In this document: piece after piece, positions 1-64,000 of the stretch
How the letters are laid out: every line of letters begins with the position of its first letter
Position numbering within the stretch: position 1 is the first letter of the stretch
Source of the DNA: Streptomyces lincolnensis
GTDB lineage: Bacteria > Actinomycetota > Actinomycetes > Streptomycetales > Streptomycetaceae
Direction: 5' to 3'
Assembly: GCF_001685355.1 (NCBI RefSeq)
Contig: NZ_CP016438.1
Span: 6,262,001-6,326,000, forward strand
DNA length: 64,000 nucleotides
Made by a program: the position numbers and the translations under genes
The notes under the pieces: generated by a model
Database searches by the model: none
The model's input: only the letters and a program-made list of their open reading frames with translations
What the model was told of the DNA's origin: nothing

Positions 1-908
1 TCGGGCGGCAGTGCCCGCGCGCCCGGGAGTTCACCGGCGCCCCGGCCACCGAGGTGTGGGCCGAGGGCCTGGCCGCGCACGCCGTCGGCGACTGGACCGC
101 CGCCGAGCCCCGGCTCGTGGGAGCGCTCCTCACCCTGGCCGCCGAGAGCGCCCCGGTGCAGGACCGGCAGGAACTGCTCAGCCAGTACCTCGACCTGCGC
201 CTCACCCGGGAGACCGACCTGCCCGCGCTCACCGAGGCCGTCGCCCTCTACGCCGAGCAGCGCCGCAACCGCATGCGCGGCCCCGTCACCGACCCCACCG
301 TCGGCGGCGTGCAGTGGATCACCCTCGGTGAGTTCCGCAACCAGATCGCCGGCAAGTCGATCTGCCTGATCGCCAACTCCGGGCGGGTCGGCGCCAGTTC
401 GATGGGCTCGCGGATCGACGACTACGACCTCGTCGTGCGCTTCAACTCCTACCGGATCGACCCGAAGCACACCGGTGGCCGCACCGACATCCACGTCACC
501 ATCCACAAGCACGGCTTCAACTGGGACCAGCGCGTCACCACCCGGCTGGTGTTCGGCGGGGTCTCCGGCGACTGGAAGTACTCGCTGCGCAACCGCCTGG
601 TGCCCGGCGCCCAGACCTACCTCGGCGACGAGTCGCTGCGCTGGCCCGTCCGCAACATCGGCAAGGTCTCCACCGACGTCTGGTCGGGCATCCCGACCTC
701 CGGCTTCAACATGCTCTGGCTGTTGGACTTCCTGGACGTCAGCCCCACCCTCGACCTGATCGGCTTCGACTTCTACGAGAGCGGCGCCTACCGGGTGCCC
801 GAGGCGATGAAGCTGGCCATCACGTCCGTGCACGAGTACACCAGCGAGAAGGAGTGGGTCATGCAGCGGGCCCAGAGCGTGACCGACATGAGGATCTCCC
901 TGCGATGA
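1..908 (+). CDS. GT29-like sialyltransferase (5' end outside window)
   Basis: The frame is open from base 3, so the start lies upstream; an internal GTG at 54 is not needed. The protein carries an animal-type GT29 signature. Around bases 357-460 is a sialylmotif L-like segment (CLIANSGRVG, then DDYDLVVRFN). Around 675-775 is a sialylmotif S-like segment (GIPTSGFNMLWLLDFL, then LIGFDFY). Near 828 is a motif VS-like HEYTSEKEW. Such enzymes transfer sialic acid from CMP-sialic acid. The stop overlaps the next start (ATGA at 905-908), so the two are translationally coupled. Placement in a locus with NeuA- and NeuB-like genes supports a role with a nonulosonic acid donor. The residues upstream of the GT29 part look helical, possibly TPR-like. 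The acceptor is unknown. Confidence 0.8.
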   Translation, partial: GRQCPRAREFTGAPATEVWAEGLAAHAVGDWTAAEPRLVGALLTLAAESAPVQDRQELLSQYLDLRLTRETDLPALTEAVALYAEQRRNRMRGPVTDPTVGGVQWITLGEFRNQIAGKSICLIANSGRVGASSMGSRIDDYDLVVRFNSYRIDPKHTGGRTDIHVTIHKHGFNWDQRVTTRLVFGGVSGDWKYSLRNRLVPGAQTYLGDESLRWPVRNIGKVSTDVWSGIPTSGFNMLWLLDFLDVSPTLDLIGFDFYESGAYRVPEAMKLAITSVHEYTSEKEWVMQRAQSVTDMRISLR

Positions 909-3235
909 CCACGACCTCCCCGATACCCGCCGCCACCCGGGCGCCCGCGACCGACGCCCACGCCCTCACCGGCAAGCGCCGCATCGCCTTCGCCAGCTAC
1001 GTCGACGAGAACTACCTCCCTGGCTTCCTCGTCCTGCTCAAGAGCCTCGCCCTGTCCAACCCGGGCGTGTGCGAGGACTTCGTCGTCCTCTACGACGACC
1101 TGCGCCCCGGCTCGATCGCGAAGATCCGCGACCTGCACCCGCGCATCGTCCTCAAGCGGGTCGACGCCGACCACTACGACGCGTACAAGAAGGGCGACCA
1201 GGACAACTACCTGGTCCGCAAGGCGTACTTCATCCTGGACGTGTTCCGGATCCGCGAGTACGACACGATCATCACGCTCGACACCGACATGGTCGTCCTC
1301 GGCGACCTCGGTGAACTCCTGCGCCTGCGCGAGGGGCTGGCGGCCGTCCCGCAGTTCTTCTACGGCCGGCACAAGCTCAACTCCGGTCTGCTGGTCATCC
1401 AGCGCGAGTACCTGACCGACGAGTTCTGCGCGAAGCTGGACCGCTGCGGACGCTCCGGTGACTACGAGCTGGACAAGCACGACCAGGGCATTCTCAACGC
1501 CGTCCTGGACGGCGACTTCCTGCGCCTCGACGCCCGCTACAACTTCGTCAAGCGGCGGCTCTCCGGCGACCTGCCCGTCCCGGACGACACCGCGATCCTG
1601 CACTTCACCGGCCGCCACAAGCCCTGGCAGGGCGGCGAGAGCGGGTACTCCCAGGCGGAGGAGCGCTGGCGGTCGTACGACCTGGACGACGCCGACTTCC
1701 ACGCCGCGTACCTGGCCTGCTCCGGCGGCCTCCACCACGACCTGCTCGTCCACTACGGCACCCCGCACGTGGCCCGCACCGGTGACGTCGAGGCCGCCCG
1801 CAAGGTGGCCGCCGCGCACATCGCGTCCGGCGACTACCAGGACGCCGTCGACATCCTGAGCGGTGTGCACATCCCGCTGGACGAGGCCTGGCCGCACGAG
1901 GTCCTCGGGCACGCCCTGATGAGCGTCTCCCGGTACGAGGAGGCCAGGACCCAGCTGCTGCTGGCCGCCGCCGCCCCCAACCGGGCCGCCACCGCCTACG
2001 CCCGGCTCGCCCAGATGGCCTGGGTGCACGGCGACAACACCGAGGCGCTCAAGTACGCCACGGCCGGTATGTCCGTCGACCCGACCCACCGCCCCAGCCG
2101 GCTGTGGGCACAGCGCGCGGCCGCCGTTCCCTCGCAGGAACTGGGCGCGGCCGAGGACCAGTTGGCGCACGTCGCCTTCTACATGGACCGTCAGGGCAAC
2201 GCCGGCGACAAGCTGCTCCCGGAGAGCGTCCGCTCCGCCTTCGGCCCGGACACCGGCTCGCGCCGCTGGTACCCGGTGCACGCCCACCGCCTCTTCGACG
2301 AGGCCGCCCTCCAGCGGGTCAACCGCCGCCGGGGCCTGGTCATCGGCGGTGGCGGCCTGTTCATCCCGGACACCATGCCCAACGGCAACAGCGCCTGGCA
2401 GTGGAACGTCCCGGACGAACTGCTCAAGCGCATCGACGTCCCCGTCGCGGTCTTCGCCGTCGGCTTCAACGCCTTCGACGGCCAGTCCTACCGGGCCGGC
2501 CGCTTCCGGGAGTCGCTCCGGCTCCTGGTCGAGCAGTCCTCCTTCTTCGGACTGCGCAACCACGGCTCGATCGAGAAGGTCCGGGCCATGCTCCCGGACC
2601 ACCTGCACGGCAAGATCCGCTTCCAGCCCTGCCCCACCACGGTCACCCGGCAGCTGGTGCCCGACTGGCAGGACCCGGCCGAGCGCGACGACACCATCCT
2701 GATCAACGCCGCCTACGACCGCGCGGGCCTGCGCTTCGGCCACGACTACGGCTACTTCCTGGCCCAGATGGCCCAGGCGGTACGGGACCTGGGCGAGCTG
2801 GCCGAGGTGCGGTGCGTGGCGCACTCGCTGGACGACGAGAAGATCGCCTTCGACCTGCGCCGCGAGCACGGCATCTCGCTGCCCGTCATCCCGATGTACG
2901 ACTTCGAGAACAAGGAGATCCTCGACCTCTACGCCCGCACCAAGCTGGTCATCGGCATGCGCGGCCACGCGGGCATGATCCCCTTCGGTGCCGGCACCCC
3001 GATCATCAGCCTCATCTCGCACCCGAAGATGGCGTACTTCCTGCGGGACATCGAGCGCCCCGAGTGGGGCGTCTCCGTCCACGACCGCCATCTCGCGGCA
3101 CGTCTGGTCGAGCGGTCGAAGGACCTCCTCGCCGACCACGCCAAGACGGTCGCCGACGTGCACGGCCGGCAGCGGGAGCTGTGGCGGGCCACCGAGGCGA
3201 ACGCGGCCGACCTACGGGTCATCCTGGGCGGCTGA
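905..3235 (+). CDS. GT8 glycosyltransferase / polysaccharide pyruvyl transferase fusion
   Basis: This 776-aa protein appears bifunctional. Residues about 25-270 form a GT8-like domain with the metal-binding DTD at 126-128, the LNSGLLVI segment at 158-165 and the HFTGRHKPW box near 231, all typical of the family. Residues about 300-410 are Ala-rich helical repeats resembling TPRs. Residues about 421-765 match the polysaccharide pyruvyl transferase fold (CsaB/WcaK type): RQGNAGDKLL, VIGGGGLFIPD and GMRGHAGMIPFGAGTP near 680. The start is the ATG overlapping the upstream stop, rather than the in-frame ATG at 854. The likely role is adding a hexose and a pyruvate ketal to a surface glycan. Sugar specificity cannot be read from sequence. 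Confidence 0.85.
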   Translation: MTTTSPIPAATRAPATDAHALTGKRRIAFASYVDENYLPGFLVLLKSLALSNPGVCEDFVVLYDDLRPGSIAKIRDLHPRIVLKRVDADHYDAYKKGDQDNYLVRKAYFILDVFRIREYDTIITLDTDMVVLGDLGELLRLREGLAAVPQFFYGRHKLNSGLLVIQREYLTDEFCAKLDRCGRSGDYELDKHDQGILNAVLDGDFLRLDARYNFVKRRLSGDLPVPDDTAILHFTGRHKPWQGGESGYSQAEERWRSYDLDDADFHAAYLACSGGLHHDLLVHYGTPHVARTGDVEAARKVAAAHIASGDYQDAVDILSGVHIPLDEAWPHEVLGHALMSVSRYEEARTQLLLAAAAPNRAATAYARLAQMAWVHGDNTEALKYATAGMSVDPTHRPSRLWAQRAAAVPSQELGAAEDQLAHVAFYMDRQGNAGDKLLPESVRSAFGPDTGSRRWYPVHAHRLFDEAALQRVNRRRGLVIGGGGLFIPDTMPNGNSAWQWNVPDELLKRIDVPVAVFAVGFNAFDGQSYRAGRFRESLRLLVEQSSFFGLRNHGSIEKVRAMLPDHLHGKIRFQPCPTTVTRQLVPDWQDPAERDDTILINAAYDRAGLRFGHDYGYFLAQMAQAVRDLGELAEVRCVAHSLDDEKIAFDLRREHGISLPVIPMYDFENKEILDLYARTKLVIGMRGHAGMIPFGAGTPIISLISHPKMAYFLRDIERPEWGVSVHDRHLAARLVERSKDLLADHAKTVADVHGRQRELWRATEANAADLRVILGG

Positions 3236-3238
3236 CCC

Positions 3239-4933
3239 ATGGCGACCGCCCTGGCCGACGAGGCCTCCGCCGAGGCCCGGCCGCGCCGGCGCGGCCACCG
3301 GTCACCCCTGTGGTGGCCGGTGGTCGCCCTGCCCGCCGCCGTGGCCGTGGTGTACACCGCGGCCACCCGGGGGCTCACCGGCGACCTGCACTACGTCCTC
3401 GCGGCCCTGCGCACCGGCCGCGCGGCCGGCTATTCCCCGTCCGAGGTCTTCACCCACCGCCCGTTCTTCTACCGGTGGTTCGTCGCCCTCCTCGACCGGC
3501 TCGCCCCCTTCGGGGGCACGACGGCGCGCGAGGCGACGATGAACGTGATCGGGGTCCTGCTCGCCGCCGCGGCCGCCTACGCGCTCCACGCGGCCCTGGT
3601 GCGCCGAACGAGCGGGCGTGAGGCCGCACTGACGGCCGGCGCCACCGGCCTGGCCCTGGCGCTCGCGCCCCGCAACGACTTCCTCCAGCCGGAGTGGGCG
3701 GCGGTGGTCCTCACCGTGGTCGCCGTGGCCGCCGCACTCGGCCTCCGGCGCCCCTGGCCGGCGGCCCTGCTCGCGGCGCTCCCGCTCGGGCTCGCGGTGA
3801 TGATGAAGTACTCCACGGCCGCGACCGCCGCGATCGGCGTGCTCCTCGTCTACGCGGTCGACCGGGGCCGGGCGGTGCGGATCGCCGTGGTCGGCGTGCC
3901 CAGCGCGCTGGCGCTGTTCGGCATGAGCGTCCTGGCCGGGTCCCACGAGTGGCAGTGGACCGAGGACATGCCGCAGATCAACCAGTCGGCCCTCAGCCGT
4001 ACCGGCATCCGCCCGCACTTCATCCTCGACCGCTCCCTGGACTTCCTCGCGGACCGCGCGATCGCGAGCCCGGTGCTGCTGCTCCTGCCGGGCGCGCTGC
4101 TGCTGGTCCTCACCCGGGTCCGGGGCCGGCTGCGGCGGGCCGAACTTCTCGCGGTGGCCGTGCTCGTCGGCCTCGCCGCGCAGGCCGTCGTGGTCGTCCA
4201 GGGCAACTGGTTCCTCTACCACGGGGCACAGATGCCCGTGGTGGCGGCGGCCCTGTGGGGCGTCGCGGTCGGGGGCGCCCGCCGCTCGCCGCCGTGGTGC
4301 TTCGGGGCGGTGTCCCTGCTGTACGGCATGGCGCCCGTGGTCTACGCGCAGCTGCCCGAGGAGTCGCAGCGGTCGTGGGAGGTGGCGGTGGCGGCGCTGG
4401 TCGCGCTGCTCGCGGCCACGGCGGACGTGGTGCTGGACAAGCGCCGGACCCGCAGCCGGTCGGCCGTCCTGGTCGCCCTGTCCGGTGTCGTCCTGCTGAC
4501 CGCGAGCATCTGGCCGGGCTCCCCGCACCTGGTGCAGTACGGCAAGGTCACCAGCACCGGCGCCGAGTACCTGCGCTCGCAGCGCAACGCCGCCGAGGAC
4601 GCCGACCGGATCCGCGCCGAGCTGCCGCCCGGCGCCCCGGTGCTGTACCTGGCCTTCGGCGAGGCGGCGTACGACCTCGGCCACCCGGCCCGGTGCCGCT
4701 ACCCGATCGCCACGTTCCTCCAGCGCACCCGCTATCTGCCGGACGTGGCCGAGCTGAAGTCGTTCAAGGAGAACGCCGACTGCGTCGACCACGGCCCGGC
4801 CCCGTACGCGGTCCTGGAGCGGCCCTGGTTCCAGCCGGGCCGCGTCGACCCGGAGCTGTGGCGCCGGGTCACCGCGGTGTACGACTGCCCCCGTGGCGGG
4901 ACCGAGCGGCTGGTGCTGTGCGTCAGGCGGTGA
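3239..4933 (+). CDS. Multispanning membrane glycosyltransferase-like protein (GT-C type)
   Basis: This 564-aa protein has about ten hydrophobic segments in its first 430 residues and an extracytoplasmic, Cys-containing C-terminal part. Only three bases separate it from the previous stop, so it belongs to the same transcript. An early acidic loop and the overall layout resemble the GT39/GT87-like GT-C enzymes that use polyprenyl-phosphate sugars at the outer membrane face. No diagnostic motif lets me name the sugar. The last 11 bases overlap tail-to-tail with the oppositely oriented FAD enzyme. A function in assembling or decorating the surface polymer is inferred from context. Confidence 0.75.
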   Translation: MATALADEASAEARPRRRGHRSPLWWPVVALPAAVAVVYTAATRGLTGDLHYVLAALRTGRAAGYSPSEVFTHRPFFYRWFVALLDRLAPFGGTTAREATMNVIGVLLAAAAAYALHAALVRRTSGREAALTAGATGLALALAPRNDFLQPEWAAVVLTVVAVAAALGLRRPWPAALLAALPLGLAVMMKYSTAATAAIGVLLVYAVDRGRAVRIAVVGVPSALALFGMSVLAGSHEWQWTEDMPQINQSALSRTGIRPHFILDRSLDFLADRAIASPVLLLLPGALLLVLTRVRGRLRRAELLAVAVLVGLAAQAVVVVQGNWFLYHGAQMPVVAAALWGVAVGGARRSPPWCFGAVSLLYGMAPVVYAQLPEESQRSWEVAVAALVALLAATADVVLDKRRTRSRSAVLVALSGVVLLTASIWPGSPHLVQYGKVTSTGAEYLRSQRNAAEDADRIRAELPPGAPVLYLAFGEAAYDLGHPARCRYPIATFLQRTRYLPDVAELKSFKENADCVDHGPAPYAVLERPWFQPGRVDPELWRRVTAVYDCPRGGTERLVLCVRR

Positions 4934-6188
4934 TGCCGAGCGCGGCCGTCACCTTACGGGCCATCGCCACCGAGTAGCTCTGCCCCCGGTCCTGCGGGTA
5001 GATCTGCGCCATCGTCGCCAGCGTGACCCGGCTCATGGGTGTCTCATGGGCCGGGATCAGCGCCCGGTACTCGGGCGTGACCACCGGCTGCGCGAACCCG
5101 GCCCTGGAGAAGTGCCAGTCCTTGATCCAGGCCGTATCGAAGTCCGGGTTCACCCGCCGCAGATACGGCACGAACCGCTCCAGCAGCTCGGCCGGGTCGG
5201 TCGTGAACCGCCAGTCCTCGCGCTCCACGTAGTTGCCGACGTAGAGGATGTGCCGGCCGCCGTAGACCGACGGGTCGATCATCCGGGTGTGCTCGACCAC
5301 CGCGAGGAACGGGAAGTCCGGCTCGTTGATGTTGAGCCAGTAGTACGGGATCACACTGCGGTCCAGTTCGAGGACGAAGCAGGTGGCGCCCAGGTACTGG
5401 TTGCGCCAGACCGTGTCGTCGGCCGACAGGCCCGCCGCCTTGGCGAAGACGGGCTGCGGGGTGGTGACGATCAGCCGGTCGAAGTCGTACGCCGATCCGT
5501 CGGCGCACCGCACCACCACGGTGTCGTCGTCCTGCCGTATCGATGCCACGGCCTTGCCGAACTCCACCTTGCCGCCGCGCTCCTCGATCCCGTCCCGCAG
5601 CGCCGCGTAGACCCGCTCGAACCCGCCGTCCACATAGCCGAGTTCGAAGGTCCGGCAGTGGATCCGGGCCCACAGCCACGCCATCGACACCTGCTCGGCC
5701 CGGTCCCCGAACTTGCCGCGCAGCAGCGGCTCCCAGATCGACGCCGTCGCCTTCTTCCCGGCCCAGCGCCGCAGCCAGGCCAGCGCGGTCAGGTCGCTGA
5801 ACCGCTCGCCGTCGCGCACCGCCTTCAGCACCGCCGAGGAACCGGCGAAGCGTACGGCGTCGAGGGGGCCGAACTCCGGGAAGCGGAGCATGTCGAGGGG
5901 CGTGGTGAAGTCGATCAGCTTCCCGCCCCGGTAGATACCGGTGGTCGGCCGGTGAAAGCGCAGGGCGTCCCCGAGCCCCAGCTCCTCGATCAGGGCGATC
6001 ATCGCCTTGTCGCTGCGGAAGATGTGGTGGTAGTAGCGCTCCAGCGGAACCCCGCCCACCTCCAACGAGGCCGCGAGCCCGCCGAGTTCGTCCGCCGCCT
6101 CCAGGATGGTCACCCGATGGCCCGCGCGTACGGCGTCCCAGGCGGCGGTCAGACCCGTGGCGCCCGCGCCGACGATGCCGAGGTTCAT
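4923..6188 (-). CDS. NAD(P)/FAD-dependent oxidoreductase, UDP-galactopyranose mutase/amine oxidase-like
   Basis: The 421-aa product starts with a Rossmann FAD-binding motif, GIVGAGATGLTAAWDA, followed by ILEAADELGGLAAS, the pattern of amine oxidase, protoporphyrinogen oxidase and UDP-galactopyranose mutase relatives. The chosen ATG (6186-6188) overlaps the gtrA stop as ATGA; an ATG four codons upstream is also possible. It forms a three-gene unit with gtrA and a GtrB-like GT2. Such trios are common in polysaccharide loci, where the FAD enzyme is thought to modify a nucleotide- or lipid-linked sugar. Whether this is a ring-contracting mutase or a redox enzyme cannot be decided here. Confidence 0.8.
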   Translation of the reverse strand: MNLGIVGAGATGLTAAWDAVRAGHRVTILEAADELGGLAASLEVGGVPLERYYHHIFRSDKAMIALIEELGLGDALRFHRPTTGIYRGGKLIDFTTPLDMLRFPEFGPLDAVRFAGSSAVLKAVRDGERFSDLTALAWLRRWAGKKATASIWEPLLRGKFGDRAEQVSMAWLWARIHCRTFELGYVDGGFERVYAALRDGIEERGGKVEFGKAVASIRQDDDTVVVRCADGSAYDFDRLIVTTPQPVFAKAAGLSADDTVWRNQYLGATCFVLELDRSVIPYYWLNINEPDFPFLAVVEHTRMIDPSVYGGRHILYVGNYVEREDWRFTTDPAELLERFVPYLRRVNPDFDTAWIKDWHFSRAGFAQPVVTPEYRALIPAHETPMSRVTLATMAQIYPQDRGQSYSVAMARKVTAALGITA

Positions 6189-6598
6189 CCGAAACTCCAT
6201 TTTCTGTTGAGCACGAACTGGAGCGCCAGGACCAGCGGCAGCGAGGCCGCCTTGACCACGTTGGCGTCGATCCCCAGGCCGTCGGTGAAGGCGAGGAAGA
6301 GCAGGTTCGTCAGGACGATGCCGGTCAGCCCGACGGCGTAGAACCGCAGGAAGCGCACGAGAAGGCGGTCGCGCCGCTCGAAGGTGAACCGCGCGTTCAG
6401 GACGAAGTTGTTGGCGATGCCCAGCGTCGTGCTGAGCGCGTTGGCGAGCTGTTCGTCCATCCCGGCCGTGTTGTGCAGCAGCAGGAAGGCGACGAGGTCG
6501 AGCACGACCCCGCTGCCGCCGATCAGGGTGTAGCGGACCAGCTGGCGCAGGGTCCTCGGCGGTGCCGCGGCCTCCTCAACGGCGGTCATCGTCGCCAC
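6185..6598 (-). CDS. GtrA family membrane protein
   Basis: A 137-aa protein with four hydrophobic segments and the GtrA signatures RQLVRYTLIGGSGVVLDL near the N-terminus and LQFVLNRKWSFG at the C-terminus. GtrA proteins are thought to flip polyprenyl-phosphate-linked sugars made by a partner GT2 across the membrane. That partner is the gene immediately upstream, which this gene overlaps by 23 bases. The second in-frame ATG at 6589 is an equally plausible start. The downstream FAD enzyme overlaps its stop, so the three are co-translated. The sugar carried is unknown. Confidence 0.9.
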   Translation of the reverse strand: MATMTAVEEAAAPPRTLRQLVRYTLIGGSGVVLDLVAFLLLHNTAGMDEQLANALSTTLGIANNFVLNARFTFERRDRLLVRFLRFYAVGLTGIVLTNLLFLAFTDGLGIDANVVKAASLPLVLALQFVLNRKWSFG

Positions 6599-7601
6599 CG
6601 ATCACCTCGCGCACCAGATACAGCGGGCGCCCCTGCGCCTCGCTGTAGATACGCCCTATGTAGGCGCCGATGACCCCCAGCGACAGCATCTGCGTGCCGC
6701 CCAGGAACAGCACGACACACATCAGCATGGTCCAGCCGGAGACGGTGATGTCGGGCCGGAAGAACTTCATGGCCAGCGCGTAGACGATGCCGAGCAGGGA
6801 GAACGCCAGGACCACGAACCCCAGCCGGGTGATCATCTTCAGGGGTGTGGTGGAGAAGCTGGTGACGCCGTCGACGGCGAGGCGGGCCATCTTGCGCAGC
6901 GGGTACTTCGTCTCGCCCGCGAAGCGCTCGTCGCGGTCGAAGACGACCTCCTTCTGACGGAAGCCCATCGAGGCGACGATCCCGCGCACGAACCGGCTGC
7001 GCTCGCGGTACCGGCACAGCTCGGCGGCGACCTTGCGGTCCAGGAGCCGGAAGTCCCCGGTGTCCAGCGGGATGTCCACGTCGGTGGAGGCCCGCAGGAC
7101 CCGGTAGTACAGGTGCGCGGTGGCCCGCTTGAACGCGGAGTCCTGCCGGGTGCGCCGGCGGGCGTGCACGATGTCCGCGCCCTCGCGCCAGGCGTCGACC
7201 AGCTCCAGGCTGACCCTGGGCGGGTCCTGGAGGTCGGTGTCCATCACGATCACCGCGTCGCCGCCGGCGAGGTCCAGGCCCGCCGTGATGGCGAGCTGGT
7301 GCCCGAAGTTGCGGGCGAGGTCGACCACCCGCACCCGAGGGTCCCGCTCCGCGAGGTCCTTGAGGATCGCGAGTGAGCCGTCGGTGGAGCCGTCGTTGAC
7401 GTACACCAGCTCCGCGTCGAGATCGGGCCGGCCGGCCAGGGCCGCCGTCAGCTCGGTGTGGAAGGCGGCGATGCCGTCCCGCTCGTTGTAGACGGGCAGG
7501 ACGTACGAGATCAGCGGCCGACGGGCGGGCCCCGGCTCCACCGCCGCGAGCGCGACGGGAGCCGGGGGCTGCGCGGACGGACGTATGTCCTGCTGGGTCA
7601 T
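6576..7601 (-). CDS. GT2 polyprenyl-phosphate glycosyltransferase (GtrB/Dpm1-like)
   Basis: The 341-aa protein has an N-terminal GT2 domain: SYVLPVYNERDG near residue 32, YVNDGSTDGS and MDTDLQDPP, the last being diagnostic of the dolichol-phosphate mannosyltransferase/GtrB branch. Two C-terminal transmembrane helices end in IGRIYSEAQGRPLYLV. It would transfer a sugar from an NDP donor to undecaprenyl phosphate on the cytoplasmic face, for flipping by the adjacent GtrA protein. It is first of a three-gene minus-strand unit. Length and layout are normal for the family. Confidence 0.9.
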   Translation of the reverse strand: MTQQDIRPSAQPPAPVALAAVEPGPARRPLISYVLPVYNERDGIAAFHTELTAALAGRPDLDAELVYVNDGSTDGSLAILKDLAERDPRVRVVDLARNFGHQLAITAGLDLAGGDAVIVMDTDLQDPPRVSLELVDAWREGADIVHARRRTRQDSAFKRATAHLYYRVLRASTDVDIPLDTGDFRLLDRKVAAELCRYRERSRFVRGIVASMGFRQKEVVFDRDERFAGETKYPLRKMARLAVDGVTSFSTTPLKMITRLGFVVLAFSLLGIVYALAMKFFRPDITVSGWTMLMCVVLFLGGTQMLSLGVIGAYIGRIYSEAQGRPLYLVREVIGGDDDRR

Positions 7602-7696
7602 CTGGACCCGTCCGCGGTATCGAACGGGTGGGACCCGAAAGGTGTTTGACGCATTGGTGGAAGCTATGGAGGCTTCGTGAATCCCGGGAGAACGGC

Positions 7697-8539
7697 TCAG
7701 CCGTGGGGCGTGAACAACAGGTTCCTCGTCTTCGGCGGGCGGGACGCGGACGAGGGGACGAGCGTGCCGTCGTGTTCGGTGACCCAGTGGGCGTCGTAGC
7801 CGAGGGGTTCGAACTCGGCGAGGAGCGGATCCAGGGGCGCGCCCACCAGGGCCTCCAGCAGGACGGCCGGCCGGTCCCGCTTGAGCACCTGCCGGGCTCC
7901 CCTCAGCACCGACATCTCATGGCCCTCGACGTCGATCTTGACGAGGTCCAGCCGGGTCTCGGCGAACACGTCGTCCAGGGTGAGCAGCCGGATGCGCTTG
8001 AGCTCGGCGTCGGCGGCGGCGCCCTCCAGCGTGGAGCCGGTGGACAGCAGGTTGCCCGCGAAGCGGACGCTGATGTCGGCCCAGCCCGGCTCGTCGGAGA
8101 CGCCCGCCTGGTGGAGCCGGACGTTCTGGACGCCGTTGGAGCGGACGTTCACCGAGAGACGGGCGTGCACCTGGTCCACCGGCTCGAACGCGTGCACCGT
8201 CGCCTTCGGGGCCGCGAGCGCGGCGATCAGCGAGAAGTACCCGACGTGCGCGCCGACGTCGGCGATCGTCCCGCCGCGCGCGGCCAGCCGGGCCCAGGTG
8301 GCGAGGGATCCGGGCTCGTAGCCGAACCGCCCGTTCCACAGGGCGTCGAGGGCGACCGCGTCGTCGTTCACGCAGAACATGACGAACGGTGGGCAATGGG
8401 GGGAATCGATCTCGGCGAAGCCCCGATAAGGGAACTTCTTCCGATGTGTGCGAATGATGTCACCGGTCGCCACCGGCCGGACGGATGGTGCGTGAGCCAG
8501 CATGCGGGCGTTGGCTTCTTCGAGCTGGGGGATACGCAT
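7697..8539 (-). CDS. FkbM family SAM-dependent methyltransferase
   Basis: The 280-aa protein contains the FkbM core: TIADVGAHVGYFSLIAAL is the SAM-binding motif I, HAFEPVD the acidic loop, and LVKIDVEGHEMSVLRGA the signature toward the C-terminus. These enzymes O-methylate small molecules and glycans. I chose the ATG at 8537-8539 over one 28 codons upstream. A strong promoter (CTGACA, 17-bp spacer, TACGAT) ends exactly where this ATG would be the first transcribed codon, so the mRNA is probably leaderless. Context suggests methyl capping or decoration of the surface polysaccharide. Confidence 0.87.
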   Translation of the reverse strand: MRIPQLEEANARMLAHAPSVRPVATGDIIRTHRKKFPYRGFAEIDSPHCPPFVMFCVNDDAVALDALWNGRFGYEPGSLATWARLAARGGTIADVGAHVGYFSLIAALAAPKATVHAFEPVDQVHARLSVNVRSNGVQNVRLHQAGVSDEPGWADISVRFAGNLLSTGSTLEGAAADAELKRIRLLTLDDVFAETRLDLVKIDVEGHEMSVLRGARQVLKRDRPAVLLEALVGAPLDPLLAEFEPLGYDAHWVTEHDGTLVPSSASRPPKTRNLLFTPHG

Positions 8540-8545
8540 TCGGCG

Positions 8546-8574
8546 ATCGTAGGACCGGCCCCGGGGTCTGTCAG
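8546..8574 (-). promoter_or_regulatory. Predicted promoter of the FkbM gene, leaderless
   Basis: Read on the minus strand, CTGACA (8569-8574) and TACGAT (8546-8551) are separated by exactly 17 bases. The expected transcription start falls at about 8539, the A of the start codon. Confidence 0.55.
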
Positions 8575-8600
8575 AGGGTCCGCGGAAATCGAAAAGACGA

Positions 8601-8636
8601 AAAAGGTCGGATCGTGGGTGCACGGTCCGACCTTTT
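8601..8636 (-). terminator. Rho-independent terminator after the polysialyltransferase-family gene
   Basis: Perfect 11-bp arms (8601-8611 and 8626-8636) enclose a 14-base loop. Read on the minus strand the stem ends in TTTT and a T-rich stretch follows. It lies 45 bases beyond the stop at 8682. Confidence 0.75.
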
Positions 8637-8681
8637 CCGATGATCTGCTGTTCGGTAACTCTGAATTCATCCGTAATTCAC

Positions 8682-10025
8682 TCAGCGGCGCACGGCCTTC
8701 TTCAGGGCCCGCGCCCGCCGTACCACCCGGCGGGCCGTGGCGTTGCGGGGCAGGAACGCCAGCCGCTCCGGAATTCCGCCGGGCAGACCCAGCGAGGTGA
8801 GCCGCTTGCGCTTGAAATAGCGCTGGGTGCGCGGCCGGAAGTGCTTCGACAGGTACCGCTCCGCCACCGGGCGCAGGCTCGGGTAGATCTGCGGCTGCAT
8901 GCTGAAGCCGACCGCGGTGACCAGGTCGTTCAGCTCGTCCGCGGGCAGTGCGTCCTCGCCCTTGCGCAACTCCAGGTCCGGCAGCACGGCGTCGGCCAGC
9001 AGGGCCGGGACCCGGTTGCTGTTCTGGTACGGGGTGAGGCGGTCCAGGAGCCGCTCGGTGCCGATTCGGGCCACCGGAAGGTCGTAGAAGGAGGACGCCG
9101 TGAACAGGGCGGTCGAGAAGCAGCCGACGACGAGTGCGGGCCGGGCCTTCTCGAACAGCACCTCGGCGAGCACCGGCGTGTCCAGGACGGTGAGATCGAC
9201 GCCGAGCTTCTCGGCCTCGGTCTCCAGGGCCCGGCTGTACCGGGCCGGGGCGGTGGGGTGCGGCTTGAACACGACCGACCGGTGCCCGCGCTCGACCGCG
9301 CCCCGCATCATCCGCACGTGCAGGTCCTCCTCCTCGGCCGGGGAGAGGATGTTCAGCGCGGACAGGTACTGGCCGAGCAGCAGCGCCGCGTCGTCGGGCA
9401 GCGTGGGCAGCTCCGGCAGGGATGCGGTGATCTCGCCGAGCACCTTGAGGAACGCCGTCGTCGGCACCACGGCCGGCGGCACGTCGAACTCGGTCAGCAG
9501 CATCGGCGTCAGACCCGGCACCAGGTCCAGGTGCAGCAGCCGGCGCACACGGGTGCCGACCAGCGGGTCGAGCTTGTTGCGGGTGGGGCCGTAGCTCATC
9601 AGGCCGTCGGCGTACACGTCGACCGGGGCGCCGGTGAACAGCTGCGCCACCGTGAGGGCGGGCGTGACCTGGATGGACTCCAGGACCAGCTCCACCCGGT
9701 CCTCGCCCAGGCCCCACAGCAGCCGCAGATAGCGCTCGAAGAGCGGGATGTCGTCGGCGCGCGGGGTCCAGGCGCCGGGGTGGAAGGGACGGATCGCCTC
9801 GTTCCAGGACAGCACCTCGTCGAAGTGGCTGCGCAGCGGCTCGAAGCCCGGCATTTGGTCGAGGGAGAGGGTGGTCTCCGGGGTCGCGGAGTTGTTGAAG
9901 ACCAGCAGCACCCGGCGGTCCGGCTCCGCGAACAGGTCGGAGTCGATCCCGGCGGCCAGCGTGGCCACGCCGTACAGCGTGGAGGCGCAGAAGATCTGGG
10001 TGGTGCGCGGGCTGGTACGGGACAT
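8682..10025 (-). CDS. Polysialyltransferase-family protein (alpha-2,8-polysialyltransferase-like)
   Basis: The 447-aa protein resembles bacterial capsular polysialyltransferases (GT38-like, GT-B fold). Visible motifs are YADG at 138-141 (the acidic-Gly box), VFKPHPTAP at 252-260 (the HP motif) and GCFSTALFTAS at 301-311 (the Ser/Thr motif that contacts CMP). Such enzymes add sialic acid from the CMP donor to a glycan chain. Its ATG overlaps the upstream GT2 stop by one base (TGATG), so the pair is coupled, and a terminator follows. Together with the NeuA and NeuB homologues 3 kb away it supports a polymer containing a nonulosonic acid. Exact linkage and acceptor are unknown. Confidence 0.85.
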   Translation of the reverse strand: MSRTSPRTTQIFCASTLYGVATLAAGIDSDLFAEPDRRVLLVFNNSATPETTLSLDQMPGFEPLRSHFDEVLSWNEAIRPFHPGAWTPRADDIPLFERYLRLLWGLGEDRVELVLESIQVTPALTVAQLFTGAPVDVYADGLMSYGPTRNKLDPLVGTRVRRLLHLDLVPGLTPMLLTEFDVPPAVVPTTAFLKVLGEITASLPELPTLPDDAALLLGQYLSALNILSPAEEEDLHVRMMRGAVERGHRSVVFKPHPTAPARYSRALETEAEKLGVDLTVLDTPVLAEVLFEKARPALVVGCFSTALFTASSFYDLPVARIGTERLLDRLTPYQNSNRVPALLADAVLPDLELRKGEDALPADELNDLVTAVGFSMQPQIYPSLRPVAERYLSKHFRPRTQRYFKRKRLTSLGLPGGIPERLAFLPRNATARRVVRRARALKKAVRR

Positions 10026-11011
10026 CAGGCGGCCGCCTTCGCAGTGATGACCCGGCGCCGCAGCCGGCGCAGCTTCGCGGAGCGGTTCAGGTCCATGGTC
10101 TCGAGTACGTCACCGAGCGCACCCTGCGGCATGCGCTTTATCGCCGCCGCGCTCATCGCCCGCAGCTGCTTGGCGACCGCCGGCTCCCACTTGGACTCGT
10201 CCGAGAGGTGGTGGGCGATGATCGCGCAGTAGGTGCGCACCGCCTTCGGCAGCAGCCGGTCGGCGTCCGGGTCCGCGGCCGTCTCCTCGATCACCTGGTC
10301 GAAGGCGCGGATGAAGTCCAGCTGGCGGGCGTCCCCGATCTGCGTCAGGGAGGAGGCCACCCCGCGCCGGTAGAACACGCCCAGCAGGCTCACCACGGCG
10401 AACGACTCCGCCTCACGGTGCAGCTTCCAGATCCACGGCCGGTCCTCGGCCGTGCGCAGCCCGTCGGTGAAGTGCAGCAGGCCCTTGTCGAGGAGACGGC
10501 GGTGGTAGGCGCCGGCCCAGGCGTAGGCGTAGTCCACGGAGGTGGTGCGGTCGGCGGGCAGGATCGCCTCGCGCGGGTTCAGCACCTCGCCGCGCAGCCC
10601 GACCGGCGCGCGGTGCACGCTGCGGGCGCGCGCGGTGGCCTGCACATGGTCGGTGCGTACGAAGTCGCAGCCCAGTCCCTCGATGGCCGACACCAGTTCG
10701 GTGAGGTAGCCGGGGGCGAGCCAGTCGTCGCCGTCCAGGAACGTCAGGTACTCGCCCTGCGCCGCGTCCAGGCCGGTGTTGCGGGCGGTGGCGAGTCCGC
10801 CGTTCTTCTCGTGGCGGATGTAACGCACCTGCGCGACATCCGACAGTTCTTCGGCCGCGCGTTCGAGAATTGCCGGGGTTTCGTCCTTCGATTTGTCGTC
10901 GACCAGCACGAACTCGAAGTCCCGCCGAGCGTTCACGCGAAGGCTTCTGAGGGTGTCCGGGGCGTATTGCTGCACGTTGTAGAACGGCACGATCACGGAA
11001 AGCTTTGGCAC
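10025..11011 (-). CDS. GT2 family glycosyltransferase
   Basis: The open frame runs far upstream, but homology begins at PKLSVIVPFYNVQ. The GTG at 11009-11011 immediately before it is therefore the likely start, giving 328 aa; a TTG two codons earlier is the alternative. The GT-A domain shows VDDKSKDET, the NGGLATARNTGLD segment and the DxD-type FLDGDDWLAPGY. The second half is helical and less conserved, as in capsule and teichoic acid GT2 enzymes. It heads a two-gene minus-strand unit with the polysialyltransferase-family gene and diverges from the neu-type operon. It probably builds the acceptor chain. Confidence 0.83.
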   Translation of the reverse strand: MPKLSVIVPFYNVQQYAPDTLRSLRVNARRDFEFVLVDDKSKDETPAILERAAEELSDVAQVRYIRHEKNGGLATARNTGLDAAQGEYLTFLDGDDWLAPGYLTELVSAIEGLGCDFVRTDHVQATARARSVHRAPVGLRGEVLNPREAILPADRTTSVDYAYAWAGAYHRRLLDKGLLHFTDGLRTAEDRPWIWKLHREAESFAVVSLLGVFYRRGVASSLTQIGDARQLDFIRAFDQVIEETAADPDADRLLPKAVRTYCAIIAHHLSDESKWEPAVAKQLRAMSAAAIKRMPQGALGDVLETMDLNRSAKLRRLRRRVITAKAAA

Positions 11012-11209
11012 CTGCAAAACGTTAGAAGGCCCCCCGGCAGCGCAACTTTCCGGTGAAGGTACGGAGGGTGAACTCAATGTGTCGGAACGGTGCATCCCGT
11101 GTACTTCCCGGTCTTCGACGGGCCAGTTCGGCTCGCGGTGGCTTGTTGTTAACTTTTCGTTGAGTCGAGGTTGGGCCATACCTAGGAATTGCTTCCTAGC
11201 GTCTTCCTC
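11012..11209. promoter_or_regulatory. Divergent promoter region of the nonulosonate locus
   Basis: This 198-bp gap separates the two divergent arms. On the plus strand TTGAGT (11160-11165), a 17-bp spacer and TAGGAA (11183-11188) form a good vegetative-type promoter with a start near 11195. The -10 lies in a palindrome with 7-bp perfect arms (CTAGGAA, 11182-11188; TTCCTAG, 11193-11199), a possible operator. The preceding stretch AACTTTTCGTTGAGTCGAGG (11151-11170) nearly recurs at 17315-17332 before another gene. Confidence 0.5.
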
Positions 11210-12553
11210 GTGCCGCCAAGTACAACGAAGCTCCCGCGAATCGCCGTCCTCGCGGACTCGGACACCCGCTGGAAATGGGGTGCGCTGACCGCCGACCGCC
11301 TCGCTCCCGGCCCGTCCATGGAAGCCGCAGCGCGCGAGGCCGCGCAAGTCCGCCCCTCGCTGAGCGGATTCCTGCTGCGCGGGCGGGCCACGCCCACCCC
11401 GCGCCAGCTGCGCGAAGTGGGGGTCACCGCCGACTCCCTGCGGGAGGTCACGGCCGTCGAGTTCCTGCGCGCGATGGCCGAGGAGGAGTACGACGTCGTC
11501 GTCATCGCCCTCGTCGGCGGTGGCGTCCAGGCGATGCTGCACGGCCTGGCGCACGTCTGGGCCGGCCGCGACAAGCGCCCCGTCGTCGTCACCGGCTACG
11601 TCGGTGTCGTCTACGAGAAGCTCGCCGACGGCCTGCTCCTGCGGCACGGCGCGGACCTCGTCCTCGCCAACTCCCGCCAGGACGCCGAGCGTTTCCGCGC
11701 GGTCTACGAGGGTGTGGGCGCCGACGCCTCCTCGGTGACCGAGGTGGCCCTGCCGTTCCTCGGCGGGGACACCTACACCGGTGAGCACGACCCCTACCGG
11801 GTGGTCTTCGCCGTCCAGCCGTCGGTCCCGGACAACCGCCGCGACCGCGTCTACCTGCTGGAGCGCCTGGTGGGGCACGCACGACTGCACCCCGAGCGCG
11901 AGGTGCTGCTCAAGCTGCGCTCCAGGCCCGGCGAGCACACCACCCACATCGAGGAGCTGCCGTACCAGAAGCTGGTGCAGCGGCTCGACCCGCCGGCCAA
12001 CTTCCGCATGGCCTACGGCCACATGGGCGAGGTCCTGGACCGCACCGACCTGCTGGTCACCATCAGCTCCACGGCCGCCCTGGAGTCCCTGCACCGCCGT
12101 ATCCCCACCGTGGTCCTCACCGACCTCGGGGTGCGCGAGGTGCTCGGCAACCACCACTTCGTCGGCTCCGGATGCCTCGCCTCCTGGGACCAGCTCGACG
12201 CCGGGCACCGGCCCACGCCCGACGAGGAGTGGGTGGCCCGGCAGGGCGTCATTGCCGACGGTTCGTACGCGACCGCCTTCGACGCGGCCCGCGAGCGGAT
12301 CGCCAAGCTGCTGGCGGCGCCCGAACTGCCCCCGCTGGCCCCGTACTACACACCCGTGACCGCGCCCGGCTACCTGCCCGGCATCCTCGCCCGCCACCAC
12401 CTCGGCCCCGACGGCAGCCCGCTGCCCGGCGCCCCGGCCGCCGACAAGGAGCCCGGTCCGGTCCGGCAGATCGTCCGCCGGGCGGCCCGCGGCGCCTACC
12501 GGCACGGCGTGCAGCGCGTGGCCCCCGTCATCCGGCGGATGGGCGAGCTGTGA
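11210..12553 (+). CDS. Putative glycosyltransferase (DUF6716-like) in the sialic-acid-type locus
   Basis: This 447-aa protein starts at GTG 11210; a TTG at 11189 is less likely because it lies at the predicted transcription start. I do not recognise a characterised enzyme. It matches what I remember as the actinobacterial DUF6716 putative glycosyltransferase group. A predicted GT-B layout is supported by VVVTGYVGVV near 126, LKLRSRPGE near 235 and LLVTISSTAALES at 281-293. The last resembles the Ser-Ser/Thr donor-binding motif of bacterial sialyltransferases. It leads the plus-strand transcript with the NeuA- and NeuB-like genes, suggesting a CMP-nonulosonate-dependent transferase. The function is inference. 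Confidence 0.65.
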   Translation: MPPSTTKLPRIAVLADSDTRWKWGALTADRLAPGPSMEAAAREAAQVRPSLSGFLLRGRATPTPRQLREVGVTADSLREVTAVEFLRAMAEEEYDVVVIALVGGGVQAMLHGLAHVWAGRDKRPVVVTGYVGVVYEKLADGLLLRHGADLVLANSRQDAERFRAVYEGVGADASSVTEVALPFLGGDTYTGEHDPYRVVFAVQPSVPDNRRDRVYLLERLVGHARLHPEREVLLKLRSRPGEHTTHIEELPYQKLVQRLDPPANFRMAYGHMGEVLDRTDLLVTISSTAALESLHRRIPTVVLTDLGVREVLGNHHFVGSGCLASWDQLDAGHRPTPDEEWVARQGVIADGSYATAFDAARERIAKLLAAPELPPLAPYYTPVTAPGYLPGILARHHLGPDGSPLPGAPAADKEPGPVRQIVRRAARGAYRHGVQRVAPVIRRMGEL

Positions 12554-12612
12554 GCCACGCGACCCCGCCCGCCCGCGCCGCGCGCCGCGACCTTCCCCAA
12601 GGAGCAGATCCC

Positions 12613-13878
12613 ATGACCAACCCGCAAGCGGAGCACCGCGCTTCGGTGCGCCGCGTCCTCGCGGTGATCCCCGCGCGCGGCGGCTCCAAGGGCGTGCCCG
12701 CGAAGAACCTCGCCCCGGTGGGCGGCGTCCCGCTGGTGGCCCGTGCCGTACGGGAGTGCCGCGCGGCCCGGCTGATCACGGACGTCGTCGTCTCCACCGA
12801 CGACCAGGCCATCGCCGCCGCCGCGCGCCAGGCCGGCGCCGAGGTCGTGCTCAGGCCCGCCGCCATCGCCGGGGACCTCGCGACCTCCGAGGCCGCCGTG
12901 CTGCACGCCATGGACGCCCACGAGGCGCTGCACGGCGCGGCCGTCGACGTGGTGGTGTTCGTGCAGTGCACCAGCCCGTTCCTGGTCCGCGAGGACATCG
13001 ACGGGGTGGCCGCCGCGATCGTCCAGAACGGCGCCGACACCGCCGTCACCGTGGCTCCCTTCCACGGCTTCGTCTGGCGCGACGCCGAGGATGAAGTGGC
13101 CCCCGGCACCGTCTCCGAGGCCGACGCGGCCGTCGGTGGCGGCTACGGCGTCAACCACGACAAGTCCTTCCGCCCCCGCCGCCAGGACCGCCCCCAGGAC
13201 CTCCTGGAGACCGGCGCCGCCTACGCGATGGAGGCCACCGGCTTCCGCAAGCACCAGCACCGCTTCTTCGGCCGCACCGAACTCGTGCGCACCGACCCCG
13301 CCCGCGTGCTGGAGATCGACGACCCGCACGACCTCGCCCGCGCCCGGGCCCTCGCGCCGCTGTTCGACGCGGACCGCCCCGGCGCCCTCCCGACCGCCGA
13401 CGACATCGACGCGGTCGTCCTCGACTTCGACGGCACCCAGACCGACGACCGGGTGCTGATCGACTCCGACGGAAAGGAGTTCGTCTCCGTGCACCGCGGG
13501 GACGGACTCGGCATCGCCGCCCTGCGCAGGAGCGGTCTGAACATGCTGATCCTCTCCACGGAGCAGAACCCGGTCGTCGCCGCCCGGGCCCGGAAGCTCA
13601 AGCTCCCGGTCCTGCACGGCATCGACCGCAAGGACCTCGCGCTGAAGCAGTGGTGCGAGGAGCAGGGCATCGCGCCGGAGCGCGTGCTCTACGTCGGCAA
13701 CGACGTCAACGACCTCCCGTGCTTCGCCCTCGTCGGCTGGCCCGTGGCGGTCGCGAGCGCCCACGACGTGGTACGCGGCGCCGCACGTGCGGTCACCACC
13801 GTCCCCGGCGGTGACGGCGCGATCCGAGAGATCGCCAGCTGGATCCTCGGCCCCTCTCTCGATTCCCTCAACAAGTAA
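12613..13878 (+). CDS. neuA: Acylneuraminate cytidylyltransferase with C-terminal HAD domain
   Basis: The 421-aa protein begins at an ATG with an AAGGAG site just upstream. Residues 1-255 are a CMP-sialic acid (or CMP-Kdn) synthetase: IPARGGSKGVPAKN at 19-32, then VFVQCTSPF and a late EIDDPHDL. Residues 265-415 are a KdsC-like HAD domain with DFDGT at 271-275, ILSTEQ at 313-318, Lys340 and GNDVND at 362-367, so catalytic residues look intact. This architecture is that of animal CMAS, whereas most bacterial NeuA proteins lack the domain. It activates the nonulosonic acid for transfer and may also dephosphorylate a 9-phosphate precursor. The neuB-like gene follows 15 bases downstream. Confidence 0.9.
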   Translation: MTNPQAEHRASVRRVLAVIPARGGSKGVPAKNLAPVGGVPLVARAVRECRAARLITDVVVSTDDQAIAAAARQAGAEVVLRPAAIAGDLATSEAAVLHAMDAHEALHGAAVDVVVFVQCTSPFLVREDIDGVAAAIVQNGADTAVTVAPFHGFVWRDAEDEVAPGTVSEADAAVGGGYGVNHDKSFRPRRQDRPQDLLETGAAYAMEATGFRKHQHRFFGRTELVRTDPARVLEIDDPHDLARARALAPLFDADRPGALPTADDIDAVVLDFDGTQTDDRVLIDSDGKEFVSVHRGDGLGIAALRRSGLNMLILSTEQNPVVAARARKLKLPVLHGIDRKDLALKQWCEEQGIAPERVLYVGNDVNDLPCFALVGWPVAVASAHDVVRGAARAVTTVPGGDGAIREIASWILGPSLDSLNK

Positions 13879-13893
13879 GGAACGCCAGAAGCC

Positions 13894-14838
13894 ATGTCTG
13901 CTCTCAACTCCCGCCTCCGCACCTTCGGTACCGAGCGCATCGCCGGCCCCGGTCAGCCCGTCTACATCTGCGGCGAGATCGGCATCAACCACAACGGTGA
14001 GCTGGACAACGCCTTCAAGCTGATCGACGTGGCCGCCGAAGCCGGCTGCGACGCCGTCAAGTTCCAGAAGCGCACCCCCGAGATCTGCACCCCGCGCGAC
14101 CAGTGGGACATCGAGCGCGACACCCCCTGGGGCCGGATGACCTACATCGACTACCGCCACCGCGTGGAGTTCGGCGAGGACGAGTACCGCCAGATCGACG
14201 AGTACTGCAAGGAGAAGGGCATCGCCTGGTTCGCCTCCCCGTGGGACACCGAGGCCGTCGCCTTCCTGGAGAAGTTCGACGTCCCCGCCCACAAGGTGGC
14301 CTCCGCCTCCCTCACGGACGACGAGCTGCTGCGCGCCCTGCGCGCGACGGGCCGCACGATCATCCTGTCGTCCGGCATGTCGACCCCGAAGCAGATCCGC
14401 CACGCGGTCGAGGTCCTGGGCTCGGACAACATCCTCCTGTGCCACGCGACGTCGACCTACCCGGCGAAGGCCGAGGAGCTCAACCTCCGCGTGATCAACA
14501 CGCTCCAGGAGGAGTACCCGAACGTCCCGATCGGCTACTCCGGCCACGAGACGGGCCTTCAGACCACCCTCGCCGCGGTCGCCCTCGGCGCCACCTTCGT
14601 CGAGCGCCACATCACCCTCGACCGCGCCATGTGGGGCTCCGACCAGGCCGCCTCCGTCGAGCCGCAGGGCCTCACCCGCCTGGTCCGCGACATCCGCACC
14701 ATCGAGGCCTCCCTCGGTGACGGCGTCAAGAAGGTCTACGAGTCCGAGCTCGGCCCGATGAAGAAGCTGCGCCGCGTCACCGGCGTCATCGCCGAGGCCG
14801 AGATCGCGGCCGCGGCGGGCGAGCCCGTCGGCGTCTGA
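13894..14838 (+). CDS. neuB: N-acetylneuraminate/nonulosonate synthase, short form
   Basis: The 314-aa TIM barrel has the NeuB signatures ICGEIGINHNG at 25-35, DAVKFQKR at 53-60, CHATSTYP, GYSGHETG and VERHITLDR. The family condenses phosphoenolpyruvate with an N-acylmannosamine, or with mannose (free or 6-phosphate), to a nine-carbon keto acid. It ends at EPVGV, without the roughly 60-residue SAF (antifreeze-like) domain that closes typical bacterial NeuB of about 345 aa. The end is a normal stop in intact sequence, so it is a short variant rather than a broken gene. It lies between the cytidylyltransferase and a probable transferase. Substrate (ManNAc versus mannose) is open. Confidence 0.88.
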   Translation: MSALNSRLRTFGTERIAGPGQPVYICGEIGINHNGELDNAFKLIDVAAEAGCDAVKFQKRTPEICTPRDQWDIERDTPWGRMTYIDYRHRVEFGEDEYRQIDEYCKEKGIAWFASPWDTEAVAFLEKFDVPAHKVASASLTDDELLRALRATGRTIILSSGMSTPKQIRHAVEVLGSDNILLCHATSTYPAKAEELNLRVINTLQEEYPNVPIGYSGHETGLQTTLAAVALGATFVERHITLDRAMWGSDQAASVEPQGLTRLVRDIRTIEASLGDGVKKVYESELGPMKKLRRVTGVIAEAEIAAAAGEPVGV

Positions 14839-14894
14839 GTCCCGGTCCCACACCCCCCACAAGAGAACAACCACGACGGGACGGTCGTACGTAG

Positions 14895-15962
14895 ATGAGC
14901 CGCCGCGCCGGGTCCACCGGCCCCCACACTCTCGCCTTCGTCGAGAGTCCGGTACAGCTGTTGAACGTGCTGGAGTGGGCGCACGAGCGCTCACCCGGCG
15001 CGGGGCTCACCCTCGTCGTCCTGTCCCCGAACGACCCCATGACCCGCGGCCAGCTGCGCCGCATGGCCGAACTCGCCCGCGAGGAGGGCCACGCGGTCCG
15101 CTGGGAGGAGGCGCGGGGCGGCGCCCTGGCCCCGTTCCACACCATCGGCGGCCTGGCCGGCATGCTGCGCCGGGCCGACCGGATCGTCCTGGGCGACCCC
15201 TTCTCCCGCTACGTCCAGCTGCTGCTGACGATCACCCGCGCCCGTGACCTCGTCGTCGTCGACGACGGCACCGCGACCATGGAGTTCGTCTCCCAGCTCG
15301 CCAGCGGCGAGCGGCTGGTGCGCTGGCACCGCAAGGGCGGCCGGCCCGGCCCCCGCGACCTGGTCTTCGCCCCGGTGTCCTCGGCCGCCCGCAAGCGGCT
15401 CACCCCGAACGAGCACCGCCAGGTGGAGATCTTCTCCTCCATGCCGATGGAGGAACCCCCCTTCGGCGTCGTGGTCACCGCCAACACCTTCGCCTGGACC
15501 CGCACCCGCTTCGGCCCGCCCCGCATCACCAAGGGCGCCGACATGGTCGGTACGTCACTGGTCGAGACCGGAGTGGTGGACGCCGACCACTACCTGGAGG
15601 CCGTCCGCGCCCTGGCCAAGGCCCACGGCGCCACCCGCTACTTCGCCCACCGCCGCGAGAGCACCGACAAGCTGCACCGCCTGGCCGTGGAGACCGGCCT
15701 GGAGATCGTCCGCCCCGACCTCCCGCTGGAGCTGATCGCCCGCCGCGGCCCCGTCGGCCGCACCATCCTCAGCTTCCCGTCGACGGTGGTGCACACCCTG
15801 CCGCTGGCGCTGGTCGGCACCGACGTCCGCGTCGCCGTCTGCGACATCGACCCCGCCTGGCTCACGGACAGCGCCTCACCCCGGGCCCAGGGCTTCCTGT
15901 CGGGGGTCACGGGGACGGCCCGTGACGTGCACCGGTTGTCGTCGGTGGCGAGAACGGCGTAG
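14895..15962 (+). CDS. Putative sialyltransferase-like glycosyltransferase (GT52-like motifs)
   Basis: A 355-aa protein with two Rossmann-like halves. It opens with LAFVESPVQLLNVLEW, similar to the start of GT52 lipooligosaccharide sialyltransferases. It has VVDDG at 121-125 (the acidic-acidic-Gly motif), FAHRRES at 250-256 where family members have an HP box, and LSFPSTVVHTL at 292-302 in the place of the Ser/Thr motif. It is last in the plus-strand operon with the NeuA- and NeuB-like genes, 56 bases after the synthase. The most economical reading is a transferase using the CMP-nonulosonate made upstream. No substrate evidence exists in the sequence. Confidence 0.62.
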   Translation: MSRRAGSTGPHTLAFVESPVQLLNVLEWAHERSPGAGLTLVVLSPNDPMTRGQLRRMAELAREEGHAVRWEEARGGALAPFHTIGGLAGMLRRADRIVLGDPFSRYVQLLLTITRARDLVVVDDGTATMEFVSQLASGERLVRWHRKGGRPGPRDLVFAPVSSAARKRLTPNEHRQVEIFSSMPMEEPPFGVVVTANTFAWTRTRFGPPRITKGADMVGTSLVETGVVDADHYLEAVRALAKAHGATRYFAHRRESTDKLHRLAVETGLEIVRPDLPLELIARRGPVGRTILSFPSTVVHTLPLALVGTDVRVAVCDIDPAWLTDSASPRAQGFLSGVTGTARDVHRLSSVARTA

Positions 15963-16006
15963 ACGGCGCGCGGGCATAGAGGCGTGGGGGCGTGGGGGCG
16001 TCCCGC

Positions 16007-16666
16007 CTAGCCGGGCCTGCGCGCCAGTACGAAGGCCCGCGGGCGGGTCTCCTCCTCGTACGGCTCGCGCAGCATCCGGGCCCGGACGGTGAGGCCCGCC
16101 TTCTCCAGGTGCGCCGCCACGGTCTCCGGCGTACGCCAGTAGTAGTCGAGCGCGATGGGCTGCCCGAAGCGCTCCGCCAGATGGACCCGGTCCTCCTCGT
16201 CCCCCGACTGGAAGACCAGCAGGACGTGCCCGCCCGGCACCAGCACCCGGTGGAACTCGGCGAACACCCCGGGCAGCTCCTCGTCGGGGAGGTGGATGAC
16301 CGAGTACAGGGCGGTGATCCCGCCGAGCGTCGCGTCCGGAAGGTCCAGGGACGTCATCGACCCCACGTGGAAGCGCAGCCCGGGGTGTGCCCGGCGGGCC
16401 AGCTCCACCATCCGGGGCGACAGATCCACCCCGAAGACCGGCAGCCCCAGCGCGTCCAGCCGTGCGGTGACATGTCCGGGCCCGCTCCCGAGGTCGGCCA
16501 CCGGCGCGGTCCCGCCCGCCCGCACCAGGTCGGCGAAGGCGGTCAGCAGGGCCTCCTCCAGCGGTCTGGCCCCCAGCCCGTCGGGATGCCGCTCGCTGTA
16601 GGCGTCGGCGATCGCGTCGTAGGAGCTCCGGGCGGTCCGTATGAAGTCCGGGTTCTCGTCACTCAC
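16007..16666 (-). CDS. Class I SAM-dependent methyltransferase
   Basis: The 219-aa protein has a Methyltransf_11/25-type fold. VADLGSGPGHVTARL is SAM motif I, FGVDLSPRMVELAR the acidic loop, and a later RVLVPGGHVLLVFQSGDEED strand precedes an active-site helix region. It is a single minus-strand gene that converges on the end of the nonulosonate operon with no clear terminator between them. The substrate is not deducible. It is probably a stand-alone small-molecule methyltransferase and not part of the polysaccharide pathway. Confidence 0.85.
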   Translation of the reverse strand: MSDENPDFIRTARSSYDAIADAYSERHPDGLGARPLEEALLTAFADLVRAGGTAPVADLGSGPGHVTARLDALGLPVFGVDLSPRMVELARRAHPGLRFHVGSMTSLDLPDATLGGITALYSVIHLPDEELPGVFAEFHRVLVPGGHVLLVFQSGDEEDRVHLAERFGQPIALDYYWRTPETVAAHLEKAGLTVRARMLREPYEEETRPRAFVLARRPG

Positions 16667-16757
16667 GGTGTCGAACCTAGCGGCCGCCCCGCCACCCCGC
16701 CGGGCACTTCACCGGGGCCGCACCCGGAGTTCTCCCGTCCGCCGCCGACAGGCCGCG

Positions 16758-17045
16758 TCAGGGGTCCTCGGCGGTCCAGGTGAAGCCCGCGAGGGAGCCC
16801 CCGGGGGAGTCGGCGGGGGAGTCGGCGGCCCTCTCGGCCTCCTCCGCTTCCCCGGCCCGTTCGCCCCGTCGGCGCAACAGCCACACCCCGGTCGACAGCA
16901 GCCACCCGGCCAGGATCATCACGACGAGCGCGGCCAGGGCCAGCCCCAGCGTGCCGAACAGCCCGACCCGCGCCAGCAGCCCGGGAAGCTGTTCCTCCCC
17001 GCAGCCGCAGGCCTGCCGGGGAGCCGTCGCCAGGGTGGTCGTCAT
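16758..17045 (-). CDS. Small membrane protein, unknown function
   Basis: A 95-aa protein of unrecognised family, starting at ATG 17043-17045. It has a short N-terminal segment with CGCGEE at about residues 14-19. A strong hydrophobic stretch follows (LFGTLGLALAALVVMILAGWLLSTGVWLL), long enough for one or two helices. It ends in an RRRGER-plus, then acidic tail. No Shine-Dalgarno sequence is obvious. The reading frame continues upstream, but the Arg-rich translation there looks non-coding. It diverges from the amidohydrolase gene. Confidence 0.5.
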   Translation of the reverse strand: MTTTLATAPRQACGCGEEQLPGLLARVGLFGTLGLALAALVVMILAGWLLSTGVWLLRRRGERAGEAEEAERAADSPADSPGGSLAGFTWTAEDP

Positions 17046-17380
17046 GAGAGCGGGATGCCCCCGCGGGCCGTACCGTGCACACAGCGTCGCGAAGCCGTTG
17101 CGCGGCGGTGATGACTCCGGGACCGCGCGCCGTTTCCGTGTCCACGCGGTCCCGACAGGTGAACAGATCGGTCTTCGATCCGCCTGGCGTGGTATCCGTG
17201 AAGGAAGGGGTGGTGCCCTCCGGCAACCACCCGGCCGGAAAAATCGGCCGAGTGTACCCACCCCGAACGGTACATATGCGTCCGGCGGTCAGATTTTCTT
17301 CCCCTAACGGGTTGAACTTTTGTTGATCGAGGGTCAGTTGACCGGTCGGGCGTCCTACCCTTCAGAGGGTGAAGCAATTG
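17046..17380. promoter_or_regulatory. Divergent intergenic region before the amidohydrolase
   Basis: This 335-bp stretch is less GC-rich than its neighbours. AACTTTTGTTGATCGAGG at 17315-17332 nearly repeats the sequence at 11151-11170. A TACCCT -10-like hexamer lies at 17356-17361, and GAGGGTGA (17364-17371) is a ribosome-binding site spaced correctly for ATG 17381. I see no gene here. Confidence 0.4.
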
Positions 17381-18604
17381 ATGTCGCTAGAGTCCGAGGC
17401 CGATCTCCCCGGGGAAGCCGTGCTTCCCGGTGCGCTTCCCGAGGCGCTCCGTGCCGAACTCGTCGCCTTCCGCCGCGACCTGCACATGCACCCGGAGCTC
17501 GGCAACCAGGAGTTCCGCACCACCGCGGCGATCAAGGAACGGCTGGAGCGGGCCGGTCTGAAGCCGCGGGTGCTCGCCGTGGGGACCGGGCTCGTGTGTG
17601 ACATCGGCGACTGGGACGGCGGGCGTCCCATGCTCGCGCTGCGCGCCGACATCGACGGCCTGCCCATCCCGGACACCAAGAGCGAGTGCCCCTACCGCTC
17701 GACCGTCCCGGACCGGGCGCACGCCTGCGGCCACGACGTCCACACCACCGTGGTGCTCGGCGCCGGCCTGGTCCTCGCCGAACTGCACCGGCGCGGGCTG
17801 CTGCCGCGGCCCGTGCGGCTGGTGTTCCAGCCGGCCGAGGAGGTGCTGCCGGGCGGTGCCGCCGACGCCATCGACTGCGGGGTGCTCGAAGGCGTCGGCA
17901 AGATGATCGCCGTGCACTGCGACCCCCGGGTCGACGCGGGCCGCATCGGGCTGCGCGAGGGTGCCATCACCTCCGCCTGCGACCGGCTGGAGATCGCGCT
18001 CGACGGGCCCGGCGGCCACACCGCGCGCCCCCATCTGACGACCGACCTCGTCACCGCCGCCGCCCGGGTCGTCACCGACGTCCCCGCGCTGGTCGCCCGC
18101 CGCGTCGACACCCGCGCCGGGCTCGCCGTGACCTGGGGCCGTATCGAGTCGGGCCACGCCCCGAACGTGATCCCGCAGCACGCCGAGCTCTCCGGCACCG
18201 TGCGCTGCCTCGACATCGACGCCTGGAAGCAGGCGCCCGACATCGTGGTCGCCGCGATCGACGAGGTCGCCAACCTGCACCGCGCCAAGTCGGAGATCAA
18301 CTACGTCCGTGGTGTCCCGCCCGTGGTCAACGACCCGGCGGTGACCGAGCTGCTGCGCGACGCCATGACGGTCCGCCGCGGCGCAGACGCGGTGGAGGGC
18401 ACCGAACAGAGCCTGGGCGGCGAGGACTTCTCCTGGTACCTCCAGCACGTCCCCGGCGCCATGGCCCGCCTCGGCGTCCGCACCCCCGGCGAGCGCACCG
18501 TCCGCGACCTCCACCAGGGCGACTTCGACGCCGACGAGTCGGCGATCGAGGTCGGCGTGGAGCTGTTCACGGCGGCGGCGCTGCTGGACGCGGCCGGCGC
18601 CTAG
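17381..18604 (+). CDS. M20-family metal-dependent amidohydrolase
   Basis: A 407-aa M20D-type protein related to N-acyl-L-amino acid and hippurate hydrolases. Metal-ligand and catalytic segments are RADIDGLPI, HACGHDVHTT, FQPAEEVLPGGA and, near the end, LGGEDFSWYL. A dimerisation insert contains GGHTARPH. It would cleave an N-acyl amino acid or similar amide in the cytoplasm. I chose the ATG preceded by GAGGGTGA; a GTG four codons earlier (17369) could serve if the mRNA is leaderless. A strong terminator follows, so it is monocistronic. It sits between the surface-polymer and nucleoside-uptake genes without an obvious link to either. Confidence 0.85.
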   Translation: MSLESEADLPGEAVLPGALPEALRAELVAFRRDLHMHPELGNQEFRTTAAIKERLERAGLKPRVLAVGTGLVCDIGDWDGGRPMLALRADIDGLPIPDTKSECPYRSTVPDRAHACGHDVHTTVVLGAGLVLAELHRRGLLPRPVRLVFQPAEEVLPGGAADAIDCGVLEGVGKMIAVHCDPRVDAGRIGLREGAITSACDRLEIALDGPGGHTARPHLTTDLVTAAARVVTDVPALVARRVDTRAGLAVTWGRIESGHAPNVIPQHAELSGTVRCLDIDAWKQAPDIVVAAIDEVANLHRAKSEINYVRGVPPVVNDPAVTELLRDAMTVRRGADAVEGTEQSLGGEDFSWYLQHVPGAMARLGVRTPGERTVRDLHQGDFDADESAIEVGVELFTAAALLDAAGA

Positions 18605-18645
18605 TCCGGATCCCCGCAAGGGAGCTCCGCAAGGGACCTCCGCAA

Positions 18646-18675
18646 GCGGAGCGGCTTTCACGAGAGCCGCTCCGC
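18646..18675 (+). terminator. Terminator after the amidohydrolase
   Basis: Perfect 11-bp arms GCGGAGCGGCT (18646-18656) and AGCCGCTCCGC (18665-18675) enclose an 8-base loop, 41 bases after the stop. There is no U-run, as is common in Streptomyces. Confidence 0.7.
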
Positions 18676-18807
18676 CGTCCGGCGCAACACGGTTGTAAGC
18701 CAATCGTGAACTGCTCGCAATGTGGCGCGTGGGGCTCGAAGACTCTCAGTTCAGACGCTGTTTGCCTCGAATCGATAACGGCTTCGAGAGAGGTCTTTTT
18801 CTGACAT

Positions 18808-18819
18808 CTACGCGCGTTA
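18808..18819. promoter_or_regulatory. Palindromic operator variant upstream of bmpA
   Basis: CTACGCGCGTTA, matching 10 of 12 positions of the palindrome found before add, deoC and the purine nucleoside phosphorylase gene, and preceded by the same AT. It lies 104 bases before the bmpA start and overlaps a possible -10 element. Confidence 0.6.
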
Positions 18820-18923
18820 CGATGCCGCGAAGCCGACGCCGCCGGGGCGTCGCGGCCCGAGCACTGGCATGGTGCTCACATGAAGCGCCGACATGGCGCT
18901 CAGGTCAGGTGAAGGAGCCTCCC

Positions 18924-19982
18924 GTGCGCCGGGTAGCCAAGCTTTCCGCTGCGTGTATCGCTTCCGCAGCTCTCGCACTGACTGCCACCGCGTGTGGCAG
19001 CACATCCTCCGAGAACGACAGTTCGTCCTCGGCCTCCGACGGCGGCAAGGACGGTGTCAAGATCGGCCTCGCCTTCGACGTCGGCGGCCGTGGTGACCGT
19101 TCCTTCAACGACTCCGCGGCGCGCGGTGCGGACAAGGCCAAGGAGGAGTTCGGCGGCGACATCAAGGAGCTCACCGCCAAGAGCTCCGACACCGAGGCCG
19201 ACCGTGAGCAGCGTCTGTCGGACCTGGCCGACGCCGGCTACAACCCGGTCATCGGTGTGGGCTTCGCCTACGCCACGTCGATCGGCAAGGTGTCCGCGAA
19301 GTACCCGAAGGTGAGCTTCGGCATCATCGACTCGGTGGTGGAGGCCAAGAACGTCAACAGCATCACCTTCACCGAGGAGCAGGGCTCCTACCTGGCCGGT
19401 GTCGCCGCGGCGCTGAAGACCAAGAAGGACCACGTCGGCTTCGTCGGCGGCGTCGACACCCCGCTGATCAAGAAGTTCGAGGCGGGCTACGTCCAGGGCG
19501 TCAAGGACACCAAGCCGAGCGTCAAGGTCGACGTCCAGTACCTGAGCCGCGGCACCGACCTGTCCGGCTTCTCCAGCCCGGACAAGGGCAAGGAGGCCGC
19601 GTCGGGCATGCTCGACAACGGCGCGGACGTGGTCTACGCGGCGGCCGGTTCCTCCGGCAACGGCGCGATCGAGGCGGTCAACGGCGTCAAGGGCGCCTGG
19701 GCCATCGGCGTGGACTCCGACCAGTACAACATCCCGGGTCTGGCCAAGTACAAGAACTCGATCCTGACCTCGATGGTCAAGAACGTGGATGTCGGTGTCT
19801 ACGACTTCATCAAGTCGGTCCACGACGCCAAGCCGCTGACCGGCGTCAACAACTACTCGCTGGCCACCGACGGTGTCTCGCTCGCCACCAGCGGCGGCTT
19901 CATCGACGACATCAAGCCCCAGCTGGACGCGGCGAAGAAGAAGATCGTCGACGGCGGCATCAAGGTCAAGACCACTCCGTGA
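18924..19982 (+). CDS. bmpA: BmpA-type nucleoside-binding lipoprotein of an ABC importer
   Basis: The 352-aa product starts at GTG 18924 with GGAG nine bases upstream. It has a lipoprotein signal (VRRVAKL, a hydrophobic stretch, then TATAC with the lipidated Cys). A Ser-rich linker follows, then a Bmp/PnrA domain: GLAFDVGGRGDRSFNDSA, EQRLSDLADAGYNPVIGVGF and WAIGVDSDQ. PnrA proteins bind purine nucleosides outside the membrane. The ATPase and two permeases follow directly, and salvage enzymes lie behind them, so nucleoside uptake is a firm inference. A terminator separates it from the ATPase, allowing the binding protein to be expressed in excess. Confidence 0.93.
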   Translation: MRRVAKLSAACIASAALALTATACGSTSSENDSSSSASDGGKDGVKIGLAFDVGGRGDRSFNDSAARGADKAKEEFGGDIKELTAKSSDTEADREQRLSDLADAGYNPVIGVGFAYATSIGKVSAKYPKVSFGIIDSVVEAKNVNSITFTEEQGSYLAGVAAALKTKKDHVGFVGGVDTPLIKKFEAGYVQGVKDTKPSVKVDVQYLSRGTDLSGFSSPDKGKEAASGMLDNGADVVYAAAGSSGNGAIEAVNGVKGAWAIGVDSDQYNIPGLAKYKNSILTSMVKNVDVGVYDFIKSVHDAKPLTGVNNYSLATDGVSLATSGGFIDDIKPQLDAAKKKIVDGGIKVKTTP

Positions 19983-20005
19983 CCTGAGGTTCCCGGCCGA
20001 ACCTG

Positions 20006-20043
20006 GGCTCGGCGAGGGGGCGTTGACAGCCCCTCGCCGAGCC
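20006..20043 (+). terminator. Terminator after bmpA with the next promoter's -35 in its loop
   Basis: Arms 20006-20019 and 20030-20043 are perfect 14-bp complements. The 10-base loop contains TTGACA (20023-20028), and 16 bases after it is TAACAA (20045-20050), a possible -10 for the ABC operon. Confidence 0.75.
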
Positions 20044-20050
20044 ATAACAA
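20023..20050 (+). promoter_or_regulatory. Predicted promoter of the nucleoside ABC operon
   Basis: TTGACA (20023-20028), 16-base spacer, TAACAA (20045-20050). The expected start near 20057 is immediately before the palindrome at 20061-20072. Confidence 0.5.
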
Positions 20051-20060
20051 TGTGTCAACT

Positions 20061-20072
20061 CTACGCGTGTAG
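20061..20072. promoter_or_regulatory. Palindromic operator variant upstream of the ABC operon
   Basis: CTACGCGTGTAG, one change from the 12-bp palindrome shared with add, deoC and the phosphorylase gene, again preceded by CT/T. It lies just downstream of the predicted transcription start, a position suited to repression. Confidence 0.65.
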
Positions 20073-20146
20073 CACGGAGTTGCCGCGCTAGCGTCACCGA
20101 CGCCTGCCCTCCCCTACGCAGCCCTTTTCCCCGAGGAGAGTGCGCC

Positions 20147-21706
20147 ATCAACGCGTCCAGCCCTCCCGCAGCCGTCGAACTGCGCGGCATCACCAAGCGA
20201 TTCCCCGGCGTCGTCGCCAACCGGGACATCGACATCACCGTCAGCACCGGCACCGTCCACGCCCTGTGCGGTGAGAACGGCGCCGGCAAGTCCACCCTGA
20301 TGAAGATCCTCTACGGCATGCAGCAGCCGGACGAGGGCACCATCACGGTGGCCGGCGAGCGGGTCACCTTCAATAACCCCGCCGACGCCATCGCCCGCGG
20401 CATCGGCATGGTGCACCAGCACTTCATGCTCGCCGACAACCTCACCGTCCTGGAGAACGTCGTTCTCGGCGCGGAGAAGCTGTACGGCATCGGCGCCAAG
20501 GCGCGCACGAAGATCAAGGAGATCTCCGACGCGTACGGACTGGGCGTCCGCCCCGACGTCCTCCTGGAGGAACTCGGCGTCGCCGACCGCCAGCGCGTGG
20601 AGATCCTCAAGGTCCTCTACCGCGGCGCCCGGACCCTCATCCTCGACGAGCCCACCGCCGTCCTCGTGCCCCAGGAGGTCGACGCCCTCTTCGACAACCT
20701 GCGCGAGCTGAAGGCCGAGGGCCTCACCGTCATCTTCATCTCCCACAAGCTGGGCGAGGTGCTCTCCGTCGCCGACGAGATCACCGTCATCCGGCGCGGC
20801 ACCACCGTCGGCACGGTGGACCCGCGGACCACCACCTCCAAGCAGCTCGCCGAGCTGATGGTGGGCAGCGAACTGCCCACCCCGGAGACCCACGAGTCCA
20901 CGGTCACGGACGTGGCGATGCTCACGGTGGACGGACTGCGTCTGAGCCAGACCGACCTCGACGGCGTCGAGCGCATCATCCTCGACCGGATCGGCTTCAC
21001 CATCCACAAGGGCGAGATCCTCGGCATCGCCGGTGTGGAGGGCAACGGCCAGTCGGAGCTGGTCGAGGCGATCATGGGCATCCGCACCCCCGACGCCGGC
21101 ACCATCACGCTCGACGGCACCGACATCTCCCAGACCGCCACCCGCCGCCGCCGCGAGGCCGGCGTCGGCTACATCCCCGAGGACCGCCACCGCCACGGCC
21201 TGCTCCTCGAAGCCCCGCTGTGGGAGAACCGCATCCTCGGCCATGTCACCGAGAAGCCCAACGCGCGCGGCGGCCTCCTCGACCTCAAGGGCGCCCGCAC
21301 CGACACCCAGCGGATCATCGAGGACTACGACGTCCGCACGCCCGGTATCGAGGTCACCGCCGCCTCGCTGTCCGGCGGCAACCAGCAGAAGCTGATCGTC
21401 GGCCGCGAGATGAGCCACGCGCCCAAGCTCCTCATCGCCGCCCACCCCACCCGCGGTGTGGACGTCGGAGCCCAGGCCGCCATCTGGGACCACATCCGGC
21501 AGGCCCGCCGCGAGGGCCTGGCCGTGCTGCTGATCTCGGCCGACCTGGACGAGCTCATCGGACTCTCCGACACCCTGCGGGTGATGTACCGCGGCCGCCT
21601 GGTCGCCGACGCCGACCCCGCCACGATCACCCCCGAAGAGCTGGGCTCCGCCATGACGGGTGCGGCCTCCGGCCACCTGGAGCACACAGAGGACGACGCC
21701 CGATGA
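20147..21706 (+). CDS. Nucleoside ABC importer ATP-binding protein, apparent ATC start
   Basis: The 519-aa protein has two ABC domains (RbsA/YufO type) powering the BmpA-linked nucleoside importer. Walker A GENGAGKST occupies residues 43-51. ABC signatures and a Walker B ending LILDEPTAVL follow in the first half; the second half has GVEGNGQSE and LSGGNQQK. The first canonical in-frame start, ATG 20300, lies inside Walker A and cannot be the true start. GAGGAGAG at 20133-20140 is correctly spaced for ATC at 20147, which begins INASSPPAAVELRGITKRF, the expected family N-terminus. Either ATC is used or the base is a sequencing or assembly error. The stop overlaps the next start (ATGA). Confidence 0.88.
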   Translation: MNASSPPAAVELRGITKRFPGVVANRDIDITVSTGTVHALCGENGAGKSTLMKILYGMQQPDEGTITVAGERVTFNNPADAIARGIGMVHQHFMLADNLTVLENVVLGAEKLYGIGAKARTKIKEISDAYGLGVRPDVLLEELGVADRQRVEILKVLYRGARTLILDEPTAVLVPQEVDALFDNLRELKAEGLTVIFISHKLGEVLSVADEITVIRRGTTVGTVDPRTTTSKQLAELMVGSELPTPETHESTVTDVAMLTVDGLRLSQTDLDGVERIILDRIGFTIHKGEILGIAGVEGNGQSELVEAIMGIRTPDAGTITLDGTDISQTATRRRREAGVGYIPEDRHRHGLLLEAPLWENRILGHVTEKPNARGGLLDLKGARTDTQRIIEDYDVRTPGIEVTAASLSGGNQQKLIVGREMSHAPKLLIAAHPTRGVDVGAQAAIWDHIRQARREGLAVLLISADLDELIGLSDTLRVMYRGRLVADADPATITPEELGSAMTGAASGHLEHTEDDAR

Positions 21707-22830
21707 ACAAGCTCACCGCACGGATCGACAAGGAGCGGCTGCTCCTCGGCCTCGCGGCCCCGCTGCTCGCGCTCGTCGCGGCGATCGTCGTCACCACCCT
21801 GGTGATCCTCGCCACCGGCAAGAACCCGGGCGCCGCCTTCAGCGACATGCTGACCTACGGCTCCGCCAGCGACAGCCAGGTCTACATCCTCAACAAGGCG
21901 ACGACGTACTACCTGGCGGGTGTCGCGGTGGCCGTCGGCTTCCGCATGAACCTGTTCAACATCGGCGTCGACGGCCAGTACCGGCTCGCCGCGTTCATCG
22001 CCGCCGTCCTCGGCGGGGCGCTGACCGTGCCCGGCTGGATCGCCATCCCGCTGATCATCCTGTGCGCCATGGCGACCGGCGCCCTGTGGGCGGCCATCGC
22101 GGGCGTCCTCAAGGTGACCCGCGGGGTCAGCGAGGTCATCTCGACGATCATGCTCAACTCGATCGCCACCGCGGTCATCGCCTACCTGCTCCAGCCCGGA
22201 AAGCTCGCCGAGCTCCAGAGCGGCGGCACGGTCGTCTCCACCAAGCCGCTGCCGAAGGACTCGTACTTCTTCTCCATCGACACCGGCCCGGCCGGTGAAC
22301 TGTGGGGCTTCATCGTCATCGCCGCGCTCGTCGGCGTCGCGTACTGGTTCATCCTCGGCCGCACCCGGTTCGGCTTCGACCTGCGCACCGTGGGCCAGTC
22401 CGAGAGCGCCGCCGCCGCGAGCGGTGTCAGCGTGAAGAAGATGGTCGCCACCAGCATGATCATCTCGGGTGCGGTGGCCGGTCTGATCGGCATGCCGACC
22501 CTCCTCAACGACAGCCACCAGTTCAGCAACGACTTCCCGGCGGGCATCGGCTTCACCGGCATCGCCATCGCGCTGCTCGGCCGCAACCACCCGGTCGGCA
22601 TCGCCCTCGGCGCCCTGCTGTGGGGCTTCCTGGAGCGCACCACCAACCACCTGGAATTCGAGGGCTACGACAAGGAGATCCTCGGCGTCATCCAGGGCGT
22701 CATCGTCCTGTGTGTCGTCATCGCCTACGAGGTCGTACGCCGCTACGGCCTCAAGCGCCAGCAGCAGCGGGTCGGCGCCGAACTCGCCGCCCAGGCCGCC
22801 GCCCCGACCGAGAAGCAGGAGGTGGCGTGA
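21703..22830 (+). CDS. Nucleoside ABC importer permease (first of pair)
   Basis: A 375-aa branched-chain/ribose-type ABC permease (BPD_transp_2) with about nine to ten hydrophobic helices. FRMNLFNIGVDGQYRLAA carries the conserved N-IGxxGQ signature of the nucleoside YufP/NupP group, and TRGVSEVISTIMLN marks the cytoplasmic coupling region. The ATG overlaps the ATPase stop, and the gene ends in TGATG shared with the second permease. It forms half of the membrane channel through which BmpA delivers nucleosides. Confidence 0.92.
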   Translation: MNKLTARIDKERLLLGLAAPLLALVAAIVVTTLVILATGKNPGAAFSDMLTYGSASDSQVYILNKATTYYLAGVAVAVGFRMNLFNIGVDGQYRLAAFIAAVLGGALTVPGWIAIPLIILCAMATGALWAAIAGVLKVTRGVSEVISTIMLNSIATAVIAYLLQPGKLAELQSGGTVVSTKPLPKDSYFFSIDTGPAGELWGFIVIAALVGVAYWFILGRTRFGFDLRTVGQSESAAAASGVSVKKMVATSMIISGAVAGLIGMPTLLNDSHQFSNDFPAGIGFTGIAIALLGRNHPVGIALGALLWGFLERTTNHLEFEGYDKEILGVIQGVIVLCVVIAYEVVRRYGLKRQQQRVGAELAAQAAAPTEKQEVA

Positions 22831-24113
22831 TGACTGCCACGATGACCGACACGCCGCCGCCCGCGGCGCCCAAGGCGGACAGCGGATCCAGGAGCGGCCG
22901 CTCGCTCGGCATGATCCTCATGATCGTCGCGGGTGCGCTGCTTCTGGTGTCCGCGGTGCGCGTCCTCACCGGCGCCGAGCAGCTCACCTCCGACGGACAG
23001 ATCAGCGCCGCGCTGGCCCTGGCCGTGCCCATCGGTCTGGCCGGTCTCGCCGGTCTGTGGTCGGAGCGGGCCGGCGTGGTCAACATCGGCCTCGAAGGCA
23101 TGATGATCCTCGGCACCTTCGGCGCCGGCTGGATCGGCTGGCAGTCCAGCCCCTGGCTCGGCCTGCTGTGCGGGGTCGGCTTCGGCGTCCTCGGCGGTCT
23201 GGTGCACGCCGTCGCGACCATCACCTTCGGCGTCGACCACATCGTCTCCGGTGTCGCGGTCAACCTGCTCGCCCTCGGCGCCACCCAGTACCTCGCCAAG
23301 CTCGTCTTCTCGGAGGGCGGCGCGGCGGACGCGGGCGGCAACCCCAAGCAGTCCCCGCCCGCGGACTCGCTGCCCAACATCGACGTGCCCGGTCTCTCGG
23401 ACGCCCTCCAGTCGGTCGAGAAGCACCACTGGTTCCTGATCTCCGACCTCGCCGGCATCATCGGCGGACTGGTCACCAACCTGTCCGTGATCACGCTGCT
23501 CGCCGCGGCGCTGTTCGTGGGCAGCTGGTGGCTTCTGTGGCGCACCGCCTTCGGCCTCCGGCTGCGCTCCTGCGGCGAGAACCCGGTCGCCGCCGAGTCC
23601 CTCGGCGTCAACGTCTACAAGTACAAGTACGCGGCCGTGGCCGTCTCCGGCGGCCTCGCCGGACTCGGCGGCGCCTTCCTCGCGCTGGTCACCTCGCACA
23701 TCTACCTGGAGGGCCAGACCGGCGGGCGCGGCTACATCGGCCTCGCGGCCATGATCTTCGGCAACTGGCGTCCGGGCGGCCTGGCGATGGGGGCCGGCCT
23801 GTTCGGCTTCTCCGACGCCCTCCAGCTGCGCAACGGCGGCGAGACCGTGCACGCGCTGCTGCTCCTGCTGGTCGTGCTGCTCGCGCTCCTGGCCGGCTGG
23901 AAGCTGTACAAGAAGGCGCTGTGGCAGGGCGTGGCCAGCGCGGTCACCGCCGTCCTCGTCCTGGTCTGGTACCTGCTCACCGACAACGTGCCCAGCGACT
24001 TCGTGGGCGCCACCCCGTACGTCGTCACCCTGCTGGTGCTGTCGCTGTCCGCGCAGCGCCTCAGGATGCCCAAGGCGGACGGTATGCGGTACCGGAAGGG
24101 ACAGGGCAAGTGA
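22830..24113 (+). CDS. Nucleoside ABC importer permease (second of pair)
   Basis: A 427-aa permease of the YufQ/NupQ type. After a polar N-terminal extension of about 25 residues come repeated hydrophobic helices. ERAGVVNIGLEGMMILG is the family signature near residue 80, GVDHIVSGVAVNLLALG follows, and GGRGYIGLAAMIFGNWRP lies in the second half. It is 60-80 residues longer than typical relatives because of C-terminal helices after about residue 345. The start overlaps the preceding stop by one base, and its stop overlaps the cytidine deaminase start, so the four genes are translationally linked. Confidence 0.92.
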   Translation: MTATMTDTPPPAAPKADSGSRSGRSLGMILMIVAGALLLVSAVRVLTGAEQLTSDGQISAALALAVPIGLAGLAGLWSERAGVVNIGLEGMMILGTFGAGWIGWQSSPWLGLLCGVGFGVLGGLVHAVATITFGVDHIVSGVAVNLLALGATQYLAKLVFSEGGAADAGGNPKQSPPADSLPNIDVPGLSDALQSVEKHHWFLISDLAGIIGGLVTNLSVITLLAAALFVGSWWLLWRTAFGLRLRSCGENPVAAESLGVNVYKYKYAAVAVSGGLAGLGGAFLALVTSHIYLEGQTGGRGYIGLAAMIFGNWRPGGLAMGAGLFGFSDALQLRNGGETVHALLLLLVVLLALLAGWKLYKKALWQGVASAVTAVLVLVWYLLTDNVPSDFVGATPYVVTLLVLSLSAQRLRMPKADGMRYRKGQGK

Positions 24114-24502
24114 CCGACGTCGACTGGGAGCGGTTGCGCGAGGTGGCCCGGGACGCCATGTCCCGGGCGTACGCCCCGTACTCCCGCTACCCGGTCGGCG
24201 TGGCGGCCCTCGTCGACGACGGCCGGATCGTCTCCGGCTGCAACGTCGAGAACGCCTCCTACGGCCTCGGCCTGTGCGCCGAGTGCGGACTGGTCTCGGA
24301 GCTCCAGAACACCGGGGGCGGCCGGCTGACGCACTTCACCTGCGTCGACGGCCACGGCGAGATCCTCGTCCCGTGCGGCCGCTGCCGGCAGCTGCTGTAC
24401 GAGTTCGGCGGCGCCGACCTGCTGCTGGAGACCCCGGCGGGCATCCTGCCGCTGTCGAGGATGCTGCCCCAGGCCTTCGGCCCGGACCATCTCACCAAGT
24501 AA
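24110..24502 (+). CDS. cdd: Cytidine deaminase
   Basis: A 130-aa protein of the tetrameric, single-domain type. It converts cytidine and deoxycytidine to uridine and deoxyuridine. The catalytic zinc motifs are CAEC near residue 56 (with the proton-shuttling Glu) and PCGRCRQ near 87. The substrate-binding GCNVENASYG lies just before. The GTG start overlaps the permease stop (GTGA), making deamination a direct continuation of uptake in the same transcript. Length and motifs are normal. Confidence 0.95.
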   Translation: MTDVDWERLREVARDAMSRAYAPYSRYPVGVAALVDDGRIVSGCNVENASYGLGLCAECGLVSELQNTGGGRLTHFTCVDGHGEILVPCGRCRQLLYEFGGADLLLETPAGILPLSRMLPQAFGPDHLTK

Positions 24503-24525
24503 CTCCCGTTAGGAAAGCCAAAGCC

Positions 24526-25809
24526 ATGGCCATGGACGCCATCTCCGTCATCCGCACCAAGCGGGACCGCGGTGAACTCAGCGACGAGCAGATCGACTGG
24601 GTCATCGACGCGTACACCCGCGGGGAGGTCGCCGACGAGCAGATGTCCGCGCTCGCCATGGCGATCCTGATCAACGGCATGAACCGCCGGGAGATCGCCC
24701 GCTGGACGGCCGCGATGATCGCCTCCGGCGAGCGCATGGACTTCGCGTCCCTGTCCCGTCCGACGGCCGACAAGCACTCCACGGGCGGCGTGGGCGACAA
24801 GATCACCCTCCCGCTGGCGCCCCTGGTGGCGGCCTGCGGTGCGGCGGTCCCGCAGCTCTCCGGCCGCGGTCTCGGCCACACCGGCGGCACCCTGGACAAG
24901 CTGGAGTCGATCCCGGGCTGGCGCGCGCTGCTCTCCAACGAGGAGATGCTGTCCGTGCTCGACGGCACCGGCGCGGTGATCTGCGCGGCGGGCGACGGCC
25001 TGGCCCCCGCGGACAAGAAGCTCTACGCCCTGCGTGACGTCACGGGCACGGTGGAGGCGATCCCCCTGATCGCCTCGTCCATCATGTCGAAGAAGATCGC
25101 GGAGGGGACGGGCTCGCTCATCCTGGACGTGAAGGTCGGCACCGGTGCCTTCATGAAGACGATCGAGGACGCCCGCGAGCTGGCGTCCACGATGGTCGGC
25201 CTCGGCACGGACCACGGGGTCAGGACGGTCGCGCTGCTGACGGACATGTCCACCCCCCTCGGCCGCACGGCGGGCAACGCCCTGGAGGTCCGCGAGTCCG
25301 TCGAGGTCCTGGCGGGCGGCGGCCCGTCGGACGTCGTGGAACTGACCCTCGCCCTGGCCCGCGAGATGCTGGACGCGGCGGGCGTGCGCGACGCCGACCC
25401 CGCGAAGGCGCTGGCCGACGGCTCCGCGATGGACGTCTGGCGCCGGATGATCACGGCCCAGGGCGGCGACCCGGACGCGACCCTGCCGGTCGCCCGCGAG
25501 CAGCATGTGGTGAAGGCGAGCGCCTCCGGCGTCCTCACCCGCCTCGACGCCTACGGCATCGGCGTCGCCGCCTGGCGCCTCGGCGCGGGCCGCGCCCGCA
25601 AGGAGGACCCGGTCCAGGCGGGCGCGGGCGTGGAGATGCACGCCAAGCCCGGCGACCCGGTCACCGAGGGCCAGCCCCTCCTGACCCTCCACACCGACAC
25701 CCCGGAACGCTTCGAGTACGCCCTCCAGTCGATCGAGGGCTCCTACGACATCGCGGCGGCGGGGACGGACTTCACGGCGTCCCCGGTCGTACTGGAACGC
25801 ATCGCCTGA
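24526..25809 (+). CDS. deoA: Thymidine/pyrimidine nucleoside phosphorylase
   Basis: The 427-aa enzyme phosphorolyses thymidine and deoxyuridine to the base and (deoxy)ribose 1-phosphate. Family segments are DKHSTGGVGDKITL (phosphate binding), SGRGLGHTGGTLDKLE (the thymidine phosphorylase signature) and VKVGTGAFMKT. The C-terminal part GAGVEMHAKPGDPVTEGQPLLTLHTD is the lipoyl-like domain of the class. It starts 23 bases after cdd and ends the operon at a strong hairpin. Its sugar phosphate product is the substrate side of deoC, once isomerised. Confidence 0.95.
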   Translation: MAMDAISVIRTKRDRGELSDEQIDWVIDAYTRGEVADEQMSALAMAILINGMNRREIARWTAAMIASGERMDFASLSRPTADKHSTGGVGDKITLPLAPLVAACGAAVPQLSGRGLGHTGGTLDKLESIPGWRALLSNEEMLSVLDGTGAVICAAGDGLAPADKKLYALRDVTGTVEAIPLIASSIMSKKIAEGTGSLILDVKVGTGAFMKTIEDARELASTMVGLGTDHGVRTVALLTDMSTPLGRTAGNALEVRESVEVLAGGGPSDVVELTLALAREMLDAAGVRDADPAKALADGSAMDVWRRMITAQGGDPDATLPVAREQHVVKASASGVLTRLDAYGIGVAAWRLGAGRARKEDPVQAGAGVEMHAKPGDPVTEGQPLLTLHTDTPERFEYALQSIEGSYDIAAAGTDFTASPVVLERIA

Positions 25810-25831
25810 CCTGCGGTTTCCTCATTCGGGT

Positions 25832-25865
25832 GAACGGGATCGGTGGACCACCACCGGTCCCGTTC
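25832..25865 (+). terminator. Terminator of the nucleoside salvage operon
   Basis: Fifteen-base arms (25832-25846; 25851-25865) with one mismatch and a 4-base loop, 22 bases after the deoA stop. Confidence 0.75.
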
Positions 25866-25903
25866 GGCATGCTGGGATCGGTGACGACCGATTGGAGACC
25901 GCC

Positions 25904-26491
25904 ATGAGCGCACTCGCCGCCGAGCCCGGCTCCCCTGGAAACACGGACTGGGACGAACTCGTCCGTGTCTGGGAGGAGACGGACGCTCCCGAGGGCAGCA
26001 AGGTGGAGATCATCGAAGGGATCGTCACCGTGTCGCCTCCGCCGTCCGAAGAGCACAACGACACTGCTGAGCTGGTTCAGCGCCGCCTGTACACAGCGAT
26101 TCCCGACGATTGGGGCGTCTATCAGACCCTCGGCCTCGCCTGCCCGGAGACGGGCGGCCTCTTCATGCCCGACCTGTGCGTCGTGCCGAGGGCTGCTCTG
26201 CGCCGTGGAACACGCGTGCATGCCGGCGAAGCCGAACTCGTCGTCGAGGTCACGTCCAAGAGCAACGCGAACCACGACCGCATCAAGAAGGCCCACGGCT
26301 ACGCCGTGGCGGGCGTACCGCTCTACCTCCTGCTGGACGCCTGGCAGTCAGGACGTCCCACGGCGACGCTCTACGGGGAACCGCGGAACGGCACATACCG
26401 AGTGCTTGACTCGGTGGAGTACGGCGAGGAGCTGACTCTGCCCGAGCCGTTCAAGCTGGTCCTCGACACCGGCATCTTCCCGCTCAGCTGA
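25904..26491 (+). CDS. Uma2 family (DUF820) restriction-endonuclease-like protein
   Basis: The 195-aa protein is a Uma2/DUF820 member with a PD-(D/E)XK-type fold. Visible features are KVEIIEGIVTVSPPPSEEHN, FMPDLCVV (the PD), and ELVVEVTSKSNANHDRIKKAHGYAVAGVPLYLLLD (the ExS/TxK region and following helix). Start is ATG 25904, with GGAG seven bases upstream; a TTG four codons earlier overlaps that site. Streptomyces carry many paralogues of unknown role. Nothing nearby suggests a partner. Confidence 0.88.
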   Translation: MSALAAEPGSPGNTDWDELVRVWEETDAPEGSKVEIIEGIVTVSPPPSEEHNDTAELVQRRLYTAIPDDWGVYQTLGLACPETGGLFMPDLCVVPRAALRRGTRVHAGEAELVVEVTSKSNANHDRIKKAHGYAVAGVPLYLLLDAWQSGRPTATLYGEPRNGTYRVLDSVEYGEELTLPEPFKLVLDTGIFPLS

Positions 26492-26498
26492 CTCCCAG

Positions 26499-27422
26499 TC
26501 ACCCCAGAACCGCCGCCACCACGATCAGCACCGGCACCGAGATCACCGTCGACACCAGGATCGAGTCCCGCGCCAACCGCTCGCCCACCCCGTAGGTCGA
26601 CGCGTACGTGTACAGGTTCTGCGCGGCCGGGAGGGCCGACGTCACCACCACGTCCAGCAGCGGAGCGCCCCGCAGGCCGAAGACTCCCGCCGCCAGGGCC
26701 CAGGCCGCGGCGGGCTGGCCCACCGACTTCAAGGCGACGGAGAGAAGGACGAGGTGGCGGTCCGGGCCGCGGCCGGGCATCGTGCTGCCGCACAGGGAGA
26801 TGCCGAAGGCGAGCAGAACGGCCGGGACGGACATACCGCCGATGAGGGAGAGCGGGTCCATGATCGGGGCCGGTACCTTCACCCCCGCCGCCGACACCGC
26901 CACCCCGGCCAGCGATCCCACTGCGATCGGATTGCGCAGGGGCGTCAGCAGCCGCGTCCACAGCGGGCCCTTCTCGCCCTCGCCGGAGGTCAGGTCCAGG
27001 ACGGTCAGCGCGACCGGGGTCACCCCGATCAGCTGGAACAGCAGCACCGGTGCCACCAGCGAGGCGTCGCCCAGCACATACACGGCGATCGGGATCCCGA
27101 GGTTGCCCGAGTTGACGTAACTGGAGCACAGCGCGCCGATCGTCGTACGGCCCACGCCCCAGCGTCGGACGACGCCCACCGCGACGAAGACCCCCGCCGC
27201 CAGCGCCGTGCTGAGCGCGGTGACCAGCAGGCGGCTGGAGAAGATCACCGACAGGTCGGTGCGCGCGAGCGTGGTGAACAGCAGGGCCGGGGACGCCACA
27301 TGGAAGGCGAGCTTGGTCAGGACCTGTCGGCCCTGGTCGCCGAGATAGCCGCGCAGACCGATGACATAGCCCACCCCGATCACGACCGCGATGACCGCGA
27401 ACCCGGTCAGCACTCCCTGCAC
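26499..27422 (-). CDS. AEC family membrane transporter
   Basis: The 307-aa protein has about ten hydrophobic segments split by a central polar loop, the auxin efflux carrier/malonate-malate permease (Mem_trans) layout. SYVNSGNLGIPIA in helix 4 is the family's conserved NxGxxG/P motif; PALLFTTL and SALPAAQNLYTYA are further conserved spots. It probably exports or imports a carboxylate or amino acid derivative. It converges on the Uma2 gene with only a 7-base gap. No regulator is adjacent. Confidence 0.87.
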   Translation of the reverse strand: MQGVLTGFAVIAVVIGVGYVIGLRGYLGDQGRQVLTKLAFHVASPALLFTTLARTDLSVIFSSRLLVTALSTALAAGVFVAVGVVRRWGVGRTTIGALCSSYVNSGNLGIPIAVYVLGDASLVAPVLLFQLIGVTPVALTVLDLTSGEGEKGPLWTRLLTPLRNPIAVGSLAGVAVSAAGVKVPAPIMDPLSLIGGMSVPAVLLAFGISLCGSTMPGRGPDRHLVLLSVALKSVGQPAAAWALAAGVFGLRGAPLLDVVVTSALPAAQNLYTYASTYGVGERLARDSILVSTVISVPVLIVVAAVLG

Positions 27423-27573
27423 GGAGCCTCCTCAGAGGTGAGGAAGGCGTGCGGTGTCCAGGGCGGCGCCGATATGTGGGGCATACAGGCAACCCTCCGG
27501 GGAAGGAGGGCCGCGGGTCAATGTGATCCCGGTCGGCGGGCGACCCGGGCGGCAGCCGAGGACGCCGGCCGCG

Positions 27574-27960
27574 ATGAGTTACGCCCGCCCGCCCGGTCTA
27601 CAGATCGTGGACGCCATGACACCCGCAGTACTCATGCTGACCGGCCCCGTCACCAGAGACGAGGTGGCCGGGCTCTGCGACGACGTGCGAGCGCTGCTGG
27701 AGAGCACCGGCGCCGAGCGAGTGGTGTGCGACGTCGCCGACCTCGGCCCGCCCGGCCTCACCGCCGTCGACCTGCTGGCCCGTCTCGACCTCACCGCCCG
27801 CAGGTGCGGCGGCCGGATCCGGCTGCGCGCCCCCGATCCCGCCCTACGCGCCTTCCTCGACCTGGTCGGCCTCGCCTTCGAGGTGGAGGGGCAGTCCGAA
27901 CAGCGGGAACCAGCGCTGGGTGTCGAGGAAGCAGTGGAACCCGGTGATCCGGCCGTCTGA
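27574..27960 (+). CDS. STAS-domain protein, tail overlapping the ECF sigma gene
   Basis: A 128-aa protein starting at ATG 27574. Residues about 12-105 look like a STAS domain of the anti-sigma-antagonist type: PAVLMLTGPVT, VVCDVADLGPPGLTAVDLLARL and an RIRLRAPDPALRAFLDLVGL helix. The usual phosphorylatable DSS/DxS turn is replaced by GPPGLT, so partner-switching by phosphorylation is doubtful. The last 39 codons overlap tail-to-tail with the sigma factor gene. A functional link to that sigma factor is speculation. The C-terminal ~30 residues may only reflect the overlap. Confidence 0.68.
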   Translation: MSYARPPGLQIVDAMTPAVLMLTGPVTRDEVAGLCDDVRALLESTGAERVVCDVADLGPPGLTAVDLLARLDLTARRCGGRIRLRAPDPALRAFLDLVGLAFEVEGQSEQREPALGVEEAVEPGDPAV

Positions 27961-28860
27961 GATCTCCAGCACCTGCACCGCCCAGGGGGTGAAGCCGCCC
28001 TTCTCCGGGTCCGGCTTGTACTGGGCGAACCCGGGCAGGCCGTTGACCTGGACCGGCAGCAGACGCGAACCGGCACAGGCGGAACCGAGCGTCGTCATGA
28101 AGCCGGTGATGTCGTCGTGGCCCGTCAGCCACAGGTCGAACGGCGGCATCGTCATGATGGCGTCCTCGTGCAGCAGGGCCGTCAGCGCCGTCATGTCGTA
28201 GCCCTCGAAGGCCGCCACATAGCGGTCCAGGAGCTTTTGCTGGTCCTCGTCCAGCGGGTCGGACACCACCGCGTCGGCGCCGTGCTGCGCCCGCTCGGCG
28301 AGGGTCGCGCGGGCCCGCTGGAGGGCGCTGTTGACCGAGGCGACCGAGGTGTCGAGCAGCTCGGCGACCTCGCTCGCCTTCCAGGCCAGCACCTCGCGCA
28401 GGATCAGCACCGCGCGCTGCTTGGCCGGGAGCTGCTGAAGGGCGGCCATGAAGGCCAGCCGGACCGATTCCTTGGCGACGGCCGCCTCTGCCGGGTCTTC
28501 CGTCGTCGGGAGCACGCGCGCGTCGGGCATGGGTTCCAGCCAGGTGTTGTCCGGGCGGGGGGAGAGGGCGGCCTGGGCGAGCGGCGTGGACTCGGAGAGG
28601 TCCATGGGGCGGGCGCGCTTGTTGCCGGCGGTGAGCATGTCCAGGCAGACGTTCGTCGCGATGCGGTAGAGCCAGGAGCGGAGACTGGAGCGCCCCTCGA
28701 ACTTCTCGTAGCTGCGCCAGGCTCGGACCATGGTGTCCTGGACCGCGTCCTCGGCCTCGAAGGAGGAGCCGAGCATCCGGTAGCAGTAGCCGGTCAGCTC
28801 CGTCCGGTGCCGTTCCAATGTGACGTCGAGGTCCGTCGGCGTCGCCGTGCTGTTCGTCAT
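27844..28860 (-). CDS. ECF-type sigma factor with C-terminal SnoaL-like domain
   Basis: The 338-aa protein has sigma region 2 at about residues 15-85 (GYCYRMLGSSFEAEDAVQDTMVRAWR) and region 4 at about 140-200 (LPAKQRAVLILREVLAWKASEVAELLDTSVASVNSALQRAR). A SnoaL/NTF2-like domain follows from about 215 (YVAAFEGYDMTALTALLHEDAIMTMPP to PWAVQVLEISDGRITGFHCFLD). This is the SigG/SigJ-like group (TIGR02960-type as I recall), where the extra domain replaces a separate anti-sigma factor. Its final 117 bases are shared with the convergent STAS gene. The trigger is unknown. Confidence 0.92.
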   Translation of the reverse strand: MTNSTATPTDLDVTLERHRTELTGYCYRMLGSSFEAEDAVQDTMVRAWRSYEKFEGRSSLRSWLYRIATNVCLDMLTAGNKRARPMDLSESTPLAQAALSPRPDNTWLEPMPDARVLPTTEDPAEAAVAKESVRLAFMAALQQLPAKQRAVLILREVLAWKASEVAELLDTSVASVNSALQRARATLAERAQHGADAVVSDPLDEDQQKLLDRYVAAFEGYDMTALTALLHEDAIMTMPPFDLWLTGHDDITGFMTTLGSACAGSRLLPVQVNGLPGFAQYKPDPEKGGFTPWAVQVLEISDGRITGFHCFLDTQRWFPLFGLPLHLEGEADQVEEGA

Positions 28861-28977
28861 CGTCCACCCACCCCTGTGGAGTATCTGTCACGCCTCTTTG
28901 CGTCCAGCACTTCGGAAGCTACCGCAGCCCACTGACAATGGCCCGCCAAGTGGGGAAAGGGGCAGGTGGGAGAGGTG

Positions 28978-29100
28978 CTGGGGCTCCGCCCCGGACCCCG
29001 CTCCTCAAACGCCGGAGGGGCTGGATTTTCAGCCCGTCCGGCGTTTGAGGACGAGGCCCCTTCAGGGCCGAAGCGGGGGTCTGGGGGCGGCAGCCCCCAG
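28978..29100. repeat. Nested palindromic intergenic element
   Basis: Inner arms CCTCAAACGCCGGA (29003-29016) and TCCGGCGTTTGAGG (29037-29050) are perfect complements around GGGGCTGGATTTTCAGCCC-like sequence. Outer GC-rich arms (CTGGGGCTCCGCCCC... near 28978 and ...GGCAGCCCCCAG near 29100) are partly complementary. I know this type as a common dispersed intergenic unit in Streptomyces. It lies between two genes reading leftward and may terminate transcription from the MFS gene. Confidence 0.65.
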
Positions 29101-29140
29101 GGATGGGACGGGTAGGGGCGGCGGGGGCGAAGGAAACCCC

Positions 29141-30433
29141 TCAGTGCACCGGCACCGGACCCCGCCGCGCCGCGACCCGCGCCGCACGCGTGCCGAGGAC
29201 CGTGATGGCCACGACGCCGATCACGGCGAGGAGGCCGACCCCCACCGTGCCGCTCCAGCCGCCCGAGTGAAAGGCCACCGCGCCGATCGTGCTGCCGGCG
29301 CTGGAGCCGATGTAGTAGGCGGACTGGTACAGCGCCGAGGCCTGCGCGCGCCCGGTCGTCGCCGTCTTGCTGACCGCCGAGGACGCGACCGCGTGCCCCG
29401 CGAAGAAGCCCCCGGTGATCAGGACCAGGCCCAGCAGGACGAGCGGCAGGGAGTCGGCCAGGGACACCAGCAGACCCGCGGCCGTCGTACCGCCCGCCGC
29501 GTACAGCGCACCCCGGCGGCCGAGGCGCCCGACCAGCCGGCCGGCCGTGGACGCCGAGACCGTGCCCACCAGGTAGACCAGGAAGATCGAGCCGATGACG
29601 CCCTGCGGGAGCCCGAAGGGGGCCTCGGTCAGGCGGTAGCCGATCACCGTGTAGACCCCGCCGAACACCGTCATGAACAGCGCGCCGATCGCGTACAGCC
29701 GGCGCATCAGCGGGTTCGCGAGATGGTCGCGGACCGTACGGGCCAGGACCCGCGGCCGCAGCGAGCCGGTCACGAAGTGCTTCGGCGCGGGCAGCAGCAG
29801 TCGGAAGGCCACCGCGCAGCCGACCGCGATCACTCCGATCACCCCGACCGCGACCCGCCAGCCCCACTCCTGCGCGACCCAGCCGGTGATGACCCGGCCG
29901 CTCATCCCGCCGACGCTGTTGCCCGCCACGAACAGACCGATCGCGGTGACCAGCGCCTTGGGCGTGACCTCCTCCGCGAGATACGCCGTCGCCGAGGCCG
30001 GCAGCCCGGCCAGCGCCGCGCCCTGGACCGCCCGCAGCGCCACCAGCGCGCCCAGCGAGGGCGCGAAGGGCACCAGCAGGGCCACGGTCACCGCGACCGC
30101 CAGCGAGGCGGTCATCACCGTACGACGGCCGAAACGCTCGGACAGGGCGCTCATCGGCAGGACGAACAGCGCCAGCCCACCGGTCGCGGCCGCCACCGTC
30201 CAGCTCGCCTCGCTCGCCGCCACCCCGAAGTCGCCGGAGATCAGCGGCAGCAGCGCCTGCGTGGAGTACAGCAGCGCGAAGGTCGCGACACCGGCGAGGA
30301 AGAGGGCGAAGCTCATCCGTCGGTAGCCGGGCCCGCCCGGGGCCATACGGGAATCGACGACGGGGGAGGCGGGGGACGGGACGGACGGTGCGGCGCCCAC
30401 GGCGGTGGACGCCCCGGTACTGGCGGGAGACAT
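29141..30433 (-). CDS. MFS transporter
   Basis: A 430-aa major facilitator with 12 predicted helices. An unstructured N-terminus of about 38 residues is followed by FALFLAGVATFALLYSTQALLPLI and the loop 2-3 motif SALSERFGRRTVM. A second GRLGRRG follows in the C-terminal half. This pattern is close to the YnfM/AraJ drug-efflux group. It diverges from a LysR regulator across a 63-base gap, the usual arrangement of a transporter and its own regulator. The substrate is unknown. Confidence 0.9.
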   Translation of the reverse strand: MSPASTGASTAVGAAPSVPSPASPVVDSRMAPGGPGYRRMSFALFLAGVATFALLYSTQALLPLISGDFGVAASEASWTVAAATGGLALFVLPMSALSERFGRRTVMTASLAVAVTVALLVPFAPSLGALVALRAVQGAALAGLPASATAYLAEEVTPKALVTAIGLFVAGNSVGGMSGRVITGWVAQEWGWRVAVGVIGVIAVGCAVAFRLLLPAPKHFVTGSLRPRVLARTVRDHLANPLMRRLYAIGALFMTVFGGVYTVIGYRLTEAPFGLPQGVIGSIFLVYLVGTVSASTAGRLVGRLGRRGALYAAGGTTAAGLLVSLADSLPLVLLGLVLITGGFFAGHAVASSAVSKTATTGRAQASALYQSAYYIGSSAGSTIGAVAFHSGGWSGTVGVGLLAVIGVVAITVLGTRAARVAARRGPVPVH

Positions 30434-30460
30434 GCTTCGAACCTAAGGACGACCCCGCTC

Positions 30461-30480
30461 ATCCGTCCAATGCACGGAAT
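30461..30480. promoter_or_regulatory. Possible LysR-type binding site between MFS and lysR genes
   Basis: In the 63-base divergent gap, TCCGT (30462-30466) and ACGGA (30474-30478) form an inverted repeat spaced 7 bases apart, with outer ATCCGT/ACGGAAT partly matching. It fits the general T-N11-A layout. Confidence 0.4.
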
Positions 30481-30496
30481 CGCCATAATCGTTCCC

Positions 30497-31450
30497 ATGG
30501 AGCATCAGCAGAGGTCACAGTCCCGTCTGTCACCGTCCAGTGACACAGAAGACATGGTCATGTTGCTGGCGCCCCGGCTCGCGTACTTCGCCGGAGTCGC
30601 CCGCACCGAGCACGTCACCCGCGCCGCCCAGGAGATGCAGGTCCCGCAGTCCACCCTGTCCCGGGCCATGGTCCGCCTGGAACAGGACCTGGGCGTCGAC
30701 CTGTTCGCCCGCATCGGCCGTACGGTCTCCCTCACGCCCGCCGGTCGCACCTTCCTCACCTCCGTCGAGGGCGCCCTCGCCGAGGTCGCCCGCGCCGCCG
30801 ACGCGGTCCGCGCCGACGCCGACCCGGCCACCGGCAAGGTCGCCTTCGGCTTTCTGCACACCATGGGCTCCGAGACGGTCCCCGGCCTGATCCGCGCCTT
30901 CCGCGCCGACCATCCGCGCGTCCGCTTCAGCCTCGTCCAGAACTACGGCGAGGCCATGATCGAACGCCTGCGCTCGGGCGAGCTGGACCTCTGCCTGACC
31001 TCCCCGGTCCCGGACGCCCCCGACCTCGTCGGCCGCCGCCTCGACGAACAGAAACTCCGCCTCGTCGTCCCCGCCGACCACCGCCTCGCCGCCCGCAAAC
31101 GCGTCCGCCTCGCCGAGGCCGCCGACGAAACGTTCGTCACGCTGGAACCGGGCTACGGCATGCGCCGCATCACCGACGACCTCTGCCAGGAAGCCGGCTT
31201 CAAACCCCGCATCGCCTTCGAGGGCGAGGAGGCGGAGACACTGCGGGGCCTCGTCGCGGCCGGCCTCGGGGTGGCCCTCCTGCCCCCACCGGCCGTCCCC
31301 CGCCCGGGAGTTGTCGAACTCACGGTCACAGCCCCCAGAGCGGTACGAGAAATCGCGGTCGCCTGGCTCGACGGCCACCCGGACACACCCCCGGTGGCAG
31401 CGTTCAAGAGGTTCCTGCTGTCGAAAAGAGGGAACCTGCTCCCGACCTAG
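30497..31450 (+). CDS. LysR family transcriptional regulator
   Basis: The 317-aa protein starts at ATG 30497; the open frame continues upstream but reads antisense to the MFS gene. The winged HTH is at about residues 25-85 (LAYFAGVARTEHVTRAAQEMQVPQSTLSRAMVRLEQDLGVDLFARIGR). The effector-binding domain starts near GKVAFGFLHTMGSETVPGLI. It probably controls the divergent MFS transporter and itself. The inducer is unknown. The codon pattern and length are normal for the family. Confidence 0.93.
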   Translation: MEHQQRSQSRLSPSSDTEDMVMLLAPRLAYFAGVARTEHVTRAAQEMQVPQSTLSRAMVRLEQDLGVDLFARIGRTVSLTPAGRTFLTSVEGALAEVARAADAVRADADPATGKVAFGFLHTMGSETVPGLIRAFRADHPRVRFSLVQNYGEAMIERLRSGELDLCLTSPVPDAPDLVGRRLDEQKLRLVVPADHRLAARKRVRLAEAADETFVTLEPGYGMRRITDDLCQEAGFKPRIAFEGEEAETLRGLVAAGLGVALLPPPAVPRPGVVELTVTAPRAVREIAVAWLDGHPDTPPVAAFKRFLLSKRGNLLPT

Positions 31451-31486
31451 GGGCGCGAGGAACTGCGCGACCAGCCACAACGAACC
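31449..31486. repeat. Dispersed repeat, copy A
   Basis: AGGGGCGCGAGGAACTGCGC followed by GACCAGCC, directly at the lysR stop. It belongs to the family also found at 48069, 48187, 56233 (inverted) and 59104. This copy has one A for G in the core. Confidence 0.7.
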
Positions 31487-31510
31487 GATAGCGACCCACG
31501 CACCGCAGGT

Positions 31511-32272
31511 TCAACGGCGAAGGGACCGCCCAAAGCCGGAGGCAAGCGGCATCCTCAATCCCAGCGGCGGCGGCGCAGCCATCGCATCCCGAACCGGCCG
31601 GGAAAACGCCCGCCCGAACAACGCCCCCATCACGAAGTCCTCGGCGAGCGCATGCACTTCCTCCCGATGCTGATGCAACCCGTGCCCGTCGGAATGCACC
31701 TCGAACCGGCACACCTCCCGGTTCGCCTTCTTCGCCCGGGACGCCAGCCGGAACGACAACTCCGGATCCGTTCGCTCGTCGTTCGTGCCGTGCGCGATCA
31801 ACACCTGCCGCCCGACCAGTTGTTTCACCGGTTCGGGTGGCGCGGCCACGTCCTCCTCGGGCAGCCAGGGGGCCAGCGCCACCACGGAGTTGACCGCCTC
31901 GTGCCCGGCCGAGCGCAGCGCCGCCCGGGCGCCCATGTCGATGCCGACGAGGCAGACGGAGACATCGCCGTAGCGTCGTACGACCTCTTCGGCCGCCCAC
32001 GTCGCGTCATGGGCGAGATGGGCCTCGCTGCCGTTCCAGCCGCGATAGCGGTAGTGGACGACATGGGTCGCCAACCCCTCGGCGCGGCCCGCGCGTTCGA
32101 AACGGCGGCCCAACGTCCTGACGGACGCGGCCGCCCACAGGGTGGAGGGTCTGCGGGTGGAGACCTCGTCGCCCGCGGGGAGCAGTAGCACCACCCCGCT
32201 CACCGCCGTCGGTTCCGGACCGAGCGCCCGCCCCAGCCGGGCCGTGCGAACCGGCGTCGCTTGCTGTGCCAT
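31511..32272 (-). CDS. Alpha/beta hydrolase family protein
   Basis: The 253-aa protein has an alpha/beta hydrolase fold related to dienelactone hydrolase-like proteins: GVVLLLPAGDE early, VCLVGIDMGARAALRS at the nucleophile elbow, LIAHGTNDERTDPE and EVHSDGHGLHQH toward the end. The elbow carries Asp (GIDMG) where esterases have Ser and dienelactone hydrolases have Cys. The acid (Asp in HGTNDERTDP) and His (DGHGLH) seem present. It is a single gene diverging from add. The substrate is unknown. Confidence 0.8.
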   Translation of the reverse strand: MAQQATPVRTARLGRALGPEPTAVSGVVLLLPAGDEVSTRRPSTLWAAASVRTLGRRFERAGRAEGLATHVVHYRYRGWNGSEAHLAHDATWAAEEVVRRYGDVSVCLVGIDMGARAALRSAGHEAVNSVVALAPWLPEEDVAAPPEPVKQLVGRQVLIAHGTNDERTDPELSFRLASRAKKANREVCRFEVHSDGHGLHQHREEVHALAEDFVMGALFGRAFSRPVRDAMAAPPPLGLRMPLASGFGRSLRR

Positions 32273-32357
32273 GACAGAACAGTGTCAGAAGGGTGGGTGT
32301 ACGCCACTAGTACGTGCGGTCACCGTTACGTATCGGCGTTTTCGTACACCGCGCGAT

Positions 32358-32369
32358 CTACGCGCGTAG
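32358..32369. promoter_or_regulatory. Perfect palindromic operator upstream of add
   Basis: CTACGCGCGTAG, a perfect 12-bp palindrome preceded by GAT. It precedes a -10-like TAGAGT (32374-32379) that ends six bases before the add ATG, so the site would sit between -35 and -10 of a leaderless promoter. No good -35 is visible. Confidence 0.72.
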
Positions 32370-32385
32370 GAGTTAGAGTGCGGAG

Positions 32386-33549
32386 ATGACGAGCCAGACT
32401 GAGCGGATGGGGAAGACCCCGAGCCCGGACCAGATCCGCCGGGCACCCAAGGTTCTGCTGCACGACCACCTCGACGGCGGGCTGCGCCCCGGCACGATCG
32501 TCGACCTCGCCCGGGACACCGGATACGCCCACCTCCCCGAGACCGACCCCGACAAGCTCGGCGTCTGGTTCCGCGAGGCCGCCGACTCCGGTTCCCTGGA
32601 GAGGTACTTGGAGACCTTCTCGCACACCGTCGGCGTGATGCAGACCCGTGACGCCCTCGTCCGGGTCGCCGCCGAGTGCGCCGAGGACCTCGCCGAGGAC
32701 GGCGTCGTCTACGCGGAGGTGCGCTACGCCCCCGAACAGCACCTGAACGGCGGTCTCACCCTCGAAGAGGTCGTCGAGGCCGTCAACGAGGGCTTCCGGG
32801 AAGGGGAGCGGCGGGCCCGCGAGAGCGGCCGGCGCATCCGGGTGGGCGCCCTGCTCACCGCCATGCGGCACGCGGCCCGTGCCCTGGAGATCGCCGAACT
32901 CGCCAACCGCTACCGCGACCTGGGCGTGGTCGGCTTCGACATCGCGGGCGCCGAGGCCGGTTACCCGCCCACCCGGCACCTGGACGCCTTCGAGTACCTC
33001 AAGCGCGAGAACAACCACTTCACCATCCACGCCGGCGAGGCCTTCGGGCTGCCGTCGATCTGGCAGGCCCTCCAGTGGTGCGGCGCCGACCGGCTCGGCC
33101 ACGGCGTGCGCATCATCGACGACATCCAGGTCCACGAGGACGGCTCGGTCAAGCTCGGGCGACTCGCCTCCTACGTCCGCGACAAGCGCGTCCCGCTGGA
33201 GCTGTGCCCCAGCTCCAACCTCCAGACCGGGGCCGCGAGCTCGTACACCGAGCATCCCATCGGACTGCTGCGGCGGCTGCACTTCCGGGCCACCGTGAAC
33301 ACCGACAACCGCCTGATGTCGGGCACCAGCATGAGCCGGGAATTCGAGCACCTTGTCGAGGCGTTCGGTTATACGCTCGATGACATGCAGTGGTTCTCCG
33401 TCAATGCGATGAAATCAGCGTTCATTCCTTTCGATGAACGACTCGCCATGATCAATGACGTCGTCAAGCCCGGATATGCGGAGCTGAAGTCCGAATGGCT
33501 GTTCCAGCAGACCGCTTCCACCAGCGGATCTGTGGACTCGGAAGGCTGA
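32386..33549 (+). CDS. add: Adenosine deaminase
   Basis: The 387-aa enzyme deaminates adenosine and deoxyadenosine to inosine and deoxyinosine. Zinc and catalytic residues are visible: HDHLDGG at 26-32 (the HxH), HAGE at 215-218, a GHG at 238-240, and NTDN at 305-308 with the catalytic Asp pair region. SSNLQT at 276-281 is also typical. The first bases downstream of the promoter appear to be the start codon. Product inosine is the substrate of the purine nucleoside phosphorylase at 48294, which carries the same operator. Codon use in the last 60 codons is less GC-rich than the rest. Confidence 0.95.
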
Positions 33550-33571
33550 TTCACCAGAATCAGGAGTACGG

Positions 33572-33604
33572 AATGCGGGCGGGCTTTCACAATCCGTCCG
33601 CATT
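33572..33604 (+). terminator. Terminator after add
   Basis: Arms AATGCGGGCGG (33572-33582) and CCGTCCGCATT (33594-33604), with one mismatch and an 11-base loop, 22 bases after the stop and followed by a short T-rich stretch. Confidence 0.6.
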
Positions 33605-33688
33605 TCGATGTTTGCGGCGGGCGCCTGTGCATGTTTACGGTCGTGGACCGCTCACATCCCCGTAACTCCATTTCGAGGACGCAATTTC

Positions 33689-34048
33689 ATGAAGCAGTCT
33701 GCTGCCAAGACCCTCGGTGTCGCCGCCCTCGGTGCCGCCTTCGCCGCCGCCGGTGCCGGCGTCGCGAACGCTGCCCCGGCCCTGCCCGACCCCACGCAGG
33801 CCCTGGACGGCGTGACCAAGACCCTCCCGACGGAGAGCCTCACCAAGAACCTCCCGGGTGCCGGTGAGGCGCTCGCCCAGGCGCAGCCGGCCCTCGGCAC
33901 GAGCCTGGCCACCGCGCAGCCGGTCGCGCAGCAGGTGCTCTCCGAGGGGCCGACCGCGCCGGTCGCCGGTCTGCTCGGCGGCCTGCCGGTCGGCGGCGCC
34001 GGACTGCCCACGCAGGGCCTGCCCGTGAACGGCATTCCGCTGGGCTGA
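33689..34048 (+). CDS. Small secreted protein, unknown function
   Basis: A 119-aa protein with a clear Sec signal peptide: MKQSAAKTLG, an Ala/Gly-rich hydrophobic core, and a probable cut after GVANAA near residue 29. The mature part is about 90 residues of low-complexity Pro/Gly/Leu/Gln sequence with repeated short segments such as LGGLPVGGAGLPTQGLPVNGIPLG, and no Cys. GAGGAC lies eight bases before the ATG. A similarly built protein is at 40015. It may be a wall-associated or surface protein; I know no function for it. Confidence 0.75.
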   Translation: MKQSAAKTLGVAALGAAFAAAGAGVANAAPALPDPTQALDGVTKTLPTESLTKNLPGAGEALAQAQPALGTSLATAQPVAQQVLSEGPTAPVAGLLGGLPVGGAGLPTQGLPVNGIPLG

Positions 34049-34065
34049 CCCGACACCCCTGCACG

Positions 34066-34111
34066 CGCCGGTGGGGCGCACCCCGTGTCCACGGGGTGCG
34101 CCCCACCGGCG
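34066..34111. terminator. Bidirectional terminator
   Basis: Perfect 21-bp arms (34066-34086; 34091-34111) and a 4-base loop, exactly between the convergent secreted-protein and PspC genes. Confidence 0.85.
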
Positions 34112-34119
34112 TACATACG

Positions 34120-34323
34120 TCACCAGGCGGTGCGGGCCGCCTTGCCCTCCGAGGGGAACAGGATCCACAGCGCGATGTAGAGCAGGAACTGCGGCCCCGG
34201 CAGCAGGCACGAGACCAGGAAGATGACGCGCATCGTCGTCGCGGAGGTGCCGAAGCGCCGTGCCAGCGCGGCACACACTCCGCCGATCATGCGGCCGTTG
34301 GTGGGGCGGGCGAGGCGGGACAT
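34120..34323 (-). CDS. PspC domain membrane protein
   Basis: A 67-aa protein starting at ATG 34321-34323 with AAGGAGC upstream. It is essentially one PspC domain: RLARPTNGRMIGGVCAALARRFG, then a hydrophobic helix (MRVIFLVSCLLPGPQFLLYIALWILFP). PspC proteins are phage-shock/envelope-stress membrane components. This single-domain form, without a partner kinase or PspA nearby, is common in Streptomyces. Role in envelope stress is family knowledge, not shown here. Confidence 0.9.
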   Translation of the reverse strand: MSRLARPTNGRMIGGVCAALARRFGTSATTMRVIFLVSCLLPGPQFLLYIALWILFPSEGKAARTAW

Positions 34324-34416
34324 TGCGGCTCCTTCGTGAGCGTCTGTTCGAGGCGGGCCGTGTACCCGTCTCAACTGACCCCAACGTTACGGAGACGAAG
34401 GGGGCAAAGCGTCGCT

Positions 34417-34968
34417 CTACGGGGCGATGCCGACCCTGGGAATCGTCGGGGTCAGACCCTGAGGGACGTCCTCCGGACGCAGGGAGTGGCGCCGGGCGCG
34501 CTCGTCCCTGCGGCGGAGCCGGGCACGGGCCGCCGGGACGAGCAGCGTGTGCGCCAGCGCCACGCCCACCGTGTTCAGCAGCAGGGAGTCGACGTCGACG
34601 CGCTGGCCCGGCACCCCGGTCTGGAGGAGTTCGATGCCCAGGGAGATCAGGGCGCCGGCGGCGGTCGTACGGACGAAGGAGGCGAGCGGGGAGACCGCGA
34701 TCCGGCCGTGGGCCAGCGGGAGCAGGACACCCAGCGGGGCGAGCAGTCCGAGGCCGCCGCCGATCCGGCGGGCGGCCTCCTGCCAGCCCAGCGTCAGATC
34801 GAAGCGGATGCTCGCGAACGGATGCACGTTGGGCGGCATCACCCAGGGGACGTCCAGCGGGCGCAGCGTGTACCAGGCGGCGAACACGAGATGTGCGACA
34901 AGGAGGACACCCCCTGCCACACGGACGCTGATCTCGGCGCTGCCGCCGATGGAGCCTTCACGCTGCAC
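34417..34968 (-). CDS. VanZ-like family membrane protein
   Basis: The 183-aa protein has four to five hydrophobic segments and the VanZ layout. YTLRPLDVPWVMPPNVHPF occupies the first loop, NRIGGGLGLLAPLGVLLPL-like sequence the second helix, and SLGIELLQTGVPGQRVDVDSLLLNTVGVALAHTL carries the conserved E-Q...R..D..D..N pattern. VanZ proteins confer low-level teicoplanin resistance in enterococci; the Streptomyces homologues have no established substrate. It is last in the leftward series below the afsQ genes but separated by 102 bases. Confidence 0.85.
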   Translation of the reverse strand: MQREGSIGGSAEISVRVAGGVLLVAHLVFAAWYTLRPLDVPWVMPPNVHPFASIRFDLTLGWQEAARRIGGGLGLLAPLGVLLPLAHGRIAVSPLASFVRTTAAGALISLGIELLQTGVPGQRVDVDSLLLNTVGVALAHTLLVPAARARLRRRDERARRHSLRPEDVPQGLTPTIPRVGIAP

Positions 34969-35070
34969 GACCCCCTAGACGCGGCCTCCGGCACGATCGG
35001 TTCCGGGTCACCCACCGCGCCCGTGTGAGGCATGCGCCACAGTCGTCCGCCGAGGGGCGTCGGAAGGCCC

Positions 35071-35673
35071 TCAGCCGCCCGTCACCGCACTCGACGGCGG
35101 TGCCGTGGTGCCCGGGCGGGCCCGGACCTCGTCGGTGCACTCGTAGCGGCTCAGGGCCTCCGGCACCGGGCCGCCGAGGACGACCGAGCCGTCGCCCTCC
35201 GCCGCCGTGGAGTCGGAGAAGGTGCAGACCAACTGGGCCAGGGCGTAGGAGGTGAGATCCCCCGGCGGCACGCTCAGCCGCAGCGCGTCCTGCGGATCCC
35301 CGGGACGCGGCCCGCTCACCGTCATGCCGCCGCGCACGTCCGTGGAGTACCCGGCCTCCTTCTCCGCGGACGACGGCGTCGCCGCCAGCTCGTCCACCAG
35401 CCCCTGCGCCACCAGCACCCGCCGCGCCGAGTCCGCCGTACCCTCCGGGACCCGCACCAGCCGGTCCACGGCCACCAGCGACGAACCGCACAGCAGGAAC
35501 ACCTGCACCGGCAGCCCGCGCGAGGCCTGCGTGGAGACGTCCGGCTCGGACAGCGCGCAGCGCACCCGGGACGGCGCGGGACCGAAGTCGGTCGGCACCT
35601 CGGTGGCCCGGATGCCGCACCCGGCCAGCAGCAGGGCCAGCACGGGCACCGCCAGCAGGCGGCGTACGTTCAT
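35071..35673 (-). CDS. Lipoprotein encoded with the AfsQ two-component system
   Basis: The 200-aa protein has a lipoprotein signal (MNVRRLLAVPVLALLLAGC, Cys at 19) and an extracytoplasmic domain of GerMN/LpqB-like character: FLLCGSSLVAVDRLVRVPEGTADSARRVLVAQGL and VPPGDLTSYALAQLVCTF. Its ATG overlaps the afsQ2 stop (ATGA), so it is the third gene of the afsQ1-afsQ2 operon. The equivalent position in S. coelicolor also holds a lipoprotein gene, as I recall. An accessory or sensory role for AfsQ2 is a reasonable guess. Confidence 0.85.
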   Translation of the reverse strand: MNVRRLLAVPVLALLLAGCGIRATEVPTDFGPAPSRVRCALSEPDVSTQASRGLPVQVFLLCGSSLVAVDRLVRVPEGTADSARRVLVAQGLVDELAATPSSAEKEAGYSTDVRGGMTVSGPRPGDPQDALRLSVPPGDLTSYALAQLVCTFSDSTAAEGDGSVVLGGPVPEALSRYECTDEVRARPGTTAPPSSAVTGG

Positions 35674-37313
35674 CGGGCGTCCCCGTTCTGGGAGGTCCTG
35701 GGCGTCCTGGAAGCCCTGGAGATCCTGGCGTCCTTCGCGTTCTTCGCGTCCTTCTCGCCCTCGGCGAGCTCCGCCGCGAGTTCCGAGGCGTCCTGGGGCA
35801 GCCGCAGCGTGAACACCGCGCCGCCCTCGGCGGAGTTGGCGGCGGTGATCTCGCCGCCGTGGATGTGGGCGTTCTCCAGGGCGATGGACAGGCCGAGTCC
35901 GCTGCCCTCGGAGCGGGGACGGGAGGCGCTCGCCTTGTAGAAGCGGTCGAAGACGTGCGGCAGGACGTCCTCGGGGATGCCGGGGCCGTGGTCGCGCACC
36001 TGGATGACGATCTCCGCGCCCTTGCCGTCCTCGGCCGCCGACTCGCGCACCGCGACCCGCACCGGCGAGCCGCCGTGCTTGAGCGCGTTGCCGATGAGGT
36101 TCGCCAGGATCACGTCCAGGCGGCGTGGGTCCAGGCGGGCGTGGATGCCGCGGTCGGCGTCCAGCTCCACCGCGTCCAGCCAGGCCCGCGCGTCGATGCA
36201 CGCGGTGATCTGGTCGGCGAGTTCGACGTCGTCCAGGACCAGCCGCGCGGTGCCCGCGTCGAAGCGGGTGACCTCCATGAGGTTCTCGACCAGGTCGTTC
36301 AGCCGCCGGGTCTCGCTGACCACGAGCCGGACGGCCGGCTCGATCATCGGGTCCATGGACCCGGTCTCCGCCTCCAGCTCTTCTTCCAGGATCTCCGTCA
36401 CGGCGGTGATCGCGGTGAGAGGCGTGCGCAGTTCATGGCTCATGTCCGCCACGAACCGCCGGGACGCGTCGTCCCGCGCCGCCATGTCGTCGACCCGCTT
36501 CTCCAGTGCCTCGGCCGCGTGGTTGAACGTCCTCGACAGATCCGCGAGTTCATCGGTCCCCGACACCCTCAGCCGGGTGTCGAGCCGCCCCTCGCCGAGC
36601 CGCCGGGCGGCGACCCCGAGGCGCTGCACCGGCTTCAGCACGGTCGTCGCTGCGGCCTGCGCGAGCAGCGCGGAGCCGATCAGCGCCAGCCCCGTGGCGA
36701 TACCGAGCGACCAGGCGAGGGAGTTGAGGTCCTTCGCCTCCGGCTCCAGCGACTTCAGCATGTAGCCGGTCGGCCCGCCGTCGATCACCTTCGTGCCCGC
36801 CACCAGATACGGCGTGCCCTGGAGGGACACCCGTTGCCAATACAGGTGGTACGCGTACTTGTTGGTGGAGTTGACCGGCTGCCGCTTGTTCACCGCCTTG
36901 CGCAGCGACTCCGGCACGTCCTGGAGCGAGAAGCCGTTCAGGGCGCCGGAGTTGCCGTAGACCGTCCTGCCGTCGGCGTCCTGCGCGACCAGCAGCACGC
37001 TGAAGCGCTGGCTGCTGTTCGCCATCTGGCCCGCGGTGTGCTGGAGTTCGTCCTGCGAAGGGTTCCCGGGCAGCGCGCCCGCCCGGTTCTGCATCTCCTG
37101 CTCGAAGTCGCGCAGCACCGCGTCCTGGGTGCGGGTGAGCACCGCCTCGCGGTTGAGCCAGTAGGCGATCCCGGACGCGGACACGGCGGCCGTCAGCGCC
37201 ACCAGCCCGAACACCACGACCAGACGCAGCCGCAGACTGGTGAACCGCAGCCGGGACCACACCCCTTTACGCGCCGCGAACCAGCCGCGGAACCCCCCGT
37301 GCGCTTCGGTCAC
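35670..37313 (-). CDS. afsQ2: Sensor histidine kinase AfsQ2
   Basis: The 547-aa kinase starts at GTG 37311-37313, overlapping the afsQ1 stop (GTGA). It has an N-terminal membrane helix (RLRLVVVFGLVALTAAVSASG), an extracytoplasmic sensor loop of about 150 residues, and a second helix. A HAMP region (PVQRLGVAARRLGEGRLDTRL), an H-box (FVADMSHELRTPLTAI), N-box (NLIGNALKHGG) and G-boxes (DHGPGIPEDV, GSGLGLSIA) follow. The C-terminus ends in a charged tail with KDAKNAKDAR-type repeats. In S. coelicolor AfsQ2 phosphorylates AfsQ1 to control antibiotic production and nitrogen-related genes. Synteny with sigQ makes the assignment secure. Confidence 0.95.
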   Translation of the reverse strand: MTEAHGGFRGWFAARKGVWSRLRFTSLRLRLVVVFGLVALTAAVSASGIAYWLNREAVLTRTQDAVLRDFEQEMQNRAGALPGNPSQDELQHTAGQMANSSQRFSVLLVAQDADGRTVYGNSGALNGFSLQDVPESLRKAVNKRQPVNSTNKYAYHLYWQRVSLQGTPYLVAGTKVIDGGPTGYMLKSLEPEAKDLNSLAWSLGIATGLALIGSALLAQAAATTVLKPVQRLGVAARRLGEGRLDTRLRVSGTDELADLSRTFNHAAEALEKRVDDMAARDDASRRFVADMSHELRTPLTAITAVTEILEEELEAETGSMDPMIEPAVRLVVSETRRLNDLVENLMEVTRFDAGTARLVLDDVELADQITACIDARAWLDAVELDADRGIHARLDPRRLDVILANLIGNALKHGGSPVRVAVRESAAEDGKGAEIVIQVRDHGPGIPEDVLPHVFDRFYKASASRPRSEGSGLGLSIALENAHIHGGEITAANSAEGGAVFTLRLPQDASELAAELAEGEKDAKNAKDARISRASRTPRTSQNGDAR

Positions 37314-37987
37314 TGAGGCGTGTCCAGCCGGTATCCGACGCCACGGACCGTACGGATCAGCGTCGGGGACGAGGGCACGTCCTCGACCTTGGCGCGCAGC
37401 CGCTGCACACAGGCGTCCACCAGCCGGGAGTCGCCCAGGTAGTCGTGCTCCCACACCAGCCGCAGCAACTGCTGCCGGGACAGCGCCTGGCCGGGCCGGC
37501 GGCTCAGCTCCAGCAACAGCCTGAGCTCGGTCGGGGTGAGCTGGAGGTCCTCGCCGTTCTTGGTCACGGTCATGGCCGCCCGGTCGATGACCAGGCTGCC
37601 GAAGCTCGCCGAGTCGTTCGACTCCCGCTCGCCGCGCCGCAGCACGGCCCGGATCCGGGCGTCCAGCACCCGTCCCTGCACGGGTTTGACGACATAGTCG
37701 TCGGCGCCGGACTCCAGCCCCACGACCACGTCGATGTCGTCGCTGCGCGCGGTCAGCAGAATGATCGGCAACTGGTCCGTGCGCCGGATGCGCCGGCACA
37801 CCTCGAACCCGTCGATGCCGGGCAGCATCACATCCAGGACGATCAGGTCCGGCCGCTGCTCACGCAGCAGTTTCAGACCGTCCTCGCCGGTGGCAGCGGT
37901 GGCCACCCGATGTCCCTGGCGCGTCAGTGAGAGCTCCAGGGCCGTACGGATGGCGTCGTCGTCCTCGATCAGCAACAGGGAAGGCAC
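37310..37987 (-). CDS. afsQ1: Response regulator AfsQ1
   Basis: An OmpR/PhoB-type regulator of 225 aa: receiver domain with LLLIEDDDAIR, phospho-acceptor Asp52 in LIVLDVMLPG and the conserved Lys in YVVKPVQG, then a winged-helix domain (LTPTELRLLLELSRRPGQALSRQQLL, then LVDACVQRLRAKV). The GTG start gives Asp52, the residue number I recall for S. coelicolor AfsQ1; an ATG three codons earlier (37996) is possible. It binds GTnAC-N6-GTnAC sites; one lies in the 288-bp gap toward sigQ. First gene of the afsQ operon. Confidence 0.96.
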   Translation of the reverse strand: MPSLLLIEDDDAIRTALELSLTRQGHRVATAATGEDGLKLLREQRPDLIVLDVMLPGIDGFEVCRRIRRTDQLPIILLTARSDDIDVVVGLESGADDYVVKPVQGRVLDARIRAVLRRGERESNDSASFGSLVIDRAAMTVTKNGEDLQLTPTELRLLLELSRRPGQALSRQQLLRLVWEHDYLGDSRLVDACVQRLRAKVEDVPSSPTLIRTVRGVGYRLDTPQ

Positions 37988-38128
37988 GGGGCTCATTCTG
38001 GCCCATGGGGGTGCCGGGCTGCGACACCTGTCCGCTCACGGGCCGATACCTGTATTTCTACGGGCCCCTAGCGCTCTTGTCTGTGTGGGCACTGTGCGGA
38101 AGCTGGAAGCGACCTCCGAGGGGGCCCT

Positions 38129-38144
38129 GTGACAGGTCTGTGAC
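38129..38144. promoter_or_regulatory. Predicted AfsQ1 binding site between afsQ1 and sigQ
   Basis: GTGACAGGTCTGTGAC is an exact fit to GTnAC-N6-GTnAC, the AfsQ1 consensus as I remember it, placed 132 bases before the sigQ start and 142 bases before the afsQ1 start. Confidence 0.75.
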
Positions 38145-38275
38145 AGTCGGCGGACACGGCGATGAAGGTGCCAGGGCAAGCTTCTCGGCACAGGCAAGGA
38201 AGCACCGCGGAACACTCGCGGAGCACCACCGCCTGAGCAGACCGAACACCGGAAGTCCACGACGGGGGGCGCGAG

Positions 38276-39037
38276 ATGAACACGCTGCACAGCACCAGCA
38301 CTAGCGCAGTGATCACGCGTCTGCACGACGTCGGCCGGGGTTCTGAGAAGTCCGGTGCCGTGAGCGGGCGGGGGTGCGCTCGCGGCACCGGGCGTCAGCA
38401 CTCGACGTACATGTCGGTGGTTGACGCACGCACGGGGGAATCCGCGGCGGCAACCGCCGTGGGCACGGTGGGGGGAGCCGCGTACGGGGAGGCCACGGGG
38501 GAGCGTCGTTCGCTGTCGGAGGCGGAGTTCACCGCCTACGTCCAGGAGCGCCGCGCCTCCCTGTACGCCACCGCCTACCACCTCACCGGTGACCGCTTCG
38601 AGGCCGAGGACCTGCTCCAGAGCGCGCTGTTCTCGACCTACCGGGCATGGGACCGGATCAGTGACAAGGCGGCCGTCGGGGGATACCTGCGGCGGACGAT
38701 GACCAATCTGCACATCAGCGCGTGGCGCCGCCGCAAGCTGAACGAATACCCGACCGAGGAACTGCCGGAGACGCCCGGCGACACGGACGCGATGCGCGGC
38801 ACCGAACTGCGCGCCGTCCTGTGGCAGGCGCTGGCCCGGCTGCCCGAACTCCAGCGCACGATGCTGGTCCTGAGGTACTACGAGGGCCGCACCGACCCGG
38901 AGATCGCGGAGATCCTCGACATCAGTGTCGGCACGGTGAAGTCCAGCATCTGGCGGTCGCTCCGCCGGCTGCGTGAGGACGAGGTCCTCAGCTTCGGCCG
39001 TGACGAGGAGAACGCCTTCGGGGAGCTCGTCGCCTGA
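38276..39037 (+). CDS. sigQ: SigE-family sigma factor SigQ
   Basis: The 253-aa protein has an unusual, Gly/Ser-rich N-terminal extension of about 75 residues. Region 2 follows (FTAYVQERRASLYATAYHLTGDRFEAEDLLQSALFSTYRAWDRI), then region 4 (LPELQRTMLVLRYYEGRTDPEIAEILDISVGTVKSSIWRSLRRLR). It belongs to the SigE-like actinobacterial subfamily. It diverges from afsQ1 and has an AfsQ1 site upstream. In S. coelicolor sigQ is an AfsQ1 target that opposes AfsQ1 action on antibiotic production. The true start could be a later ATG near MSVVDARTG (38411). Confidence 0.94.
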   Translation: MNTLHSTSTSAVITRLHDVGRGSEKSGAVSGRGCARGTGRQHSTYMSVVDARTGESAAATAVGTVGGAAYGEATGERRSLSEAEFTAYVQERRASLYATAYHLTGDRFEAEDLLQSALFSTYRAWDRISDKAAVGGYLRRTMTNLHISAWRRRKLNEYPTEELPETPGDTDAMRGTELRAVLWQALARLPELQRTMLVLRYYEGRTDPEIAEILDISVGTVKSSIWRSLRRLREDEVLSFGRDEENAFGELVA

Positions 39038-39248
39038 AGGTTGGGGGGGAAGCAAGTAACGGGGGAGCAGTAAAAAGGGGGGGCACCCGAAGATCTGGGG
39101 GGATCGACGGGTGCCACGGGGGACCAACCGGGGGGGGACCAACCCGGGGGGGAACACGGGGGAAGCACGGGGGAGCACGAAGAAGCGGGGCTGGAGGGCC
39201 GGGGGGTCCGTCCAGTCCCGCTTTCATGTGCTTTGTCGAGTACGGCGC
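39038..39248. other. G-run-rich intergenic tract after sigQ
   Basis: Between the sigQ stop and the convergent kinase gene, bases 39043-39206 contain eleven runs of four to eight G on the plus strand, including a near-duplicate unit (GGGGACCAACC followed by G8, then GGGACCAACCC followed by G7). This density is far above that of the surrounding 70% GC sequence and would favour G-quadruplexes in the sigQ 3' RNA. I see no gene and no ordinary hairpin terminator. Confidence 0.65.
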
Positions 39249-39887
39249 TCAGGTCGTCGTCGGTGCCGCCGCCGGACGGCGGCCCACCGCGGCCGCGGCG
39301 AGCCGGCCGAGGGCCTCGTCCCGGTCGCAGGCGTGCGCGCCCAGCGAGGTCTGGCGGGCGATGATCGAACGCTCCTGACGCATCAGACGCCAGCCGCGGC
39401 GGAGCAGGAACGGGACCGACTTGCGGCCCTCCTTCAGATCACGCAGGAAGCGGCGGCGGAAGGTGCGCACCGCACCCCGGTTCAGACACAGCGCGTCGGC
39501 CAGCAGCCCCAGCTCCCGGCAGCGCTCCACGATCTCGGCCGCGAAGACGCCCTCCGCGATGAACAGCGGGGTCCGCCCGATGTCCACGGTCTCCTCGCCG
39601 GTGCGGGCGCTGAGCGAGATGTCGTAGGCGGGCACCTTCGTACGGCCCGTTCGGCACAGCTCCGCTATCGCGGCGACGGCGACGTCCGTGTCCCAGGAGT
39701 CCGGGTGGTCCCAGTCGATGTCCGTGCTCCCCGCCACCAGCGGCAGCGTCGGGTCGTCGCCCTCCTTGTAGAAGTCGTCCAGGCGCAGCACGGGAAGACC
39801 CGAGCGGGCGGCGACGAGGGACTTGCCCGAGCCCGAGGGGCCGCAGAGCAGCACGACACGGGCGGAGGTGGGGAGATGGATGCTCAC
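39249..39887 (-). CDS. Uridine kinase-like P-loop kinase
   Basis: A 212-aa protein starting at GTG 39885-39887; the frame extends upstream but without homology. Walker A is VVLLCGPSGSGKS near residue 16. LDDFYKEGDDPTLP follows, as in uridine kinases (the DDFY motif). DWDHPDSWD and PLFIAEGVFAAE match the lid and Walker B region. It is shorter and more divergent than E. coli Udk. It would phosphorylate uridine/cytidine or a related small molecule. Its placement near nucleoside genes fits, but no palindromic operator precedes it. Confidence 0.82.
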   Translation of the reverse strand: MSIHLPTSARVVLLCGPSGSGKSLVAARSGLPVLRLDDFYKEGDDPTLPLVAGSTDIDWDHPDSWDTDVAVAAIAELCRTGRTKVPAYDISLSARTGEETVDIGRTPLFIAEGVFAAEIVERCRELGLLADALCLNRGAVRTFRRRFLRDLKEGRKSVPFLLRRGWRLMRQERSIIARQTSLGAHACDRDEALGRLAAAAVGRRPAAAPTTT

Positions 39888-40014
39888 GGGACACCAGTTT
39901 GACGTATTCCGTACGCCCTGCCGACCCCGCGGGTCGTCTTTGGAGCGCGCGTCACACCTCAACTACCCTTCGTGTCGACACGCTTACCCTGCGCACCAGA
40001 AGGTGGCACCAGCA

Positions 40015-40419
40015 ATGGCACGACACACGTCCTCCCCGAACCCCACCGCCCAGCGCGCCCTGGTAGCCCTCGCCACCGCGGGGGTGGCCCTGGGCGCGGG
40101 CGCGGCGACGGCCGCCGCGGACACCGAGCCGGTGGTGGACGTGATGCGCACCCGCCCCACCTCGCTCGGCAGCATCGACCCGCAGTCCGGCCTCCAGTCC
40201 CTCACCGGCACCGTCGGCTACGTCACCGGCCCGGTCGCCGGCCTCAAGCCCAACCCGCTCGCGGGCACGGGCGTGGACCCGCTGGACAACGGCGTGGGCA
40301 CCCAGCTCGCCGACTTCCAGCCGCTGACCTCGCAGGCCCTGACGGGGCCGGTCGCGCAGGCCCAGTCGATCGGGGGCATGCCGGTGGTGGGGCAGGTCGC
40401 GGGGCTGCTGAAGAACTGA
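40015..40419 (+). CDS. Small secreted protein, unknown function
   Basis: The 134-aa protein begins MARHTSSPNPTAQRALVALA and has a signal peptide probably cut after GAATAAA near residue 35. The mature part is rich in Gly/Pro/Thr/Leu with repeated short hydrophobic segments (LTGTVGYVTGPVAGL, LTSQALTGPVAQ, MPVVGQVAGLL) and no Cys. Composition and layout match the secreted protein at 33689. It ends at a strong bidirectional terminator. No domain is recognised. Confidence 0.75.
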   Translation: MARHTSSPNPTAQRALVALATAGVALGAGAATAAADTEPVVDVMRTRPTSLGSIDPQSGLQSLTGTVGYVTGPVAGLKPNPLAGTGVDPLDNGVGTQLADFQPLTSQALTGPVAQAQSIGGMPVVGQVAGLLKN

Positions 40420-40436
40420 GTGGTGCGGGAGCGGGA

Positions 40437-40480
40437 GGGCGGGGGGAACTGCGGACATCGGTCCGCAGTTCCCCCCGCCC
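40437..40480. terminator. Bidirectional terminator
   Basis: Perfect 19-bp arms (40437-40455; 40462-40480) and a 6-base loop, between the convergent secreted-protein and aldehyde dehydrogenase genes. Confidence 0.85.
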
Positions 40481-40487
40481 CTTCACG

Positions 40488-41381
40488 TCAGTACGAGGAG
40501 CCGGATGCTCCCAGTGAACCCGTGGGGTGCCAGACCGTCTTCGTCTCCAGGAACGCCGTCATGCGGTCGATGCCCGGAGCCGCCGCCCAGTTGTCCACAG
40601 GCTGTGGACGGAGAACGCGCTTCAGGTTGTCGGCCGCGGCGATCTCCAGTTCCTTCGCCAGCGCTTCGTCGGCGCCGGCGCCCGCGAGATCGATCGCGTT
40701 GACGTCCTGGTGGGCCGCGAGGGGGGCCGCCAGCTCCGCCGTACGGCCCGAGAGGACGTTCACCACGCCGCCGGGGACGTCGGAGGTGGCCAGGACCTCG
40801 CCGAGGGAGAGGGCCGGGAGCGGGGAGTTCTCGCTCGCCACCACGACCGCCGTGTTGCCCGTGGCGATCACCGGGGCGAGGACCGAGACCAGGCCCAGGA
40901 AGGACGACTCCTGGGGGGCCAGGACCGCGACCACACCCGTCGGCTCCGGGGAGGAGAGGTTGAAGAACGGGCCCGCCACCGGGTTGCCGCCGCCCACCAC
41001 CTGGGCGATCTTGTCGGTCCAGCCCGCGTACCAGACCCAGCGGTCGATCGTCGCGTCCACCTGGTCCGCCGCCTTGGACTTCGACAGGCCCTCGGCGTCG
41101 GCCACCTCGCGCACGAACTGCGCCTTGCGGCCCTCCAGCATCTCCGCGACGCGGTAGAGGACCTGGCCCCGGTTGTAGGCCGTCGCGCCGGACCAGCCGC
41201 CGAACGCCTTACGGGCGGCGACGACCGCGTCACGGGCGTCCTTGCGGGAGGACAGGGGCGCGTTCGCCAGCCAGTTGCCCTTCGAATCCGACACCTCGTA
41301 CACCCGGCCGCTCTCGGAACGCGGGAACTTCCCGCCGACGTACAGCTTGTAGGTCTTCAGGACGGTGAGCCGATCAGACAT
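40488..41381 (-). CDS. Aldehyde dehydrogenase-like protein lacking the catalytic Cys domain
   Basis: This 297-aa protein covers only the NAD-binding part of the aldehyde dehydrogenase fold: KTYKLYVGGKFPRSESGRVYEV, ARKAFGGWSGATAYNRGQVLYR and PTGVVAVLAPQESSFLGLVSVLAPVIATGNT. It then runs to a normal stop 18 bases before a terminator. The ELGG and GQxC catalytic segments are absent. It overlaps the complete enzyme upstream by 8 bases, implying coupled, perhaps stoichiometric, synthesis. It resembles the non-catalytic second module of ALDH16-type enzymes. A structural or regulatory partner role is inferred. Confidence 0.85.
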   Translation of the reverse strand: MSDRLTVLKTYKLYVGGKFPRSESGRVYEVSDSKGNWLANAPLSSRKDARDAVVAARKAFGGWSGATAYNRGQVLYRVAEMLEGRKAQFVREVADAEGLSKSKAADQVDATIDRWVWYAGWTDKIAQVVGGGNPVAGPFFNLSSPEPTGVVAVLAPQESSFLGLVSVLAPVIATGNTAVVVASENSPLPALSLGEVLATSDVPGGVVNVLSGRTAELAAPLAAHQDVNAIDLAGAGADEALAKELEIAAADNLKRVLRPQPVDNWAAAPGIDRMTAFLETKTVWHPTGSLGASGSSY

Positions 41382-42822
41382 CGAGGTACGCCTCCAGGCC
41401 GTGGCGGCCGCCCTCGCGGCCGAAGCCCGACTCCTTGTACCCGCCGAACGGCGAGGTCGGGTCGAACTTGTTGAACGTGTTGGACCAGACGACACCCGCG
41501 CGCAGCTTGTTCGCGACGGCGAGGATCCGGGAGCCCTTCTCGGACCAGATGCCGGCGGACAGGCCGTACTGCGTGTTGTTCGCCTTGGCGACCGCCTCGT
41601 CGGGCGTACGGAAGCTCAGCACCGACAGCACCGGGCCGAAGATCTCGTCGCGGGCGATGGTGTGCGCCTGGGTGACGTTCGTGAAGAGCGTCGGGGCGAA
41701 CCAGTAGCCGGAGGACGGGAGTTCGCAGGCCGCGGACCAGCGTTCGGCGCCCTCCGCCTCGCCCGCCTCGACGAGCGTGGTGATGCGGGAGAGCTGTTCG
41801 GCGGAGTTGATCGCGCCGATGTCCGTGTTCTTGTCCAGCGGATCGCCGAGACGGAGCGTCGACAGACGGCGCTTGAGGGACTCCAGCAACTCGTCCTGGA
41901 TCGACTCCTGCACCAGGAGCCGGCTGCCCGCGCAGCACACCTGGCCCTGGTTGAAGAAGATCCCGTTGACGATCCCCTCCACCGCCTGGTCGATCGGGGC
42001 GTCGTCGAAGACGATGTTGGCGCCCTTGCCGCCCAGTTCGAGGGTGAGCTTCTTGCGGCTGCCCGCGACCGTGCGGGCGATCTCCTTGCCGACGGCCGTG
42101 GAGCCGGTGAAGGCGACCTTGTTCACGTCCGGATGCCCGACCAGCGCGGCGCCCGTGTCGCCGTATCCCGGAAGGATGTTGACGACACCCCTGGGCAGGC
42201 CCGCCTGACGGCAGATGTCCGCGAAGAACAGGGCGGACAGGGGGGTGGTCTCGGCGGGCTTCAGCACCACCGTGTTGCCCGTCGCCAGCGCCGGGGCGAT
42301 CTTCCACGCCAGCATCAGGAGCGGGAAGTTCCACGGGATGACCTGGCCGGCCACGCCGAGGGGCCGCGGTGAGGTGCCGAAGCCGGCGTGGTCGAGCTTG
42401 TCGGCCCAGCCCGCGTAGTAGAAGAAGTGCGCGGCGACCAGGGGGAGGTCGGCGTCCCTCGTCTCCTTGATGGGCTTGCCGTTGTCCAGGGTCTCCAGGA
42501 CGGCGAGCTCGCGGCTGCGCTCCTGGATGATCCGGGCGATGCGGAACAGGTACTTGGCGCGCTCGGAACCGGGCAGCGCCGACCACTTCTCGAAGGCCTT
42601 GCGGGCGGCCTTCACCGCGCGGTCGACGTCCGCCTCGCCCGCCTGGGCGATCTCGGAGAGGACCTCCTCGGTGGCGGGGGAGACCGTCTTGAAGACTTTG
42701 CCGTCGGCCGCCTCCGTGAACTCCCCGTCGATGAACAGGCCGTAGGAGGGCGCGATGTCGACGACGGAGCGGGACTCGGGAGCGGGTGCGTACTCGAAAG
42801 CGGATGCAGATGCGGATGCCAT
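41374..42822 (-). CDS. Aldehyde dehydrogenase (complete)
   Basis: A 482-aa NAD(P)-dependent aldehyde dehydrogenase with the full set of residues: VIPWNFPLLM, the FTGSTAVGKEIA nucleotide loop near 238, general base Glu262 in LELGGKGAN, catalytic Cys in GQVCCAGS at 293-300, and EIFGPVLSV later. It lies between deoC and the truncated dehydrogenase in one operon. DeoC releases acetaldehyde from deoxyribose 5-phosphate, so oxidation of that acetaldehyde to acetate is the natural assignment. The distance to deoC is five bases. Confidence 0.92.
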   Translation of the reverse strand: MASASASAFEYAPAPESRSVVDIAPSYGLFIDGEFTEAADGKVFKTVSPATEEVLSEIAQAGEADVDRAVKAARKAFEKWSALPGSERAKYLFRIARIIQERSRELAVLETLDNGKPIKETRDADLPLVAAHFFYYAGWADKLDHAGFGTSPRPLGVAGQVIPWNFPLLMLAWKIAPALATGNTVVLKPAETTPLSALFFADICRQAGLPRGVVNILPGYGDTGAALVGHPDVNKVAFTGSTAVGKEIARTVAGSRKKLTLELGGKGANIVFDDAPIDQAVEGIVNGIFFNQGQVCCAGSRLLVQESIQDELLESLKRRLSTLRLGDPLDKNTDIGAINSAEQLSRITTLVEAGEAEGAERWSAACELPSSGYWFAPTLFTNVTQAHTIARDEIFGPVLSVLSFRTPDEAVAKANNTQYGLSAGIWSEKGSRILAVANKLRAGVVWSNTFNKFDPTSPFGGYKESGFGREGGRHGLEAYLDV

Positions 42823-42827
42823 GGTGA

Positions 42828-43787
42828 TCAGTCCACCGTCACGTAGTCGGGGCCGGAGTAGCGGCCGGTGGCCAGCTTCTGACGCTGCATCAGCAGGTCG
42901 TTCAGGAGCGAGGAGGCGCCGAAGCGGAACCAGTGGTTGTCCAGCCAGTCCTCGCCGACGGTCTCGTTGACCAGCACGAGGAACTTGATCGCGTCCTTGG
43001 TCGTGCGGATGCCGCCTGCGGGCTTCACGCCGATCTGCACGCCGGTCTGCGCACGGAAGTCGCGCACGGCCTCCAGCATCAACAGGGTGTTCGCGGGAGT
43101 GGCGTTCACCGCCACCTTGCCGGTCGACGTCTTGATGAAGTCCGCCCCGGCCAGCATGCCGAGCCAGCTCGCGCGGCGGATGTTGTCGTACGTCGACAGC
43201 TCGCCGGTCTCGAAGATGACCTTCAGACGGGCGCTGGTCCCGCAGGCCTCCTTCACGGCGACGATCTCGTCGTACACCTTCATGTAGTTGCCCGCGAGGA
43301 ACGCGCCGCGGTCGATGACCATGTCGATCTCGTCGGCGCCCGCGGCGACCGCGTCACGGACGTCGGCCAGCTTCACGGCGAGCGCGGCGCGGCCCGCCGG
43401 GAAGACGGTGGCGACCGAGGCGACCTTCACGGTCGAGCCGGCGACGGCCTCCTTGGCGGCGGGCACCATGTCGGGATAGACGCAGACGGCCGCGGTCGCG
43501 GGGGTCGTACGGTCGGTCGGGTCGGGGCGGACCGCCTTGGCGCCGAGCGCCCGGACCTTGCCCGGGGTGTCCGCGCCTTCCAGCGTGGTCAGGTCGACCA
43601 TCGAGATGGCGAGGTCGATCGCGTACGCCTTCGCGGTCGTCTTGATGGAACGGGTGCCGAGCGAGGCGGCGCGCGCCTCCAGGCCGACCGCGTCGACGCC
43701 GGGCAGCCCGTGGAGGAAGCGGCGCAGCGTGCCGTCGGACGCGGTGACGTCGGCGAGAGCTCGTGCGGCGGGTGAAGTGGTGGGCAT
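42828..43787 (-). CDS. deoC: Deoxyribose-phosphate aldolase
   Basis: The 319-aa class I aldolase splits 2-deoxyribose 5-phosphate into glyceraldehyde 3-phosphate and acetaldehyde. Family segments are VASVATVFPAG, DEIDMVIDRGAF, KVIFETGEL, the Schiff-base Lys in DFIKTSTGK and VGVKPAGGIRT-like sequence. It is of the longer actinobacterial type (E. coli DeoC is about 260 aa). The ATG has GGTGA upstream; the palindromic operator ends 19 bases before it. It is first gene of the operon with two aldehyde dehydrogenases. Confidence 0.95.
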   Translation of the reverse strand: MPTTSPAARALADVTASDGTLRRFLHGLPGVDAVGLEARAASLGTRSIKTTAKAYAIDLAISMVDLTTLEGADTPGKVRALGAKAVRPDPTDRTTPATAAVCVYPDMVPAAKEAVAGSTVKVASVATVFPAGRAALAVKLADVRDAVAAGADEIDMVIDRGAFLAGNYMKVYDEIVAVKEACGTSARLKVIFETGELSTYDNIRRASWLGMLAGADFIKTSTGKVAVNATPANTLLMLEAVRDFRAQTGVQIGVKPAGGIRTTKDAIKFLVLVNETVGEDWLDNHWFRFGASSLLNDLLMQRQKLATGRYSGPDYVTVD

Positions 43788-43806
43788 GGTCACCAGACGA
43801 GCATAT

Positions 43807-43818
43807 CTACGCGCGTAG
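43807..43818. promoter_or_regulatory. Perfect palindromic operator upstream of deoC
   Basis: CTACGCGCGTAG, identical to the site before add, and flanked by TAT as there by GAT. It lies 20-31 bases upstream of the deoC start codon on the minus strand. Confidence 0.72.
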
Positions 43819-43954
43819 CGGCTGTACACCCCGGAGAGTCGGTTCCTGGGCGGGCCCTACGACGGGCCCCGTGGACCCCACCGTGAGGAGGTGATCGTGA
43901 GGCGGCCGTGAGGCGGTCGTTCCCCCGCCACGGGGCTGAGGCAGAATCGGGGGC

Positions 43955-44581
43955 ATGACGACCCCGGACCCCCAGTACAAGGAGCGCGTGCACCGCTCGG
44001 CCGCCGCCATCGCCGGCGGTGTCCTGCTCCTCGGCATCGCCTGCTGGCTCGGCGTCGACGCGATCGCCGCCGGGAAGGGCAGCACGCCCTGGCGGGCCCT
44101 CGCCGCGCTGCTGCTCGTGGTTCCGCTGGTCACCGCCTTCACCCTGCGGCCCGCCGTCTTCGTCGGCCAGGACCGGCTGCGCGTCCGCAACCCCTTCCGG
44201 ATCATCGTGCTGCCCTGGGGGCAGATCGAGACCCTGCGCTCCGGGTACTCCAACGAGGCGCTGACCAAGTCCGGCGCGAAGTTCCAGCTGTGGGCCATTC
44301 CGGTGTCGCTGCGGGCCCGGAACAAGGCGGCTCGGCGGGAGGCGCGGCGGGTGGCGCAGGGGGGTGGGCCGCTCGGGGTCGGCTCCGGTGCCCGGGCGGT
44401 TCCCGACGGGCCTGTACGGGCCGAGAGCGATCGGGCGATGGATGAGCTGCGGGAGCTGCTCGAAGCCCGGGGGGCGGAGGAGTCGGCGCAGGGGGAGATT
44501 GTCGTGCGGTGGGCCTATGAGGTGGTGGGGCCGGCTGTGGCGGGGGCTGTGTTGTTGGGGATTCTGCTCGTGGTGGGCTGA
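43955..44581 (+). CDS. PH domain-containing membrane protein
   Basis: The 208-aa protein has two N-terminal hydrophobic helices (AAAIAGGVLLLGIACWLGVD; ALAALLLVVPLVTAFTL). A bacterial PH-like (bPH6) domain follows (VFVGQDRLRVRNPFRIIVLPWGQIETLRSGYSNEAL), then a charged linker and a final hydrophobic helix. It is a common Streptomyces membrane protein of unknown role. It diverges from deoC across about 167 bases; no regulatory motif beyond the deoC operator was seen. Confidence 0.85.
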   Translation: MTTPDPQYKERVHRSAAAIAGGVLLLGIACWLGVDAIAAGKGSTPWRALAALLLVVPLVTAFTLRPAVFVGQDRLRVRNPFRIIVLPWGQIETLRSGYSNEALTKSGAKFQLWAIPVSLRARNKAARREARRVAQGGGPLGVGSGARAVPDGPVRAESDRAMDELRELLEARGAEESAQGEIVVRWAYEVVGPAVAGAVLLGILLVVG

Positions 44582-44701
44582 GGTCGGCTTCGGTATCGGC
44601 TTCGGCTTTGGCTTCGGTATCGGCTTTGGCTTTGCCTTCGCTTTATCTTTGTCTTTGTCTTTGCCTTTGGCGGTGGCTTGCGGGCGGTGGTGGGCTCAGC
44701 T
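44582..44701. repeat. Hexanucleotide low-complexity tract
   Basis: Bases 44583-44663 are a run of six-base units (GGCTTC, GGTATC, GGCTTT, then TCTTTG three times), unusually T-rich for this genome. It lies between convergent genes and has no stem-loop. Translated in one frame it gives alternating Gly-Phe then Leu-Ser residues, but no start or context supports coding. Confidence 0.7.
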
Positions 44702-45946
44702 TTACGGGGCCGCAGGCCACACCAGTGCCATGTACGCGCTGCCGTACGCTCCGCACGTCACCGCCGCCGTCAGCATCAGGACGCGGTGGCGGGCCGAGGC
44801 CCGGGACAGGTGCAGGGCGAGCGGGAGCAGCAGCGGGAACGCCGGCAGGAGGAAGCGGGCGCGCGGGAAGTACACGCCGCCGCTCATCAGCACGATCGCC
44901 AGCAGAACGCCCGTGAAGACCAGCAGCGCGAACGGCTGGCGGTCCCACACCGACAGGACGAAGAGCACGGCCGCCACCAGCAGCGTCAGTGTCACCGTCA
45001 CCAGGAACAGCTGCGGGGCGGGGTTGTTCAGCAGCACCTCCCGCATCCTGCGCAGGGTGTACCTGCCGCCGTCCAACTCGTTGTGCCACAGCCGCTGTAC
45101 GGCGAAATAGCCGTCCCAGCGGCCCAGCCTCAGGCCCACCCAGCCGACGTATCCGCACCAGCCCAGCGGGGCGACGACCGCGGCCACGAGTGTGCGGGGC
45201 TCGAACCTGCGGTGGCGGGCCACGGTGAGCAGGGCGGTGAGCGAGACCGCTGCCGCTACGGCGATCCCCGTCGGGCGGGTCAGGCCCGCGCACGCGGCCA
45301 GCGTGCCCGCCCACAGCCAGCGGCCGGTCAGGACGGCGTACAGCGACCAGGCGGCGCACGCCGTGAACAGGGATTCCGTGTAGCCCATCCACTGCACCAG
45401 GCCCACCGGGAGCGCCGCCCAGAGAGTGGTCAGGAGGACGCCCGTACGGCGGCCGTGCAAATGGTCGCCGACCTTGAACACACCCCACGCCGCGATGAAC
45501 GACGACACCACCGCGATGGCCAGGCCGGTGCTCGCCCGGCTGCCGGGCGTGATCACCGCGACCGTCTTCATCAGGTACGGGTACAGCGGGAAGAACGCCA
45601 GGTTGTTCGCGTCGTACCGGGCGCCGAGGTCGTGCGCGTAGCCGTGGTCGGCGATCCCGAGATACCAGTCCGCGTCCCACTGCGTGGCCAGGATCGGCCA
45701 GACGGGCTGGTGCTCGTGGTGGGCCCAGACGGTGAGGAGGAGCAGGCTCGTCGTGCGTACGGCGAGGTAGGCGAGGAGGGCGGGGGTTGCGTGGCGGAGG
45801 GCCTGTCTTGCCCGGGGGGCTCGGGGGGTTCGGGCAGCTTGGGCGGCTCGGGGGCGGTCTGTGGGGGTGGCTGCGGTCGTCTGTCCGGGGGGTCGGGTGG
45901 TCGGGATGTGTCCGCCGACGGTGGTTTTGGGGGTGGTCGGGGGCAC
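44702..45946 (-). CDS. PIG-V-like mannosyltransferase family membrane protein (GT-C)
   Basis: A 414-aa protein with a Pro/Thr-rich cytoplasmic N-terminus of about 50 residues and around eight to nine hydrophobic helices. QWDADWYLGIADHGYAHDL near residue 88 matches the conserved first loop (WDxxWYL) of PIG-V/GT76-like mannosyltransferases, and QWMGYTESLFTACAAWSLYA the YTE motif. Such proteins use polyprenyl-phosphate mannose at the outer face, in Streptomyces possibly for lipoglycan or protein glycosylation. The acceptor is unknown. Monocistronic. Confidence 0.82.
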   Translation of the reverse strand: MPPTTPKTTVGGHIPTTRPPGQTTAATPTDRPRAAQAARTPRAPRARQALRHATPALLAYLAVRTTSLLLLTVWAHHEHQPVWPILATQWDADWYLGIADHGYAHDLGARYDANNLAFFPLYPYLMKTVAVITPGSRASTGLAIAVVSSFIAAWGVFKVGDHLHGRRTGVLLTTLWAALPVGLVQWMGYTESLFTACAAWSLYAVLTGRWLWAGTLAACAGLTRPTGIAVAAAVSLTALLTVARHRRFEPRTLVAAVVAPLGWCGYVGWVGLRLGRWDGYFAVQRLWHNELDGGRYTLRRMREVLLNNPAPQLFLVTVTLTLLVAAVLFVLSVWDRQPFALLVFTGVLLAIVLMSGGVYFPRARFLLPAFPLLLPLALHLSRASARHRVLMLTAAVTCGAYGSAYMALVWPAAP

Positions 45947-46130
45947 GGCTGGCTCCAGGGTGGGTCGGGGGGCGCTTGCGGACCACCGTTGCCCGGGGGT
46001 GGGGCGGGGTGGGGAGCCTGGGTCAATGCGCCGCGGTAAATCACCCGATGGAGTGGGTTGGGCTGGGCTGGATTGGGCTGCGTTGTGGTGGGTTGCGTTG
46101 TGCTGGGCTGGGGCTGTTTCCCCAGCCCGT
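45947..46130. other. Intergenic stretch with G/T-rich low complexity
   Basis: Bases 46052-46113 are a string of GGGCTG/GGTTG units. They run into the hairpin at 46105-46128 that probably terminates the mutase gene. No gene is visible. Confidence 0.5.
46105..46128 (-). terminator. Hairpin after the phospho-sugar mutase gene
   Basis: Arms GGGCTGGGG (46105-46113) and CCCCAGCCC (46120-46128) with a 6-base loop, directly after the mutase stop on the minus strand. Confidence 0.55.
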
Positions 46131-47780
46131 TCAGATGCCTGCGGCCCTGGACAGGTCCTGCTTGATCGTGGTGAGGAGCGTTGTCGCCCTGGTGCGGGCC
46201 GCCGGGAGGTCGGCGTGCGAACCCACCGGGATCACCACCTCCAGGTAGCACTTCAGCTTCGGCTCCGTGCCGCTCGGGCGGACGATGACCCTGGCGCCGT
46301 CCAGCGTGTAGCGCAGGCCGTCGGTGGGGGGAAGCTGCGCGGTGCCCCGGGTGAGGTCGTCGGCGCGGGTGATGGGCAGGCCCGCGAGGTGGGTCGGGGG
46401 GTGCTCGCGGAGGCGGTCCATCGCGGCGGTGATCAGGGACAGGTCCTCGACGCGGACCGAGAGCTGGTCCGTCGCGTGCAGGCCGTGCTCCACCGCGAGG
46501 TCGTCCAGCAGGTCGAGGAGGGTACGGCCCTCCTCCTTGAGCGTCGAGGCCAGTTCCGTGATCAGGAGGGCCGCGGTGATGCCGTCCTTGTCGCGTACGC
46601 CCTCGGGGTCGACGCAGTAGCCGAGCGCCTCCTCATAGCCGTAGCGCAGGCCCTCGACGCGGGCGATCCACTTGAAGCCGGTGAGGGTCTCCTCGTAGGG
46701 GAGACCCGTCTTCTCGGCGATCCTGCGCAGGAGGGAGGAGGAGACGATGGACTCGGCGAAGGTGCCCTGCGCTCCGCGGGCGACCAGGTGGGCTGCGAGC
46801 AGGGCGCCCACCTCGTCGCCCCTCAGCATGCGCCAGGCGTCGTCTTCGTTGCCTTCGTTGTCTTCCTTTACGGCCACCGCGCAGCGGTCCGCGTCCGGGT
46901 CGTTGGCGATGATCAGGTCCGGGTTCGTCTCGCGGGCCACCGCGAAGGCGAGGTCCATCGCGCCGGGCTCTTCCGGGTTGGGGAAGGCGACGGTCGGGAA
47001 GTCCGGGTCGGGGTCCGCCTGTTCGTTGACCAGCGTGGGCGGCGGGAAGCCCGCGCGGGTGAAGGCGGCGAGGAGGGTGTCCTTGCCTACGCCGTGCATC
47101 GCCGTGTAGACGGTGCGGGCCGTGCGGGGGGAGGTGGGGGTGAGTACGGCGTCCGTGCGGGCCAGGTAGGCGTCCAGGACGGCGTCGTCGAGGGTGTCCC
47201 AGCCGGTGGTGGGGCGGGGGACGTCGTTGAGGGTGGTGATCGCCGCGATCTCCGCCGCGATCTGCGCGTCGGCGGGCGGGACGATCTGGGAGCCGTCGCC
47301 CAGGTAGACCTTGTAGCCGTTGTCGCGGGGCGGGTTGTGGCTGGCGGTGACCTCTACGCCGGCTACGGCGCCCAGGTGCCTTATGGCGTACGCCAGGACG
47401 GGGGTGGGGAGGGGGCGGGGGAGGACGGCCGCTCTGAGGCCGGCGCCGGTCATGACGGCTGCGGTGTCCCTGGCGAAGTCGGCGGACTTGTGGCGGGCGT
47501 CGTAGCCGATGACGACCAGGCCGTTGGTGTGGCCCTGCTGGGTGAGGTGGGCGGCGAGGCCGGCGGCTGCGCGGATGACGACGGAGCGGTTCATGCGCAT
47601 GGGGCCGGCGCCGAGTTCGCCTCTCAGGCCCGCGGTGCCGAACTGGAGGGTGCCGGCGAAGCGTGCGGTGAGCTCTTGGACGTCCTCGGCGTCGATCAGC
47701 TTGGCGAGTTCGGCGCGGGTTTCCGCGTCGGGGTCCTCGGTCAGCCATGCCTTGGCTCGGGCGATGAGGTCGTCATGCAC
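46131..47780 (-). CDS. Phospho-sugar mutase, PGM2-like (possible phosphopentomutase)
   Basis: A 549-aa alpha-D-phosphohexomutase family protein with four domains: phosphoserine loop TASHNPPRDNGYKVY near residue 143, metal loop NDPDADR, sugar-binding EEALGYCVDP and phosphate-binding RPSGTEPK near the C-terminus. FGTAGLRG near residue 47 and the length place it with the PGM2/PgcA type rather than the roughly 450-aa ManB type. Human PGM2 is a phosphopentomutase. Here, in a window with phosphorylases and deoC but no DeoB, conversion of (deoxy)ribose 1-phosphate to the 5-phosphate is likely. It is usually annotated phosphomannomutase. Confidence 0.88.
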   Translation of the reverse strand: MHDDLIARAKAWLTEDPDAETRAELAKLIDAEDVQELTARFAGTLQFGTAGLRGELGAGPMRMNRSVVIRAAAGLAAHLTQQGHTNGLVVIGYDARHKSADFARDTAAVMTGAGLRAAVLPRPLPTPVLAYAIRHLGAVAGVEVTASHNPPRDNGYKVYLGDGSQIVPPADAQIAAEIAAITTLNDVPRPTTGWDTLDDAVLDAYLARTDAVLTPTSPRTARTVYTAMHGVGKDTLLAAFTRAGFPPPTLVNEQADPDPDFPTVAFPNPEEPGAMDLAFAVARETNPDLIIANDPDADRCAVAVKEDNEGNEDDAWRMLRGDEVGALLAAHLVARGAQGTFAESIVSSSLLRRIAEKTGLPYEETLTGFKWIARVEGLRYGYEEALGYCVDPEGVRDKDGITAALLITELASTLKEEGRTLLDLLDDLAVEHGLHATDQLSVRVEDLSLITAAMDRLREHPPTHLAGLPITRADDLTRGTAQLPPTDGLRYTLDGARVIVRPSGTEPKLKCYLEVVIPVGSHADLPAARTRATTLLTTIKQDLSRAAGI

Positions 47781-48002
47781 GGTCGGTCAGCCCTCTCGTC
47801 TTCTCGTTGTGGGTGCCTGTGGATGCCTGCGGCGCGCTGTGCGGGTCCGGTGGGGGCGGGTGTAGCGCCCACGGTTGTGTGGTGGGTCGGGGCCGGGGCG
47901 GGGGGTCTCCGTCCTCGGTCCGGCGGTGCTGTGTCTTCTAGCTGTGCTGCGTGTTGGACGCCGGACGCTGCGGGCGGACACCCCCCGCCCCGTCCCCTTG
48001 CC

Positions 48003-48029
48003 GCCGTGGGCGGCTGAGACGCCCACGGC
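48003..48029. terminator. Hairpin in the gap upstream of the mutase
   Basis: Arms GCCGTGGGCG (48003-48012) and CGCCCACGGC (48020-48029) with a 7-base loop. It could end the phosphorylase transcript, but it lies 265 bases beyond that stop. Confidence 0.4.
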
Positions 48030-48068
48030 CCGGAGGGTGCCTCATGCCGGAGGGCGACTTCCGCTTGT

Positions 48069-48111
48069 TAGGGGCGCGGGGAACTGCGCGACCAGCCACG
48101 ACGGACCCGCA
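48069..48111. repeat. Dispersed repeat, copy B
   Basis: AGGGGCGCGGGGAACTGCGC followed by GACCAGCCACGACGGACCCG. It matches copy C 118 bases downstream in core and orientation. Confidence 0.8.
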
Positions 48112-48186
48112 GCCGCCATACGACCGAACAAGGCACCCCAGACGGCGAGACCTGGACGTCCGACTCATGGCAACCGCACCCATCTC

Positions 48187-48230
48187 AGGGGCGCGGGGAA
48201 CTGCGCGACCAGCCCCCACCCACCCGCAGA
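48187..48230. repeat. Dispersed repeat, copy C
   Basis: AGGGGCGCGGGGAACTGCGC followed by GACCAGCCCCCACCCACCCG, then CAGA. The tail resembles copy D at 59104 (CCCCCACGCACCCGCAG). Confidence 0.8.
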
Positions 48231-48293
48231 CAACACACGACCTCACACCGCACCCCGCAGAGCGAAACGCACCCCGTGACGCGAACCGTAAGT

Positions 48294-49118
48294 CTAGAGA
48301 CGGGCCAGGACCTGGGTGAGGAGGGAACCCATGCGGGTGGCGCTGTCGCGGCCGGCCTGGAGGACCTCCTCGTGGTTGAGGGGCTCGCCGGTCATGCCGG
48401 CGGCGAGGTTGGTGACGAGGGAGATGCCGAGGATCTCGGCGCCGGCCTCGCGGGCGGCGATCGCTTCGAGGACCGTGGACATGCCGACGAGATCCGCGCC
48501 GATGACGCGGGCCATGCGGATCTCGGCCGGGGTCTCGTAGTGCGGGCCGGGGAACTGGGCGTAGACGCCCTCTTCGAGGGTGGGGTCGACCTCCTTGCAC
48601 AGGGCGCGCAGGCGGGGGGAGTAGAGGTCGGTGAGGTCGACGAAGTTGGCGCCGATGATGGGGCTGGTCGCCGTGAGGTTGATGTGGTCGCTGATCAGGA
48701 CGGGCTGGCCGGGGCGCATGCCCTCGCGGAGGCCGCCGCAGCCGTTGGTGAGGATGATCGTCTTGCAGCCGGCCGACACCGCGGTGCGGACGCCGTGGGC
48801 GACGGCGGCGACGCCGCGGCCCTCGTAGTAGTGCGTGCGGCCCAGGAAGACCAGCGCGCGCTTGGCGCCGAGGGTGTACGAGCGGATCTTGCCTCCGTGG
48901 CCCTCGACGGCGGGGGGCGGGAAACCGGGAAGCTCCGTCACCTGGAGGTCGGCGTCGGGAGTGCCCAGGGCGTCCACGGCGGGGGCCCAGCCGGAGCCCA
49001 TCACGAGGGCGACGTCGTGGGTCTCGGCGCCGGTCAGCTCGCGCAGGCGCGCGGCGGCGGCGTCGGCGGCGGCGTGAGGATCGCCCTGGATGTCGTCCGG
49101 AAGAAGAGATGCGTTCAC
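48294..49118 (-). CDS. punA: Purine nucleoside phosphorylase (trimeric type)
   Basis: A 274-aa phosphorylase of the trimeric class, splitting inosine, guanosine and their deoxy forms into base and (deoxy)ribose 1-phosphate. Motifs are [54 protein letters not shown] and SLVTNLAAG. The GTG at 49116-49118 lies six bases after a TACCCT -10 (minus strand), pointing to a leaderless mRNA; the operator covers the -35 area. Inosine from add is the expected substrate. Confidence 0.94.
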
Positions 49119-49142
49119 GCGAAGAGGGTAGCCGGTTTGGGC

Positions 49143-49154
49143 CTACGCGCGTAG
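49143..49154. promoter_or_regulatory. Perfect palindromic operator upstream of the purine nucleoside phosphorylase gene
   Basis: CTACGCGCGTAG; on the gene strand it is preceded by CAT, matching the AT that precedes the add and bmpA sites. It is 25 bases before the start codon, over the expected -35. Confidence 0.72.
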
Positions 49155-49218
49155 ATGACAGAGCCCACGGGATGGCGATCGTTGTCTTGTCGTTTCCAAC
49201 AGAGGGGCGGTCGGCTCG

Positions 49219-49497
49219 CTACTCGTCGGTGACGAGGATGTCCTTGTCGTTGAAGACCTCGACGATGAAAATCAGCAGTCGCCCTCGACTGACCGTGTAC
49301 TCCACGAGGACGTTCTGGGTGAGACGGATCGTGCGGTCGTCGCCGGTGGAGCTTATGGGGCGTGAGACCGAGAGGAAGGGATCGCGGGCCAACAGGGCGA
49401 TGCCCTTGTCGAACGCCGTGCGCTGGCGGTCTTCGAGTCGGTCACGGGCCTCGGCGGCCTGCACCGTGTAGTAGACGTCGTACGTGGTGGGGGCCAT
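49219..49497 (-). CDS. RelE/ParE-like toxin-fold protein, no antitoxin adjacent
   Basis: The 92-aa protein starts at ATG 49495-49497 with GGGAGAG upstream. It has the short alpha-alpha-beta layout of RelE/ParE toxins: YTVQAAEARDRLEDRQRTAFDKGIALLARDPF, then DDRTIRLTQNVLVEYTVSRGRLLIFIVEVFND. No antitoxin gene lies directly before or after it: the upstream gap is 48 bases and the downstream neighbour is the phosphorylase. It may be a solitary domain of other function. The assignment rests on fold-like pattern only. Confidence 0.65.
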   Translation of the reverse strand: MAPTTYDVYYTVQAAEARDRLEDRQRTAFDKGIALLARDPFLSVSRPISSTGDDRTIRLTQNVLVEYTVSRGRLLIFIVEVFNDKDILVTDE

Positions 49498-49545
49498 GCG
49501 CTCTCCCGTTGTGCGTCGGTCTCTCAAGTCTAGGAGCCGGCTCCG

Positions 49546-49983
49546 TCAGCAGGGCCGCTTGCGCAGTTCCATCACGTAATCGTGTGGTGCCCCCGCCGAT
49601 TCCGCCGCGTCGGCGATCTCGCCCAGGTAGCGGGCCGAGGGGAGGCCGCCCTCGTAGGCGTTGAGGACGTAGGTCCAGGCCGGCTCCTGGCCGTCGAGGG
49701 TGTGGACGCGGATGCGGGCGCGGCGGTAGATGTTCAGGCCGACGCCCACCCAGCGGTCCATGGAGTCCTCGTCCAGGGGCGCGATGTCGTAGAGGGCGAC
49801 GAAGACCTGGGCGTCCGGATCCTCGACCAGGGTCGCCAGGGCTCCCTCCCAGCCCATGTGCTCGCCGCCGAAGGAGAGCCGCCAGCCGTTCAGCCAGCCC
49901 GTCGCGCGCAGCGGTGAGTGCGGGGCGCGGCGGGACATCAGCCGGGCGTCGAGGTTGCCGGAGTACGCGGCATAGAGCGACAT
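49546..49983 (-). CDS. Gamma-glutamylcyclotransferase-like protein
   Basis: A 145-aa GGCT-fold protein: YAAYSGNLDARLMSRRAP is the YGSN-like substrate loop, and WEGALATLVEDPDAQVFVALYDIAPLDEDSMDRWVGVG carries the conserved acidic residue (here D/E of PLDEDSMD). Related enzymes cyclise gamma-glutamyl amines to 5-oxoproline. I chose the ATG at 49981-49983; another eight codons upstream (50007) has a better spaced GGGAGT. It lies between the toxin-like gene and the divergent quinone reductase. Confidence 0.78.
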   Translation of the reverse strand: MSLYAAYSGNLDARLMSRRAPHSPLRATGWLNGWRLSFGGEHMGWEGALATLVEDPDAQVFVALYDIAPLDEDSMDRWVGVGLNIYRRARIRVHTLDGQEPAWTYVLNAYEGGLPSARYLGEIADAAESAGAPHDYVMELRKRPC

Positions 49984-50079
49984 GGGGAGAGGGTACGACA
50001 GGGCCATCGGCGGCCACTCCCGTAACAGTGGTATCTCGGGCGGGCCCCCGGACGGTGGCACGGTGAGTCGTGCGGGACA

Positions 50080-51528
50080 ATGGAGTACGTGACTCGGATC
50101 GTGATCATCGGTGGCGGACCCGGCGGATACGAGGCGGCCCTGGTGGCCGCCCAACTCGGCGCGGAGGTGACCGTCGTCGATTGCGACGGTCTGGGCGGGG
50201 CGTCGGTGCTCACCGACTGCGTGCCGTCGAAGACCCTTATCGCCACGGCTGAGGTGATGACCACCTTCGACTCCTCGTACGAGGAGCTGGGGATCATCGT
50301 CGCCGACGACACCCCGCCCATGGAGCAGGCCGCCCGGGTGGTCGGGGTCGACCTGGGGAAGGTCAACCGGCGTGTGAAGCGGCTCGCGCTGGCCCAGTCG
50401 CACGACATCACCGCGAGTGTGACGCGGGCCGGGGCGCGGGTGCTCCGGGGACGTGGGCGGCTTGAGGGCATGCAGGCCCTGGACGGGTCGCGGAAGGTCG
50501 TCGTGCGGGCCGCGGACGGGAGCGAGGAGACTCTCGTCGCGGATGCCGTTCTCATCGCGACCGGTGGGCATCCTCGTGAGCTGCCCGACGCCCAGCCCGA
50601 CGGTGAGCGGATCCTGAACTGGACCCAGGTGTACGACCTGACCGAGCTCCCGGAGGAGCTCATCGTGGTCGGGTCCGGTGTGACCGGTGCCGAGTTCGCC
50701 GGTGCCTACCAGGCGCTGGGCTCGAAGGTCACGCTGGTGTCGTCCCGGGACCGGGTGCTGCCCGGTGAGGACCCGGACGCCGCCGCCGTACTGGAGGAGG
50801 TCTTCCGGCGGCGCGGCATGAACGTCATGGCCCGCTCCCGTGCGCAGTCCGCCAAGAGGGTCGGCGACCGGGTGGAGGTCACCCTGGCGGACGGGCGGGT
50901 CATCAGCGGCTCGCACTGTCTGATGGCCGTCGGCGCCATTCCCAACAGCGCCGGGATGGGGCTGGAGGAGGCCGGGGTCAAGCTGCGCGAGTCGGGTCAC
51001 ATCTGGACCGACAAGGTCTCCAGGACCTCAGCTCCCGGTGTGTACGCCGCCGGTGACGTGACCGGGGTGTTCGCGCTGGCCTCGGTGGCGGCCATGCAGG
51101 GCCGTATCGCCATGTACCACTTCCTGGGTGACGCGGTGGCCCCGCTGAACCTGAAGACCGTCTCGTCGAACGTCTTCACCGATCCCGAGATCGCCACCGT
51201 CGGATACACCCAGGCCGACGTCGACGGCGGGAAGATCGACGCCCGCATGGTGAAACTGCCCCTGCTGCGCAACCCGCGCGCGAAGATGCAGGGCATCCGG
51301 GACGGGTTCGTCAAGATCTTCTGCCGGCCGGGGACCGGAATCGTGGTCGGCGGTGTCGTGGTCGCGCCGCGCGCCTCCGAACTGATCCATCCCATCTCGA
51401 TCGCCGTCGACAACAATCTGACCGTCGAACAGATCGCGAACGCGTTCACCGTTTACCCCTCCCTTTCGGGCTCGATCGCCGAGGTGGCACGGCAGTTGCA
51501 CACCCGGAAGGACACGAGCGAGGGCTGA
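50080..51528 (+). CDS. NAD(P)H-quinone dehydrogenase of the disulfide reductase fold (LpdA-like)
   Basis: The 482-aa flavoprotein has the pyridine nucleotide-disulfide oxidoreductase layout: FAD motif IVIIGGGPGGYEAAL, NAD motif LIVVGSGVTGAEFA near 192, GVYAAGDVTG near 323 and the C-terminal dimerisation domain. The redox-active pair is incomplete (GGASVLTDCVPSK keeps only one Cys). This is as in mycobacterial LpdA (Rv3303c), a quinone reductase. So it should reduce quinones with NAD(P)H rather than lipoamide. It diverges from the cyclotransferase gene. Confidence 0.9.
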   Translation: MEYVTRIVIIGGGPGGYEAALVAAQLGAEVTVVDCDGLGGASVLTDCVPSKTLIATAEVMTTFDSSYEELGIIVADDTPPMEQAARVVGVDLGKVNRRVKRLALAQSHDITASVTRAGARVLRGRGRLEGMQALDGSRKVVVRAADGSEETLVADAVLIATGGHPRELPDAQPDGERILNWTQVYDLTELPEELIVVGSGVTGAEFAGAYQALGSKVTLVSSRDRVLPGEDPDAAAVLEEVFRRRGMNVMARSRAQSAKRVGDRVEVTLADGRVISGSHCLMAVGAIPNSAGMGLEEAGVKLRESGHIWTDKVSRTSAPGVYAAGDVTGVFALASVAAMQGRIAMYHFLGDAVAPLNLKTVSSNVFTDPEIATVGYTQADVDGGKIDARMVKLPLLRNPRAKMQGIRDGFVKIFCRPGTGIVVGGVVVAPRASELIHPISIAVDNNLTVEQIANAFTVYPSLSGSIAEVARQLHTRKDTSEG

Positions 51529-51694
51529 CGGCCGAAAGCGATTGCCCGCTGGTCACAGGGAGTTGTCGAGCATTCGTGCGGCATAGTCGGCGGGCGTAAC
51601 CCCTATACCACTTCCCGCCCTCCTGTGCGAACAACTTCTGCTATTCGGCGCAAACTGCTGAAAGCAGACGGTCGTTGGGGTTACTGTCAGTTTC

Positions 51695-52657
51695 GTGTTC
51701 GCTGCAGAACGTCGCCAATTGATCCTCGAAATGGTGCGAGCGAACGGGGCCGTGTCGCTCCGTGAGCTCGCCCGCGTCGTCCAGACCTCCGAAGTGACCG
51801 TACGGCGGGACGTGCGCGCACTGGAGGCAGAAGGACTCCTCGACCGCCGACATGGCGGTGCGGTATTGCCGGGCGGTTTTACGCGGGAGTCCGGCTTTCC
51901 GCAGAAATCACATCTCGCGACCGCCGAGAAGACGGCCATCGCCGATCTCGCCGCGAGCTTCGTCGAAGAGGGCGAAGCCATCGTGGTCGGTGCGGGTACC
52001 ACCACGCAGGAACTGGCACGCCGGCTCGCCCGGGTGCCCGGGCTGACCGTCGTCACCAACTCGCTGCTGGTGGCCCAGGCACTGGCCCATGCGAACCGGG
52101 TGGAAGTCGTGATGACCGGCGGCACCCTGCGCGGCTCCAACTACGCGCTCGTCGGCAGCGGTGCCGAACAGTCCCTCCAGGGGCTCAGGGTGTCGCGGGC
52201 CTTCATCTCCGGGAGCGGGCTCACCGCCGAGCGCGGGCTCTCCACGTCCAACATGCTGTCGGCGTCCGTCGACCGGGCGCTGGTCCAGGCCGCCGCCGAG
52301 GTCGTCGTCCTCGCCGACCACACCAAGCTGGGCACGGACACCATGTTCCAGACCGTGCCGACCGATCTGATCACGCGGCTGGTGACCGACGAGCCGCCCG
52401 GGCACGACGACCGTGCCGGCACGGAGCTTCAGGCGCTCGCCGACCAGGGGGTGCAGATCGCCGTGGCCGGTGCGTCGGAGAACCCGGGGGGTGATCGGGT
52501 CCCGGCGCGGCAGCAACAGCGCCGGGACGTGGCCCTGCCGGGGCCTCGCCGGGGTCAGGTCCAGGGCACCGCTCCCGGGTTGCGTACGGCCGCGGTGCTG
52601 GGCGAGCAGACTCCGGCCACGGAACGGGCTCGGGTCGCCGATCTTCGCCGGCGCTGA
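51695..52657 (+). CDS. DeoR family transcriptional regulator
   Basis: The 320-aa regulator starts at GTG 51695. It has the DeoR-type winged HTH: MFAAERRQLILEMVRANGAVSLRELARVVQTSEVTVRRDVRALEAEGLLDRRHGGAV. A sugar-phosphate-isomerase-like sensor domain follows (AIVVGAGTTTQELARRL, TNSLLVAQAL, GGTLRGSNYALVG). The C-terminal 60 residues (from about 255) are polar and unlike the family. It is the only local regulator that could bind a sugar phosphate such as deoxyribose phosphate, so it is a candidate for the palindrome regulon; no copy of that palindrome precedes it. That link is inference. Confidence 0.9.
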   Translation: MFAAERRQLILEMVRANGAVSLRELARVVQTSEVTVRRDVRALEAEGLLDRRHGGAVLPGGFTRESGFPQKSHLATAEKTAIADLAASFVEEGEAIVVGAGTTTQELARRLARVPGLTVVTNSLLVAQALAHANRVEVVMTGGTLRGSNYALVGSGAEQSLQGLRVSRAFISGSGLTAERGLSTSNMLSASVDRALVQAAAEVVVLADHTKLGTDTMFQTVPTDLITRLVTDEPPGHDDRAGTELQALADQGVQIAVAGASENPGGDRVPARQQQRRDVALPGPRRGQVQGTAPGLRTAAVLGEQTPATERARVADLRRR

Positions 52658-52681
52658 GGCCGGCGGCGCACAGAGAACGAA

Positions 52682-52717
52682 GCGCCCTGCCGACCGTTGC
52701 TCCGGTCCGCAGGGCGC
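52682..52717. terminator. Terminator between deoR-type gene and accA2
   Basis: Outer arms GCGCCCTGC (52682-52690) and GCAGGGCGC (52709-52717) with an inner GACC/GGTC pairing, between convergent genes. Confidence 0.65.
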
Positions 52718-52747
52718 CTCGGGGTGCCGTACTGGATGTCGTACGGC

Positions 52748-54520
52748 TCAGTCCTTGATCTCGCAGATCGGGGCGCCGGAGGTGAGGGACGCGCCGACGT
52801 CCGCGGTCAGGCCCTTGATGGTGCCGGACTTGTGGGCATTCAGCGGCTGTTCCATCTTCATGGCCTCCAGGACGACGATCAGGTCGCCCTCCTTGACCTC
52901 CTGGCCCTCCTCGACCGCGACCTTGACGATCGTGCCCTGCATGGGTGAGGCGAGGGTGTCGCCGGAGGCGACGGGGCCGGACTTCTTGGCCGCGCGGCGC
53001 TTGGGCTTGGCACCGGCGGCGAGGCCGGTGCGGGCCAGGGACATGCCGAGGGAGACCGGGAGGGAGACCTCCAGGCGCTTGCCGCCGACCTCGACGACGA
53101 CCGTCTCACGGCCCGGCTCGTCCTCCGCGTCCACGTCGGCGGGGGCCGCGAAGGGCTTGATCTCGTTGACGAACTCCGTCTCGATCCAACGGGTGTGGAC
53201 CGTGAAGGGGTCCTCGCCACCGGTGAGCTCGGGTGCGAACGCCGGGTCCCTGACCACCGCGCGGTGGAAGGGGATGGCGGTGGCCATGCCCTCGACCTGG
53301 AACTCCTCCAGGGCGCGGGCGGCCCGCTGAAGGGCCTGCTCGCGGGTGGCGCCGGTGACGATCAGCTTGGCCAGCAGGGAGTCCCAGGCCGGGCCGATGA
53401 CGCTGCCGGACTCCACGCCCGCGTCCAGGCGGACGCCCGGGCCGGACGGCGGGGCGAAGGTGGTGACGGTTCCGGGGGCCGGGAGGAAGCCGCGGCCCGG
53501 GTCCTCGCCGTTGATGCGGAACTCGAAGGAGTGGCCGCGCAGCTCCGGGTCGCCGTAGCCGAGCTCCTCGCCGTCGGCGATGCGGAACATCTCACGCACC
53601 AGGTCGATGCCGGCGACCTCCTCGGTGACCGGGTGCTCGACCTGGAGCCGGGTGTTGACCTCCAGGAAGGAGATCGTGCCGTCGGCCCCGACGAGGAACT
53701 CGACCGTGCCGGCGCCGACGTAGCCGGCCTCCTTGAGGATGGCCTTCGAGGAGGCGTACAGCTCGGCGACCTGCGCCTCGGACAGGAACGGCGCCGGGGC
53801 CTCCTCGACCAGCTTCTGGTGGCGGCGCTGGAGGGAGCAGTCACGGGTGGAGACCACGACCACGTTGCCGTGGCTGTCGGCCAGGCACTGCGTCTCCACG
53901 TGGCGGGGCTTGTCGAGGTAGCGCTCGACGAAGCACTCGCCGCGGCCGAAGGCGGCGACCGCCTCACGGACCGCCGAGTCGTACAGCTCCGGAACCTCTT
54001 CGAGGGTGCGGGCGACCTTCAGACCGCGGCCGCCACCGCCGAAGGCGGCCTTGATGGCGATCGGCAGGCCGTGCTCCCGGGCGAAGGCGACGACCTCCTC
54101 GGCACCGGAGACCGGGTCCGGAGTACCGGCGACCAGCGGGGCACCGGCGCGCTGGGCGATGTGCCGGGCGGCGACCTTGTCACCGAGGTCCCGGATGGCC
54201 TGCGGGGGCGGGCCGATCCAGATCAGGCCCGCGTCCAGGACCGCCTGGGCGAACTCGGCGTTCTCCGAGAGGAAGCCGTAGCCCGGGTGGATGGCGTCGG
54301 CGCCGGACTCGCGCGCCGCGTTCAGCACCTTCTGGATGTCCAGATAGCTGGTCGCCGGAGTGTCACCGCCCAGGGCGAACGCCTCATCCGCGGCGCGGAC
54401 ATGCAGAGCGTCCCGGTCCGGGTCGGCGTAGACGGCCACGCTCGCGATGCCGGCATCCCGGCAGGCCCGGGCCACGCGGACAGCGATTTCGCCACGGTTG
54501 GCGATGAGCACCTTGCGCAC
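52748..54520 (-). CDS. accA2: Biotin carboxylase / biotin carboxyl carrier protein (acyl-CoA carboxylase alpha subunit)
   Basis: A 590-aa protein starting at GTG 54518-54520, with AAGGAGGGAG eight bases upstream. Residues 1-450 are biotin carboxylase ([37 protein letters not shown], then [14 protein letters not shown]). The last ~80 residues are BCCP, with the biotinylated Lys in EAMKMEQPL. It carboxylates biotin for transfer to a beta subunit such as PccB at 56494. Length equals S. coelicolor AccA2. It is monocistronic; the 384-bp region upstream is its probable control region. Confidence 0.96.
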
Positions 54521-54904
54521 GATTGAGGCTCCCTCCTTGAAACAAGCCGAGTTTAGGGACTGCCGACACGGCGCATCGACCCGTCCCCAGTGGTGAGCTT
54601 GCCCACACGGAGCGTGATGCCAGGCTCGCTCCACCCGCGAAATCCCTTGTCGCACCTAGGTACGCAGGACTCCTCCCGGAAACCCTAGCCCTCCTCTGTG
54701 GTCAAGGTCTCTGTGAGAGCGTGCTGCGGACCACTCCGTTTCTTTGTGGAGTCCCTACGAACGGACCAATGATTCTTTGCCGTCCGCCGAACCCTTGTCC
54801 CGCGGTTTACCCGTTAGTAGCGTTCAGGATGTCTCGAACGTACTTGGGGTAACTGACGTCCGCCTCGGACGGCACTCGAAAAGCTCGGAAGTGGGTGGGG
54901 CCCG
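54521..54904. promoter_or_regulatory. Divergent 384-bp control region (accA2 and a membrane protein)
   Basis: It holds the strong ribosome-binding site of accA2 and a possible minus-strand -10 TAAACT (54550-54555). Its plus-strand half is AT-richer than average (54720-54850). I see no operator or reading frame I can support. Confidence 0.4.
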
Positions 54905-55414
54905 GTGGTGCGCAGACCGGTGGCGTGGATCGTGGCGGTGGTGCTGTTCGTCGAGGCGCTCGGCGTCGCCGCACTCAACTGGTTCCTCGGGGTGGTCGTC
55001 GACCGTCAGGACATGTCCCTCGCCGGACTCGACCCGGACGTGATGTCGGCGTCCTCGAAGATCGGCGGCATCGTCTTCGGCCTCTACTTCGCCTTCTGCG
55101 GCCTGGTCGCGCTGCTGGTCGCCCTCCGCGACCGCCGCCCGGCCGGCCTCGGCCGCATCCTGCTGATCAGCGCGGCGGTCGTGCACGGCCTGCTGGGCGC
55201 GTTCGCCTGGGGGCTGATGGGCTGGCCCGAGTTCCTGTTCATGGTCGTCGTCCTGGCACTGATCGTGCTGCTCCTGATGACCTACGACGGCCAGGAGAGC
55301 CCCGCGGCCGCGGAGCCCCAGGACAGCGTGCCCGGCGGCGAGGGCGGTGCCGGCTCCCCGGCCGAGGACGGGGGCTCGCCCCTCACGCCTGCGCCGGCGC
55401 CCACAGCTCCGTGA
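54905..55414 (+). CDS. Four-helix membrane protein, unknown function
   Basis: A 169-aa protein starting at GTG 54905. It has four hydrophobic segments ([77 protein letters not shown]) and a Pro/Glu-rich cytoplasmic tail of about 40 residues. The same arrangement, this gene convergent with maf, is conserved in Streptomyces as far as I recall. The last 32 bases overlap the maf 3' end. No domain is recognised. Confidence 0.72.
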
Positions 55415-56003
55415 TGCCGACGCCCAGTTCGGCCAGCAGTTTCCGGACGAGGGGCAGGCTGATGCCGATCACATTGCCGTGGTCCCCGTCGATGCCGTCG
55501 ATGAACGGGGCCGAACGGCCGTCCAGCGTGAACGCCCCGGCCACGTAGAGGGGTTCGCCCGAGGCGACGTACGCGGCGACCTCCTCGTCGGTCGGTTCCC
55601 CGAAGTGGACGACGGTGGAGGCGGTGGCCGAGACGTACCGGCCGGTGGCCGTGTCGTAGACGCAGTGGCCGGTCTGGAGCGTGCCCGCCCGGCCGCGCAT
55701 CGCCTTCCAGCGGGCGGTGGCCTCCTCGGCGTCCGCCGGCTTGCCCAGGGCCTGGCCGTCCAGGTCGAGCACCGAGTCGCAGCCGATCACCAGCGCGCGG
55801 GTTGCCTCTGGCAGTGCGGCGACGACTGATGCCTTGGCTTCCGCGAGAGCGAGGGCCAGTTCGGCGGGAGTGGGGGCGCTGACGGCGTCCTCGTCGACGC
55901 CGCTGACGATGACCTCGGGGGTCAGACCCGCCTGGCGGAGGAGGTTCAGCCGGGCGGGGGACTGGGAGGCGAGGATGAGTCGGCGGCGGGGCTGATCAGT
56001 CAT
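55383..56003 (-). CDS. maf: Maf-like nucleoside triphosphate pyrophosphatase
   Basis: A 206-aa Maf/Ham1-related protein with [21 protein letters not shown] at the N-terminus (the SxSPRR motif, here SQSPAR), GCDSVL in the middle and [13 protein letters not shown] near the end, all family hallmarks. Maf proteins hydrolyse non-canonical or methylated nucleotides such as m5UTP, dTTP or UTP to the monophosphate. It lies between a convergent membrane protein and mmpB, 23 bases from the latter, inside the carboxylase block. Confidence 0.92.
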
Positions 56004-56025
56004 GCGGTCAGGGTATCCGCGCGCC

Positions 56026-56154
56026 TTATTTCACGCCGAGCACGATCATCGCGAGCACCATGGCCAACGCCAGGAACAGGCCCAGTCTGCGCAGCATGTC
56101 CTGCATGTCGCGCAGTTCCTCGGGCGGCTCGTTCTCGGGGTCGGACCACAGCAT
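56026..56154 (-). CDS. mmpB: Small morphogenic membrane protein MmpB-like
   Basis: A 42-aa reading frame too short for usual ORF filters: [20 protein letters not shown], then [21 protein letters not shown]. An acidic N-terminus precedes a single hydrophobic helix ending in one Lys, so the tail probably faces outward. The position between maf and the epsilon subunit gene, and the sequence, match what I remember as the Streptomyces morphogenic protein MmpB. A palindrome TGAGTACGGGTACTCA (56190-56205) lies 36 bases upstream. Confidence 0.75.
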
Positions 56155-56189
56155 GCCCCTAGCGTGGGGCTTGGCGGGGGGTGGGCGCC

Positions 56190-56205
56190 TGAGTACGGGT
56201 ACTCA
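56190..56205. promoter_or_regulatory. Perfect palindrome upstream of mmpB
   Basis: TGAGTACGGGTACTCA, arms of 7 bases around GG, between mmpB and the epsilon subunit gene. It is a candidate operator for the mmpB promoter; its regulator is unknown to me. Confidence 0.5.
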
Positions 56206-56232
56206 AATCGGCGCCCCGGGTTCCAGTTGCCG

Positions 56233-56253
56233 TGCGCGGTTCCCCGCGCCCCT
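56233..56253. repeat. Dispersed repeat, copy E (inverted, truncated)
   Basis: The reverse complement reads AGGGGCGCGGGGAACCGCGC, matching the first half of copies B-D. The GACCAGCC part is missing. Confidence 0.65.
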
Positions 56254-56266
56254 GGGTGGGTCGTGG

Positions 56267-56476
56267 CTACCCCGGCCAATATGTGCGGGTCCATGCTGTG
56301 GGTCCCGGCTGGGGCAGGCGGTGGCTCGCGATCCTCGACGGGTCGGACCACCCGTCCTTCGTCGACGGTTCGGCGCCGGGCGGTTCTGCCACCGCCGCGG
56401 CGCGGGCGCGGACCACCGCCAGGGCGGCGGCCAGCTCCTCGGGGGTCGGATTGCCTCGTACGACCTTGATGTTCAT
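56267..56476 (-). CDS. pccE: Acyl-CoA carboxylase epsilon subunit
   Basis: A 69-aa protein: MNIKVVRGNPTPEELAAALAVVRARAAAVAE is the characteristic N-terminal half of actinomycete epsilon subunits, followed by a Ser/Trp-rich tail (WSDPSRIASHRLPQPGPTAWTRTYWPG). Epsilon subunits stabilise and stimulate the alpha-beta carboxylase complex. It is 17 bases downstream of pccB in the same operon, as in S. coelicolor. The core of the holoenzyme (AccA2, PccB, PccE) is therefore encoded within 6 kb. Confidence 0.92.
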   Translation of the reverse strand: MNIKVVRGNPTPEELAAALAVVRARAAAVAEPPGAEPSTKDGWSDPSRIASHRLPQPGPTAWTRTYWPG

Positions 56477-56493
56477 GACGGCTCCCAGCCGGC

Positions 56494-58116
<1,623 letters not shown>

Positions 58117-58226
58117 CGGGATGCGGCTCCCTGCCTGCTCAAAAGGGGGGACGGTTACTCATCCGTAGCGTAGTGGGGTGCCTCCGCATCAGCAGTGCGG
58201 CGTTTACCACACCTAGGGTGGCTTGC

Positions 58227-59090
58227 ATGACGCCGCGAGATGCCTCAGGAGACAGCAGCCGGTGGTCGGACCTCGACCGCCCGCCCCTCAACGCCACCGC
58301 CCTGCGGCGCGCCCTGGTCCGCGAGGGCGGCCTGTGGTCGGACCTGGAGGTCGTGCAGCGCACCGGCTCCACCAACGCCGACCTGGTGGCCCTGGCCGAG
58401 CAGGGCAAGGCGGCCGAGGGCGCGGTCCTCGTCGCCGAGGAGCAGTCGGCGGGGCGCGGCCGCCTGGATCGCCAATGGACGGCACCGGCTCGCTCGGGCC
58501 TCTTCTTCTCCGTCCTGCTCCGGCCGGCCGGGGTGCCGGTGACCCGCTGGGGCTGGCTCCCCCTGCTCACGGGCGTCGCCGTCGCCACGGGCCTGTCCCG
58601 CGCCGCCGGCGTCGACACGGCACTCAAATGGCCCAACGACCTCCTGGTCACCGTCGCCGGCGAGGAACGCAAGGCCGCCGGCATCCTCGCCGAACGCGCC
58701 GGTCCCGACGGCGTCGTCATCGGCGTGGGCATCAACGTCACCCTCCGGGAGGACGAACTCCCCGTCCCCCAGGCCGGCTCCCTCGCCCTCGCCGACGCGA
58801 TCAGCACCGACCGCGACACCCTGCTCCGCGGAGTCCTCCGCTCCCTGGAGGACTGGTACGTCCGCTGGCGCACCGCTGAGGGAGACCCGGTGGCGAGCGG
58901 CCTCCAGGAGACCTATGCGGCGGGCTGCGCAACCCTGGGCCGAACCGTCCGCGCCGAGCTCCCGGGGGACCGTTCGGTCGTGGGGGAAGCGGTAGCGGTG
59001 GATGGGGACGGCCGCCTGGTGATCGCCACGGAGGCGGGCGTGCAGGAGCCGGTGGGAGCGGGAGACATCATCCACTTGCGCCCGGCGTGA
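58227..59090 (+). CDS. birA: Biotin protein ligase
   Basis: A 287-aa class I biotin protein ligase without the N-terminal HTH of E. coli BirA. TGSTNADLVALAEQG, AEEQSAGRGRLDRQWTAP and the catalytic-Lys segment LKWPNDLLV are diagnostic; a C-terminal SH3-like domain begins near residue 240. It attaches biotin to the EAMKM Lys of AccA2, encoded 4 kb away. A TAGGGT -10 (58214-58219) ends seven bases before the ATG, so the mRNA may be leaderless. The two divergent genes share a 110-bp gap. Confidence 0.93.
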   Translation: MTPRDASGDSSRWSDLDRPPLNATALRRALVREGGLWSDLEVVQRTGSTNADLVALAEQGKAAEGAVLVAEEQSAGRGRLDRQWTAPARSGLFFSVLLRPAGVPVTRWGWLPLLTGVAVATGLSRAAGVDTALKWPNDLLVTVAGEERKAAGILAERAGPDGVVIGVGINVTLREDELPVPQAGSLALADAISTDRDTLLRGVLRSLEDWYVRWRTAEGDPVASGLQETYAAGCATLGRTVRAELPGDRSVVGEAVAVDGDGRLVIATEAGVQEPVGAGDIIHLRPA

Positions 59091-59103
59091 AGGATGCCGA
59101 CTC

Positions 59104-59150
59104 AGGGGCGCGGGGAACTGCGCGACAAGCCCCCACGCACCCGCAGCCGA
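59104..59150. repeat. Dispersed repeat, copy D
   Basis: AGGGGCGCGGGGAACTGCGC followed by GACAAGCCCCCACGCACCCG, then CAGCCGACC, 13 bases after the birA stop. Core identical to copies B and C except one base (GACAAG for GACCAG). Confidence 0.8.
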
Positions 59151-59269
59151 CCGAATCACAAGCCACCCACGATCCCCCGGCCCAACCGAACGGAGTGAGC
59201 TGGCGCACACCTGCCGTAAAGTGAAGGCCGGTCGATACCTGACCGTGGCAGATCGGAAGGGCAGCAGGC

Positions 59270-60400
59270 GTGACCGTCGACGACACGGGCTCCGGCGCGG
59301 ACGCGGACGGCCGGGTGGATCCCGATGCCGCCGCTCCCGGCGAGGACAACCCGCTCGCCCTGCGCCTCGAACAGCTCATCCTCGGCGCCGAGAGGCGCTA
59401 CACCCCCTTTCAGGCGGCCCGGAGCGCGGGTGTCTCCATGGAACTGGCCTCCCGGTTCTGGCGGGCCATGGGCTTCGCCGACATCGGGCAGGCCAAGGCG
59501 CTCACCGAGGCGGACGTGCTGGCGCTCAGGCGCCTGGCCGGCCTCGTCGAGGCGGGGCTGCTGAGCGAGGCGATGGCCGTGCAGGTGGCGCGGTCGACCG
59601 GGCAGACCACCGCCCGGCTGGCCGAGTGGCAGATCGACTCCTTCCTGGAGGGGCTGACCGAGCCGCCGGAGCCGGGCATGACCCGCACCGAGGTGACGTA
59701 CCCGATCATCGAGCTGCTCCTGCCGGAGCTGGAGGAGTTCCTCGTCTACGTCTGGCGGCGCCAGCTCGCCGCCTCGGCCGGCCGGGTCGTCCAGGCCGCC
59801 GACGACGAGGAGATGGTCGACCGGCGGCTCGCCGTCGGCTTCGCCGACCTCGTCGGGTTCACCCGGCTGACCCGTCGTATGGAGGAGGAGGAACTCGGCG
59901 AGCTCGTCGAGGCCTTCGAGACCACCGCCGCCGACCTGGTGGCCGCGCACGGCGGACGGCTCATCAAGACGCTCGGCGACGAGGTGCTGTACGCGGCCGA
60001 CGACGCGGGTGTGGCCGCGGAGATCGCGCTGCGGCTGATCGAGACGATGGCGAACGACGAGACGATGCCCGAGCTGCGGGTCGGTATCGCGTTCGGCACG
60101 GTCACCACGCGCATGGGCGATGTCTTCGGGACGACGGTGAACCTCGCCTCCCGGTTGACGTCGATAGCCCCGAAGGACGCCGTCCTCGTCGACAGCGCCT
60201 TCGCCGAGGAGCTGATCCGTACCGCCGAGGCGCCCGCTTCCGAGGCGGAGGCGGCGGAGGCCGCGGTGGCCGCCGAGAAGGAGGGCGAGGAGCCGCCGGT
60301 CTACCGTTTCGCGCTCCAGCCGATGTGGCAGCGGCCGGTGCGCGGCCTCGGCGTGGTCGAGCCGTGGCTGCTCACACGGCGGGTCACGCAACAGCCGTAG
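59270..60400 (+). CDS. cya: Class III adenylate cyclase
   Basis: A 376-aa cyclase. Residues about 25-160 are an N-terminal helical regulatory domain of the Rv1264/Cya type (LILGAERRYTPFQAARSAGVSMELASRFWRAMGF), thought to sense pH. Residues about 185-345 are the class IIIc catalytic domain, with metal-binding VGFADLVGFTRLTRR and LIKTLGDEVLYAADD, followed by GDVFGTTVNLASRL. It makes cAMP from ATP. In S. coelicolor cya is needed for normal germination and aerial growth. The start is GTG 59270; a terminal low-complexity Ala/Glu segment precedes the final strand. Confidence 0.94.
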   Translation: MTVDDTGSGADADGRVDPDAAAPGEDNPLALRLEQLILGAERRYTPFQAARSAGVSMELASRFWRAMGFADIGQAKALTEADVLALRRLAGLVEAGLLSEAMAVQVARSTGQTTARLAEWQIDSFLEGLTEPPEPGMTRTEVTYPIIELLLPELEEFLVYVWRRQLAASAGRVVQAADDEEMVDRRLAVGFADLVGFTRLTRRMEEEELGELVEAFETTAADLVAAHGGRLIKTLGDEVLYAADDAGVAAEIALRLIETMANDETMPELRVGIAFGTVTTRMGDVFGTTVNLASRLTSIAPKDAVLVDSAFAEELIRTAEAPASEAEAAEAAVAAEKEGEEPPVYRFALQPMWQRPVRGLGVVEPWLLTRRVTQQP

Positions 60401-60426
60401 CCGCTGCCGGCCCCTCTTCGCCGTTT

Positions 60427-61101
60427 CTAGTCCCCATCCGTGAGCGAGCCCACGCACAGGCCGACGACCGGTACGCAGATGCCGGGCCGGTCCGGCTGGG
60501 TGGGCTGTTCCGGCTGGGGGGCCGGCGAGGTGTGGCTCGGGGGCGCGCTCGGTGCCGGCTGGGGGGATCCCGGCTGCGTGGCCGACGGCGGGCGGGGGGT
60601 CGCGGTGGGTGCCGGGGCGCCCGGTGTGTTCGGGGCCTCGGGGATGGTCGTCGGGGCGGCCCAGGGGGCGGAGGGCGAGCCGGTCGCGGCCGGTGCGGGG
60701 GCGAGGGACACGCCCGGGACCGGGGTCGCGGTCGTGCCGCCCAGGGCCGCGGTGGCCGACGGGCTCACCTTGGGGACGGTGACGGTGGCGGCCGCGTTGG
60801 TCGCGCGGTCCGTGGCGGTGCCGGGGTCGTCCGGGCGGGGCTCGGCCTCCGCGGTGCCGAGGCCGGCGACCCCCGAGTCCGGGGTCAGTCGTACGAGGCT
60901 CAGGGCGCCGGCCGCCAGGGCCAGGCCGCCGGCGACGAGCAGCACCTTGCGGGGGCGTGGCCTGCGATGACGGCCTCGCGGGGTGAAGAGCCGGGTCCCG
61001 GCGATGGGCGGCTCGGGTGGTGCGGTCCGCTGACCGGGCGGTGTCGCCGTGGCCGGTGTGGTGGCTCTCTGCGGCTTTGCCGGCGCGTCCGTCGTCGTCA
61101 T
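60427..61101 (-). CDS. Single-pass membrane protein with long Pro/Thr/Ala-rich extracellular region
   Basis: A 224-aa protein starting at ATG 61099-61101 with GGGGAGG upstream. It has a cytoplasmic basic stretch (RLFTPRGRHRRPRPRK), one transmembrane helix (VLLVAGGLALAAGALSLV) and about 130 residues of low-complexity Pro/Ala/Thr/Ser sequence. It ends in CVPVVGLCVGSLTDGD with two Cys. The layout suggests a wall-spanning stalk. No domain is recognised. It converges on cya with a 26-base gap. Confidence 0.72.
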   Translation of the reverse strand: MTTTDAPAKPQRATTPATATPPGQRTAPPEPPIAGTRLFTPRGRHRRPRPRKVLLVAGGLALAAGALSLVRLTPDSGVAGLGTAEAEPRPDDPGTATDRATNAAATVTVPKVSPSATAALGGTTATPVPGVSLAPAPAATGSPSAPWAAPTTIPEAPNTPGAPAPTATPRPPSATQPGSPQPAPSAPPSHTSPAPQPEQPTQPDRPGICVPVVGLCVGSLTDGD

Positions 61102-61320
61102 CGCGTTCCTCCCCAGTGCCCCGCGCCCCCCTGTGTGCCGTGGCGGACGCACGTTATGCGCTGTGGTGGGCGGTGCGAGGGGGGTTGGGCGGGATGTTCA
61201 CTCGAACGGGGTGTCGGGAGCCGGAGGGGGAACCGTCGGCGGCCTGCTCTTTCCCCCCAGCTCTTTCCCCCTGCCCTTTCCCCTGCGGGGGCCGGACTGC
61301 GATGATCGGAACGACAAGGC

Positions 61321-61336
61321 GTTAACCGTCGTTAAC
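61321..61336. promoter_or_regulatory. GTTAACCGTCGTTAAC box upstream of the enoyl-CoA hydratase
   Basis: Two GTTAAC palindromes exactly ten bases apart, 22 bases before the start codon. It is rare AT-containing sequence for this genome and may be an operator. Confidence 0.45.
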
Positions 61337-61357
61337 AGGGTGACCCGGGAGGGTGTC

Positions 61358-62161
61358 ATGAGCGAGGAGCGGTTCGGGGAGTTCGTGCTGGTGCGGCGGC
61401 ACGGGGACGGGCGGCACGTCGCGGAGCTGGCCCTCGACCGGCCCAAGGCCATGAACGCCGTCTCCACGGAGATGGCCCGCTCCGTCGCCGCCGCCTGCAC
61501 CGCGCTCGGCGACGACAAGGACGTCCGCGTGGTCGTGGTGACCTCGACGCACGAGCGGGCCTTCTGTGTCGGGGCTGACCTGAAGGAGCGCAACTCCTTC
61601 AGCGACGCCGATCTGGTACGGCAGCGGCCGGTGGCCCGGGGTGCCTACACCGGGGTGCTGGAGCTGCCGGTGCCGACGATCGCGGCCGTGCACGGGTTCG
61701 CCCTGGGCGGCGGCTTCGAGCTGGCCCTCGCCTGCGATCTGATCGTGGCGGACGGGACGGCCGTGGTGGGGCTGCCCGAGGTGTCCGTCGGGGTGATCCC
61801 GGGCGGCGGCGGTACCCAGCTGCTGCCCCGCCGGGTCGGCGCCGCCCGCGCGGCCGAGCTGATCTTCACGGCGCGGCGCGTGGAGGCCCCCGAGGCGCGG
61901 GAGCTGGGGCTCGTGGACCTGCTCGTGGCCGAGGGCCGGGACCGCGAGGAGGCGTTGACGCTGGCCGGCCGTATCGCCGCCAACTCGCCCGTCGGCCTCC
62001 GCGCCGCCAAGCGGGCCCTGCGTCTCGGTCACGGTCTGGACCTCCGCGCCGGCCTGGAGGTCGAGGACGCGGCCTGGCGCTCGGTGGCGTTCTCGGGGGA
62101 CCGCGCGGAGGGGGTGGCCGCGTTCAACGAGAAGCGGAAGCCGGAGTGGCCGGGGGAGTGA
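61358..62161 (+). CDS. Enoyl-CoA hydratase/isomerase family protein
   Basis: A 267-aa crotonase-fold protein starting at ATG 61358 with GGGAGGG upstream. ERAFCVGADLKER near residue 67 and VHGFALGGGFELALACD near 108 form the oxyanion hole; PEVSVGVIPGGGGTQLLPR carries the second conserved acid region. It probably hydrates enoyl-CoA in fatty acid or amino acid breakdown. Its exact substrate is unknown. Nothing nearby besides the carboxylase block suggests a pathway; propionyl-CoA metabolism is possible. Confidence 0.9.
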   Translation: MSEERFGEFVLVRRHGDGRHVAELALDRPKAMNAVSTEMARSVAAACTALGDDKDVRVVVVTSTHERAFCVGADLKERNSFSDADLVRQRPVARGAYTGVLELPVPTIAAVHGFALGGGFELALACDLIVADGTAVVGLPEVSVGVIPGGGGTQLLPRRVGAARAAELIFTARRVEAPEARELGLVDLLVAEGRDREEALTLAGRIAANSPVGLRAAKRALRLGHGLDLRAGLEVEDAAWRSVAFSGDRAEGVAAFNEKRKPEWPGE

Positions 62162-62199
62162 GCCCGGGGCGGTGGCTCGGGGGTGGTGGCGTTCTCTCG

Positions 62200-62240
62200 C
62201 CCGCACGCCCCTCTCACCCGCACGCCCCTCTCACCCGCAC
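62200..62240. repeat. 17-bp tandem repeat
   Basis: CCCGCACGCCCCTCTCA at 62200-62216 and 62217-62233, then a partial third copy (CCCGCAC). It lies between the hydratase gene and the GGDEF gene. Confidence 0.75.
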
Positions 62241-62288
62241 GACCCCGCCAATATCCCCTTTGTCATGGAACCTCCCTAACCTGGAGTG

Positions 62289-63446
62289 ATGGGTGAGGAC
62301 AGGCGCCTGGCGGCCGTGGTCGCGCTGGCTCAGGGCATGGCGGCGGCCCACAGCTCACGGGAGACGTGGCGCGCCGCCGCGGCCGGGGCGTGCCGTGCCC
62401 TCGGGGGCAGTTTCGCCGCGCTGTCGGTGTGGGAACGGGAGCTGGGCCGGCTCAGGGTCCTGGTGAACATCGGGGAGCGGGCCGCGGACGAGGAGGAGTT
62501 CCCGGAGGCCGAGGCGTATCCCGTGCACCAGTTCGCGGAGATCACCGAGTTCCTGCACGAGCGGTGGGCGGGCGGCGGCGAGCCCAACGCCTGGGTGGAG
62601 ACCGCCGAGGGCCCGGCGGCCGGGCGCAGGCCCGGTTACGTCCATCAGAGGGTCGCCGCTCTGCGCAGGCGCGGGCGCGGCTGCTGTGTCGTCGCCCCGA
62701 TCGTGCTGCACGGGCGGGCCTGGGGTGAGCTGTATGTGGCCCGGCCGGTCGGCGCTCCCGTCTTCGACCGTGGCGACGCCGACTTCGCCACCGTGCTGGC
62801 CTCCGTCGTCGCCGCCGGTATCGCGCAGGTCGAGCGGCTGGAGGAGGTGCGGCGGCTGGCGTTCACCGACGCGCTGACCGGTCTCGCCAATCGCCGTGCC
62901 GTGGACATACGGCTGGACGAGGCCGTGGAGCGGCATCGCCGGGAGGGAGTGGTGGTCAGCCTCGTCGTCTGTGACCTCAACGGGCTCAAGCGGGTCAACG
63001 ACACCCGAGGGCACGCCGTCGGCGACCGGCTCCTCGAACGCTTCGGGTCCGTGCTGTCGCTGTGCGGGGCGATGGTGCCGGGCGCGCTCGCGGCCCGCCT
63101 CGGCGGGGACGAGTTCTGCCTGCTCGCGGTCGGGGCACCCGCCGACGAGGTCGTGAAGGCGGCCGACGAACTGTGCCGCCGGGCGGACGAGCTGGAGCTG
63201 GGGGAGGGGGTCGCCTGCGGGGTCGCCTCCACCGAGGACCCCATCGGGCCCGTCCGCTCGGCCCGCCGGCTCTTCCGGCTCGCCGACGCCGCCCAGTACC
63301 GCGCCAAGGCCGAGCGTGCCACCCGCCCGGTCGTCGCCGGCCGCGAGGGCCCCGACGATCCCGTCGTACGCCTGGCCGACGAGCCGTCCGCCGAAGCGGC
63401 GGCCGAGCCGGCCGGCGAGCGGCGGCGGTTCCGGGGGCGGTCGTAG
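62289..63446 (+). CDS. GAF-GGDEF diguanylate cyclase
   Basis: A 385-aa cytoplasmic protein with a GAF-like domain at about 20-180 and a GGDEF domain at about 185-345, separated by a short helix (VERLEEVRRLAFTDALTGLANRRA). The active site reads LGGDEFCLL (GGDEF at 272-276), so cyclic di-GMP synthesis is likely. There is no RxxD inhibitory site in the expected place. A C-terminal polar tail follows. It starts at ATG 62289 (a GTG one codon earlier overlaps the GGAG). In Streptomyces c-di-GMP keeps BldD active and delays development. Confidence 0.9.
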   Translation: MGEDRRLAAVVALAQGMAAAHSSRETWRAAAAGACRALGGSFAALSVWERELGRLRVLVNIGERAADEEEFPEAEAYPVHQFAEITEFLHERWAGGGEPNAWVETAEGPAAGRRPGYVHQRVAALRRRGRGCCVVAPIVLHGRAWGELYVARPVGAPVFDRGDADFATVLASVVAAGIAQVERLEEVRRLAFTDALTGLANRRAVDIRLDEAVERHRREGVVVSLVVCDLNGLKRVNDTRGHAVGDRLLERFGSVLSLCGAMVPGALAARLGGDEFCLLAVGAPADEVVKAADELCRRADELELGEGVACGVASTEDPIGPVRSARRLFRLADAAQYRAKAERATRPVVAGREGPDDPVVRLADEPSAEAAAEPAGERRRFRGRS

Positions 63447-63507
63447 GGGAGGCGCCCGGTGCCGGAGGTGGGTCCGCGGAGGTAAGGGGCGAACCCGGGC
63501 CCCACTG

Positions 63508-63536
63508 GTGACATCTTGGAATTCACTGCGTAGGCT
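63508..63536 (+). promoter_or_regulatory. Predicted hutH promoter
   Basis: GTGACA (63508-63513), 17-base spacer, TAGGCT (63531-63536). The predicted start coincides with the ATG at 63544, so the mRNA may be leaderless; ATG 63550 is the alternative start. Confidence 0.5.
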
Positions 63537-63543
63537 CCTGAAT

Positions 63544-64000
63544 ATGGATATGCACACTGTGGTGGTGGGGACGTCCGGGGCGACCGCGGCCGACGTGCTC
63601 GCCGTGGCGCGCGGCGGAGCACGGATCGAGCTGTCCGGGGAGGCGGTCGCGGCGCTGACCGCGGCCCGCGCGATCGTGGACCAGCTGGCGGCCAAGCCCG
63701 ACCCGGTCTACGGCGTGAGCACCGGCTTCGGCGCCCTGGCGACCCGGCACATCAGCCAGGAGCTGCGGGCCCAGTTGCAGCGCAACATCGTCCGCTCGCA
63801 CGCCGCCGGCATGGGGCCGCGGGTCGAGCGCGAGGTCGTGCGCGCGCTGATGTTCCTGCGGCTGAAAACCGTCTGCTCCGGACACACCGGTGTCCGCCCC
63901 GAGGTCGCGCAGACCATGGCCGACGTCCTCAACGCCGGGATCACTCCGGTCGTTCACGAGTACGGCTCACTCGGCTGCTCCGGCGACCTTGCCCCGCTCT
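63544..64000 (+). CDS. hutH: Histidine ammonia-lyase (3' end outside window)
   Basis: The frame is open to the window end, giving 152 codons of an approximately 510-residue enzyme. VYGVSTGFGALATRHIS near residue 57 and RNIVRSHAAGMG are the family's N-terminal signatures. The window stops just after GSLGCSGDLAPL, where Cys-Ser-Gly forms the MIO cofactor (Ala-Ser-Gly in most relatives; Cys is, as I recall, usual in Streptomyces). It deaminates histidine to urocanate, first step of histidine use. It stands alone with its own promoter. Confidence 0.94.
   Translation, partial: MDMHTVVVGTSGATAADVLAVARGGARIELSGEAVAALTAARAIVDQLAAKPDPVYGVSTGFGALATRHISQELRAQLQRNIVRSHAAGMGPRVEREVVRALMFLRLKTVCSGHTGVRPEVAQTMADVLNAGITPVVHEYGSLGCSGDLAPL

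Follow-up and report, generated by a model that had tools for sequence, protein, structure and literature searches.

The window, a stretch of 64,000 nucleotides of Streptomyces lincolnensis DNA, contains several dispersed genes for the uptake and breakdown of nucleosides. On the forward strand these begin with bmpA (18924..19982, scanned as ORF 18720-19982), which encodes the substrate-binding component (Pfam Bmp) of a nucleoside-type ABC transporter, and continue with the ABC ATPase gene (20147..21706, probable ATC start codon). They are followed on the same strand by open reading frames with two transporter permease genes (21220..24113), a cytidine deaminase-like cdd (24110..24502) and an ORF with a thymidine phosphorylase-like deoA (24274..25809), all named by eye, the permeases from their translation. 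Farther along lies the adenosine deaminase gene add (32386..33549, forward strand), which scores above the cut-off of NF006847.

The reverse strand carries deoC (42828..43793), a deoxyribose-phosphate aldolase-like gene named by eye, with its start read from the sequence. Of two aldehyde dehydrogenase-like genes, one is the next gene downstream of deoC (41374..42822, named by eye) and the second lies at 40488..41495 (Pfam Aldedh). Also on this strand are a phosphomannomutase/phosphopentomutase-like gene with PGM_PMM domains (46131..47780) and the gene for purine nucleoside phosphorylase (PNP, 48294..49118), above the cut-off of TIGR01698. A DeoR-family protein with HTH_DeoR and DeoR sensor domains in Pfam (51695..52657, forward strand) is a syntenic candidate for the regulator.

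Five of these genes are preceded by copies or variants of one 12-bp palindrome, CTACGCGCGTAG. Exact copies stand at 32358..32369 (add), 43807..43818 (deoC) and 49143..49154 (PNP), here given without a strand. The site of the ABC-transporter operon, CTACGCGTGTAG (20061..20072, forward strand), differs from the palindrome by one mismatch and the bmpA site, CTACGCGCGTTA (18808..18819, forward strand), by two. The mutase-like gene is without an operator site of its own. All five sites had been named in a preliminary description of the window and were recovered here, as was its statement that the window holds no other match: beyond the five, none was found with up to two mismatches. That description also placed the sites within about 110 bases of gene starts, which is correct. 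Measured to the likely start codons, as read from the sequence, the gaps are 104 nt for bmpA (GTG 18924), 74 nt for the ABC ATPase (the ATC codon at 20147), 16 nt for add (ATG 32386), 13 nt for deoC (GTG 43793) and 24 nt for PNP (GTG 49118).

With at most one mismatch, the window has 4 matches against 0.16 expected, a number reached in none of 100 dinucleotide shuffles. When three mismatches are allowed, there is no excess (26 matches against a shuffle mean of 47), so only near-perfect matches are meaningful. In the genome-wide count that the preliminary description had proposed, near-perfect sites are not randomly placed. The 10.3-Mb genome contains exactly four copies of CTACGCGCGTAG, all at nucleoside genes, and the fourth falls inside the opening codons of add2, a second adenosine deaminase gene. 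Sites with at most one mismatch show only a small excess, 34 versus 22 for the reversed control.

CTACGCGYGTWR occurs at 13 sites in the genome, compared with 0 for its reversed control, and nine of the 13 lie at nucleotide or nucleoside genes. All three 5'-nucleotidase-type (PF02872) genes of the genome carry such a site. A match with at most two mismatches is present at 16 of 18 nucleotidase loci, or at 13 of 15 once this genome's own three are set aside; for 60 permuted palindromes the mean is 0.97 and the maximum 5 of 18 loci. The first nucleotidase protein has no match in 5 of 17 family genomes. Sites thus occur above chance at promoters of functionally related genes. The earlier proposal of an operator linking uptake to catabolism is supported, and its reach is wider, extending to 5'-nucleotidase-type genes and add2, and possibly to genes for making and importing purines.

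The same site is found throughout the genus and the family, which answers the proposed count in related genomes. Exact CTACGCGCGTAG is present in 61 of 61 genus genomes, with 230 sites versus 37 reversed-control sites, and in 149 of 150 family genomes. The exception, G263, has no exact site and keeps the bmpA variant, and nine of the 150 have a single exact site only. Of the 181 genomes from outside the family in the class sample, only 7 have the exact site; at seven of the nine sites in these genomes no labelled nucleoside gene was found (L077-L081, L095 and L096, the two G146 sites being left out). In named Streptomyces, the exact site precedes PNP in 80 of 80 loci and deoC in all 63 loci that hold deoC; these are the best 80 of 546 and hence close relatives, with PNP 91-96% identical.

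Within family loci, 99 of 112 distinct exact sites lie at the starts of the ABC gene, add, add2, deoC, PNP or purS and 13 lie away from these targets, in a tally that mixes loci picked by the search tool with loci chosen by place. The ABC gene accounts for 30 exact sites. The bmpA 12-mer CTACGCGCGTTA is identical in 10 of 17 family loci from several genera, and the other seven loci are too short upstream. The same CTACGCGCGTTA is found in G256, at a bmpA/ABC operon of another lineage (28% and 45-46% identical). Genes in relatives were named by BLAST to the proteins of this genome (a few labels coming from L051) or by reading translations. The site is conserved at orthologous promoters across species, and its conservation through the family points to one shared switch protein.

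The position of the site relative to the promoter was described by TANNNT boxes, which are consensus matches and not mapped transcription starts. At bmpA, the final TA of the site opens a -10-like box, TACGAT (18818-18823). At add, the box TAGAGT (32374-32379) is followed by ATG 32386 in a leaderless-like arrangement. On the reverse strand, TATGCT (43805-43800) lies next to the deoC site and TACCCT (49130-49125) near the PNP site. In these four and in one nucleotidase gene, -2 to 12 nt separate site and box. The distance is 14 nt at purS, 16 nt at the ABC gene (TAGCGT, 20089-20094) and 18 nt at the permease gene. No TANNNT box follows the site in add2, in two of the three nucleotidase genes, or in the PhoX and carbon-nitrogen hydrolase genes mentioned below. 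Across loci, the spacing is 12 nt in 31 of 34 cases at PNP, 1 nt in 11 of 11 at deoC and 4 nt in 14 of 23 for add and add2 pooled; at the ABC gene it is regular (16 nt) in only 10 of 30 sites.

Thus, at bmpA, deoC, add and PNP the putative operator overlaps the core promoter, and a repressor is the best reading of this position. The preliminary description had suggested a repressor from positions around -10/-35; the nearness to a -10-like box stands at these four genes, while repression is what we infer from it. CTACGCGCGTAG is very probably the operator through which one dimeric DNA-binding repressor controls nucleotide scavenging across Streptomyces and the family around it. What was computed directly is the motif, how widely it is conserved, which genes carry it and how close it lies to -10-like boxes; binding of a protein, repression as the effect and an inducer are what these results would imply.

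In this model, when substrate is absent, the protein would occupy the palindrome, inside the stretch of each promoter that RNA polymerase covers, and so prevent transcription. A build-up of nucleosides or of a breakdown product would make the repressor release the site. Expression would then rise for the secreted 5'-nucleotidase-type enzymes that dephosphorylate extracellular nucleotides, for the BmpA-ABC nucleoside importer, for the adenosine deaminases and PNP, and for deoC with its aldehyde dehydrogenases. Since the promoters are leaderless-like and the geometry at deoC and PNP is fixed, such a simple repressor model is directly testable.

CGCG-rich palindromes abound in DNA of high GC content, and from composition alone about 1.2 exact copies of CTACGCGCGTAG would be expected in this genome, so the sites might be here by accident. 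This explanation is refuted by the conservation data and has practically no probability: four of four exact copies lie at nucleoside genes, the PNP and deoC loci keep the site without exception (80 of 80 and 63 of 63, best 80 of 546), and permuted palindromes match about one of 18 nucleotidase loci on average versus 16 of 18. Alternatively, the palindrome may serve an activator, or belong to promoters read by an alternative sigma factor. The ABC and purS sites do stand 14-16 nt ahead of a TANNNT box, close to the -35 region, a position from which an activator could act. However, a sigma -35 element needs nearly constant spacing to its -10 box, and the distance found here varies between genes (-2, 1, 4, 12, 14 and 16 nt) while being largely fixed within deoC, PNP and add. 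Overlap with a -10-like box, as at bmpA, is likewise unfit for classical activation, and this alternative is quite improbable.

Two other readings keep the operator and differ in the protein or in its scope. The regulator could be the DeoR-family protein encoded at 51695-52657, with a pentose phosphate (deoxyribose-5-phosphate, for example) as its signal; this is unlikely but deserves consideration. The protein is found in 17 of 17 family genomes searched, the 16 others being 83-96% identical, and its HTH stretch is nearly invariant. Outside the family a homologue above 50% occurs in only 2 of 13 genomes, resembling the spread of the motif. Its sole solved-structure match is a deoxyribose operon repressor (E 1.2e-7). 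Some 28-30 kb separate its gene from a nucleoside-type ABC gene of another lineage in G255 and G256, and from a two-piece ABC match in G258. The DeoR gene is also flanked by lpd in 17 of 17 loci and by accA2 in 11 of 17, but core regulators generally share such synteny, which counts against its candidacy. The preliminary description had named this protein as a candidate, and its promoter does not bear that out: it is without the site in 80 of 80 Streptomyces loci (best 80 of 546), the best matches within 120 bp upstream having 3-6 mismatches. An operator at the own promoter is common but not required for DeoR-family control. The closest homologues from beyond the family are those of G104 and G168 (68% and 61% identical); in these two genomes, none of five sites with at most one mismatch lies beside a nucleoside gene in our annotation. 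Against the AgaR, GlpR and DeoR models, the protein stays far short of the curated cut-offs. The other reading, a serious possibility somewhat short of an even chance, is that the protein on this site regulates purine metabolism as a whole, including de novo synthesis and nucleobase uptake, with nucleoside catabolism as the largest visible part. Similar sites before purSQL and a purine permease gene suggest such a wider regulon, with less certainty. The same place before purS holds CTACGCGCGTCG in G000 (14 nt ahead of the TANNNT box), the exact site in G191 and CTACGCGAGTAG in G265; the Xan_ur_permease gene has an identical variant, CTACGCGCGGAG, in G000, G265 and G268; and G268 has an exact site ahead of purN-purH. 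However, most purine-gene sites have one mismatch, a level of high background (34 vs 22; 17 vs 10; 19 vs 15), and a second CTACGCGCGGAG in G268 lies ahead of a trypsin-like gene. With at most one mismatch, no purS site was found in G268 and no purNH site in G000 or G265. It can be proposed only tentatively that the site is the operator of a purine- and nucleoside-sensing master regulator, with digestion of extracellular nucleotides, uptake of nucleosides and purines, catabolism to aldehyde oxidation and de novo purine synthesis through purSQL (in some genera purNH) under one switch, and that the protein is neither CytR, PurR nor the local DeoR.

For the repressor of nucleotide scavenging, a gene showing autoregulation was sought around each of the 34 sites with no more than one mismatch and around one further CTACGCGYGTWR site outside the window (5670230), with genes called by a simple GC-frame rule. 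Over these sites of the own genome, no convincing regulator gene for the operator was found. An lsr2 gene (Pfam Lsr2) on the other side of the purS site, with its start 172 nt from the middle of that site, was not convincing. The same was concluded for an AAA ATPase gene 49 nt past CTACGCACGTAG, in which no DNA-binding domain was found, and for sites inside XRE- and LuxR-like genes. The genome has 54 LacI genes; 30 loci scanned gave one 2-mismatch match (L136) and none better. A LysR gene of G268 with CTACGAGCGTAG near its start was judged likely to be chance.

In E. coli, the CytR and DeoR regulons comprise nucleoside uptake, cdd and deo genes. The present set resembles them in that recurring operator sites, one of them at deoC, would place genes of nucleoside uptake and catabolism under a repressor. 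It differs in the operator sequence and adds 5'-nucleotidase-type genes and two adenosine deaminases, and the E. coli DeoR model gives the local DeoR protein (51695) a score well short of its cut-off. Should the sites at purSQL and the permease gene prove genuine, there would also be a likeness to the PurR regulon of Bacillus subtilis, where purine synthesis and permease genes are joined. The B. subtilis PurBox sequence differs from the palindrome described here.

Another example is NupR of Bacillus thuringiensis, a GntR/HutC family protein whose conserved site at nucleoside transport genes is a 20-bp imperfect palindrome of the GntR type (PMC9430930). The likeness is that a single regulator would act on nucleoside transport through a conserved site, whereas here the palindrome has 12 bp and occurs at the importer, enzymes and nucleotidases. 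In S. coelicolor, the extracellular 5'-nucleotidase SCO4152 is under PhoP control (PMC7866108). The type of target gene is the same, but the signal there is phosphate, and a second, nucleoside-linked control is proposed here. In the literature searched, with subscription papers and regulon databases outside its scope, no description of this operator or of a Streptomyces nucleoside regulator was found. Streptomyces can draw phosphorus, nitrogen and carbon from the nucleotides of lysed cells, and a link between salvage of dead-cell nucleic acid and purine supply is predicted. A family-wide operator provides a ready list of target genes and a probe for fishing out the regulator.

A few weak extra targets were seen in this genome and are not claimed. 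These are a PhoX gene with CTACGCGCGTGG, a secreted-looking Exo_endo_phos gene with CTACGCGCGCAG, and a carbon-nitrogen hydrolase gene with an aminotransferase gene and CTACGGGCGTAG; the best NCBIfam score of the hydrolase is for N-carbamoylputrescine amidase, below cut-off. A repeated motif match resembles 23S rRNA, by our own reading.

The five sites that the preliminary description placed at nucleoside genes are real, and the window holds no further match with up to two mismatches. The 12-bp palindrome is exact at add (32358), deoC (43807) and the purine nucleoside phosphorylase gene, PNP (49143), and has one mismatch at the ABC ATPase gene (20061) and two at bmpA (18808). For matches with at most one mismatch, the window's count is four where 0.16 would be expected, and none of 100 shuffles gave at least four.

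The genome carrying the window is a single contig of 10,319,054 bases. The genome-wide count that had been proposed gives four exact palindromes, all at nucleoside genes, and none of the reversed pattern, a control for chance matches. With up to one mismatch allowed, the palindrome matches 34 sites and the control 22. Three of the exact copies are those at add, deoC and PNP. The fourth lies at 614059 within another adenosine deaminase gene, add2, and starts at base eight of its coding sequence. Since composition by itself predicts about 1.2 exact copies, the weight is carried by their position and not by their number. The pattern CTACGCGYGTWR, which also spans the bmpA and ABC variants, occurs 13 times (reversed control 0). 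Nine of these sites lie at target genes: bmpA, ABC, add, add2, deoC, PNP and three 5'-nucleotidase-type genes. The other four are treated as chance; they are 1730485 (intergenic, near clpP-like and NlpC/P60-like genes named by eye), 5670230 (between two convergent genes), 4702024 (read as coding) and 8078196 (within a LuxR-like gene, also named by eye).

The add2 gene (locus L016:1005-2078) is remote from the cluster, and the operator lies among the first codons in the same layout in relatives (loci L063, L064, L070, L094 and L267). At the PNP promoter in the window stands a small RelE-like gene (49219-49527; by eye), found also in 14 of 80 named loci as annotated in this analysis (best 80 of 546).

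The site is conserved with its genes. It is exact before PNP in all 80 loci of named, closely related Streptomyces, the best 80 of 546 PNP relatives, which are up to 96% identical; in these same loci, deoC is preceded by an exact site wherever it is present (63/63). All 61 genus genomes hold the exact site; together they have 230 copies of it and 37 of the reversed pattern. In the family it occurs in 149 of 150 genomes and 16 of 17 genera, nine genomes having a single copy; the one genome without it (G263) keeps CTACGCGCGTTA before bmpA. In the class it is found in 23 of 197 genomes, 16 of them of the same genus, and no labelled nucleoside gene stood at the seven sites read, of nine, in the seven genomes of other genera.

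The family loci examined hold 112 distinct exact sites, of which 99 are at the starts of six genes: PNP (34), the ABC ATPase gene (30), add (17), deoC (11), add2 (6) and purS (1). Two of the remaining 13 are at contig ends adjoining lpd and bmpA (L042, L048), one is upstream of purN-purH (L233), and eight look accidental. The last two (L051:1501 and L082:1501, from two genus genomes) lie about 20 nt upstream of a Cof-like HAD hydrolase gene; genes for a small HTH_3-type regulator and a methionine aminopeptidase-like protein are also nearby.

The bmpA site is no decaying palindrome: CTACGCGCGTTA stands in all ten family loci that reach far enough upstream (17 scanned) despite one mismatch being allowed. 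Its last TA starts a -10-like TANNNT box. In one relative (G256) the bmpA/ABC operon is of a different lineage (28% and 45-46% identical) yet has the same CTACGCGCGTTA; thus the site tracks function, and not gene descent alone.

The ABC ATPase frame has no ATG, GTG or TTG before 20300, which is 3' of the Walker A motif. The likely start is an ATC codon (20147-20149) with a well-placed GAGGAGA, and GAGAGTGCG(C/T)(C/T)ATC recurs in 32 different contexts across the sequences compared. A conserved AUC start, if such it is, would be unusual.

By a family search the genome has three PF02872 genes and no more, so all of its 5'-nucleotidase-type genes carry the site. Across 12 family genomes, 16 of 18 nucleotidase loci have a match with at most two mismatches (13 of 15 with the genome's own three excluded), ten of them with one; 60 permuted palindromes matched a mean of 0.97 and a maximum of 5 of the 18. 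The 491-residue part of the first nucleotidase has a twin-arginine signal and scores best, below cut-off, with NCBIfam models of 2',3'-cyclic-nucleotide 2'-phosphodiesterase/3'-nucleotidase. This protein has no match in 5 of 17 family genomes searched. In G256, two CTACGCGCGTCC copies stand in tandem, 14 bp apart, upstream of a nucleotidase gene (L365). One 5'-nucleotidase of S. coelicolor, SCO4152, is under PhoP control according to PMC7866108, so the nucleotidases may answer to two signals.

Two more secreted-looking proteins are possible targets, or chance. One is an Exo_endo_phos gene of the own genome with CTACGCGCGCAG at its 5' end (L226:1549, - strand), possibly a further scavenging enzyme. 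The other, in G268, has CTACTCGCGTAG 46 nt upstream (L248:1559) and a lamin-tail domain, and it resembles extracellular nucleases.

The reach of the operator into purine genes is suggestive only, because the background at one mismatch is high (17 against 10, and 19 against 15, for site and reversed control). The site upstream of purSQL, where the identity of PurS was confirmed, is CTACGCGCGTCG in the own genome, exact in G191 and CTACGCGAGTAG in G265. A Xan_ur_permease gene has CTACGCGCGGAG in the own genome, G265 and G268; the last has a second copy before a trypsin-like gene, and an exact site upstream of purN-purH.

From the end of the site to a TANNNT box there are -2 nt at bmpA, 1 at deoC, 4 at add and the third nucleotidase, 12 at PNP, 14 at purS, 16 at ABC and 18 at the permease. 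No box was within reach at add2, the two other nucleotidases, PhoX or the carbon-nitrogen hydrolase. The distance is mostly stable for a given gene (deoC 11/11, PNP 31/34, add with add2 14/23; ABC 10/30 sites). A sigma -35 element is unlikely, since the distance to the box differs between genes. Repression is the most likely action of a putative bound protein, because such a protein would cover the promoter core. At add (32374-32386), deoC (43793-43805) and PNP (49118-49130) the box ends 6 nt upstream of the start codon, a gap that suggests leaderless mRNAs.

To our knowledge the palindrome matches no known operator. E. coli has the CytR/DeoR nucleoside regulons, and the operator set here would work in a like manner. 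It would also work like NupR of B. thuringiensis, as PMC9430930 describes it. No report of the palindrome as an operator was found among the non-subscription papers searched.

The regulator had been sought in the DeoR-type protein encoded at 51695-52657, which now seems a rather unlikely candidate. It has a DeoR HTH and sensor domains and is present in all 17 family genomes searched; the other 16 copies are 83-96% identical to it, the HTH is nearly invariant, and lpd adjoins the gene in all 17 loci. Its own promoter, however, has no match with fewer than three mismatches in any of 80 Streptomyces loci (best 80 of 546), and in the two genomes outside the family whose homologues are closest, none of the five sites with at most one mismatch has a nucleoside gene beside it. 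No regulator gene convincingly carries the site in its promoter among the 34 own-genome sites with at most one mismatch; among the 30 LacI genes scanned, of 54 in the genome, one had a two-mismatch site and none a better one.

The DeoR-family gene itself looks leaderless (region 51475-51695), its GTG start codon falling where transcription is expected to begin. Upstream of it, a block of about 75 bp, unrelated to the palindrome, is conserved in most genera of the family.
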